Part shown: positions 1 to 33,866 of the stretch, piece after piece
Layout of the letters: each line of letters starts with the position of its first letter
Position numbering within the stretch: the first letter of the stretch is position 1
IMG/VR virus record: IMGVR_UViG_3300007276_000153
Span: 1-33,866 of that record
From: a virus
Direction: 5' to 3' (one strand)
DNA: 33,866 bases
Position numbers and translations under genes: made by a program
The notes under the pieces: model-generated
The model's database searches: none
What the model was told of the DNA's origin: nothing
Seen by the model: only the letters and a program-made list of their open reading frames with translations

Positions 1-1
1 A

Positions 2-1243
2 ATATCCAATGCACAGCTTAAGCTAGGGAACAGTACTCAGGAAGAGACTGAGAGAGGACTCCAATTAGAGGCCAGCTTACTAGATGCAGAGACAGCTTCC
101 TTAAAGCTCAGGAAGGGTATAGCTACAGAGCTTAACTCATTAAGAAAAATGGATGCAGCAGAGAATGCAAAAGTAATAGCTGCAAAAAAGAAGGAACAGG
201 AAGAGAAGGATAAGAGGGATGAGGCTGACCTTCTTAAAATAGAGGAGGCTAGACAAAAGGAGCTAGATGATACTGAAGCCTTTGAGAAGCTTAAGAAGGA
301 AATAGAAGACGAAAGGAGACTAGCAGATGCTGAGTCTGAACAGGAGAGAGAGGAGATAGCCCTAGAGCTCCAGTTAGAAAAAGACATAGCAGAGCTAGAG
401 AAAATTACTGCAGATGCTGAGGAGAGAAATGCCCTCAAGCTTATGCTGGAGGAGAACTATCAGGATGCTTTATTAGAGCTTCAGATAGCTAAGCAGAAGG
501 CTGGAGATGATGCTGTGGCTAAGGCCTTTGATGCAGAGCTTAAGAAAAAGAATAAACATGAGGGAGAGGTATTTAATATAGCTAATGCATTTGCTCAGAA
601 GACACTAGGACTTTTAGGAGATTCCTTATTCGCTAGGATAGCTGGTGTAGGAGTGGAGGCAGCTCTTAAAATAGCTCAGGTTAAGATGAGTGAGAAGCAG
701 GCTAATGCTGAGGTAGCAAGCTCTACCAATATTGCTATAGCAAAAGCCATAGCAGCCAGTCCATTAACACTAGGCCAGCCACTAGCTGGAGTATTATTGG
801 CAGCAGGAGCTGCTGCTACTGGAGGTAATATAGCTTCCAGTAAGATAGCCACTCAGAGTATATTAAAGAATGCTGCTATAGGAGCAGCAGGAGCAGGAGT
901 GTCCTCTATTAAGTTTGCAGATGGTGGTATTTTATCTGGTGCCAGCCATGCAGCTGGAGGCATTCCTACACCTTATGGAGAACTAGAGGGAGGAGAGGCC
1001 ATTATTAATACTAGAAGCACTGCATTATTTGCTCCACTCCTGTCTGCTATTAACGAAGCTGGAGGAGGTAAGAAGTTTGCAGATGGTGGTATATTAGGCA
1101 GCGAAATGGCAGGAGCTGGAGGATTAGACTATGATAGGATAGCTGAGGCAATGGCTGCCCTACCAGCTCCTAGAGTGGCTGTGGATGAGATAGCTGAAGT
1201 AAGCAATAGAGTGAGTATTATAGAGAGCCAAGCTACTACCTAG
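2..1243 (+). CDS. Tail tape measure protein, C-terminal part (5' end outside window)
   Basis: The frame is open from the first bases and the gene's start lies upstream of the window. The first half is charged and Glu/Lys/Ala-rich, typical of a long coiled coil. A hydrophobic Ala/Gly-rich stretch follows (about 600-870), and then a Gly-rich tail with two KFADGGIL copies and the motif ELEGGEAIIN. That tail is characteristic of tape measure proteins in Bacteroidetes phages. Such proteins set tail length and are expelled during DNA entry. The gene ends in two consecutive TAG codons just before a terminator. A tail gene also runs off the right end of the window, so the two ends probably belong to one tail module. 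The family is fairly sure; the total length cannot be known from here. Confidence 0.85.
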   Translation: MSNAQLKLGNSTQEETERGLQLEASLLDAETASLKLRKGIATELNSLRKMDAAENAKVIAAKKKEQEEKDKRDEADLLKIEEARQKELDDTEAFEKLKKEIEDERRLADAESEQEREEIALELQLEKDIAELEKITADAEERNALKLMLEENYQDALLELQIAKQKAGDDAVAKAFDAELKKKNKHEGEVFNIANAFAQKTLGLLGDSLFARIAGVGVEAALKIAQVKMSEKQANAEVASSTNIAIAKAIAASPLTLGQPLAGVLLAAGAAATGGNIASSKIATQSILKNAAIGAAGAGVSSIKFADGGILSGASHAAGGIPTPYGELEGGEAIINTRSTALFAPLLSAINEAGGGKKFADGGILGSEMAGAGGLDYDRIAEAMAALPAPRVAVDEIAEVSNRVSIIESQATT

Positions 1244-1261
1244 TAGAAGGCTACATATTAT

Positions 1262-1292
1262 AGCAGGAGGCAACTAAGCTTCCTGCTTTTTT
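1262..1292 (+). terminator. Rho-independent terminator after tape measure gene
   Basis: The arms AGCAGGA and TCCTGCT form a 7-bp stem, and the second arm runs into six T residues. It lies 18 bases after the tape measure stop and before a promoter-like sequence, so it separates the tail operon from the next unit. Confidence 0.85.
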
Positions 1293-1302
1293 GACCCTAA
1301 CC

Positions 1303-1333
1303 TTAGGATATATGATAATTTTTTGTATCTTTG
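1303..1333 (+). promoter_or_regulatory. Bacteroidota-type promoter (TTAG, 19 bases, TATCTTTG)
   Basis: TATCTTTG at 1326-1333 is an exact match to the Bacteroides -7 consensus TAnnTTTG. TTAG at 1303-1306 lies 19 bases upstream, where a TTTG-like -33 element is expected. The site sits between a terminator and the first gene of a run of small genes. The same -7 octamer and following bases recur at 3253. The start site is not proven but should be near 1338-1341. Confidence 0.7.
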
Positions 1334-1336
1334 TTT

Positions 1337-1379
1337 CAGTGGGAGAGAAAACCCCTCCCTATAAAACAGGCTAAAAGCC
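1337..1379 (+). promoter_or_regulatory. 5' leader with hairpin (GGGAG/CTCCC) and GCTAAAAG element
   Basis: The predicted transcript begins near GTGGGAG. GGGAG (1341-1345) can pair with CTCCC (1355-1359). A second small stem, GGC-TAAAA-GCC, lies at 1369-1379. GTGGGAG and GCTAAAAG both recur in the leader at 3261. It may stabilise the mRNA or serve as a protein-binding site; the function is inferred. Confidence 0.5.
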
Positions 1380-1395
1380 ACAATATCAGAGAGTT

Positions 1396-1656
1396 ATGAG
1401 TACAAAAGCACAAAAAAGAAGAGAGTTAAAAGGGATTAGAGCTATTATTGAGAGCAGAACCCACTTCCAGTTAGGCCACTATACTGAGATGTATCAGAGC
1501 ATAGAGGCGAAAAAAGACAGTATTAGAATTACTGAGGATTCAGATAGATTATACCATGCCTTAGAGCTTTTAAGGTACTGTGATGACAGTATGAATGTAG
1601 CTCCTGAGATTAGAATGATTAATGGTAAGATGGTAATAGATATTAAAACTAGATAA
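1396..1656 (+). CDS. Hypothetical protein (86 aa)
   Basis: I do not recognise this family. The protein is basic at the N-terminus (KAQKRRELKG) and otherwise mixed charged, with no membrane segment. The ATG at 1396 is the first start after the leader and has no Shine-Dalgarno sequence. It heads a tight run of small genes (1396-3227) downstream of the 1326 promoter, a position typical of early phage genes that act on the host. It ends in TAA, two bases before the next ATG. Confidence 0.7.
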   Translation: MSTKAQKRRELKGIRAIIESRTHFQLGHYTEMYQSIEAKKDSIRITEDSDRLYHALELLRYCDDSMNVAPEIRMINGKMVIDIKTR

Positions 1657-1658
1657 TT

Positions 1659-2018
1659 ATGATACAAGTATTATTTTTTGCAGCCTCATGGATGAAAAGG
1701 TGGGGCTGCCACAGAACAGCTAGGAAGGTCTCTAAGGTTCAATGGTTCCTAGAAGACGTAGAAGAGAAGGGCTTTAAATTTATACTCCTTAGAACTATCT
1801 GGAGGATGCTAGAGAAGCTAGACTCTGGAGAGTGGGAGAGTGGAGAGACAGCTCCCTACTGTGGCCATGCGTACAGCAGGTATGAGAATAAGTATCTGGG
1901 TGCCTCATTCCATGAGGGAGATGGTGGTGGCAGTACTAAATTCTCAGTATTTGGATATAAATTATACTATGAGAACATAGAAGGAGAGCAGTATTTTATA
2001 CAACAAACAAACAAATAG
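1659..2018 (+). CDS. Hypothetical protein (119 aa)
   Basis: The family is not recognised. The N-terminal 40 residues mix hydrophobic and basic positions (FFAASWMKRWG), possibly a short amphipathic segment rather than a signal peptide. The C-terminal half contains a Gly-rich stretch (EGDGGGSTKFSVFGY) and many Tyr residues. The start is two bases after the preceding stop. An internal ATG (codon 12) is an alternative start. The gene ends in TAG, six bases before the next ATG. Confidence 0.65.
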   Translation: MIQVLFFAASWMKRWGCHRTARKVSKVQWFLEDVEEKGFKFILLRTIWRMLEKLDSGEWESGETAPYCGHAYSRYENKYLGASFHEGDGGGSTKFSVFGYKLYYENIEGEQYFIQQTNK

Positions 2019-2023
2019 AAATT

Positions 2024-2383
2024 ATGAACAGAGTAAAGATATTAGTAGATTCAAAAGGAATAGTAATAGGAGCAGACAGCAACGTAGGGAAACTCCCTCT
2101 TATGCCTATAAGCTATGAGGAGTACATAGAGAGCCTCCTAGAGGCTAATCAGGCTCATGCCTATATAGTAGAGGTCTGGAGGTATGATGAGCCTATAATG
2201 GCCTTTCATTCAGCTGTACCAGCTGTAAGAGTGTACTTTAATAATAAGGCTAAAATCACAGTAACAGTAGAAGCCTATGGAGGAGGAGAGTATAAGCTTA
2301 GTACCTACATAGATGGAGAGCACTCAGTTAATGAGGAGGCTACTCTAGAGGACGTTAATAATATTTTAAAACTATACATATAA
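2024..2383 (+). CDS. Hypothetical protein (119 aa)
   Basis: The protein is soluble and acidic, with no recognised family. Alternating hydrophobic stretches (AYIVEVWRYDEPIMAF, KITVTVEAYGGGEYKLSTY) suggest a small beta-rich fold. Its stop overlaps the next start in a TAATG junction, so the two genes are probably translationally coupled. Codon use matches its neighbours. Confidence 0.7.
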   Translation: MNRVKILVDSKGIVIGADSNVGKLPLMPISYEEYIESLLEANQAHAYIVEVWRYDEPIMAFHSAVPAVRVYFNNKAKITVTVEAYGGGEYKLSTYIDGEHSVNEEATLEDVNNILKLYI

Positions 2384-2598
2384 TGGACATAGATAACAAG
2401 CATACAAGAGCAGCTCTCCTGAGAGAGCTAAGGAATGTAAGGAATGAAATAGATATACTAGAGGCTAATATTAATAAGCCTATAGAGGAGAGAGATATAG
2501 ACGTCTGGAGCTTTAATATAGCTCTACACTTTCTAGCCCTCAACAGGGAGGAGATAATCGTAGAAGCTCTAACAGATAACAAACTATATAACTACTAA
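2383..2598 (+). CDS. Hypothetical protein (71 aa)
   Basis: This is a short, charged, mostly helical-looking protein (RAALLRELRNVRNEIDILEA) with heptad-like leucine/isoleucine spacing in the first 35 residues, so a small coiled coil is possible. It starts at a TAATG overlap with the upstream gene and is followed one base later by the next ATG. The family is unknown. The reverse-strand reading frame over it is treated as a shadow because the + strand fits the operon. Confidence 0.65.
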   Translation: MDIDNKHTRAALLRELRNVRNEIDILEANINKPIEERDIDVWSFNIALHFLALNREEIIVEALTDNKLYNY

Positions 2599-2599
2599 T

Positions 2600-2794
2600 A
2601 TGATACTATACAAGATAGAGCACAGTGACTCCAATCATACCACAGCTTTTTATGACAGGAGCATAAGGATGTGGACACTGCAAGAGTTTTACCTAGAGGA
2701 TGGATTACAAAAAGAGTTCCCTACTCAATACTACCACAGTAAGGAGGAGATGTTAAAAGACAATATTAACCTTAAAGACGCATTACAGCTATGA
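2600..2794 (+). CDS. Hypothetical protein (64 aa)
   Basis: A small soluble protein rich in aromatic residues and His, with no recognisable motif. It sits one base after the preceding stop and overlaps the next start by four bases (ATGA). Spacing and codon use support it as a real gene; no function can be assigned. Confidence 0.6.
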   Translation: MILYKIEHSDSNHTTAFYDRSIRMWTLQEFYLEDGLQKEFPTQYYHSKEEMLKDNINLKDALQL

Positions 2795-2958
2795 ACCAGA
2801 ACGAAATGATAGCACTGCTCCAGATTTACATTCATGTGATGACTGGCCAGCAGGTAAATATAACTCCCAGAATGGGAGAGGCAGGAGCTCTATTAGCAGC
2901 CTATACAGTGGCAGCTAAATGGTACTCAGATAATAATATTAAAATAACCCAGATATGA
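2791..2958 (+). CDS. Hypothetical small protein (55 aa)
   Basis: A small gene starting in an ATGA overlap with the upstream stop (ATG 2791) and ending in another ATGA overlap with the next gene (stop 2956-2958). The protein begins MNQNEMIALLQIYI and has a helical, Ala-rich middle (GEAGALLAAYTVAAKWY). It fills what would otherwise be a 160-base gap, and the two overlaps are strong support. No family is recognised. Confidence 0.6.
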   Translation: MNQNEMIALLQIYIHVMTGQQVNITPRMGEAGALLAAYTVAAKWYSDNNIKITQI

Positions 2959-3227
2959 ATGTAAAAGAATGGATTAAGCTAGGAGTAGCTAAGCACAAAG
3001 ACTATGGCCTAGTACAGGTATTAGGAGCTAAGCTAGGAGCCAAGAGTATGGTAGATATTAAATGTATCCAGAGAGGCAAAGGCTGGAATGAAGAGCTGGA
3101 GAGGTATGAGATATATAGAGAGACTACTCAGTGGAGCCCTGAGGGTAGAACCATTAAGAGAGGGTTCACTCAGAGAGATGAGTATGGTACCTTAGATACT
3201 GTGAACATTAAAGATTTAAGCAGATAA
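2955..3227 (+). CDS. Hypothetical protein (90 aa)
   Basis: The protein is basic and beta-looking (YGLVQVLGAKLGAKSMVDIKC, then repeated polar/aromatic strands). It is the last gene of the first small-gene unit. It ends TAA with an overlapping TAG two codon positions on, and a second promoter follows within 30 bases. The family is not recognised. There is no membrane segment. Confidence 0.65.
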   Translation: MNVKEWIKLGVAKHKDYGLVQVLGAKLGAKSMVDIKCIQRGKGWNEELERYEIYRETTQWSPEGRTIKRGFTQRDEYGTLDTVNIKDLSR

Positions 3228-3252
3228 TAGTAGGAAAATCCAATTAAAATGT

Positions 3253-3260
3253 TATCTTTG
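3253..3260 (+). promoter_or_regulatory. Second Bacteroidota-type promoter (TATCTTTG)
   Basis: The -7 octamer TATCTTTG is identical to the one at 1326-1333 and is followed by TTT and then GTGGGAG, as in the first leader. No good -33 TTTG is visible, only TAG-type sequence around 3230. It lies between the stop at 3227 and the start at 3307. Confidence 0.6.
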
Positions 3261-3290
3261 TTTGGTGGGAGGGATACTCCTCCTGCCAAA
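3261..3290 (+). promoter_or_regulatory. Strong 12-bp leader hairpin next to promoter
   Basis: The arms 3261-3272 (TTTGGTGGGAGG) and 3279-3290 (CCTCCTGCCAAA) pair over 12 positions, including two G-T wobbles, with a six-base loop. There is no T tract, so it is not a terminator. It is followed by GCTAAAAG (3295-3302), which is shared with the leader at 1370-1377. It probably caps the mRNA, or the DNA inverted repeat binds a regulator. Confidence 0.55.
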
Positions 3291-3306
3291 TATAAGCTAA
3301 AAGACT

Positions 3307-3543
3307 ATGACACAGCCAGTTAACCTAATTTACAATGAGACGAAAAAGAGAAAAGCTACTCCTAATGAGATAGCCAAGTATTTAATTATGGACAAATTTG
3401 ACCAGTTATGTGACAACTTAGGAGAGCAGTTCGGAACTGAGCACCTGAATGAAGACCAACTTAGTGAGGTAATGAGACACATAGAGAAGCATGAGATGGC
3501 ACTTATTAAGAAATTTAATTTAGACTATATAATACTTAAATAG
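3307..3543 (+). CDS. Hypothetical protein (78 aa)
   Basis: First gene behind the second promoter-leader. It is a small charged protein with helical character (GEQFGTEHLNEDQLSEVMRH). No family is recognised. It ends in TAG directly abutting the next ATG (TAGATG), so the ribosome could re-initiate at once. Confidence 0.65.
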   Translation: MTQPVNLIYNETKKRKATPNEIAKYLIMDKFDQLCDNLGEQFGTEHLNEDQLSEVMRHIEKHEMALIKKFNLDYIILK

Positions 3544-3918
3544 ATGAGACGAACTAAAGCAGCAATTCAGCACGCAGAGTATGTAAAGGATGTATTAGAT
3601 TACAAATACTTTATTTTTGATTTTGAGACTCAGAGATTCGCTACAGGATATGAGTCTAAGGAGGATGCTAAGGAAGTCCTAGAGGACTATAGCTATGCAG
3701 AGATTAATACATATAAGCAGGCAGCTTTAAGAGGCAGAGGAGATGCCTTAGCTATGTTTATTTCAAAGTGTATAGATTTCAGACCTGTGCAACTTAAGGG
3801 AGGTATGATGGTACAAGCCAAATGTGAGCACATGAACGCTGAGAATAGAAACACCGTATATGTTCAGATAGGTACCTCTCACTGGTATGAAGAGAAGAGT
3901 AATATTATTAAAAAATAG
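3544..3918 (+). CDS. Hypothetical protein (124 aa)
   Basis: A soluble protein with an N-terminal segment YFIFDFETQRFATGYESKEDA. The phrase 'FDFET' recalls exonuclease DEDD motifs, but the protein is too short and lacks the other acidic motifs, so I do not call it a nuclease. The C-terminus is basic. The start abuts the upstream stop and the stop TAG lies four bases before the next ATG. Confidence 0.65.
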   Translation: MRRTKAAIQHAEYVKDVLDYKYFIFDFETQRFATGYESKEDAKEVLEDYSYAEINTYKQAALRGRGDALAMFISKCIDFRPVQLKGGMMVQAKCEHMNAENRNTVYVQIGTSHWYEEKSNIIKK

Positions 3919-3922
3919 AGAT

Positions 3923-4339
3923 ATGGCAGATAAGTATAATTACCTAGTAAACTCGGAGACTGTAGAGGTCTCTGAGTTCAGTGACATAGATATGGTAGGA
4001 ACCATTACTAAAGGAGAGGATGTATTAATGATATATCCATATAGCTTAGACTACCTCCTGTGGGATGGCCACTGTAAGGCTACTACTATGATAGAGATAA
4101 TTAAGCTGGCACAGCATATTCAGTTGAAGTGGCTAGCAGAGAATGACTCTAATACTATTACTAAAGGCTTCAGGAAGCTCATAAGACAGGCTCACTGGAA
4201 TTTAAAGTATAGCCTTAACCCTGCAGATATTAAGCAGTACAGAGCAGATATGGAGTCCCTGCAGGTATATATAGATAAGTATAATGAGGAGATTCAAGAG
4301 GAGCTCCATGCTATCTATAAATCGTATAAAGAATTTTAA
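3923..4339 (+). CDS. Hypothetical protein (138 aa)
   Basis: I chose the ATG at 3923 (MADKYNYLVN) rather than the in-frame ATG at 3887, because 3887 would overlap the upstream gene by 32 bases and the 3923 site follows the common TAG-spaced-ATATG junction. The protein is helical, with a long C-terminal stretch (DIKQYRADMESLQVYIDKY) that could be a coiled coil. Family unknown. Confidence 0.65.
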   Translation: MADKYNYLVNSETVEVSEFSDIDMVGTITKGEDVLMIYPYSLDYLLWDGHCKATTMIEIIKLAQHIQLKWLAENDSNTITKGFRKLIRQAHWNLKYSLNPADIKQYRADMESLQVYIDKYNEEIQEELHAIYKSYKEF

Positions 4340-4364
4340 TTTTAACCCTTAAATATTTTAAATT

Positions 4365-4823
4365 ATGAGTGAAGTACAGAGTATTATTAAAAATGTACAG
4401 TCTTCAGGAACATGGGATAGTCCTCATGGAATGCTGTATAAATTCGATTATGAGTTTGAAGATGGTATGGTACTATCTGCGAACCATAAGACTGAGCAGC
4501 CAGTGGCTGCAGGTAGTGAAGCCTTCTATACTGTAACAGGAGAGAATAACTTTGGTAAAAGAGGCAAAGTATCCAGAACCAGTACAGCTAATTTCAATGG
4601 TGGAGGGGCTCCACAGGCACAGGCTCCTAGAAGTAACACAGCTCCCAGAGCTGTAGCTTCAGCTTCTGGAGATAAGGATAGAGCCTTTGCTCTAAGCTAT
4701 GCTAAGGATTTAGCTGTGGCTAATCTTAACAGCTCAGTAGTGGCTCCTTATGGTTCTAATGCTCAGTTAATGGAAGAGCTATTCTTAAATGCAGATACTA
4801 TGCTAATCTGGTTAAAGAAATAG
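4365..4823 (+). CDS. Possible OB-fold single-stranded DNA-binding protein (152 aa)
   Basis: Residues 1-65 look like a compact beta domain (GTWDSPHGMLYKFDYEFEDG, EAFYTVTG, KRGKVSR). They resemble small OB-fold proteins in phage replication regions. A low-complexity Ala/Pro/Gln linker (about 75-100) and a helical C-terminal domain follow. The A-rich start context (TTTTAAATT before ATG) suggests strong translation. Position among early genes fits a DNA-binding accessory. The assignment rests on pattern resemblance only; an unrelated small beta protein cannot be excluded. Confidence 0.45.
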   Translation: MSEVQSIIKNVQSSGTWDSPHGMLYKFDYEFEDGMVLSANHKTEQPVAAGSEAFYTVTGENNFGKRGKVSRTSTANFNGGGAPQAQAPRSNTAPRAVASASGDKDRAFALSYAKDLAVANLNSSVVAPYGSNAQLMEELFLNADTMLIWLKK

Positions 4824-4825
4824 AT

Positions 4826-4912
4826 ATGACTGAGACTGAAGTAGGTGTACTTATAATATGCTTCTACATAGGAGCTATGATAGTACTTAGAATAATAGTA
4901 GGAGATGATTAA
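4826..4912 (+). CDS. Small membrane protein (28 aa)
   Basis: ATG at 4826, in a TAGATATG junction with the previous gene, opens a 28-residue protein that is almost one hydrophobic segment (VGVLIICFYIGAMIVLRIIV). It ends TAA just before a terminator. A single-span membrane peptide is likely; its role is unknown. Confidence 0.5.
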   Translation: MTETEVGVLIICFYIGAMIVLRIIVGDD

Positions 4913-4919
4913 TTAATCA

Positions 4920-4939
4920 GGGAGCTTCGGCTCCCTTTT
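4920..4939 (+). terminator. Rho-independent terminator (GGGAGC-TTCG-GCTCCC-TTTT)
   Basis: A perfect 6-bp stem closed by a TTCG tetraloop and followed by TTTT. It ends the unit that begins at the 3253 promoter. Confidence 0.9.
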
Positions 4940-4951
4940 AAAACTTGAATT

Positions 4952-5248
4952 ATGATTAGAGCAATTTTTAAAGGATTTTACTGGATAGTGGAAACTCCAT
5001 TCTTACTTATCTATCTGCTGGTAGAGACAGTGCTGGATATTGTAGTCCCAGATGATGAGCCACTAGACTTCTCCCTTCTGGAGGATATAGAGCTGGATGG
5101 TGTAGATTTTAATGACTACCCAGATTTTGTAGATGCCTATGTAGCTTATGCTACCTATAAGGGAGATGAGCTTACAGATGAGCAGTATAATGAGGTAAAT
5201 GATAACAGTGACTTTGTCTATGATGAAGTCCAAAAATATATATACTAA
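4952..5248 (+). CDS. Membrane-anchored acidic protein (98 aa)
   Basis: An N-terminal hydrophobic span (about residues 8-32, WIVETPFLLIYLLVETVLDIV) is followed by a very acidic, Asp/Glu/Tyr-rich domain (about 35-98). The topology suggests a membrane anchor with a charged soluble tail. No family is recognised. It starts 12 bases after a terminator and overlaps the next gene in TAATG. Confidence 0.65.
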   Translation: MIRAIFKGFYWIVETPFLLIYLLVETVLDIVVPDDEPLDFSLLEDIELDGVDFNDYPDFVDAYVAYATYKGDELTDEQYNEVNDNSDFVYDEVQKYIY

Positions 5249-5361
5249 TGAGAGACAGGATACAGAATGTAGTAGTATTTGTAGTGGTAAGCTTCATTAT
5301 AGTAGCAGTAGCTCTGCTGGCCACTAGAGGACTAATGAGACTAAGCCAGCTACTTAACTAA
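5248..5361 (+). CDS. Small membrane protein (37 aa)
   Basis: This short gene has TAATG overlaps on both sides (5246-5250 and 5359-5363). It starts MRDRIQN, has one strong hydrophobic span (VVVFVVVSFIIVAVALLA), and ends in a short basic/polar tail. N-in membrane peptide. The two tight overlaps support it; function unknown. Confidence 0.6.
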   Translation: MRDRIQNVVVFVVVSFIIVAVALLATRGLMRLSQLLN

Positions 5362-5546
5362 TGAAGGTCTCTACTAAGCTATACTATCTACTAGGTAGGA
5401 AGTATAAGGATGAGCACAACCAAGAGAATGCAAACTTCAAGAGAGGCTATAGGCAGGCTCTTTTAGATGGCATGGTAATGGAGACTAAGCTCAACTCAGG
5501 AAAGGAAGTTTTTAATCTACAAAAAGAGAAAAATTATGGAATGTGA
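5361..5546 (+). CDS. Hypothetical protein (61 aa)
   Basis: A basic, Lys/Tyr/Asn-rich small protein (KYKDEHNQENANFKRGYRQA). The start overlaps the upstream stop by one base, and the 3' end overlaps the next gene by 11 bases. No recognisable domain. Confidence 0.55.
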   Translation: MKVSTKLYYLLGRKYKDEHNQENANFKRGYRQALLDGMVMETKLNSGKEVFNLQKEKNYGM

Positions 5547-5673
5547 TTATTGGCATAATAGGAACCCTATAACAGGCTGGATAGTATTCAGAGATGGCAG
5601 GGAAAGGAAAGGAACTTATAACCAATCGGATAATATATTCGATTCTAAAATTAGCAGCTTATGGGAGGATTAG
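5536..5673 (+). CDS. Hypothetical small protein (45 aa)
   Basis: ATG at 5536, in an A-rich context, gives MECDYWHNRNPITGW and continues to TAG at 5671-5673, overlapping its neighbours at both ends. It is rich in aromatic and charged residues, with no membrane segment. It fills the interval between the flanking genes. No function is visible. Confidence 0.5.
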   Translation: MECDYWHNRNPITGWIVFRDGRERKGTYNQSDNIFDSKISSLWED

Positions 5674-5882
5674 ATAAGTATTGGAGCGTGACTATGACTA
5701 ATACAGTCTATGAGAGTCTGGTGCCACTTGTAAGAGTCTCCTTCTTAAGTGAGAAGGTATTTTATAAGGACTATGAGGAGTATAAAGATGATGCTCAATT
5801 CATGATGCTCTACAGGAACTTTAAGAAAGCTAAGAAAGCTCTTGAGGATTATAAATATAATAAGAGGCATAGTGATAGTTGA
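5661..5882 (+). CDS. Hypothetical protein (73 aa)
   Basis: The start ATGGGAGG lies inside the end of the upstream gene. The C-terminal half is a charged helix rich in Lys, Asp and Tyr (KNFKKAKKALEDYK-like), possibly coiled coil. The family is not recognised. A reverse-strand frame here is taken as a shadow. Confidence 0.5.
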   Translation: MGGLDKYWSVTMTNTVYESLVPLVRVSFLSEKVFYKDYEEYKDDAQFMMLYRNFKKAKKALEDYKYNKRHSDS

Positions 5883-6039
5883 GATAATTGTAGAAGTAGA
5901 GGGTAGGGCTAAGCTCCTGCCCTTTATATTTAGTATTGATGGAAGCAGAAGTATTGAAGGCTGTATTAAAACAGTTATACATGAGCTCAGAGAAGCCCAG
6001 ATAAGTAAGTGGGTACTACATACCAAAGTTAGAAGATAA
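5872..6039 (+). CDS. Hypothetical protein with likely GTG start (55 aa)
   Basis: No ATG is available in this frame near the upstream stop. GTG at 5872 overlaps the previous gene by 11 bases and gives MIVEIIVEVEGRAKLLPF; TTG at 5842 is a longer alternative. The protein looks beta-alpha and soluble. It ends in a TAATG overlap with the next gene, which supports translation of this frame. Confidence 0.5.
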   Translation: MIVEIIVEVEGRAKLLPFIFSIDGSRSIEGCIKTVIHELREAQISKWVLHTKVRR

Positions 6040-6257
6040 TGGAAGGAAGGGACACCGTAATGATTCAGGGAGGCTATATGGTAAGTAGCCTAGTAGAAGG
6101 GAATAGATGGTTTATATATAGAGACCTATATGCTACCATACAGGTAGATGTAGTCTGGAACAATAGGAAGCAGAGAGTAGTGAGGAGCAGTATTAAGATG
6201 CCTACCTATATGCTTAGAGAAGTTAAAGCCCTCCTATTAAGTGCAGGTGTTATATAA
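6039..6257 (+). CDS. Hypothetical protein (72 aa)
   Basis: A small protein with probable beta strands (GGYMVSSLVEGNRWFIY, ATIQVDVVW) and a short C-terminal helix (MLREVKALLLSAGV). It begins in a TAATG overlap and is the last gene before the structured non-coding interval at 6258-6335. Family unknown. Confidence 0.6.
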   Translation: MEGRDTVMIQGGYMVSSLVEGNRWFIYRDLYATIQVDVVWNNRKQRVVRSSIKMPTYMLREVKALLLSAGVI

Positions 6258-6262
6258 ATTGC

Positions 6263-6320
6263 GTCCTTTTTAGGGCACCCCTCCCCTCCCTCTGGAGGTG
6301 GCTATATTAGGGCTAATAGC
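6263..6320 (+). promoter_or_regulatory. Structured C-rich intergenic leader
   Basis: CCTCC (6285-6289) pairs with GGAGG (6294-6298) across a CTCT loop; a second upstream CCTCC (6280-6284) can compete for the same arm. A second hairpin at 6301-6320 pairs GCTA..TTAG with CTAATAGC around a two-base bulge. GCTAATAG echoes the GCTAAAAG of the other two leaders. No TAnnTTTG promoter is visible. It probably controls what follows, but the mode is unknown. Confidence 0.45.
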
Positions 6321-6335
6321 ATTATCATATTCGCA

Positions 6336-6647
6336 ATGATTAACAGAATATTAACAGTTTATCCTCAGTATCAGTATAAGGCTTTGCCATTTAGTCCTGA
6401 GTATCAGTTAGTTAAGTTTCTATTTGACATAATAATAATTATAGTACAACGATATGAGAGCAAATATTCGATATATTCCATGCCTTCGGTAAATAGCCTG
6501 TCCAGAGTGTGTAAGGTACCTCCGTTAGTTTATACTCTACTAAATAAGTACCTTACAGGGTCTAGACCAGTACTACACTGGCCTCAGGCCACATTGGATT
6601 CCTTAAATAAGTACCTTACAGGTAGGTCTATTTGGACTGTTAATTAG
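6336..6647 (+). CDS. Doubtful ORF (103 aa) overlapping a repeat region
   Basis: The frame is open from ATG 6336 to TAG 6645 and follows a leader, but its codon use differs from neighbours: CGA, TCG twice and CCG occur although CpG is rare in most of the window. A tract of Ile residues (IIIII) is encoded mid-way, and NKYLTG appears twice because of a 19-bp DNA repeat. It could be a small coding gene. It could equally be non-coding control DNA that happens to be open. I favour neither strongly. Confidence 0.35.
   Translation: MINRILTVYPQYQYKALPFSPEYQLVKFLFDIIIIIVQRYESKYSIYSMPSVNSLSRVCKVPPLVYTLLNKYLTGSRPVLHWPQATLDSLNKYLTGRSIWTVN
6511..6622. repeat. Cluster of direct repeats and palindromes, candidate origin or control site
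   Basis: A 19-bp direct repeat (TAAATAAGTACCTTACAGG) occurs at 6541-6559 and 6604-6622. The inverse GTAAGGTAC lies at 6511-6519. Between the copies are GGTCTAGACC (6559-6568), CCAGT/ACTGG (6567-6581) and TGGCCTcAGGCCA (6579-6591). The cluster sits immediately upstream of the replication genes. Two iterons are few for an origin; a repressor or initiator site is equally possible. Confidence 0.5.
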
Positions 6648-6680
6648 GTCTTTTTTAAGTGATACATACTCACAAAAATT

Positions 6681-6935
6681 ATGGAGCAAAAAATGAAAAA
6701 TAAAATAAAGTGGGAAAATGGCTCTCCAGAATGGATATATATAATAGGGGCTCTAATGACCCTACCAGATAATATGAAAGCAATAATAATTACAGAGGGC
6801 ACAAGTTCCTGCCATTACTTCGAGAGAGGAGAGGAAGTGACTATAGGGAAGGCTTTAGATGCAGACCTAGTATATGCAGTAAATAATAACGGCTTAAGAC
6901 AGGCTTTAGAAATTACAGATTATGAGACAGTCTAG
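6681..6935 (+). CDS. Hypothetical protein (84 aa)
   Basis: A small acidic protein at the head of the replication block. It starts in an A-rich context (CACAAAAATT before ATG) and overlaps the next gene by 14 bases. The middle (MKAIIITEGTSSCHYFERGEE) looks like strand-turn-strand. No family is recognised. An in-frame second Met (codon 5) is an alternative start. Confidence 0.6.
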   Translation: MEQKMKNKIKWENGSPEWIYIIGALMTLPDNMKAIIITEGTSSCHYFERGEEVTIGKALDADLVYAVNNNGLRQALEITDYETV

Positions 6936-7152
6936 GGAGGATTACATATTAAAGATTCGGCTATTCTTAGAGAGACACGCTGGAGAGAATACAGTAGTAG
7001 GAGATACCTGTAATGAGGTACTAGAGGACACCTGTGCTGGAGAGCTGGATATGCCTCACAAGTTAATAGACTATCTGGAGTACTTAGCTATACTAAAGCC
7101 AGAGTTTGAATATGGAGCAGCTAAAACCATAAAGCTTTTTAAGAATGATTAA
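6922..7152 (+). CDS. Hypothetical protein (76 aa)
   Basis: A small acidic protein with helical segments (DYILKIRLFLERHAGE, LIDYLEYLAILKPEFEY). It overlaps its upstream neighbour by 14 bases and the primase-helicase gene by 8 bases, so it is likely co-translated with the latter and may be a replication accessory. There is no motif to confirm that. Confidence 0.55.
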   Translation: MRQSREDYILKIRLFLERHAGENTVVGDTCNEVLEDTCAGELDMPHKLIDYLEYLAILKPEFEYGAAKTIKLFKND

Positions 7153-10100
7153 ACACCTCTCTGAGTGGATTCCTAAGATAGATTCTGTAGTACCTGTTAA
7201 GCAGGTTCCAGTAGGTAAAGAGCTTACATGGTTCAGCACGCTTAAGGGGCACCAGCAGGCTTCTAAGGATATATCTATAATAGAGCTGGTAGATATTATT
7301 AATGCCTTACCTAAGCCCAGTAAACACCCTACTGAGATGAGTAAGAAGGAGTATGGAGACTATAAGATAGGCCTCCCTGCTATTAAGACTGGTAGATATA
7401 ATGGTACTGGTAAGAAGGAAGTAGATAGAGTATATCTAGGAGACTATATTTTTTTTGATTTAGATGTTAAGCTTAGTAATGAGAACAGCCATATATATAA
7501 ATCACGCTCCAGCAATTCCAGAGTATTTCAGGTTCTGCAGGAGGTAGCAGTAGTAGCTTATAGGAGCCCTTCTCAGGTAGGTATGAGTGGAGTATTATAC
7601 TGCCCAGATATTAGTAAGTATCCTCCAGCAGCTCATAAGGCCATTACTAAATTAGTATATAGAGAGCTGGAGAAAATAATTAAAAGGGAGAGTGGTGTAA
7701 TGGTGGTTCTGGATGACGCTCAGAGTCCTTCTGTGCAGGGGAGATTTATAGCTCCAGCTTATACATTCCCAATAGAACTAAATAAAGCCCCTATAGCCTT
7801 CTATACCTCAGCTACTGAGGAGCAGAAGTTCCATGCTAATAAGACTCCTGTATATGTTAATCAGGGAACCTGTAGAGAAGGCTCTCTGGAGGATAGATAT
7901 AATAAAGATAATCCAGATATAGTAGGCCACTTAATAGCTGCAGGCTTCACTCCTACAGATACTAGGAGAGATGGCTATAAACACCCAGCCACTACCTCAG
8001 CAGACTCTGGGAATGTATCCTCCTGTGGAGGGTTCTTCTGGTGTAGTTCTGAGAGCTACTTAGCCCAGACTATATACAATGGGAGAACAGCTAAGCAATT
8101 ATTTCCCTTCCACTTAGCTTTAATCCAGAGTGGTAAGAGCTACTCAAATTTCTGTAAGTGGCTAGAGACTGAGAAGGGTTATGCATTAAAACCAGAGGAG
8201 AAAAAATCCAGAGTAGATACGGCAAAAGAATTAGTTAAGACAGCCCAGAGCTTCGAGGATATTTTTAAGCTATGTACTCCACTATTAAGTCTATCATTTA
8301 AAGAGAGACAGGAGTTCTTAGCCACAGCTAATATTCCTGCTTTTGACAGGTACAAGTATAAGGACTACCTTAAGCTTAAGAACCTTAAGATAAATTATGA
8401 TGAGACTTATGAGGTAAAGAACAGGCTCTCAGAGGTAAGTCCCCAGATTTTTGACCTAGCTGACAAACATAAAGAAATAGTTATAGCAGCAGATACTGGT
8501 ATAGGTAAGACCTATGCTGTAGTAAATGACTTCTCAAAATTAAGACCTAAGAAGAGGCTACTCTTTATAGCTCCCCTAGCCATTATTCCTAGACAGGTAG
8601 GTTTATCCTATGACCTAGTGGCACTATATGGCTCAGATGTAAAGCCTACTATATGGGATGCAGCTACCAGAGCAGATGTAGTACTGGCCACTCAGGAGAA
8701 AGCTGTAGAGCTTCTAGATAAAGGATATAAATTTGACTATATAGTACTGGATGAGATACACTCATTCATAGTGGGTAATGATTATAAGTCCAGTACCATA
8801 TCTAGGGTAATGGAGCTAGTAGAGGCTAGAGAGATTCCTGTGATAGGGTTAACTGGGACTCCAGTACAGCAGTTAAGGGAGCTAGGATTTAGGCTAATAC
8901 AGGTAGTAAAGGAGACTCCAGACAGGCAGGCTGTTACATTAAGGATGGATAACCAGAGCCAGATAGAGATAGTATTACAGCACCAGAAGAGTGTAAAGGG
9001 TAAGAGCCTTTATAGGCTCCAGAGCACTACTGATATTCAGCTACTTAAGGAGCAGTTTATTTCTCAGGGTTATCTGGAGGAAGAGGTGGAGATATATCAC
9101 AGTAGTAACGCTGTAAGAAAGGGAGCTGGCTATAATGCTGTATCTAATCAGGAGGTATTCCCTCACTCTGCTAAGATAGTCTTAACCACTTCATTTCTAG
9201 AGGAGGGTATTAATATAAAAAATCTAGGCTTCACAGATGTAGTGTATATGGATTCTAACTATTCTGGAATAGACCTCAGCTTGAAGCAGCTAGTAAATAG
9301 ATTTAGGACTGCAGACCCAGATAGACAGCTATTCTGGTATGCTAAGGTTAAGAATGACCAGAAGCCAAAGATGTTTAATGAGAATATAGTAGATGACTAT
9401 GAGAGACTAGAAAATGAAGAGGCAGAAGAGGATACCTTTGAGAGAGCTTCTTATAAGGCTTCAGCTTCTCTGGATAAGTTCTTCTACTCAGATGGTAGGG
9501 TAAATAGAGTGGCTTTAATTAATCACTATATTAAGAGATTTCACGCTACCTTTAATATGGATGAGCGTGTAGAATTTGTACAGGATAATTACTTTTTAGA
9601 TGTGACTATTGATAGTAGTTATGTACATACTATACAGGACATAGAAACTATCACAAATAGGAAGGATGCTCTTAAAGCTCTTAAGACTAATCTGTACTTA
9701 AATCACATGGAAGCTGTGCTAAATGCAGTGCTCCACTTCTCTGAGGATTTAGACTTAAAAGGATTAATAGCAGAGTGGCACCCTCAGGAGATGCTGGAGC
9801 CTAATGAGCAGGAATTTGTGCTTAAGAATATTAAGGCCTTTGAGAGAATGGCCTCTATGTATATGGATATAAAAGAGCATGGAGAGGAGCCTAATGATTA
9901 TATGTTAAATAAAGATGGAAGCCTGAGCCTTACCTCTCCAAAGTGGAGTATAAGGAAAGCTCTATTAAATGATGTAAAGCTTATCAGGAACCCTAAGAAT
10001 AAAAAGGATGAGAGACTGAGAATAAGAACCATAAAAGCTATAGAGGCTTTTGAGCTCTCAGGAGATTACACTCAGTGGAACTTATTAAAAACTTTTAAGA

Positions 10101-10321
10101 GTAATGGCTTTATGCCTGAAGGTATGGCCAGTACTAATAAAATAGTAAGACTGGTAGAGTACTTTACTGAGCTAGAGTATATATCTAATAGGAGTAGATT
10201 TGATGTAGTACCAGTAGAAGGATTTGATAAAGATTCCAGATTCGATATAGTACCAGTAGTAATAGTGGATAAGACACAAAAAATAGATAACCAATTAACG
10301 ATATTTGATATAGATGACTGA
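7145..10321 (+). CDS. Primase-like / SF2 helicase fusion protein (1058 aa)
   Basis: The N-terminal part (about 1-420) resembles BT4734/VirE-type N-terminal domains: IFFDLD near residue 102, a SPSQVGMSG loop, and Cys-containing segments (SSCGGFFWCSS). Such domains are linked to primase-polymerase proteins, so primer synthesis is an inference. The C-terminal part is a superfamily 2 helicase: Walker A ADTGIGKTY (about 448-456), DEIH (536-539), GLTGTP (motif III), TTSFLEEGINI (motif V) and QLVNRFR (about 715). A 300-residue C-terminal region is unassigned. It overlaps the next helicase gene by 8 bases. It is the likely core replication protein; no DNA polymerase is seen in the window, so the phage probably uses the host enzyme. 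Confidence 0.75.
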   Translation: MIKHLSEWIPKIDSVVPVKQVPVGKELTWFSTLKGHQQASKDISIIELVDIINALPKPSKHPTEMSKKEYGDYKIGLPAIKTGRYNGTGKKEVDRVYLGDYIFFDLDVKLSNENSHIYKSRSSNSRVFQVLQEVAVVAYRSPSQVGMSGVLYCPDISKYPPAAHKAITKLVYRELEKIIKRESGVMVVLDDAQSPSVQGRFIAPAYTFPIELNKAPIAFYTSATEEQKFHANKTPVYVNQGTCREGSLEDRYNKDNPDIVGHLIAAGFTPTDTRRDGYKHPATTSADSGNVSSCGGFFWCSSESYLAQTIYNGRTAKQLFPFHLALIQSGKSYSNFCKWLETEKGYALKPEEKKSRVDTAKELVKTAQSFEDIFKLCTPLLSLSFKERQEFLATANIPAFDRYKYKDYLKLKNLKINYDETYEVKNRLSEVSPQIFDLADKHKEIVIAADTGIGKTYAVVNDFSKLRPKKRLLFIAPLAIIPRQVGLSYDLVALYGSDVKPTIWDAATRADVVLATQEKAVELLDKGYKFDYIVLDEIHSFIVGNDYKSSTISRVMELVEAREIPVIGLTGTPVQQLRELGFRLIQVVKETPDRQAVTLRMDNQSQIEIVLQHQKSVKGKSLYRLQSTTDIQLLKEQFISQGYLEEEVEIYHSSNAVRKGAGYNAVSNQEVFPHSAKIVLTTSFLEEGINIKNLGFTDVVYMDSNYSGIDLSLKQLVNRFRTADPDRQLFWYAKVKNDQKPKMFNENIVDDYERLENEEAEEDTFERASYKASASLDKFFYSDGRVNRVALINHYIKRFHATFNMDERVEFVQDNYFLDVTIDSSYVHTIQDIETITNRKDALKALKTNLYLNHMEAVLNAVLHFSEDLDLKGLIAEWHPQEMLEPNEQEFVLKNIKAFERMASMYMDIKEHGEEPNDYMLNKDGSLSLTSPKWSIRKALLNDVKLIRNPKNKKDERLRIRTIKAIEAFELSGDYTQWNLLKTFKSNGFMPEGMASTNKIVRLVEYFTELEYISNRSRFDVVPVEGFDKDSRFDIVPVVIVDKTQKIDNQLTIFDIDD

Positions 10322-11537
10322 AGAAATAATACTAAGAGATTACCAGACTGAGATAGCTAATAAAGCTGTAGATAAGTTAAAGAGCTTATCTATAGTTTAC
10401 CTAGCACTGGAGGTAAGGGTAGGTAAGACCTTTACAGCCCTTGAGGCAGCTTATCTATATGGAGCTAAGAAAGTTCTATTCCTGACAGTAAAGAAGGCCA
10501 TAGGAGACATATCTGGAGACATAGATAAATTTGGGAAGCTGGATGTAGAGATACTATCTATAGACTCAGCTCATAAAGCCACAGGAGACTATGACTTAAT
10601 TATAGTAGATGAGGCTCATGGGCTGGGAGCATTCCCTAAGCCTAGTAATAGGGCTAAGAATGTTAAGAAGGTAGTAGGAAGCCTTCCAGTAATTTTGATG
10701 AGTGGAACACCCCACCCAGAGAGTATGAGCCAGCTCTTCCACCAGTTCTGGATAAGTGACCATAGTCCCTTCAGCAGCTACACTAATTTCTACAAGTTTG
10801 CTCATGAGTATGTAGATATAAAGCAGAGGGTATTCAATGGCAGGCCAGCTAATGACTATTCCAGAGGTAAGGAGGTAATGTTTACTCCTGTAGTAGATAC
10901 ATACTTCCTTAATTTCTCTCAGAAGCAGGCTAATTTCCACTGTGAAGTAGAAGAGCACATAATAGATGTTAAGATGCAGGAGGATACTATGAAAATGATA
11001 AGGAAAATAAAGAGAGATAAGGTACTTACTATGGATTCTGGAGTAATATTAGCAGAGACTCCAGTTAAAATGATGAGTAAATGCCACCAGTTAAGCTCTG
11101 GAACAGTGATTTTAGAGGAGACTGGCATGATTATTGTAGATAATACTAAGGCTAAGTATATAGAATGGTACTTTAAAGGTAAGAAAATAGCCATTTTTTA
11201 CAAGTATAAGGCTGAATTAGAGATGCTTAAGGCAATATATGGAGACAATATGACTGAGGATATAGTAGAATTTAATGAAACTGGTAAGAATATAGCCCTG
11301 CAGATACGCTCAGGAAGTATGGGAGTTAATTTATCTGCAGCAGATTGCCAAGTATTCCTTAATATAGACTTCAGCAGCAAGGATTATATCCAGAGTAGAG
11401 CTAGGCTCCAGACCCAGAAGAGGGAGAAGGTAGATGTTTACTTCTTATTTTCTGAGGGAGGCATAGAGAGAGATATATATAAGAGCCTTCAGAAGAAGGA
11501 GGACTATACGGCCAGATACTATAAGCAATATTTTTAG
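10314..11537 (+). CDS. SNF2-like superfamily 2 helicase (407 aa)
   Basis: ATP-dependent DNA translocase or helicase. Visible motifs: an early Q-like motif LRDYQ (7-11), Walker A VGKT (36-39), DEAH (99-102), SGTP (130-133), a motif V region MGVNLSAAD, and motif VI QSRAR (360-364) within QSRARLQTQKR. The length is compact and the protein is complete. It overlaps the primase-helicase by 8 bases, so the two are probably made together. DNA remodelling in replication or recombination is the likely task. Related phage genes sit beside VRR-NUC nucleases, as here. Confidence 0.85.
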   Translation: MTEEIILRDYQTEIANKAVDKLKSLSIVYLALEVRVGKTFTALEAAYLYGAKKVLFLTVKKAIGDISGDIDKFGKLDVEILSIDSAHKATGDYDLIIVDEAHGLGAFPKPSNRAKNVKKVVGSLPVILMSGTPHPESMSQLFHQFWISDHSPFSSYTNFYKFAHEYVDIKQRVFNGRPANDYSRGKEVMFTPVVDTYFLNFSQKQANFHCEVEEHIIDVKMQEDTMKMIRKIKRDKVLTMDSGVILAETPVKMMSKCHQLSSGTVILEETGMIIVDNTKAKYIEWYFKGKKIAIFYKYKAELEMLKAIYGDNMTEDIVEFNETGKNIALQIRSGSMGVNLSAADCQVFLNIDFSSKDYIQSRARLQTQKREKVDVYFLFSEGGIERDIYKSLQKKEDYTARYYKQYF

Positions 11538-11554
11538 TTAGAAACTTCTAAAAA
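11531..11554 (+). terminator. AT-rich inverted repeat, possible weak terminator
   Basis: TTTTTAG (11531-11537, overlapping the helicase stop) pairs perfectly with CTAAAAA (11548-11554) around a 10-base loop. An A/T-rich stretch with a short T run follows. The stem is weak, so it may be a terminator or only AT-rich spacer. Confidence 0.35.
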
Positions 11555-11602
11555 CTCAATTTTTAATAACGGAAACATTTTACTAATTTTAATAATCTAG
11601 AT

Positions 11603-11884
11603 ATGGCATTAACAGAAGCAAAGTACCAGAGTAAAATTATTAAAGCCTTAGAGGCTAAAAATTGGTTTTGCATTAAATTAATCAGTACTAATAAGAATGG
11701 CATACCAGATATACTGGCTCTGAAGAGAGATAGGAAGCCACTCTTTATAGAGGTAAAAGGAGAGAAGGGTAGGATAGCTCCTCTGCAGGAGTATAGAGCT
11801 AAGGAGGTAGCTTCATTAGGATTCCTTCATCACTTTGCAGTCTCTGGAGATGACTTCATAGATATTATATCAGAGAGATACTAG
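11603..11884 (+). CDS. VRR-NUC domain nuclease (93 aa)
   Basis: A single-domain PD-(D/E)xK nuclease of the VRR-NUC family. The catalytic pattern is visible: GIPD with P35-D36, then FIEVK with E50 and K52, followed by GRIAPLQ with Q62. An N-terminal helix (TEAKYQSKIIKAL) carries the usual early Glu. The length is typical of phage stand-alone VRR-NUC proteins, which are thought to cut branched or flap DNA during replication and packaging. The gene follows the two helicases. The start lies in a TAGATATG context and gives MALTEAKYQ, the expected family N-terminus. Confidence 0.9.
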   Translation: MALTEAKYQSKIIKALEAKNWFCIKLISTNKNGIPDILALKRDRKPLFIEVKGEKGRIAPLQEYRAKEVASLGFLHHFAVSGDDFIDIISERY

Positions 11885-11890
11885 ACACTC

Positions 11891-11944
11891 TGTCACTGAC
11901 AAACTGCCAATTTGTCAATATAAAATAGTTTGGCATGATATTTG
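11891..11944 (+). promoter_or_regulatory. Operator-like inverted repeats and possible promoter
   Basis: TGTCAcTGACA (11891-11901) overlaps TGACAAA/TTTGTCA (11897-11903 and 11911-11917), a perfect 7-bp inverted repeat with a 7-base spacer. TTTG (11911-11914), 22 bases and GATATTTG (11937-11944) form an imperfect Bacteroidota promoter. The repeats overlap its upstream element, as expected for a repressor or activator site. The next gene starts at 11971. Confidence 0.45.
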
Positions 11945-11970
11945 TAATTAATTAATTTAAATATAGAAAG

Positions 11971-12132
11971 ATGAGTAAAGAAGCAGAGAAATACTTAAAG
12001 GAAAATCTTAATATTTGGACAATTAGAGAGATTGAAAAATATGCCCCAATATTGCAAGCCTATACAGATAAGGAAGTAAGGAAAGTATTAGATAATGTAG
12101 TATATCATAAACCATTAAACATAGAAAAATGA
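11971..12132 (+). CDS. Hypothetical small protein (53 aa)
   Basis: ATG at 11971, after an A-rich stretch (ATATAGAAAG), begins MSKEAEKYLKENLNIW. The stop at 12130-12132 overlaps the next ATG (ATGA). It is charged and helical. Its first residues resemble those of the downstream gene (both begin MSKE and carry KYLKE), suggesting a small duplication. It is the first gene after the operator-like repeats. Family unknown. Confidence 0.6.
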   Translation: MSKEAEKYLKENLNIWTIREIEKYAPILQAYTDKEVRKVLDNVVYHKPLNIEK

Positions 12133-12389
12133 GTAAAGAAGAAACATTTAACGAGAAGAGGCAGAAATACCTTAAGGAAAAGTTTAAAGAGGAGCGAATA
12201 GAAGAGGGCAGGAAGCTCTGGGAAGAGAGAAACCAACCAGATACCCACCTAAAGCATTATGCTCTCCAGAAGGAAGCCTTAAGAGGCTTAACAGACCCAC
12301 TCTCTCCAGAGAAGAGATTAGCTTTAATAGTTAAGCAGCTGGAAGAGAATAACAAAGTTTTAAAACGTATTTTAGACAGTATGGTATAG
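12129..12389 (+). CDS. Hypothetical coiled-coil protein (86 aa)
   Basis: Very charged Lys/Glu-rich helices (QKYLKEKFKEERIEEGRKLW, then a C-terminal LIVKQLEENNKVLKRIL with heptad spacing) point to a small coiled-coil protein. It overlaps the upstream gene by four bases. A reverse-strand frame here is treated as a shadow. No function can be assigned. Confidence 0.65.
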   Translation: MSKEETFNEKRQKYLKEKFKEERIEEGRKLWEERNQPDTHLKHYALQKEALRGLTDPLSPEKRLALIVKQLEENNKVLKRILDSMV

Positions 12390-12437
12390 ACCACCACCAC
12401 TAAAGGAGTCACATTTTTAACCTTTAATTTTTTAACA

Positions 12438-12644
12438 ATGAAAAAGTATTCAATTTTATTAGTATTATTAATGGTAGGCTTAGCCTCCTGTGAACCAGAC
12501 ACAGAAATTCTGGGAGAGCTTATGATAGTAGATAAGGCTATTAGTGGCACAGACTGTATAGAGAGAGCTTATGGCTATGACACTAACCAGAATGGAACCC
12601 TTAACTATAATGAAGTAGTAAGGAGAGAAACAATTTGTAATTAA
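12438..12644 (+). CDS. Small lipoprotein with EF-hand-like calcium loop (68 aa)
   Basis: The N-terminus is a lipoprotein signal: MKKY, a hydrophobic core, then lipobox LASC with Cys18. Mature residues include a 12-position loop DTNQNGTLNYNE (48-59) that matches the EF-hand spacing of D, N, N, G, hydrophobic and E, flanked by Cys40 and Cys67. Similar DxNxNGxLxxxE...C units occur in larger Bacteroidetes surface lipoproteins. Here there is a single copy. It would be anchored in the cell envelope during infection; superinfection exclusion is a guess. It ends in a TAATG overlap. Confidence 0.7.
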   Translation: MKKYSILLVLLMVGLASCEPDTEILGELMIVDKAISGTDCIERAYGYDTNQNGTLNYNEVVRRETICN

Positions 12645-12799
12645 TGGATGACTATAATAAGTTAGTAAAGTATCTGGACAGGTTCTGTAAGAAGACTGGC
12701 CTAAAGTATAGCCTAGACCTAGCTCAGGATACTGAGCAGGGAGAGGCTTCACTAGAAGAGATTAAAAAAGGATTAAGTAAACTAAATAAAAAGAAGTAA
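12644..12799 (+). CDS. Hypothetical small protein (51 aa)
   Basis: ATG at 12644 overlaps the lipoprotein stop by one base, and TAA at 12797-12799 is one base before the next ATG. The protein starts MDDYNKLVKYLDRF and ends in a Lys-rich helix (EEIKKGLSKLNKKK). It is basic and soluble. Tight packing supports it; function unknown. Confidence 0.6.
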   Translation: MDDYNKLVKYLDRFCKKTGLKYSLDLAQDTEQGEASLEEIKKGLSKLNKKK

Positions 12800-12800
12800 T

Positions 12801-12971
12801 ATGGATGAGTTTAAATTATTAGTATCAGCACTGGAGCAGGCACAAAAGGCAGGAGCCTTTAGCTTGCAGGAAGTAGCACAGATATTACCAGCTATAGCTA
12901 AGCTAGGAGATAAGCTTACAGCCTCTATGGAGGTAGTAACTACTCCAGAAGATGATAGCCCTAAGCAGTAA
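12801..12971 (+). CDS. Hypothetical small protein (56 aa)
   Basis: ATG at 12801 gives MDEFKLLVSALEQAQKAG, followed by a helix (LQEVAQILPAIAKLGDKL) and an acidic tail ending SPKQ. Amphipathic helices suggest a small helical-bundle protein. I preferred this + frame to the longer reverse-strand frame because it joins tightly to the upstream gene and matches the strand of every other gene. Confidence 0.6.
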   Translation: MDEFKLLVSALEQAQKAGAFSLQEVAQILPAIAKLGDKLTASMEVVTTPEDDSPKQ

Positions 12972-12979
12972 GAAGTAGC

Positions 12980-13024
12980 ATACCTCAGGCAGGTATCCTC
13001 CAAGAGGTGTAATTAACCCTGCCT
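12980..13024 (+). ncRNA. Intergenic RNA with interlocking stems (pseudoknot-like)
   Basis: ATACCTC (12980-12986) can pair with GAGGTGT (13004-13010). AGGCAGG (12987-12993) can pair with CCTGCCT (13018-13024). The two stems interlock as in an H-type pseudoknot, although no bases separate the two 5' arms. A local CCTC-CAA-GAGG hairpin (12997-13007) competes for the same arm. The element lies between stop 12971 and start 13040, before the genes leading to the sigma-like protein. The pairing is visible; a regulatory role is inferred. Confidence 0.4.
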
Positions 13025-13039
13025 TAATACATTAAAAAA

Positions 13040-13354
13040 ATGCAGAAACTACATAATATATTTTTTAAGAGCGACAGGACATATACTCAACTTCTGAGGA
13101 GTCCATACGCTGCAGCCTATGAGGTAACTTCTAATATCCATTCAGATAGATATTATGAAGTTTTTAAGATTAAAGTAGGCTTTAAATATGACTTTGAGAC
13201 TATGGAAAAAACCACAGACCCTTATGAGAAGTACCCTTCTAATGAGGACTTTGGAAAGTGGGCATGGTGTATCCAGAGAGCCAATAATGAAGCCAGCATA
13301 ATAGCAGCTATAGATAGATTCAATATAATTAACACCCCAGCAAATGAAAATTAA
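13040..13354 (+). CDS. Hypothetical protein (104 aa)
   Basis: A soluble protein with aromatic-rich strands (YYEVFKIKVGFKYDF) and a C-terminal segment KWAWCIQRANNEASIIAAIDRF that looks helical. It starts after an AAAAAA run and overlaps the sigma-like gene by 11 bases, so the two are likely co-translated. No family is recognised with confidence. Confidence 0.6.
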   Translation: MQKLHNIFFKSDRTYTQLLRSPYAAAYEVTSNIHSDRYYEVFKIKVGFKYDFETMEKTTDPYEKYPSNEDFGKWAWCIQRANNEASIIAAIDRFNIINTPANEN

Positions 13355-13916
13355 CCCAGAAGAGTATCCTACATATCAGGTTTTAATAGATACAATAGTA
13401 AAAAAGTTCCCTAAGCAGGAGAGAGATGACCTCTCCCAGAATGCGTGGGAGGTAATTCTTACTAGGTGTAATAATTTTGATGGAACTAATAAAGAAGATT
13501 TTATAAAATTTATATCATTAACAGTTAGAGCAGAGTCTCAGAAGTATATGGATAGAGTAGTAAATCCTAGAACAGACTCTGTGGAGGATTTAGAGCTAGA
13601 TAAGTATGGAGAGCCACGCCCTTCTAAATCATTTAGGAAGACTATGCTCCACTTAGATGATGAGGCTTATGTAGATGAGAATGGAGACTCAGTATCTTAT
13701 TCAGACCTTACTAATAATCCAGATAGTGAGGAGGATGCCCTAGATGCTAAGTTAACTCTGGACGTATTAAGGGCTAATATTTCAGATAAGGACTACACAG
13801 CACTGGAGCTGTACTACCTTTGCGGATATAACCCTAGAGAGATAGTGGAGAGTGGCCTAACTGAGTTTACCCACCCTAAGCAGATATACTACATAATAAA
13901 TAAATATAAAAAATGA
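13344..13916 (+). CDS. Sigma-70/ECF-like RNA polymerase sigma factor (190 aa)
   Basis: The architecture fits a two-domain sigma factor. Residues about 12-75 (FPKQERDDLSQNAWEVIL, then FIKFISLTVRAESQKYM) resemble region 2. An acidic linker (about 95-130) follows, and residues about 145-190 (ISDKDYTALELYYLCGYN, ending IYYIINKYKK) resemble region 4 with its helix-turn-helix. In phages such proteins redirect host RNA polymerase to late genes. The gene lies upstream of the structural operon. The match is by pattern and spacing; another helix-turn-helix regulator is possible. Confidence 0.6.
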   Translation: MKINPEEYPTYQVLIDTIVKKFPKQERDDLSQNAWEVILTRCNNFDGTNKEDFIKFISLTVRAESQKYMDRVVNPRTDSVEDLELDKYGEPRPSKSFRKTMLHLDDEAYVDENGDSVSYSDLTNNPDSEEDALDAKLTLDVLRANISDKDYTALELYYLCGYNPREIVESGLTEFTHPKQIYYIINKYKK

Positions 13917-14134
13917 CAATATATAAAGCCCTGAAGGATAACACGCTCCTCCTAGTTAAACTAAAGAGAGCAGGCATAATAACAGTGAACCCACTTTATA
14001 AATTAGCCTTATATGAGGACTACCTTAATGCAGATGGCACTAAGCTGGAGAAGTATGAAGCTGTAGCTAAGAAGCGGAATTTATCTACTAGGTATATATC
14101 ACTAATAATAAATAAATTATCTAAAAGCTTATGA
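13913..14134 (+). CDS. Small helix-turn-helix-like protein (73 aa)
   Basis: A basic protein that overlaps the sigma-like gene by four bases and the phosphoesterase gene by four. The C-terminal region (EAVAKKRNLSTRYISLIINKL) has the spacing of a recognition helix and ends like the sigma region-4 helix upstream (IYYIINKYKK). It could be a DNA-binding partner or anti-terminator. The function is inferred from shape only. Confidence 0.5.
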   Translation: MTIYKALKDNTLLLVKLKRAGIITVNPLYKLALYEDYLNADGTKLEKYEAVAKKRNLSTRYISLIINKLSKSL

Positions 14135-14922
14135 GTAAGAAAACAGAAGTAGTTAGACTGGAGCCAAAAGAGCTCAGTCTTATACAGGAGATTAGAGAAC
14201 TAAGTAAAGGCAGAACCATTAAGCCTAAGATTAAATATGATAGAAGGCCACTGCCTTTATTTTTTGATAAAGATAAGAGTAGGGTTCTGGTAATAGGAGA
14301 CCTCCATGCTCCTTTTGATTTAGACCAGTATCTTATACACTGCCAGAAGGTGTATAAAGATTTTAATTGTAATACTGTTATATTTATTGGAGATATAATA
14401 GATAATGCATTCAGCTCATTTCATGAGATAGACCCTGATGGCTATGGAGCTGGAGAGGAGCTAGAGAGAGCTATAGCTAGAGTGGCCAGATGGTATGAGG
14501 CATTCCCAGTAGCCACTGTTATTCTAGGGAACCATGATAGGTTAATAAGGAGGAAAGCATTTTCTGGAGGCATACCTAAAGACTGGATAAAGGAATATTC
14601 GACTGTTTTAAATACCCCTCACTGGACTTTCACAGACCATGTGGTAGTAGATGATGTAATGTACATACATGGAGAAGGAGGGACAGCTAGAATGCGTATT
14701 AAGTCTGAGCACCAGTCAATAGTACAGGGACATTTACATACTCAGGCCTATATAGATTGGATATTCAATGCTCAGCAGAGAATTTTCGGAATGCAGGTAG
14801 GGACAGGCATAGACTTCTCCAGCTACAGCTTTGCCTATGCCAAGAGAGGTAAGAAGCCAGCAGTCTCCTGTGGAGTAGTTATTAATGGGATACACCCTTT
14901 TTTATTACCTATGAACTTATGA
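14131..14922 (+). CDS. Calcineurin-like metallophosphoesterase (263 aa)
   Basis: All metal-binding motifs of the family are present in order: GDLH (56-59), GDIID (87-91), GNHD (133-136), HGEG (180-183) and GHLH (200-203). The N-terminal 45 residues are a charged extension. The fold hydrolyses phosphate mono- or diesters with two metal ions; the natural substrate in phages is not known. Candidates are nucleotide second messengers or nucleic acid ends. The gene overlaps its neighbours at both ends, within the block after the sigma-like gene. Confidence 0.9.
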   Translation: MSKKTEVVRLEPKELSLIQEIRELSKGRTIKPKIKYDRRPLPLFFDKDKSRVLVIGDLHAPFDLDQYLIHCQKVYKDFNCNTVIFIGDIIDNAFSSFHEIDPDGYGAGEELERAIARVARWYEAFPVATVILGNHDRLIRRKAFSGGIPKDWIKEYSTVLNTPHWTFTDHVVVDDVMYIHGEGGTARMRIKSEHQSIVQGHLHTQAYIDWIFNAQQRIFGMQVGTGIDFSSYSFAYAKRGKKPAVSCGVVINGIHPFLLPMNL

Positions 14923-15041
14923 GATATTTAAAAAGAGTACTTAGAGCTTTAGTAATTATTCCAATAGCTATTATATCTGTAGCTATTTTAACGATAGTAC
15001 AGCTAATTTTAGAATTAATACAGGCCAGAAATGATAGATAA
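14919..15041 (+). CDS. Small membrane protein (40 aa)
   Basis: ATG at 14919 overlaps the phosphoesterase stop (ATGA). The protein begins MRYLKRVLRA and has one long hydrophobic segment (LVIIPIAIISVAILTIVQLI), then ARNDR. Positive-inside charge suggests N-in orientation. It overlaps the next gene by 11 bases. Too few features for a function. Confidence 0.55.
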   Translation: MRYLKRVLRALVIIPIAIISVAILTIVQLILELIQARNDR

Positions 15042-15177
15042 ACTTAGAGATAGAAAGGATTACATAGAGCAGATTCTAGAAAACTTTGGAGCAGATTCCA
15101 CTGAGAGAGTGGAGGACTTAATAGAGGAGCTGGATGATATTAAAATAACAATTAAAACCTTAAAGAGATATGAATAG
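15031..15177 (+). CDS. Small coiled-coil protein (48 aa)
   Basis: ATG at 15031 lies inside the end of the membrane-protein gene and runs to TAG at 15175-15177. It is almost entirely charged helix (MIDKLRDRKDYIEQILENF, then VEDLIEELDDIKITIK). Coiled-coil pairing with a partner is plausible. Overlaps on both sides support it. Confidence 0.55.
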   Translation: MIDKLRDRKDYIEQILENFGADSTERVEDLIEELDDIKITIKTLKRYE

Positions 15178-15481
15178 ATTTTTCTTAGTGAGCGTATATT
15201 GTAAGACTGATTCAGATTCAGCTATAGTGCTAGTACCTTACAGAAGTGAGACTGGTAACTTTGTAAATGAGAAGTATATCTTATCAGTAGTATTTCAAGA
15301 TAAGGATATAACATTTGCTGCCATTTCTGGAGTTAATGAAATATCTGGAGATGACTATGAGGATTTTAGAGCAGATGAGATGGTAAAAAGAAGAGTAATC
15401 TGCCCAGTCTGTGGAGCAGAGGCAGATGCAGAGTATAAACCTTACTGCAGTATCCTCTGCCAAATAGATGATATTATTTAG
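15170..15481 (+). CDS. Small protein with C-terminal zinc knuckle (103 aa)
   Basis: An N-terminal beta-like domain (residues 1-75) is followed by a four-cysteine cluster CPVCGAEADAEYKPYCSILC (about 78-97), with CxxC and CxxxC spacing that should bind one zinc ion. Such knuckles are found in small regulators and RNA- or DNA-binding proteins. It is the last gene before a strong terminator that separates the early/middle genes from the head operon. The specific role is unknown. Confidence 0.6.
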   Translation: MNRFFLVSVYCKTDSDSAIVLVPYRSETGNFVNEKYILSVVFQDKDITFAAISGVNEISGDDYEDFRADEMVKRRVICPVCGAEADAEYKPYCSILCQIDDII

Positions 15482-15505
15482 TAGCTTCTGTGTTTTAGTT
15501 TTTAG

Positions 15506-15533
15506 AGCCCTTCCTTCTGGAGGGGCTTTTTTT
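15506..15533 (+). terminator. Rho-independent terminator before head operon
   Basis: AGCCC-TTCC pairs with GGA-GGGGCT across a short TTCT loop and is followed by seven T residues. It lies 24 bases after the zinc-knuckle gene. Confidence 0.9.
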
Positions 15534-15572
15534 ATCACATACTACAAGTGAGTAGTATTTCTAGTAAAAAAA

Positions 15573-15605
15573 TACCCTAACATGGATATATATTAATAGA
15601 GGGTA
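15573..15605 (+). promoter_or_regulatory. Inverted repeat upstream of the head operon, possible late control region
   Basis: TACCCT (15573-15578) and AGGGTA (15600-15605) form a 6-bp inverted repeat with a 21-base A/T-rich spacer (TGGATATATATT). The interval from terminator to protease gene must contain the late promoter, but no TAnnTTTG is seen. It may be read by the phage sigma-like factor. Confidence 0.35.
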
Positions 15606-15623
15606 ACTCTTAAAGGAAAAAAT

Positions 15624-16766
15624 ATGCTAGCTAAAATATATATAACTGGAGTGATAGGAGAGGATGTTTCATTACTAGACGTAATGAGACAGTATAAATC
15701 ATTTTCTAATCCTACCTCAGTGGAGGTAATAATAGACTCAGTAGGAGGCTCAGTAGATGTAGGCCAGAGTATATTCTCTTACTTAAGAAATTTACAAATA
15801 CCAGTTAAGACTTATGCCAAGAGAGCCTACTCCATAGCCTCAGTTATTTTTATGGCTGGAGATGAGAGAGAAGTAGAGCAAGGGCAGGAAAGATTAATGA
15901 TTCACTTTCCTTTTGTACAGAATGCCTCAGGAGGCTCTAAGGAGCTAGAGGATTTAACTAAGCAATTAAAAGCACTAGAGAGTGACTTCATAAAGTTCTA
16001 TGGAATTTACACTGGCATAGATGCTGACACTATAAAGACACTTTTAGAGAATGAGACTTTCCTATCTGGAGATGATGCATTCGATTTAGGATTTGCCACT
16101 ACAGTGAGTATTCCTCTAGCTGCAGTAGCTTATTATACACCAGAGGAGATTAATGATACAAAAACTAACAAAAATGTAATTATGAAGAACGCAGAAAAAT
16201 TAATTAAAGCTCTGCAGGTATTTGTCTCTCCTAAGGAGGTTCCTACTGAGATAGTAGCTTTAGTATTACAGGATGCTAATGGTATTGAGATTACCTTTCC
16301 AGCAGTAGCAGATGATGCTATGCCAGAGGTAGGAGATACAGCTACTGTAGATGGTGCCCCAGCAGAGGGAGAGTATGTAGCTCCAGATGGCTCTACATTC
16401 GTATTCTCTGGAGGAGAACTTACTGAAGTAAAACCAGCAGAAGAGCCAGCTCCTGAGACAGAAGAGGAAGCTGCAGCTAGAATAGCTAAAGAGGAAGAGG
16501 ATGCTAGATTAGCTTTAGAGAATGAGAACTCTGAAATTACTAAGCTATTAGAAACCCTTTTTAATAAGGCTACTTCTGAAGTAGAGGAGAAATTCAATAC
16601 AGCTCTTACTGCTTTGGCAGAAGAGAACAAAAAAGTAAACGATGAGCTTAAAGCTATGAGAGTCCTTTTAGGCTCTGCAGAAGTAAAAATAGAAGCTCAG
16701 GAAAAAGAGAATAGAGGAACAGCAGGAAGAAGTAAAGCTCTTGCAATTTTGAATAAACGTAAATAA
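15624..16766 (+). CDS. ClpP-like prohead protease fused to scaffold domain (380 aa)
   Basis: Residues 1-175 are an S14 (ClpP-type) serine protease: GGSVDVGQSI (41-50) for substrate binding, Ser70 in AYSIAS as nucleophile, His94 in LMIHFPF. The usual third acid maps to the ENETFLSG region, where a Glu stands in place of Asp, as often in phage homologues. From about 190 on the protein changes to an acidic, Glu/Ala-rich coiled-coil region (EEAAARIAKEEEDARLALEN) typical of a capsid scaffold. The fused enzyme probably organises the procapsid and then cuts the scaffold. The major capsid gene follows after 29 bases. Confidence 0.88.
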   Translation: MLAKIYITGVIGEDVSLLDVMRQYKSFSNPTSVEVIIDSVGGSVDVGQSIFSYLRNLQIPVKTYAKRAYSIASVIFMAGDEREVEQGQERLMIHFPFVQNASGGSKELEDLTKQLKALESDFIKFYGIYTGIDADTIKTLLENETFLSGDDAFDLGFATTVSIPLAAVAYYTPEEINDTKTNKNVIMKNAEKLIKALQVFVSPKEVPTEIVALVLQDANGIEITFPAVADDAMPEVGDTATVDGAPAEGEYVAPDGSTFVFSGGELTEVKPAEEPAPETEEEAAARIAKEEEDARLALENENSEITKLLETLFNKATSEVEEKFNTALTALAEENKKVNDELKAMRVLLGSAEVKIEAQEKENRGTAGRSKALAILNKRK

Positions 16767-16795
16767 TTAAAAACTAAAATTAAAACTAAAAAATT

Positions 16796-17764
16796 ATGGC
16801 ATCACCGAATTTCACATTAACTGGATTAACTGGTTATGTTGACCAAAACAGAGAAGAGCTTTTATCTGCTGCTATTGCAGGAGCAAAGTCTAGCCAAGTG
16901 CTAGCAATGCAAACAGGTATTAAGGGCTCAGCAAATATCAATTTATTGGATACTGATTTAGTTTTCCAAGTTGATAATGTAGCAGGAAGAACTCCTGCAG
17001 GAGTAACTACTATCAGTAAAAGGACTATCACAGTGGCTCCTATTAAAGTAGAAGAGGATATTAATGTAAAGGGCTTAAATGACACTTATATCCAGCACCA
17101 ATTAAAAGCAGGTTCAGCAGACGATGCTATTCCTTTTGAGCAAGCATGGAGCGAACTTAAAGCTGCTAAAATTGCAGCACAACTTGAGACAGCTATCTGG
17201 CAGTCTGAGGTAGGTGGAGCTGGTGGTGCCAATATGGTACACTTTGATGGCTTCCTAGAAATTATCAAGGATGAGACTGCTAACGTAATTCACTCTAATG
17301 GCACTTCTGGAGGTATCCTTACAGCCACAGGTATTACTTCAGCTAATATTGAGGCTATTGTAGATGGTGTTTACACTTCTATTCCACTTGAATTATTGGA
17401 TAAGGATGATGTAGTTATCTTTATGGGACATGATAGGTTTAGACTATACACTCAAGCTTTGAAGGATTCTAACTTATTCCACTATGATGCCAAAGGCTCT
17501 AATTTCGAGATAATGGTACCTGCCACAAATGTTAAGGTAATGGCCTTGCATGGCTTGAATGGAGTAGCAGTAGATGGCAGCCCTATAGTAGCAGCTAGAA
17601 CTTCTAATATGATTATAGGAGTAGATTTAGAGCACGATGAGGATGTATTTGAAGTATGGTATTCTAAGGATGACAAAGTAGTTAAATTTGATGCAGGCTT
17701 CAAATATGGAGTACAGATTGCCTTCCCAGCAGAGGTAGTAGAATTTTCTACAAACGCAGTATAA
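16796..17764 (+). CDS. Major capsid protein (322 aa)
   Basis: The start MASPNFTLTGLTGYVDQNRE, followed by GAKSSQVLAMQTGIKG and LLDTDLVFQV, is a pattern I associate with the HK97-fold capsid proteins of Bacteroidetes phages. Length (about 320) and position behind the protease-scaffold agree. The upstream sequence is a long A-rich tract without Shine-Dalgarno, a strong Bacteroidota-type ribosome site. Codon use is richer in TTC, ATC and CAA than in the neighbours, consistent with high expression. A terminator follows. Confidence 0.9.
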   Translation: MASPNFTLTGLTGYVDQNREELLSAAIAGAKSSQVLAMQTGIKGSANINLLDTDLVFQVDNVAGRTPAGVTTISKRTITVAPIKVEEDINVKGLNDTYIQHQLKAGSADDAIPFEQAWSELKAAKIAAQLETAIWQSEVGGAGGANMVHFDGFLEIIKDETANVIHSNGTSGGILTATGITSANIEAIVDGVYTSIPLELLDKDDVVIFMGHDRFRLYTQALKDSNLFHYDAKGSNFEIMVPATNVKVMALHGLNGVAVDGSPIVAARTSNMIIGVDLEHDEDVFEVWYSKDDKVVKFDAGFKYGVQIAFPAEVVEFSTNAV

Positions 17765-17774
17765 TTAAATGATT

Positions 17775-17798
17775 AAGCCCTCTCTAGGGAGGGCTTTT
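17775..17798 (+). terminator. Rho-independent terminator after capsid gene
   Basis: AAGCCCTC pairs with GAGGGCTT around a six-base loop and ends in TTTT. It may partly stop transcripts so that capsid mRNA exceeds that of the genes after it. Confidence 0.88.
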
Positions 17799-17822
17799 AA
17801 CTAAAAACAAAAAGATAAAACA

Positions 17823-18419
17823 ATGGCATACGATGATAAAATCAGTGCTACTATAGCCTTCGACTATCAGGACAGACCCCTCAAGGGACTGGATGGTGGT
17901 AGAGCTATCTTAGTTAACTATGATGAAATTGATTTCGCCTCTACACCAAGAACAGCCTTAGCTCAGTTAGTAGCTTTTACATTAAAGGCTGGTGGTTCTG
18001 CAGGTTTTGAAATTCAATGGTATAAAGAACTGGCCAGTACTTCCAGTGCTTATGCTCCTAATGCTGAGGCAGTAGATGGATTTTCCCACAGCTTCTTAGG
18101 CAGAATGAGTAATGCTTCTGCAGCTAATGCAGAGATAGCTAAGGAATTAAAAGATGGTAGATTCCTAGTAATAGTAGAGACCAAGTATAAGGGAGCAGAT
18201 GGAGATGACTCTAAGGAAGCTTATAAAGTTTATGGATTTGATTCTGGACTTAAGCTAAGTGAGATGACTTATGCGTCTCAAGAGAATGAAGGTGGTATCT
18301 TATTTACACTAGCTACTCCTGAGGGAATGAGTGAGAGATTTCCTTACCAGACTCTATACGCTGTATCTAAGACTGCTACAGATGTATTAGTAACTGGACT
18401 ACTTACTCCTACCATTTAG
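17823..18419 (+). CDS. Structural protein, possible tail tube or head decoration (198 aa)
   Basis: A beta-rich protein with the segment KVYGFDSGLKLSEMTYASQE followed by GGILFTLATPEG. I recognise this style from structural genes next to the capsid gene in Bacteroidetes phages, but cannot place it firmly. The A-rich start (AAAGATAAAACA before ATG) implies strong translation. Possible roles are major tail protein or capsid decoration. It lies between a terminator and a hairpin, so its own transcript level may be tuned. Confidence 0.6.
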   Translation: MAYDDKISATIAFDYQDRPLKGLDGGRAILVNYDEIDFASTPRTALAQLVAFTLKAGGSAGFEIQWYKELASTSSAYAPNAEAVDGFSHSFLGRMSNASAANAEIAKELKDGRFLVIVETKYKGADGDDSKEAYKVYGFDSGLKLSEMTYASQENEGGILFTLATPEGMSERFPYQTLYAVSKTATDVLVTGLLTPTI

Positions 18420-18444
18420 GATTAAAGATTAAGGTTAAGATGTA

Positions 18445-18471
18445 AGGGAGCCTCAGTAACATGAGCTCCCT
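18445..18471 (+). terminator. Hairpin between structural genes, terminator-like without T tract
   Basis: AGGGAG (18445-18450) pairs with CTCCCT (18466-18471); inner CTCA/TGAG adds pairs around a bulge. No run of T follows (TATCTTATC), so it may be a partial terminator or an RNA processing or stability element. Confidence 0.5.
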
Positions 18472-18504
18472 ATCTTATCATCAAATAATTAAAGAAAAAA
18501 TATT

Positions 18505-18885
18505 ATGGCAAACTATAAGTTTAGATACCCTACAGCTCTTTACAAAACTGATGAAGGCTCTTACATTTCGCAGAAGACCCTCACAGATGAGATAGCTGAG
18601 AAATTCCTAGCAGAAGACCCTGAGAGAATAGCTCTATTCTCCTCCTATCCAGACTCGGTAGCTCCTCAGAGCGACGATATAGACACAGAGGTAATAGAAG
18701 ACACTGAGCCAGAGAACAGCGAAAATAAGCCACCCTGTACTCCATGTAAGAAAAAGAAAGAATTAATGGCAATTAACATGAATGAGCTCAGGGTTATGTA
18801 TCCTGACTTATCCACTCCAGTAGGAACTACTAAAGTGGACTTCGTTAATATGATAGTTAAATCAATTTTTAACACAGAAGACTAA
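18505..18885 (+). CDS. Head-associated protein with CxxC and SAP-like C-terminus (126 aa)
   Basis: Residues 1-50 form a small domain (FRYPTALYKTDEGSYISQKT). An acidic linker (SDDIDTEVIEDTEPENSE) and a PPCTPCKKKKEL motif follow. The C-terminal 35 residues (MNELRVMYPDLSTP, then TKVDFVNMIVKS) resemble small helix-extended-loop-helix or SAP domains that bind DNA. The protein may link capsid or portal to DNA. It overlaps the portal start in TAATG. The role is inferred. Confidence 0.55.
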   Translation: MANYKFRYPTALYKTDEGSYISQKTLTDEIAEKFLAEDPERIALFSSYPDSVAPQSDDIDTEVIEDTEPENSENKPPCTPCKKKKELMAINMNELRVMYPDLSTPVGTTKVDFVNMIVKSIFNTED

Positions 18886-19514
18886 TGAAATTAACTTATA
18901 ACCCTCATACAGACAGCCCTCTGGATATAAAGCCAGACAGGAGAACAGAGGTATTTAACTTTGGAGCAGATAATGCTTATCCTACCCTAGTAGAGACCCT
19001 TATTCAGGGCTCAGTCACAGCCAAAAACTGTGTAGGTAAGGTAGCAAAATCTATATACGGTAAAGGATTTGGAGAAGCTGGTAAGGTTAAAGTTAATAAA
19101 AGAGGCCAGAGCTTAAATGACTTTTTAAGAGTGGCAGGTAAAGAGCTAGCTACTCATAATAATCTATTTATCCATATAGGATATAATGGAGACCTCCAGA
19201 TAAACAGCCTAACTGTGATACCCACTACCTCCTGTAGAGTAGGTAAGGCAGATGACAAAGGCTACTCTGGTAAGATAGTAATTTATGATAACTGGGCTAA
19301 GGATGTTCAGCAGAGAGTACAGCCTGCTAAATTTGAGAGAGTAGATGTATATAACCCTAATAAGACTGTAATCCTTTCCCAGATAGAGAAGGCAGGAAGC
19401 CTTAAGCAGTATAAAGGGCAGATGCTCCATATTCAGGAGGCCACCAATGCTGTGTACAGCCTTAGTGACTTACACCCAGTACTAGAGGATGCTCTCCTAG
19501 AGAGTAGGGCTTAG
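18885..19514 (+). CDS. Portal protein, N-terminal part, ending at an in-frame TAG
   Basis: Residues 1-209 match the N-terminal half of a Bacteroidetes phage portal: FNFGADNAYPTLVETLI near the start and KNCVGKVAKSIYGKG after it. At codon 210 a TAG interrupts the frame within LLESRA-stop-SFRRRGADKG, and the same frame then continues uninterrupted to 20033. The full reading would be 382 residues, a normal portal size. As it stands the product would lack the C-terminal clip/wing and crown parts and would not be expected to work alone. Readthrough, a mutation in this genome, or a sequencing error are the options. Confidence 0.8.
   Translation: MKLTYNPHTDSPLDIKPDRRTEVFNFGADNAYPTLVETLIQGSVTAKNCVGKVAKSIYGKGFGEAGKVKVNKRGQSLNDFLRVAGKELATHNNLFIHIGYNGDLQINSLTVIPTTSCRVGKADDKGYSGKIVIYDNWAKDVQQRVQPAKFERVDVYNPNKTVILSQIEKAGSLKQYKGQMLHIQEATNAVYSLSDLHPVLEDALLESRA
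19512..19514 (+). other. In-frame TAG inside portal gene
   Basis: This single amber codon lies in otherwise continuous portal sequence. Downstream codons SFRRRGADKGFLNTK are conserved-looking and precede any possible restart, so they would be lost without readthrough. TAG is one base change from CAG, AAG, GAG, TTG or TGG. Confidence 0.85.
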
Positions 19515-19562
19515 AGCTTCAGACGTAGAGGAGCGGATAAGGGCTTCTTAAATACTAAGCTA

Positions 19563-20033
19563 ATGGTAGTAGCTCCTTTTGCCTCAGAAGAAGAGGAGGA
19601 TGACTTTAATGATGCTTTAAAGAGCCTACAGGGAGCAGAGAACTCAGGAGGAGTATTACTTCTGGAGGCTAGTAGCTTAGATGGAGATGTAAATACAGCA
19701 GTAAAGCTGGAGGACTTATCCTCAGCTTATAATGATACTATGTTCCAGTACTCAGAGGAACAGGCTAGGAAGAATATTTGTATAGCTTTTGAGGTGCCAC
19801 TTAATTTAGTGGATGCCACTGATTCTGGATTATTTGGAAACTCAGGAGAGCTCCTTACTTCCATGAAGCAAATACTCTGGGAGTCTCAGGAAGAGGTAAG
19901 AGATAGGCTAACAGAGACACTATCAGCTCTATTAAGTGACTCTTCAATAGTAGTAGAGGGAGAGCTAGAGATTATAGAGCCTTTTAAATTAGTAGAACCA
20001 GAACAAAAAATCCAGACAAATGAGCCTAGTTAG
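19563..20033 (+). CDS. Portal protein, C-terminal part (156 aa from internal ATG)
   Basis: This frame is the continuation of the portal gene; 19515-19562 also reads as portal sequence. The ATG at 19563 (MVVAPFASEEEEDD) is the only nearby start and has a poor context (AATACTAAGCTA upstream). Typical portal motifs are seen: SGGVLLLEASSL, ARKNICIAFEVPLNLV and GLFGNSGELLTSMKQILW. It overlaps the connector gene by 14 bases. A two-chain portal is theoretically possible but not known; I see this as the second half of one gene. Confidence 0.7.
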   Translation: MVVAPFASEEEEDDFNDALKSLQGAENSGGVLLLEASSLDGDVNTAVKLEDLSSAYNDTMFQYSEEQARKNICIAFEVPLNLVDATDSGLFGNSGELLTSMKQILWESQEEVRDRLTETLSALLSDSSIVVEGELEIIEPFKLVEPEQKIQTNEPS

Positions 20034-20532
20034 TAATGTAGAATTTAAAGCAGCCAGAGATATTGGTAATAAAGTAGATGAGTCTAAACTGACAGAGGCT
20101 ATAATACTTACAGAGAAAACAGAGCTCTATGACTTACTAGGGGAGTTCTTATTTGACTGTATCACTAATAAAGATTCAGTAGCAGCTCTCTGGGTAGATT
20201 TATTTGCAGGTAGCACATTTACAGTAAATGGAGAGACCTTTATCCATGATGGCCTGAAGGCAGTGGTAATAGATTTAGCATACAGCAGGTATCTTAGTGT
20301 ACTTAATCCAGTCTTCACTCCTTTTGGGATAGCCTTCAAGGATTCGGATGACCTAGAGAGAGTAGATAAGGAGACACTTAACAGATTAGTGACCAATGCT
20401 AAGAAGGATGCAGATGCTAAAATGAGAGTAGTTAAGAAGTACCTTGAGGAAAATTCGTCTAGCTTCCTTAGGTATAATAAAAAAGATACGCCTGATTTTG
20501 GGCTTAACCAAAGACGCTGGAGAACATTATAA
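20020..20532 (+). CDS. Head-tail connector-like protein (170 aa)
   Basis: A helical protein starting inside the portal's end. The pattern SNVEFKAARDIGNKVDESKL followed by ELYDLLGEFLFDCITN resembles small connector proteins found directly after portals in Bacteroidetes phages (DUF6712-like, from memory). It ends LNQRRWRTL. It probably docks under the portal and joins head to tail. The family assignment is moderate; the position is strong support. Confidence 0.65.
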   Translation: MSLVSNVEFKAARDIGNKVDESKLTEAIILTEKTELYDLLGEFLFDCITNKDSVAALWVDLFAGSTFTVNGETFIHDGLKAVVIDLAYSRYLSVLNPVFTPFGIAFKDSDDLERVDKETLNRLVTNAKKDADAKMRVVKKYLEENSSSFLRYNKKDTPDFGLNQRRWRTL

Positions 20533-20534
20533 TT

Positions 20535-20651
20535 ATGGGAACATTTGTATTAGGAGTAGTATTAGGAATGGTTTTAAATAATAATAGAAAGGCTGTTCTG
20601 GAATTAATTAAAGTAGGATATAATAAAGTTAAAAACACATTTAAGAAATGA
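20535..20651 (+). CDS. Small membrane protein (38 aa)
   Basis: ATG at 20535 follows AATT two bases after the connector stop. The protein has an N-terminal hydrophobic span (GTFVLGVVLGMVLNN) and a basic tail (VGYNKVKNTFKK). It overlaps the next gene by four bases. It begins the lysis/membrane cluster and could be a holin component; too short to tell. Confidence 0.55.
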   Translation: MGTFVLGVVLGMVLNNNRKAVLELIKVGYNKVKNTFKK

Positions 20652-20794
20652 GCACATTCACAATAGTAATTCTAGTAGTAGGTATTTTTGCAGTAGCAAG
20701 AGTAGCTCTCAGGAAACAGGATAGAGAACCTAATGATGAGAAATTAGGAGAGGGAGGAAACTCTGGAACAGATGTAAAAGGTAATCAAAAATGA
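20648..20794 (+). CDS. Small membrane protein (48 aa)
   Basis: ATG at 20648 lies in an ATGA overlap and the stop at 20792-20794 overlaps the next ATG. One N-terminal span (STFTIVILVVGIFAVARVAL) is followed by a polar, charged C-terminal tail (KQDREPNDEKLGEGG). The type I-like topology and setting suggest a lysis accessory such as a holin or antiholin. Confidence 0.55.
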   Translation: MSTFTIVILVVGIFAVARVALRKQDREPNDEKLGEGGNSGTDVKGNQK

Positions 20795-21390
20795 AGCAGC
20801 GACCTTACATTATTTTCTGGGTTCTAAGTATGGCTCTAGTAATATTTTTTACTAGAAGCTGTGGCTCGGATTTAGTGACTGATGTAATTACAATTCCTGC
20901 AAGGGAGAACACAAAAATAATAACAGCACCTCTCCCAGTGGTAAAAAAAGATACCTTCTTTTTAGAAACTGGAGAGATAAAAATAGTCACTGTTCCTAAT
21001 CCAATTAATCAGGAAATGATGACCAAATATTACCAAACTAAGGACACTCTAGAGAGACTAAAATTATATCAAAATGCTATCGAAATTCGGGAGTATGTAG
21101 AAACCCTAAAAGACAGCACTCAAATTATCACAGTCCTCAGTTCGGTCTCAGGAGAGCTCAGAGAGCAGATAATTTCTTACAGAACACTCCCTATGGAATT
21201 TCCGAGAACACGCAATACGAGCAAAAACGCCCTGTTTATAGGGCTTTCAGGAGGTCTGCCTTTAGACCCTAATTTTAACACTTTTACGGCTGGAATTAAG
21301 GCAGATGTAGTGACAAAAAATAAGATTTACAGCTTAGGCTATGATAGCCAAAAAAGGATAAATATAGGCTTATCAATTAAATTATTTTAA
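20791..21390 (+). CDS. Membrane-anchored protein with beta-rich C-terminus, spanin candidate (199 aa)
   Basis: An N-terminal anchor (MKQRPYIIFWVLSMALVIFF) is followed by a Cys24 in TRSCGSD, which is a poor lipobox. A helical stretch (60-130) follows, then an outer-membrane-like tail (KNALFIGLSGGL..., ending INIGLSIKLF with terminal Phe). This layout could bridge the inner and outer membranes, as spanins do. It sits among small membrane genes before the fibre and lysozyme genes. It has about ten CpG dinucleotides in 600 bases, far more than most of the window, so it may be a recent acquisition. Function inferred. Confidence 0.5.
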   Translation: MKQRPYIIFWVLSMALVIFFTRSCGSDLVTDVITIPARENTKIITAPLPVVKKDTFFLETGEIKIVTVPNPINQEMMTKYYQTKDTLERLKLYQNAIEIREYVETLKDSTQIITVLSSVSGELREQIISYRTLPMEFPRTRNTSKNALFIGLSGGLPLDPNFNTFTAGIKADVVTKNKIYSLGYDSQKRINIGLSIKLF

Positions 21391-21391
21391 G

Positions 21392-21754
21392 ATGGAAATA
21401 GACCCAAGCAATGTAAAAGATTTCATTCCATATCTAATAGGATTAGCCACTACTTTGCTAGCTCTTAAGAAGGACTGGATAGGCTCTAAATTAGGAGTTA
21501 AAAATTCTCAGGAGGATTTAGAGACTAAATCTTTAGGGAATATTCATAAAGAAATGAGCATATATAAGGAGCTCCTAGATGATATTAGGATTAGACATTC
21601 TGAAGTAGTAGATGATATGAGAGCAGAGATAAAAACACTTCAGCAGGAGATAATTGAGCTTAGAGCTTTTAATAAAGAGCAGAAGGATTTTATAGCTAAG
21701 CAGAGTAAGAGCTTAGCATATTACACTCAGAAATTTGGTAAGATAATAGAGTAA
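21392..21754 (+). CDS. Holin-like or coiled-coil membrane protein (120 aa)
   Basis: Residues 10-26 (DFIPYLIGLATTLLALKK) form one weak hydrophobic span. The rest, from about 40 to 110, is a strong coiled coil (KEMSIYKELLDDIRIRHSE, then EIKTLQQEIIEL). This resembles small phage proteins encoded beside lysis genes, either holins or Rz-like coiled-coil subunits. It starts one base after the preceding stop. I cannot separate the two options. Confidence 0.5.
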   Translation: MEIDPSNVKDFIPYLIGLATTLLALKKDWIGSKLGVKNSQEDLETKSLGNIHKEMSIYKELLDDIRIRHSEVVDDMRAEIKTLQQEIIELRAFNKEQKDFIAKQSKSLAYYTQKFGKIIE

Positions 21755-21767
21755 ACTAACAACCCTT

Positions 21768-24700
21768 ATGGTAATAATTAACACTATAGATGCTAATACC
21801 TTCTCCATTGATGGAGAGGTATTCCCTACTATATACCAGCCCCTAACCAGTGATACTGATTCTGTGGCCATTTATAACGTATATGATACCAAGCTCCAGA
21901 TATTACCCTCCACTTTATACTCACAGATAACACTAGACTCAGTGGTATATGGAACAAAGGCTCTTTTAATAGCAGCTCTTATTCCAGTAATATATAAGCC
22001 AGCTTCTGGAGGAGGAGGGACTATAGCGTGGGGAGATATTACCTCTGGGCTAATTACTTCCCAGACTGACCTACAGGCAGAGCTAGATGCAAAGGCAGAT
22101 ACAGTACATACTCATACCACAGCTCAGATAACTAACCTAAGTGCCTACACTGGCCTAGATTCCAGATACTATACTAAGTCACTAGGAGACCTGAGATATG
22201 CTCCTATAGTCCATACCCACCCCTACACAGATGTAGTAGGCTTTACTGACTATATCTATGATGCTAATAGTATCCAGAGAGAAATACTATCCACAGGTAT
22301 TAGTGATGGTGGTGCCCTGACTATTAATGTAGATACTACAAAATTCGATATAGCTGCAGGTGTAGGGTTTATAGTTGACCATACAGTACACCCTTCTGTA
22401 GTGACTAAAGTAGAGTGGAGTGCATTCACAGCACAGACTGTGACCAATTTGGCTACCTCATTTGCTACTGATATTGCTATTAACGCTGCAGGAGCTATAG
22501 TACAGCAAGACAGTTATACAACTGAGGAGTTAAGGAGTCTAATCTTCTTAGGAGGTCTTAGTCACTTAAATCAGACTAATATAGATAGAACCTTCTCTAT
22601 AAATATAATGAGTGACGGAATAGGCTCTAATGTTTATGAGTTAACGAAGGCAATAGGGGATATTAACACCAGCGGAAATGTATTTTTCCCTAATGCTACA
22701 GGGAACCTGACCATAAATAAGACCTCAGGCACTACCTTCTCTTATGGTAGGAATAATGCAGTAGATAAACTTAACCCTAACTTAGCTACACAGGCTACCC
22801 AGACTATATGCCCTCTTCTATTAGTATATGGAGATGGCTCTGGCAATGGTGTATTCTCAGCCCTTACTAATGATATTGACCCTACCCAGTATGATAATGG
22901 CTCAGGAACACTACAGGCTGTCTCTGGTGCTAAATGGACTATCCAGAGGATACTAATGTTCTCTAATAGTGGACAGGTAGCTGTACAGTACGGCTCTGCA
23001 GAGTACACAAATAAGTCAGATGCCATTACCAATGCAGCTCTAGCTGGCTTTGACTCCTTAACTGGTATTAAAACAGCAATAGTTAGAGGCTACATAATAG
23101 TAAAGAACACAGCTACAGATTTAACCAGTAGTGATGCAGAGTTCGTGACTGCTGACAGATTCGGTGGTGTATCCTCCAGAGATGCAGGAGCTACAGGGAC
23201 TACAGCTTGGGGCAGTATTACAGGCACCCTATCCTCACAGACAGACTTACAGTCTGCATTAGATGCTAAGGTAAACCTAGCAGGAGACTCTATGACAGGT
23301 ATCCTTAATGTAGCTGCAAATGTAAACGCTGATAATGGCTTTATTACGTCAAAAGCTACAGCACATACCCACAGAACTATACTAGGCAATTCTGCTACTG
23401 TTAGGAACTATCTAGTAGGAGGTAGCTCTACAGCTTCTACCAGTGTATTAGATACTTATCTTAGAATTAGGTCTATAGCAGATGGAGATTTAACATTCCA
23501 AGAGAATGGGCTAGCACATAAGATATGGCATGAGGGTAACTTAACTCCTGCAGATTATGTATTGAAAGCAGGAGATGTGATGACAGGAGATTTAACTGTT
23601 AATGCTCAATTACTTATACCTAATGCTACAGTTAATAACTGGGCATTTAGAGCAGATACAAATGATGTGAACTACTCTGGCTTATGGTTTACAGCTGCAG
23701 GAGATGGTATGCTTATATTAAGAGACTCTTTAGGTGCTAATACCCAATTAACATACAATGCTACTATTAATGGCTTGAATGCAACTGGTAATATTAACTC
23801 AGAAGGGAGCTACTACTATGGAGACAGTAAGGCTATAGTACAATTCTCAGATGTATGGTTAAGATTAAACCCTTCAGGTAGTTTTACTAATGGTATCTAC
23901 TGTGGTAGTAGTATTGTTCGTACAGATGGCAGCCTACAGGTAGGAGCCAGTGGGAGTATGTTCCATGCGACTACTGCAGGAGTAGTGAGCAGTGCCATCA
24001 GTATGACCTCAGTGGATGTGATAGGTACTACCTCTCTGACTGCAGGGAATAGTGGTGTTCAAAATGGTACTATCACGCTAGCTAAAAATGACACAGGAGG
24101 AGTGGCTCTAGCTTATGAGGATGACTATTATAGATGGAGAAGAGGTGGAGGTGGCTCAATAGCAGGTTTTAGGTGGGATAACTTTGACTCTCAGGTTATG
24201 AGATTAGCGTCTAGTGGCTCAGTCTTAACTTTAGGCACAGATGTAGCCACTACAGGAGCTGTACACGCAGGCGATTTCATAGCAGGTAATCAAATACTTA
24301 ACTATGGTGTCAGCAGATGGAGTGTATCTGAGGCAGACACAGCACACCAGAGATGTGATGCTAGAGACGATGCTACCACACAGTCTAGACTCCATTGGTA
24401 TGGAGTAGATTCACTAGGAGCAGTTAAAAACATTAGGGAGGCATGGTATGATGGAAATAACTACTTATATCTTGATTATGAAAATGATGAATTATTATTC
24501 TCTACCTCAGTGTCAGCCAGTACCTCTCCTTTAACATTTAAGATACAGAGTAAAGTAGATGCTAATTTTATTGTAGAGGCAGACTCAGATAACTCAACCG
24601 AGACAGATAACCCTACTATACAAATGTGGCAGGATGGTGCAGCAGTTAAAGCCATCTGGGGGATAGAGAGTTCAGCAAGCACAGCTTTTACTGGAACAGC

Positions 24701-25634
24701 AGATAATTCTCCATATTTCAATACTTTAGCAGGTACTCAATGGGTATTCGGCACAGCAGGTACTAAGAAATTTGCCATAGAACCCAATGGAGTGACCTCA
24801 GCAGGGTATGTAGCAGGAACTAGAATAGTAGCAGGGTATGACTCAGCAGTAGCTGGTTCTGTTAATGCCTCTGGCTGGTTTAGGAGTACAGGTTCTACTG
24901 GATGGTTTAACGCTACTTATGGTGGTGGTATTTATATGACTGAAAGCACCACTGTGAGAGTGTATGCAACTAAGAAGTTTCAGGTAGATAATGATATTTA
25001 TATAGCAGGAGCAAACGCAGGTATAACCAGAGGAGGTAGTACAGCTAGAGGATACTTAATAGGTTCTTACAATGCAGACGGAAATATAGCAACAGCTACA
25101 GGGTGTATTTACACTATGGGGACTAGCTTTAAGCCTGCAGCTACTACTCTAGGTAATATGTATGGAGTGGGTTATTCTTATGGGTCTGCATCATTCCTTA
25201 ACTCTACTGATTTAGGTACTACTCCTAGTAATGAGTGGGGATTCTATGTGGCAGCAGATGGTAATGCTAGATTTTTCGTATCTGGAACTTCTGGGAAGAG
25301 CTGGCAGAAGAGTGTATCTTATGCTTCTAACTTCCAATTAAACTCAGATAGGAGACTTAAGACAAAAATAAAGGACTATAAGCCTACTGGATTAGGTGTA
25401 AAATGGAAGACATTTGAGCTTAAGAACGAAGCTGGAATATATAGGGTAGGAGTGATAGCTCAGGACTTACTTAAGATAGCTCCTCAATTTGTTGACCAGA
25501 GTGACCCAAAATCACTGACAGTAAAAAGTATAGATTTAGCTAATGCCTGTATAGCAGAACTTACACAGGAAAATAAAGAGCTCAGGCACCGTATGGATAG
25601 ACTTGAGAAAATGTTTAAAATAAGTAAAAATTAG
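21768..25634 (+). CDS. Tail fibre with C-terminal S74 chaperone domain (1288 aa)
   Basis: Residues 1-80 share a domain with the start of the protein at 26460 (IYQPLT, Y-DT, YGT-AL-IAAL-P), probably the tail attachment site. Fibre repeats follow: AWGDIT...SQTDLQAELDAK and AWGSITGTLSSQTDLQ, HTHTT, and MTG-L-V repeats (MTGILNV, MTGDLTV). From about 1190 the S74 intramolecular chaperone begins: Ser1193 and Lys1198 in SDRRLK form the Ser-Lys dyad for self-cleavage, then YRVGVIAQDL and a terminal coiled coil (NKELRHRMDRLEKM). It should trimerise, release the chaperone and bind the host surface. Confidence 0.93.
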   Translation: MVIINTIDANTFSIDGEVFPTIYQPLTSDTDSVAIYNVYDTKLQILPSTLYSQITLDSVVYGTKALLIAALIPVIYKPASGGGGTIAWGDITSGLITSQTDLQAELDAKADTVHTHTTAQITNLSAYTGLDSRYYTKSLGDLRYAPIVHTHPYTDVVGFTDYIYDANSIQREILSTGISDGGALTINVDTTKFDIAAGVGFIVDHTVHPSVVTKVEWSAFTAQTVTNLATSFATDIAINAAGAIVQQDSYTTEELRSLIFLGGLSHLNQTNIDRTFSINIMSDGIGSNVYELTKAIGDINTSGNVFFPNATGNLTINKTSGTTFSYGRNNAVDKLNPNLATQATQTICPLLLVYGDGSGNGVFSALTNDIDPTQYDNGSGTLQAVSGAKWTIQRILMFSNSGQVAVQYGSAEYTNKSDAITNAALAGFDSLTGIKTAIVRGYIIVKNTATDLTSSDAEFVTADRFGGVSSRDAGATGTTAWGSITGTLSSQTDLQSALDAKVNLAGDSMTGILNVAANVNADNGFITSKATAHTHRTILGNSATVRNYLVGGSSTASTSVLDTYLRIRSIADGDLTFQENGLAHKIWHEGNLTPADYVLKAGDVMTGDLTVNAQLLIPNATVNNWAFRADTNDVNYSGLWFTAAGDGMLILRDSLGANTQLTYNATINGLNATGNINSEGSYYYGDSKAIVQFSDVWLRLNPSGSFTNGIYCGSSIVRTDGSLQVGASGSMFHATTAGVVSSAISMTSVDVIGTTSLTAGNSGVQNGTITLAKNDTGGVALAYEDDYYRWRRGGGGSIAGFRWDNFDSQVMRLASSGSVLTLGTDVATTGAVHAGDFIAGNQILNYGVSRWSVSEADTAHQRCDARDDATTQSRLHWYGVDSLGAVKNIREAWYDGNNYLYLDYENDELLFSTSVSASTSPLTFKIQSKVDANFIVEADSDNSTETDNPTIQMWQDGAAVKAIWGIESSASTAFTGTADNSPYFNTLAGTQWVFGTAGTKKFAIEPNGVTSAGYVAGTRIVAGYDSAVAGSVNASGWFRSTGSTGWFNATYGGGIYMTESTTVRVYATKKFQVDNDIYIAGANAGITRGGSTARGYLIGSYNADGNIATATGCIYTMGTSFKPAATTLGNMYGVGYSYGSASFLNSTDLGTTPSNEWGFYVAADGNARFFVSGTSGKSWQKSVSYASNFQLNSDRRLKTKIKDYKPTGLGVKWKTFELKNEAGIYRVGVIAQDLLKIAPQFVDQSDPKSLTVKSIDLANACIAELTQENKELRHRMDRLEKMFKISKN

Positions 25635-25639
25635 AAAAT

Positions 25640-26038
25640 ATGGCATTAACGATTAAGCAGCAGATAGAACTAAGGAATGATGGATTACCCTCTATGTATT
25701 ATACTATAGATTTATTCTCTTACCAGACAGCTCTAGCAGTGGCTATAGACTATCAGAAGAATGAGAAGGTAGTACCTATGGAAAATGCAGAGGCCTATAG
25801 CTATGCTAATAAAGTCTCTGGAGTAATAGGAAGACTATATAATGACAGAGAGAAGATGATGGATATTCTATCCAATATGATGACAGCTACTCTAGGTAAT
25901 AGTACCTACACTGCTGCCCAGATTAATGGAGCTACCTCTGCACAGATAGAAGGATTCTTCTCTGGAGAGATGATGACAATAATAGAGAACTTAGCTCTAG
26001 TGACTCCTAGTGAGAGAGCTGAATATATAGCCCTGTAA
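25640..26038 (+). CDS. Hypothetical protein of the tail fibre cluster (132 aa)
   Basis: A helical protein (MALTIKQQIELRNDGLPSMYY, then a long middle helix around REKMMDILSNMM). It sits between two fibre genes, six bases after the large fibre and in a TAATG overlap with the next. It may be a fibre-assembly helper or linker protein. No family motif is recognised. Confidence 0.6.
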   Translation: MALTIKQQIELRNDGLPSMYYTIDLFSYQTALAVAIDYQKNEKVVPMENAEAYSYANKVSGVIGRLYNDREKMMDILSNMMTATLGNSTYTAAQINGATSAQIEGFFSGEMMTIIENLALVTPSERAEYIAL

Positions 26039-26442
26039 TGAGTGTACCAAATACCACAAATTTCAGCCTTCAGGATGTAGTTAATGAGATAGGCTCAGGG
26101 AGCAGTTTAATTAACTGCTTTGCTAATGCAGTGGCTGCTGGCTTTGACCCTTTATATGGGAGTATTAGCAGCACTCAGCTATACGCATTCAGGAACTATA
26201 ACCATGCTGCCATTACTGTTGACCCAGTATCACTAGGCTATAGTGCTATTAGTTCTGTGAATGCCTGTGGAGCAGGGCTTACCACTTACTATATAGATGA
26301 TGGCCTTACATGGCTTACCAGTACTTACCTCTGGGATGACAATATAGGCACAGTACCTTCTGCTTCAGGGTTCTACTCAGATGGCACATGGTACAGAGAA
26401 TGGAATGGAAGCGTATTTTTAACCTTTAAATTAGCCTGCTAG
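26038..26442 (+). CDS. Small tail fibre/adhesin-like protein (134 aa)
   Basis: The N-terminus begins MSVPNTTNFSLQDVVNEIG. This opening, followed by a FRNY segment, is common in small phage tail proteins. The C-terminal module (GFYSDGTWYREWNGSVF) is shared with the protein at 27235 (GYYSDGSSFRYWNGSSW). Two Cys residues flank this module. It is probably an exposed receptor-binding or decoration protein. It ends TAG, 17 bases before the next fibre gene. Confidence 0.6.
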   Translation: MSVPNTTNFSLQDVVNEIGSGSSLINCFANAVAAGFDPLYGSISSTQLYAFRNYNHAAITVDPVSLGYSAISSVNACGAGLTTYYIDDGLTWLTSTYLWDDNIGTVPSASGFYSDGTWYREWNGSVFLTFKLAC

Positions 26443-26459
26443 GCATAAAATAAATAGAC

Positions 26460-27233
26460 ATGAGTGTAATAATAAGTACAGCAGGTGCTCCTGCAGGAAC
26501 CTTTACAGTAGATGGAATATTATATAACAAAATTTACCAGCCATTAACTGGAGGAGGGGACTATATATCACTGATAAATAGTTATGACACTAGACAGGTT
26601 TTAGTTCCTAATACCATATACAGTGGCTATACCATTAATGGAGTAGGATATGGTACAGCAGCTCTGACTATAGCAGCTCTGGTACCTATAGTATATGAGA
26701 GCTATCAGGGAGGTACTATTACCTCAGTATTTGGGAGGACAGGAGTAGTAGTAGCAGATACTGCTGACTACAGCTCATTCTATATATCTAAGACTGGAGG
26801 CACTATGACAGGAGCTCTGACAGTACCAGCTGACCCTTATGCTATTGGCTGGAATGGGAATAATACAGTACCTACTAAGAATGATGTATATGATAAGATA
26901 GAGGCTCTGGTATTAGGAGGAGCCATTACTTCTGTATTTGGTAGGACTGGAGTAGTGACTGCATTAAGTACAGACTACTCAGCATTCTACTTAGGTATAT
27001 CTGCCACAGCAGCTAATAGCACTCTATTTAATGGATTAGCTACTACAGCCTTCCTTAGTGCTACAGCTAATGACAGCACCTCAGGGAGCTTAACAGCAGC
27101 CTCATTTATTACAGGAGCATGGACTATAGATAGCTCAGGGACTGATTTAGTTTTTAAATACTCTGGAATAACTAAGTTTACCATTACCTCAGCAGGAGCA
27201 GTAACTATAGCAGGGAATTTAACAGCAGGATAA
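26460..27233 (+). CDS. Short tail fibre protein (257 aa)
   Basis: The first 80 residues resemble those of the large fibre (IYQPLTGGGDYISLINSYDT, YGTAALTIAALVPIVYES). Two copies of the fibre motif SVFGRTGVV (about 91-99 and 161-169) follow, with a TGGTMTGALTV segment between them. It lacks the S74 domain. It probably attaches to the same place as the large fibre and serves as a partner or alternative, receptor-binding domain aside. It ends TAA, one base before the next ATG. Confidence 0.75.
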   Translation: MSVIISTAGAPAGTFTVDGILYNKIYQPLTGGGDYISLINSYDTRQVLVPNTIYSGYTINGVGYGTAALTIAALVPIVYESYQGGTITSVFGRTGVVVADTADYSSFYISKTGGTMTGALTVPADPYAIGWNGNNTVPTKNDVYDKIEALVLGGAITSVFGRTGVVTALSTDYSAFYLGISATAANSTLFNGLATTAFLSATANDSTSGSLTAASFITGAWTIDSSGTDLVFKYSGITKFTITSAGAVTIAGNLTAG

Positions 27234-27234
27234 A

Positions 27235-27906
27235 ATGGCACAAAGTTTAAATATAACAGGCTCAGGACAAACTAACTTACTGGATACAGCAGATAAGCTG
27301 GACAGCTTAAATAATATAGCCTCTATGGCTGTAGCTGCAGCTATTAGCACTCCTGCTACTTTCCCAGATGACTGGTATAGTTTTATTTACTGTGCCTTCA
27401 CTGGAGTGAGCCCACTGGTGGCTGCAGGAATAGACAGGAATATAGATGTAGATTTTAAAGCATTTGGTACTCCAGTATTTACTGCCTCAGAAGTATGGTG
27501 CACTCCTCCTACAGGAGTACTTACTGCTGGTAATGGTGTGGCTAGATTTGATTTAACTAAGAACCTTACAGGTATCCTTAGGAGCTGTACTCTCACTATG
27601 ACAGTGACCCAGCCTCTAGGAACCTATATAGTAACCATTACCCTTAATAATGAGGCAGCTACTTTATACCCCTCTATTAGTCTGGGATTAGATGCCTCTA
27701 CAGGGAATGCTGCCTGCAGTGACTTTATAAACTCTCCAGTAACTAGGTATATAGACACAGCTAGCACGCTATGTACCACTAATAACCTATGGCTTAATAT
27801 AGATGGAACTACAAACGCAGGAGCTGGATACTACTCAGATGGTAGTAGCTTCAGGTACTGGAATGGTAGCAGCTGGACTGGAGCCTGTAGTGACTGTACA
27901 ATATAA
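27235..27906 (+). CDS. Tail fibre/adhesin protein with YSDG-YWNG module (223 aa)
   Basis: A beta-rich protein with a C-terminal GYYSDGSSFRYWNGSSW module also found in the gene at 26038. The middle (LTMTVTQPLGTYIVTITLNN) reads like a beta sandwich. Several Cys near the end (ACSD, LCTT, GACSDC) could form disulphides, as in exposed adhesins. It follows the short fibre and precedes the lysozyme. A receptor-binding or tail-tip role is inferred. Confidence 0.55.
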   Translation: MAQSLNITGSGQTNLLDTADKLDSLNNIASMAVAAAISTPATFPDDWYSFIYCAFTGVSPLVAAGIDRNIDVDFKAFGTPVFTASEVWCTPPTGVLTAGNGVARFDLTKNLTGILRSCTLTMTVTQPLGTYIVTITLNNEAATLYPSISLGLDASTGNAACSDFINSPVTRYIDTASTLCTTNNLWLNIDGTTNAGAGYYSDGSSFRYWNGSSWTGACSDCTI

Positions 27907-27911
27907 TAGAT

Positions 27912-28370
27912 ATGAAAATAAGCAAAAAAGGAATAGACCTTATTAAGAAGTACGAAGGATTCAGGAACCACCCCTATAGATGTGCTGCAGATGTGGCCAC
28001 TATAGGTTATGGTACTACATTCTATCCAGATGGCACTCCAGTTAAGATGACTGATAAGCCAGTCACTATGGTAGATGCTCTCCAGATTCTGTACACTGTT
28101 ATAGATGGCTTTGAGAAGGGTGTATGGGATGCTGTCTCCAGCGTATGCTTAGAACAGAACCAGTTTGATGCTCTAGTGAGCTTTGCCTATAATGTAGGCT
28201 TAGGAGCGTTTAAAAACAGTACACTATTAAAGAGGGTATTAGATGACCCTAATGATGAGGATATAAAATACCAATTTAGCAGATGGAATAAAGCTGGAGG
28301 GAGAGTCCTGAAGGGTTTAAAGAAGAGACGTAATGAAGAGGCATGGCTATACTTTGAACATACAAGATAA
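27912..28370 (+). CDS. Phage lysozyme, glycoside hydrolase family 24 (152 aa)
   Basis: The T4-type catalytic pattern is intact: Glu15 in KYEGF, then eight residues to Cys24 and five to Thr30 in TIGYG, matching the E-8-(D/C)-5-T motif. The later segment QNQFDALVSFAYNVGLGAF is the family hallmark. It cuts the bond between N-acetylmuramic acid and N-acetylglucosamine to release phage. No signal peptide, so a holin or similar is needed. Length is normal. It overlaps the terminase small-subunit candidate in TAATG. Confidence 0.95.
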   Translation: MKISKKGIDLIKKYEGFRNHPYRCAADVATIGYGTTFYPDGTPVKMTDKPVTMVDALQILYTVIDGFEKGVWDAVSSVCLEQNQFDALVSFAYNVGLGAFKNSTLLKRVLDDPNDEDIKYQFSRWNKAGGRVLKGLKKRRNEEAWLYFEHTR

Positions 28371-28882
28371 TGGGAGCATTTAAGTTTAAGAAATTCTATG
28401 AGAAAATGGTAGAGCTATTCGATAAGGAGCCTACTATACTTGAGATAATGACAGATACAGATTTACATACCTATATTAATGGACACTTACCCCCTAAGGA
28501 TAAGGTCTCTTTTTCTACATTTGAGAAGTGGAAAGCTCCTAATAATAGTAAGAGTATAGAGATGATAGAGGGAGTAAGCCTAGAGGAGGCTAAAGCCTTC
28601 AGAGACACTCTAGCTTTTAGTAGGGTATGCCAGAAGCTCTCCCTCTATAAGGAGATGAAAGACCCTAATAATAAGATGGCCTATAAGCAGCAGTGGATAA
28701 TGGAGAGGAAGTTTAATGACCTTAAAGCTAATCCAGTGCTCCAGCTTAACAGTAATCCTGTATTCAAGATAGAAGCAGGGAACGCAGAGGAGAGAGCTCT
28801 ACTAGATAACTTATATAATGGAGAGGACTCCGCAGAGGATATAGACTATGAAGAGATAGAGAAAAAAAGACTAGATAGATAG
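28370..28882 (+). CDS. Putative terminase small subunit (170 aa)
   Basis: A helical, charged protein located directly before the large terminase. Residues about 30-60 (HTYINGHLPPKDKVSFSTFEKW) look like a helix-turn-helix fold, and a later segment (LQLNSNPVFKIEAGNAEE) is beta-like. Small subunits bind the packaging site and vary strongly in sequence, so position carries most weight. It overlaps the lysozyme gene by one base and its stop lies two bases before the terminase start. Confidence 0.6.
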   Translation: MGAFKFKKFYEKMVELFDKEPTILEIMTDTDLHTYINGHLPPKDKVSFSTFEKWKAPNNSKSIEMIEGVSLEEAKAFRDTLAFSRVCQKLSLYKEMKDPNNKMAYKQQWIMERKFNDLKANPVLQLNSNPVFKIEAGNAEERALLDNLYNGEDSAEDIDYEEIEKKRLDR

Positions 28883-28884
28883 AT

Positions 28885-30105
28885 ATGGGACAATATAAAT
28901 ACAGCAGAGCCTTCTTTAAAATAGCTAAGATGAAGGCAGCCTTAAAGATAGTACAGGGAGGGAAGGGATGTAGTAAGACTATATCCATACTCCAGATATT
29001 TATAGCCCTAGCTATGAGTAAGAGGGAGAACCTAATTATTTCTGTAGTAGCTCAGTCCCTACCTAACCTTAAATCTGGTGCCCTTAGAGATTTTGAGAAA
29101 ATCCTAAAGGATATGCAGGTAATGGATAAATGGAAGGTTAATAAAACAGATAAGACTTATACCTTCGGAAGTAATATGGTAGAGTTCTTTAGTGTAGATG
29201 GAGAGAGCTCTAGGCTGGGTTCTAGGAGGACTCATTTATATGTGAATGAAGCAGATGGTATCAGGAGAGAGACCTTTGTGGAGCTCTGGAGTAGAACTTC
29301 TAGCTGGACTATAATAGATTATAATCCTAGGAGAGAGTTCTGGGCACATACTGACTTCATGGATGAGCCAGATGTAGAATTTATAAAGCTCAATTATTTA
29401 GATAATGAGTTCATTCCTAAGAAGGAACTAGATGCTATTATGATGTTCAAGAGAAAATATGAAGAGTCTGGCTCTAAGTACTGGGAGAACCAGTGGAGGG
29501 TATTAGGACTGGGAGAGCTAGGAGTGGTAGATGGTGTAATATTTGAAGAGGATAAGGACTATTTAGTTATAGATAAGATTCCTGAGGATGCAGAGTATAT
29601 AGGAGCTGGGCTAGATTTTGGATTTACCCACCCTACAACTATAATGAAGCTCTATAAGAGTGTAGATACTTTTGGAGAAGACCATGTAATAATACACCAG
29701 AGCTTATTCAAGGCTGGAATGTTTACTCCTCAGATAGCTATGCATATAAAGGGAGATGTAGATTTAATGAGCTCTATAATAGTGGCAGATTCTGCAAGGC
29801 CTGAAATGATTAGGGAAATGAGAGGAATGAATATTCCTATAGTAGCTCATAAGAAGGGTAATGTAATGGCTGGCATAGATTTAATGCATTCCATAAAAAT
29901 ATATATAACTGCTTCCAGTGAGGAAAGTATAGAGGAGTTTAGGAGCTATGCTTATGCCACTAACAGAGCAGGAGAAAACTTAGGAGTTCCTAATAAGGCT
30001 GCAGATGTAGATAATAGTATAGATGCTGCTAGGTATGGTATAGAGTACTTCCTTAGTAAGGGACGTAGTAGAACTAATAAATTAAGGTGGATAAGCTCAT
30101 GGTAG
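28885..30105 (+). CDS. Terminase large subunit (406 aa)
   Basis: DNA packaging ATPase and nuclease. The Walker A is QGGKGCSKT (24-32), with Ser before Lys as in many Bacteroidetes phage terminases. The Walker B region is THLYVNEAD (116-124) with Glu122. The nuclease domain shows Asp244 in GLDFGFTHP, Asp302 in VADSARPE and Asp374/376/380 in ADVDNSID. All expected acidic residues are present and the length is typical. The start is in a TAGATATG junction. It overlaps the next gene by seven bases. Confidence 0.95.
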   Translation: MGQYKYSRAFFKIAKMKAALKIVQGGKGCSKTISILQIFIALAMSKRENLIISVVAQSLPNLKSGALRDFEKILKDMQVMDKWKVNKTDKTYTFGSNMVEFFSVDGESSRLGSRRTHLYVNEADGIRRETFVELWSRTSSWTIIDYNPRREFWAHTDFMDEPDVEFIKLNYLDNEFIPKKELDAIMMFKRKYEESGSKYWENQWRVLGLGELGVVDGVIFEEDKDYLVIDKIPEDAEYIGAGLDFGFTHPTTIMKLYKSVDTFGEDHVIIHQSLFKAGMFTPQIAMHIKGDVDLMSSIIVADSARPEMIREMRGMNIPIVAHKKGNVMAGIDLMHSIKIYITASSEESIEEFRSYAYATNRAGENLGVPNKAADVDNSIDAARYGIEYFLSKGRSRTNKLRWISSW

Positions 30106-30644
30106 ATAAGATAAATAATTATAAGTTAAGAGACTTCTTAAAAAAGGATGAGAAGCTTATAGAAGAGTATGCTACCATGCTGTCTTTTATAGAGCCAATA
30201 CCTACTAAAAATGAATTATTCTATATGCCTCTGGAGGATGTAGATTTTATAAAGAGGAGTATAGCTAAGATAGACCTCCCTCTTATGGTAGCTATCCTAG
30301 AGAAGTGTAATGACCTATCTGAGGAGGAAGTAATGGCCATGCCTATAGTATCCTTTTATGGTAATATTAGGAGCGTTAAGCTCCAGCTTGATAAGATACT
30401 GACTCTGGAGGAAGAGAAGCTCTCTAGCAGCGTACCTAATCTTAAATGGGAGACTGTAGAGGGTTCTAAAAGACTCAGTCCTTTTGGTATCCATAATACT
30501 TTAGACAAATTGTCTGCAGGAGATATATTAAAATGGGATGCCATTAAGAAGCTTCCTTATGACTTAGTATTCGTAAAGTTATTTATGGATAGAGTAAGAG
30601 GAGATATAGATTACGAAATGAGTAAAATTAAAACTAAACAATAG
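30099..30644 (+). CDS. Hypothetical protein, possible tail assembly protein (181 aa)
   Basis: I chose ATG 30099 (overlapping the terminase stop as ATGGTAG) over the GTG at 30087. The protein is helical (LIEEYATMLSFIEPIPTKNE, LPYDLVFVKLFMDRV), a composition reminiscent of tail assembly chaperones. It lies between terminase and tail genes. No specific family is visible, so chaperone is only a hint. It ends in a TAGATATG junction. Confidence 0.55.
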   Translation: MVDKINNYKLRDFLKKDEKLIEEYATMLSFIEPIPTKNELFYMPLEDVDFIKRSIAKIDLPLMVAILEKCNDLSEEEVMAMPIVSFYGNIRSVKLQLDKILTLEEEKLSSSVPNLKWETVEGSKRLSPFGIHNTLDKLSAGDILKWDAIKKLPYDLVFVKLFMDRVRGDIDYEMSKIKTKQ

Positions 30645-30646
30645 AT

Positions 30647-31087
30647 ATGTATTCAATACTAAAAACAGTAGCAGCAGCAGCGACCCCTACAGCGTATCCT
30701 TTCACTTATGCTAGGCAGGACTTTGCTAATCTTTTTGACGAAGTGGAAGCCACTGGCCTCCCTCATATATTCCTAGACAGTGTAAAGGTCTCAGAGAGTT
30801 ATGATAATTATGACAATTTAATAGAGAAGACTTATACAGGCTCCTTTATGATAGTAGTCTCTAGTGATATAGATGAGGGAGATTATAATACTAGATACAC
30901 CAATAGGATTAAGCCTATTTTAGATGCTACTGTAGATGAGATTAGGATAGCCCTTCATGTAGCTGACTGGATTAAGATTAATGGCTGGGATATTACTGAA
31001 GTTATTAATATGTTTGGTTATGGATTCGATGGTGTATTAATAGATTTTAACATAGTGGAGGACACTCAGAGAACTACAGCACAATGA
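30647..31087 (+). CDS. Tail or neck protein (146 aa)
   Basis: A mixed alpha/beta protein beginning MYSILKTVAAAATPTAYPF, with a central strand segment (YTGSFMIVVSSDIDEGDY) and a C-terminal strand pair (GYGFDGVLIDFNIVED). Size, composition and location upstream of tail genes fit a tail completion or tail terminator protein. It ends in an ATGA overlap with the next gene. Confidence 0.5.
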   Translation: MYSILKTVAAAATPTAYPFTYARQDFANLFDEVEATGLPHIFLDSVKVSESYDNYDNLIEKTYTGSFMIVVSSDIDEGDYNTRYTNRIKPILDATVDEIRIALHVADWIKINGWDITEVINMFGYGFDGVLIDFNIVEDTQRTTAQ

Positions 31088-31539
31088 TAGGAGATAATAA
31101 GACACTGAGAGACGAAATGGAGAAGCTGGTAGATGATATAAGAGCTGCTTATGAGGATAGTGGTAAGAAAGTATCTGGAGAGTTTTCTAAGGGCTTAAAA
31201 GTCACATATAACTCTAGGGGAGCTACTCTCTCAGGATATGCTTACCTAGCAGGTAGGAAGGCAGGAGGAGTGCCTCCTATAGATATAATTAAGAAATGGG
31301 TAGAGGCCAGAGGTATAAGAGGGAGAAGACCAGAAATGACCTCCACTATGGTGGCTAAGGCTATAGCCTTCTCAATAGCTAATAATGGAACCCTAGCAGA
31401 GAACCATAAAGCTATCTATGATGAGGTAGTGACACCTCAGCGGATACAGAGCATAGTAGATAAAGTATCTGCTATTAATGTTCAGGAGTTTACAAACGCA
31501 GTGACTATAGAGATGAAAAAACTAACAACAAATATTTAA
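31084..31539 (+). CDS. Tail completion-like protein (151 aa)
   Basis: A basic N-terminal helix (KTLRDEMEKLVDDIRAAYED), a strand region with a SGYAYLAGRKAGGVPP loop, and a long segment (IIKKWVEARGIRGRRPE) are reminiscent of HK97 gp10-type or minor tail proteins that join head and tail. It overlaps the upstream gene by four bases. The assignment is by general shape, so uncertain. Confidence 0.45.
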   Translation: MIGDNKTLRDEMEKLVDDIRAAYEDSGKKVSGEFSKGLKVTYNSRGATLSGYAYLAGRKAGGVPPIDIIKKWVEARGIRGRRPEMTSTMVAKAIAFSIANNGTLAENHKAIYDEVVTPQRIQSIVDKVSAINVQEFTNAVTIEMKKLTTNI

Positions 31540-31545
31540 AATATT

Positions 31546-32649
31546 ATGGCATTCACATTCACAAAAGAACCTACAGGAATTTATCCAGTATATAATGACA
31601 GCTTCTTAGAATTTAGCTCAAATTTAGCAGCTAATGTAGAGGGACATATAGACGTAGCAGAGCTAGGAGGAGATACATTTACAGTTAATCCAGATGCTTC
31701 TGGGAAGTACTTATTTAATCTGAAGGAAATAGCCAAGAGCTTAATTAACTCAGATGGATTTAGAGACCCAGATGACAGCTTCCCTGCAGGCTGGGGAGCT
31801 TCATATCTTTACGGATACCAAGAGCTTAACCTTACAGTAAGAGCTACAGATGCTGGAGCTGGTTCTGACAGTACCTCTAAGACCTACTACTTTATTAGAG
31901 GAGCTAAGCAAATTGGAGAGGTAATATTTGTTAATCCAGCACAGCTACTTAACTACTCAGATGGTGGTGTAAACTATAGACTAACATACTGGGAGGGATA
32001 CCCTTTTAGCTTTGAGCTCCAGAGATTAACTGCTGCAGACTCTCTCACTATTAAGAATGTTAATACAGGCCTCACAGGTACAGCTCTGGTAGCTCCTTCT
32101 ACAGGAACCTATAGAGTACATATAGATAAGGTGGCTGCTAACTGGAGCTCTGCTGCCTACCTAGCCCTTCCAGATAATGAGAGCCTATTAGAGCTCAGTG
32201 TAAATGCAATATTAAAAACTAATCTATTCCTTAAGAAGGTAGTACAGAATAGAGGAGTCTATCTTAAGTGGTTCAATGCAGATGGTGGCTACTCTTACTT
32301 TTTATTTGAGCACTTTTATAGAGAAGAGGTAAGGAGCAGGAGTATAGGGACTGTAAATAGCAATAGCTTTGAGAATGTAGGTAGTGCTGTGGCACCTAGC
32401 AGGTCTCTAGGGAAGTCTGGGGAGGTCTCATATACATTAAAAGCCACTGTGGATGACAATGAAGTAAATATAATAAGAAGCCTCTTTACTAGCCCCTCAG
32501 TCCAGATGTGGAGTAAAACGGAGCCTATGCTATTAGGAGAGTTTATAGACGTAGATATAAGCTCCAGCTTCAGCGTGGTTAATAAAAAGAATAAGAATGA
32601 TGTAAGAGTAAAAATTACTCTTCCTGAATTAATTACACCTATACTATAA
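31546..32649 (+). CDS. Tail/baseplate structural protein (367 aa)
   Basis: A beta-rich protein with no membrane segment. The N-terminus FTFTKEPTGIYPVYNDSFLE and a pattern of alternating strands and Gly/Asp turns suit a tail-tip or baseplate protein of Bacteroidetes phages. The gene starts after an A-rich spacer and overlaps the next tail gene in TAATG. It may form part of the distal tail that surrounds the tape measure. No specific family is claimed. Confidence 0.6.
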   Translation: MAFTFTKEPTGIYPVYNDSFLEFSSNLAANVEGHIDVAELGGDTFTVNPDASGKYLFNLKEIAKSLINSDGFRDPDDSFPAGWGASYLYGYQELNLTVRATDAGAGSDSTSKTYYFIRGAKQIGEVIFVNPAQLLNYSDGGVNYRLTYWEGYPFSFELQRLTAADSLTIKNVNTGLTGTALVAPSTGTYRVHIDKVAANWSSAAYLALPDNESLLELSVNAILKTNLFLKKVVQNRGVYLKWFNADGGYSYFLFEHFYREEVRSRSIGTVNSNSFENVGSAVAPSRSLGKSGEVSYTLKATVDDNEVNIIRSLFTSPSVQMWSKTEPMLLGEFIDVDISSSFSVVNKKNKNDVRVKITLPELITPIL

Positions 32650-33866
32650 TGACTGAGAGACTAATAATAACTACAGCAGGGAGCTCTCCTATAGAGCTAG
32701 ACTTATATCCTAAGACTAAGGTAGCTATGACTTTTAGCCTTAATGATATTAGTGATATTTCTAACAGGAATAGCACATACTCTAATACTATTAAGATACC
32801 TAAAACTGGTAATAATATAGCAGCCTTTAAGAACTTAGGGACTATAGGAGAAGCTAATGGATTAGCTTATACTCAGGTTCCCTGTGATTACTACATAGGC
32901 TATACCCTTATTATTTCTGGAGGGTTCCTTCAGATAATGGGCTATGATGATAAAAACTATAATTGTGCCTTATTTAATGGTATCCTCTCTCTGGAGCAGA
33001 TACTAGGAGGCCAGAAGCTTATAGATTTAGATAACTCTAATTTAACACATACTAGAAGTATTACCACTGTAAGAAGTAATAGGCAGAATACAGAGAACTT
33101 TACTTATCCTCTCTACTCTCCTAGTGCCTCTACTACTATTAGATGGCCACTAAGCCCTCCTACTTACTGGCACGTCACAGATGCCCAGCCTGTACTATTT
33201 GTACATACCCTGCTGACTAGGATTATTTCTCAGGCAGGATATACTTATTCTGGAGATATTTTCTCAGATGCTGGATTCCTTAAGGAGGTAATTACCCTAA
33301 GGAGTGCCCAGACTATATATAGCAATGCAGACTTTTTTAATGGCTCTGCAGAGGATGAGATTATAATGCCAGATATAAGCCAGATTAATTTCCTTAAGGA
33401 TATACTCCAGAGATATGGACAGGTAGTAAGACTGCAGGATGGCCAGCTTCAATTCATTAACATAGACTCCCTAATAAGTGGAGATATAGGAGTTAATGAC
33501 TGGAGTGATAAATACGCTGGAAGTACACAGGTTAAATATGACAGCAAATATGCAGAGGACAATATATTTACATTCTCATACAGTAATGAGGATGACAATT
33601 ATTCTGCAGGAGATGGCTCTCTATTAGTAGCTAATACTAATCTACAGGCAGAGAAGACTCAGTATAATAGCCCTATGGACTGGCTAAGTAATAAAGTAGC
33701 TGTATTCTATGATAGAGCCTCAGTGGCAAAAACTGATATACACGAGATTCTTATGTATGATGAGGTAGAGGCTAAGCCTATAAGTATTACTCCAGCTCTA
33801 TATAAGGTAGAGTGGGCTCCTACTTATGCCTATATAGTATCTACTGAGACTAATACCAGCCCTACA
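32649..33866 (+). CDS. Distal tail/baseplate-like protein, 3' end outside window (at least 406 aa)
   Basis: The frame opens at ATG 32649 (TAATG overlap) and runs to the last base without a stop, so the C-terminus is missing. The start PIELDLYPKTKVAMTFSLND followed by NRNSTYSNTIKIPKTGNN is a pattern seen in tail proteins of Bacteroidetes phages and prophages. The rest is beta-rich with aromatic-Gly turns. The tape measure reads into the left end, so this gene and that one probably lie close together in the full genome. Confidence 0.7.
   Translation, partial: MTERLIITTAGSSPIELDLYPKTKVAMTFSLNDISDISNRNSTYSNTIKIPKTGNNIAAFKNLGTIGEANGLAYTQVPCDYYIGYTLIISGGFLQIMGYDDKNYNCALFNGILSLEQILGGQKLIDLDNSNLTHTRSITTVRSNRQNTENFTYPLYSPSASTTIRWPLSPPTYWHVTDAQPVLFVHTLLTRIISQAGYTYSGDIFSDAGFLKEVITLRSAQTIYSNADFFNGSAEDEIIMPDISQINFLKDILQRYGQVVRLQDGQLQFINIDSLISGDIGVNDWSDKYAGSTQVKYDSKYAEDNIFTFSYSNEDDNYSAGDGSLLVANTNLQAEKTQYNSPMDWLSNKVAVFYDRASVAKTDIHEILMYDEVEAKPISITPALYKVEWAPTYAYIVSTETNTSPT

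Follow-up and report, generated by a model that had tools for sequence, protein, structure and literature searches.

The 33,866 bases analysed here (positions 1 to 33,866 of the IMG/VR record IMGVR_UViG_3300007276_000153, hereafter "the window") contain no GATC at all, and this word is only one of a set of palindromes that are absent from the window, while related phages have been purged of sets of their own. The best explanation, which we consider likely to be correct, is that Type II restriction enzymes, met across a host range that changes, exert purifying selection against their sites, where we infer the host, the actual enzyme and cutting as the selective force. Phages are known to shed Type II sites as a strategy: Rusinov et al. 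(2018, PMC6286503) found the sites completely or almost completely eliminated in roughly 10% of viral genomes, more often in non-temperate phages, and the window is a further, strong example of such elimination. It resembles the dsDNA phages of that study in having near-zero site counts despite large expectations, at palindromic, Type II-like sites, but differs in that the host enzyme is deduced, and in less usual features: the number of specificities lost together, the relatives with differing sets, and the full purging in members that bear an integrase.

Loss of GATC and of other palindromes

The original prediction, made by eye, was that GATC is missing from the whole window, and an exact count gave the same answer (0 copies). 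Base composition predicts 114 copies and maximal-order Markov models predict 51 (one strand) or 80 (both strands), far from the observed value, and GATC is the most depleted 4-base word in the window. When synonymous codons were shuffled, 76.9 ± 6.8 copies were expected in the coding sequence (z = −11.3), with the lowest of 300 shuffles still containing 57. The loss was also predicted to be selective, in that GATA and GATG should not be equally depleted, and both words in fact exceed expectation when counted with their complements (TATC + GATA: 474 observed vs. 379 expected; CATC + GATG: 280 vs. 184). Two independent contigs, L001 and L002, which are 99.8% identical to the window over 12.5–12.7 kb, are likewise free of GATC, and in L001 this state holds across the ~1 kb that lies past the right end of the window. 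We regarded a site as eliminated when its observed/expected ratio was below 0.1 at an expectation of at least 15, when protein sequence and codon use could not explain the loss, and when the loss was word-specific. By count this applies to GATC (0 vs. 51–114) as well as to CCWGG, GGNCC and GTMKAC (0 vs. 21–26), while for GATC the synonymous shuffles and the codon choice at junctions exclude protein sequence and codon use as the cause, and the neighbours GATG/CATC and GATA/TATC are spared.

Every codon junction able to form GATC is emptied, and the loss is spread over all codon positions. Glycine follows the predicted pattern in full, as GGA is used in none of 36 codons before TC compared to 307 of 621 elsewhere. 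For aspartate, the prediction stood in that GAC is always chosen before C (42 GAC and 0 GAT, vs. 164 GAC and 473 GAT in other contexts); however, GAC is also favoured before T, and thus part of the trend is general and only the total absence of GAT before C is specific. The remaining junctions are equally empty, with no ATC among 135 isoleucine codons after G, no TCN among 15 serine codons after GA, and no AGA among five arginine codons before TC. Chance or codon bias as the cause of the absence was therefore rejected by the synonymous shuffles and the codon junctions, together with the palindrome panel described below.

The codons used instead are GAC before C, GGC or GGT before TC, and AGY after GA, and they bear on a mutational account in which cytosines methylated at GATC would have decayed by C-to-T change. 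A C5 methyltransferase does occur in a Sau3AI-type cassette within the family of Tenacibaculum soleae, the host of a related prophage (see below), but the replacement codons are not C-to-T products and the expected product AATC/GATT is not enriched in the overall counts (238 seen vs. 269 expected). On both grounds C-to-T decay was rejected, and we regard it as scarcely credible.

A strand-specific bias was seen in a neighbouring word, since CATC is scarce on the plus strand (6 seen vs. 18 expected) despite the two-strand excess of CATC + GATG noted above, and histidine before C is encoded by 23 CAC vs. one CAT. Because it is strand-specific, this bias is not a restriction signature.

While the predicted loss of GATC stood, the focus on this word alone did not, as GATC is just one of a set that had been missed. 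The test covered 67 palindromes that are free of CpG and have an expectation of five copies or more. Ten of them are absent, namely GATC, CCWGG, GGWCC, GGSCC, ACTAGT, CAATTG, CATATG, GAATTC, GATATC and GTATAC, compared to a mean of 0.01 and a maximum of one in synonymous shuffles. Counted as degenerate sites, GTMKAC (26 ± 5 expected), CCWGG (21 ± 4) and GGNCC (21 ± 5) all have zero copies, and GGTGA has one copy vs. 41 expected. Other sites are kept close to or above expectation (observed/expected), including the four-base GGCC (45/41), CATG (51/53) and GTAC (114/117) as well as CASTG (67/54). Composition does not explain this wider loss of Type II-like palindromes. CCGG, GCGC and other CpG words are also absent, yet were left out of the panel as CpG itself is suppressed in the window, to 0.13 of expectation.

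The CpG ratio covers a very wide range among relatives, from 0.04 in L009 to 2.1 in L038. With CA/TG at 0.91 the window shows no excess of this pair, and simple methyl-CpG decay therefore does not explain its low CpG.

Gene content of the window

The window is most of a tailed phage genome, yet an incomplete one (Table 1): both of its ends fall inside tail genes and contig L001 extends ~1 kb beyond the right end, so that a piece of the genome is missing. The terminase large subunit served as the marker for placing the phage and its relatives. No named phage gave a direct nucleotide match; the closest is Cellulophaga phage phi46:1 (NC_021800), whose terminase is 50% identical, and a prophage of T. 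soleae has a terminase that is 52% identical. The kinship with these two makes the host of the window, on sequence grounds, probably a member of the Flavobacteriaceae.

Table 1 Features of the window discussed in the text.
Feature	Position	Strand	Basis or remark
Whole window	1..33866	.	Without GATC, CCWGG, GGNCC and GTMKAC, both strands
Tape-measure-like tail protein, 3' part, open at left end of window	2..1243	+	Name inferred from gene order relative to phi46:1 gp21
Large protein with DEAD/ResIII helicase domain	7145..10321	+	Pfam ResIII 1.3e-10, DEAD 2.1e-10
SNF2/ResIII-type helicase	10314..11537	+	Gene order as in phi46:1
VRR-NUC nuclease	11603..11884	+	Pfam VRR_NUC 1e-06
Clp-protease-like protein	15624..16766	+	Pfam CLP_protease 2.6e-17
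Portal protein, N-terminal part, ORF broken by in-frame TAG	18885..19514	+	phrog_11226 portal 1.2e-48
Portal protein, C-terminal part	19563..20033	+	phrog_11226 portal 4.5e-16
Endolysin (phage lysozyme)	27912..28370	+	phrog_7 8.6e-48; Pfam Phage_lysozyme 2.8e-38
Terminase large subunit	28885..30105	+	Pfam Terminase_3 3.2e-08

The tape-measure-like protein has no Pfam match, and the putative gene of the capsid region (16796–17764) returned nothing when its protein was searched. The Clp-protease-like protein is probably the prohead protease, and the SNF2/ResIII-type helicase is the probable counterpart of phi46:1 gp34. Directly after the tape-measure-like gene come some 17 small genes in a row (1396–7152); of those tested, none has a clear Pfam match and hardly any matches PHROGs. 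At that place phi46:1 carries its integrase and early genes. The window itself yielded no integrase. The portal gene (18885–20033) is interrupted by an in-frame TAG that ends the first frame at 19514, and because the gene is unbroken in the near-identical contig L002, the TAG is a nonsense variant or consensus error of the window's record.

The gene content also speaks to the idea that the phage attacks host DNA with a GATC-cutting nuclease of its own and was forced to rid its genome of the site. The VRR-NUC protein and the two helicases with ResIII-type domains would be the natural candidates, but the larger helicase-domain protein has no PADLOC match and by this evidence is not a restriction enzyme, and phi46:1 has a VRR-NUC too. 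Among the predicted proteins, most of which match no family, neither a DpnII, a MutH/Sau3AI nor any other restriction nuclease domain was found, and profile searches of the same set recognised no GATC nuclease or adenine methyltransferase of the phage's own. A single nuclease would, moreover, not explain the loss of many unrelated sites, and we give this idea very little credence.

Related phages and their purged sets

We delimited a clade of loci with a terminase ~47% or more identical, several of which are fragments. GATC does not occur in ten of the clade's 17 lineages, vs. one of 39 more distant loci (Fisher p = 5e-6, although the test assumes independent lineages and these are not entirely so). 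The sites lost along with it differ between members. Like the window, phi46:1 has similar gene content and zero GATC, CCWGG and GGNCC; unlike the window, it also lacks CCGG, GGCC, CASTG and indeed all CCNGG, keeps GTMKAC, has integrase genes and has a CpG ratio of 1.67. The T. soleae prophage is without GATC, CATG and CASTG, while clade member L015 is without GCNGC and GGCC, AGCT is nearly lost in L018, and in L059 CGCG is gone and CATG and CTNAG are almost so. Prophage and host contrast directly in T. soleae, as 26.3 kb of prophage hold zero GATC against 57 expected and 40 kb of host chromosome hold 64.

Not every member is purged of GATC. L007, whose terminase is 63% identical, has 71 copies in 32.6 kb and lies near the GATC-free L003 on the terminase tree, on which the GATC-free state requires five changes, four of them forced by well-supported branches (where exactly the outgroup L050 belongs is uncertain). 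Inheritance alone is disfavoured, since zero GATC recurs in lineages with terminases only ~50–63% identical and the state has been gained or lost several times. The differing sets, the sites of L007 and the repeated changes on the tree therefore indicate that the GATC-free state is dynamic and maintained, and not one inherited accident.

Both phi46:1 and the T. soleae prophage bear an integrase and both are fully purged, in contrast to the rarity of elimination reported for temperate phages (PMC6286503), and such members would test this published view. The absent words can be read as a fingerprint of the restriction enzymes that a phage lineage has survived and, as the sets differ within the clade, the fingerprint could help to predict the hosts of uncultivated phages. 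A broader proposal, which we put forward tentatively and hold to be possible rather than probable, is that this clade of flavobacterial phages, some of them integrating, lives by continuous and reversible purging of site panels (about ten palindromes at once), such that the restriction systems of recently met hosts could be read off each genome.

Searches for methyltransferases in the clade records covered the two families D12 and N6_N4, and neither was found there or in the window. The Cellulophaga phages phi46:3 (L064), phi19:1 (L065) and phi10:1 (L066) have adenine-type methyltransferases of their own and carry GATC at ~32–62% of expectation. These three (with D12 or N6_N4) would fit a rule that methyltransferase-bearing phages keep GATC, but phi39:1, phi38:1 and clade member L007 keep GATC with neither type, phi39:1 at 91 sites in 28 kb, and no such rule is claimed.

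GATC enzymes in the probable host family

Likely hosts had been suggested as a place to look for DpnII- or Sau3AI-like systems, and such systems do occur there. In a survey of 299 genomes of the T. soleae family, Sau3AI-type enzymes were found in 12, DpnII-type enzymes in five and DpnI in two, and methyltransferases adjoin the Sau3AI- and DpnII-type examples that were checked; L070, for instance, has a cassette of a Dam-type methyltransferase, DpnII and a second methyltransferase. The T. soleae lysogen itself, the one sequenced lysogen among the relatives, has no DpnII, MutH/Sau3AI or D12 gene, and an attempt to link one of its enzymes to the lost sites of its prophage failed, as every recognised GATC enzyme family tested is missing.

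The same genomes bear on a proposal made for phiX174, namely that a phage loses GATC to evade mismatch repair directed by this site. phiX174 also has zero GATC, and its mutation rate falls when sites are restored (PMC5014478). phiX174 is, however, a phage of E. coli whose loss is tied to Dam/MutH repair, and T. soleae, the sole host relative tested, lacks the D12 and MutH genes that such an escape requires. The MutH-domain matches in the family are not MutH in length or architecture: they are open frames of 379–481 aa, most with two MutH-type stretches as in Sau3AI, and the example tested is a Sau3AI equivalog (550 bits vs. a cut-off of 300). As mismatch repair does not account for the other lost sites either, we regard it as a very improbable cause.

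Complementary restriction deserves somewhat more weight, though we still consider it unlikely as the main cause. DpnII or Sau3AI hosts cut unmethylated GATC and DpnI hosts cut adenine-methylated GATC, such that modification could not save a phage moving between them and only total loss, as observed, would work. In one genome of the family, L079, a DpnI gene adjoins a shortened D12 (Dam-type) methyltransferase (1270–2620, minus strand; profile positions 1–157 of 253), an arrangement that may reflect an ongoing change from GATC methylation to DpnI. Yet one of the two DpnI genes found is broken by stops, and the loss is equally full at other sites for which no modification-dependent partner is known. 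Complementary DpnI/DpnII restriction could nevertheless add to Type II selection.

Escape from a GATC-cutting restriction system, as originally proposed, thus remains the best reading, supported by the selective loss, the divergent relatives, the wider loss of Type II-like palindromes and the cutters in the probable host family, with the enzyme of the actual host deduced from these. A Flavobacteriaceae-like host population would repeatedly expose the phage to Type II restriction enzymes, and a GATC cutter of the Sau3AI or DpnII/MboI kind would destroy incoming unmethylated phage DNA that bears the site. Site-free variants would be selected, mostly via synonymous change, until zero sites are left, and site loss is the likely way out because the phage has no adenine methyltransferase of the two families tested. 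The same pressure from other enzymes would lead to the loss of CCWGG, GGNCC, GTMKAC and several 6-base palindromes. The purged set would track the hosts met by a lineage, with related phages differing in their sets, and GATC may return once the pressure is lifted. A counterpoint is that a recognised GATC cutter is present in only ~6% of the family genomes surveyed, apparently a small share for so many lineages to have reached zero sites, although strains differ and GATC may also be cut by enzymes of other families.

A further observation concerns the Sau3AI-type cassette with the C5 methyltransferase (L097), in which a 389-aa protein without a Pfam or NCBIfam match (6891–8060, plus strand) lies between the methyltransferase and the enzyme and overlaps the start of the latter.

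Follow-up and report, generated by a model that had tools for sequence, protein, structure and literature searches.

Portal gene and its in-frame stop codon

Why should the portal protein gene of a tailed phage be interrupted by a single stop codon in an otherwise open frame? The window considered here, meaning the whole 33,866-base stretch of IMG/VR record IMGVR_UViG_3300007276_000153, is an assembled phage genome of this kind, probably with a host among marine Flavobacteriia. A sequence-only reading described a portal frame at 18885-20033 with one TAG at codon 210 and conserved-looking sequence on either side, and listed host amber suppression, programmed readthrough, a defective genome and a base-calling error as options. 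On the evidence reviewed below, the lineage very probably has a normal portal gene, and the interruption reflects either a single genome that is defective or in the minority, or a single local error of consensus or assembly.

Both the frame and its translation bear out the description of the gene: it runs from an ATG at 18885 to a TAG at 20031-20033 and contains exactly one internal stop, the TAG at codon 210 (Table 1). Residues 1-209 match positions 7-214 of the portal profile PHROG 11226 (E 1.2e-48) and the piece 3' of the TAG matches positions 220-384 (E 6.4e-19), confirming that conserved sequence flanks the stop. Since the two pieces fall, in order, on consecutive parts of one profile, they represent one gene rather than chance neighbours. 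The read-through protein matches positions 7-384 of 388 (E 5.3e-74) and qualifies as a full-length family member, though the single uninterrupted open frame of PHROG 11226 portals, found in 15 of 15 relatives, is absent from the window. The Pfam Phage_portal score is 29.1 bits, under the curated cut-off of 39.1, and the structure model is too poor for placing residue 210 (mean pLDDT 44.5). The record contains one portal copy; a second was sought in it and not found.

Table 1. Features of the interrupted portal locus, in window coordinates
Feature	Position	Strand	Basis
Portal protein gene frame with one interruption	18885..20033	+	PHROG 11226 on both pieces and on the read-through protein; intact homologues in relatives
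In-frame TAG at codon 210, where the near-identical contig has CAG	19512..19514	+	Frame and contig comparison
Three-difference patch relative to the near-identical contig (19508 and 19511 synonymous, 19512 nonsense)	19508..19512	+	
First in-frame ATG past the TAG; Met in just one of six other aligned relatives	19563..19565	+	

Codon 210 in related phages

The IMG/VR protein scan, which may omit records closely resembling that of the window, yielded one near-identical contig, IMGVR_UViG_3300022178_004340. It is colinear with 15585-31608 of the window, gap-free and 99.8% identical (31 differences in 16,024 bases). Its codon 210 is CAG, its portal frame is open (382 amino acids) and all 19 genes compared are open. 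No further copies of the site were found with a DNA pattern spanning the TAG. The sequence-only reading had proposed searching close relatives and had stated that a sense codon at 19512 would make the TAG an error or a private mutation; CAG in this contig is such a codon, and it favours the defective-genome and error options.

More distant portals were drawn from IMG/VR, the genome of Mariniflexile gromovii, 299 genomes of its family (six of which match, M. gromovii itself included) and annotated phages (three taken of 144 matching records). With each record counted once, and with L004 excluded because it does not cover codon 210, there are 15 relatives; for L025-L027, residues rather than codons were used at this position. 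A stop at codon 210 or in the matched frame occurs in none of the 15 distinct relatives covering the codon. The residue there is Gln in five, Gly in five, Ser in three, Lys in one and Met in one, with the distant alignments being loose. The Gln-bearing five are the closest relatives, namely the near-identical copy and four portals at 52-55% identity. Gln in these five, together with no stop in any of the 15, indicates that the close lineage has Gln at this position and that, on this comparison, the TAG is private to this assembly. No DNA-level relative was found in the phage collection.

The portal of Cellulophaga phage phi46:1 (gp07; KC821611), a virion component by MS/MS according to its record, belongs to PHROG 11226 and matches the window protein over the full length of the family at 37% identity. 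Both genomes have a Clp-protease-like gene upstream of the portal and the large terminase downstream. However, phi46:1 and every other relative examined have an uninterrupted portal frame, unlike the window.

No sense-strand gene besides the portal is interrupted where relatives' ORFs match the window (902-1237 and 15,624-33,683; genes at about 1,240-15,620 had no relative match). Stops occur in five of the 77 matches to these ORFs, four of them at the portal and one in an antisense match. With the portal alone interrupted, that region shows no sign of wider gene decay or recoding. In the same comparison, two window genes, 21768-25634 (at 21765-22001) and 26460-27233 (at 26460-26699), were both matched by the N-termini of the same relatives' proteins, so that a tail-type N-terminal module seems to be duplicated.

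Decoding of the TAG

Among 45 genes selected from the listed ORFs, stop usage (21 TAA, 18 TAG and 6 TGA) rules out whole-genome reassignment of TAG. The estimate in the sequence-only reading that TAG is the normal stop of about 16 other genes agrees with this count, in which the portal end is one of the 18 and all nine of its example positions are included. Its dismissal of whole-genome recoding likewise holds, with one internal TAG set against 18 terminal ones. The portal is the sole gene with an internal stop among the 45, a check that is weak alone, as the other frames had been chosen as open ORFs. Phages using translation table 15 (TAG read as Gln), such as crAss-like phages, resemble the window in having an in-frame TAG where relatives carry Gln. 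A genome of that group would, however, be expected to contain many in-frame TAGs and no TAG stops, unlike the window, and to encode a suppressor tRNA, whereas no tRNA was found in the 33,866 bases of this record, which is not closed. When read with the standard code, table 15 phages have a low coding density genome-wide (PMC11210395).

Alternatively, the TAG could be real and partly decoded by an amber suppressor tRNA of the host or of a missing part of the phage, such that full-length portal is made. In favour of this, the frame has no other interruption, and the sequence on either side of the TAG is conserved. The window also starts and ends inside genes, so part of the genome may be missing, and this gap and the host leave room for a suppressor tRNA. 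A search for one in the rest of the genome, as had been suggested, found no tRNA in the window; none was found in the three relative loci scanned (L009-L011), and no Rfam family reached its gathering score in the window. For some of the 18 TAG-ended genes, 84 or 129 codons follow without another in-frame stop; strong suppression would be a burden there, which speaks against it. Given in addition that the near-identical phage carries a sense codon, suppression of this kind is improbable. At 3307-3918, two ORFs succeed each other in one frame, a TAG being followed by an ATG (3541-3546) with no further stop for 129 codons; this pair, which no relative spanned, may be ordinary gene adjacency.

Programmed readthrough, which would set portal level or yield two portal forms, is very unlikely. 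The TAG does sit inside a single open frame, but a conserved stop at the site, as expected of such readthrough, is found in 0 of 15 relatives, and the near-identical gene, which is uninterrupted, has exactly the same bases 3' of this codon. Nor does the RNA from the TAG onward show a stimulatory structure: the 109 bases folded no better than shuffled sequences (z -0.59; 48 of 200 shuffles as good). In the literature on readthrough or suppression with portal, PMC3091744 treats tail frameshifting.

Production of the portal as two chains, through restart at the ATG at 19563, is equally hard to credit. This codon (codon 227) does lie in frame 16 codons past the TAG; it is the first in-frame ATG past the TAG but not, as had been claimed, the only one, with 19740 and 19863 also in frame. 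However, the match of the post-TAG piece to the portal profile begins at residue 2 of that piece, so restart would lose conserved sequence. Met at 19563 is present in the uninterrupted near-identical gene as well, and therefore did not arise for restart; elsewhere in alignment A3 only L019, one of the six other relatives, has it.

Of the options originally listed, a defective genome and an error thus gain support from the CAG in the near-identical contig, while suppression and programmed readthrough lack a supporting feature. The idea of an unexpected, regulated site is accordingly not upheld, as no positive feature points to programming or suppression.

Origin of the three-base patch

The preferred explanation is that the lineage carries an ordinary uninterrupted portal gene, with Gln at codon 210 in close relatives, and that in this one assembly the codon reads TAG as part of a three-base patch at 19508-19512. 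The patch would be either a real nonsense allele, from a genome that is defective or in the minority, or an error of local consensus or assembly. With normal decoding, the predicted product ends at residue 209, is short of 172 residues at its C terminus and would almost surely provide no working portal; the TAG allele would be expected to carry no function.

The nonsense change at 19512 comes with two synonymous changes (19508 and 19511), all within 5 bp. Such a triple arose in 100 of 200,000 trials when the 31 differences were placed uniformly, and at a frequency of 5e-5 when only the 11 differences before 30087 were placed. This suggests a single local event, which would be a short patch of variant sequence or an error in the consensus. 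Further clusters distinguish the two contigs (28243-28245, 31382-31383 and eight silent changes in 31441-31482), indicating that clustering is a general trait of this sequence pair; it may be what recombining strains or mixed-strain assembly would produce. Twenty of the 31 differences sit at or beyond 30087, near the end of IMGVR_UViG_3300022178_004340. The differences at 28243-28245 are three adjacent bases in a lysozyme-like gene. The gene at 30087 has a listed start of GTG in the window and ATG in the near-identical contig, and relatives align only from about 30099, leaving its true start uncertain.

A local template switch was also considered as a source of the patch. The new sequence recurs as a 7-base copy about 33 bp downstream, which is no better than chance: 8.3% of 5,000 random places hold an equally long match within 50 bp.

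Simple random sequencing error would not readily give three linked changes so close together. As two of them are silent, a strain-derived patch appears to fit somewhat better than random read errors, and a real allele is for this reason somewhat likelier than an artefact. If the allele is real, its presence in an assembled genome points to some abundance, which counts against the preferred explanation, as does the reliance on a single near-identical relative. It could instead be a replicating strain variant, acquired as a short patch along with the two silent changes, in a host that reads amber well enough to make portal, though there is little probability of this.

Implications

Classical amber mutants of phages carry a single change of the CAG-to-TAG type in an essential structural gene. 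The window differs from these in that it is an environmental assembly, that two silent changes neighbour the TAG and that no suppressing host is known. Where an essential gene of an assembled virus genome has a single in-frame stop, it should be compared with near-identical contigs before any inference of readthrough. Should the allele nevertheless be real and suppressed, the phage would depend conditionally on a host strain with amber suppression, and the allele would be a sign of such suppression occurring naturally in what is probably a flavobacterial host.
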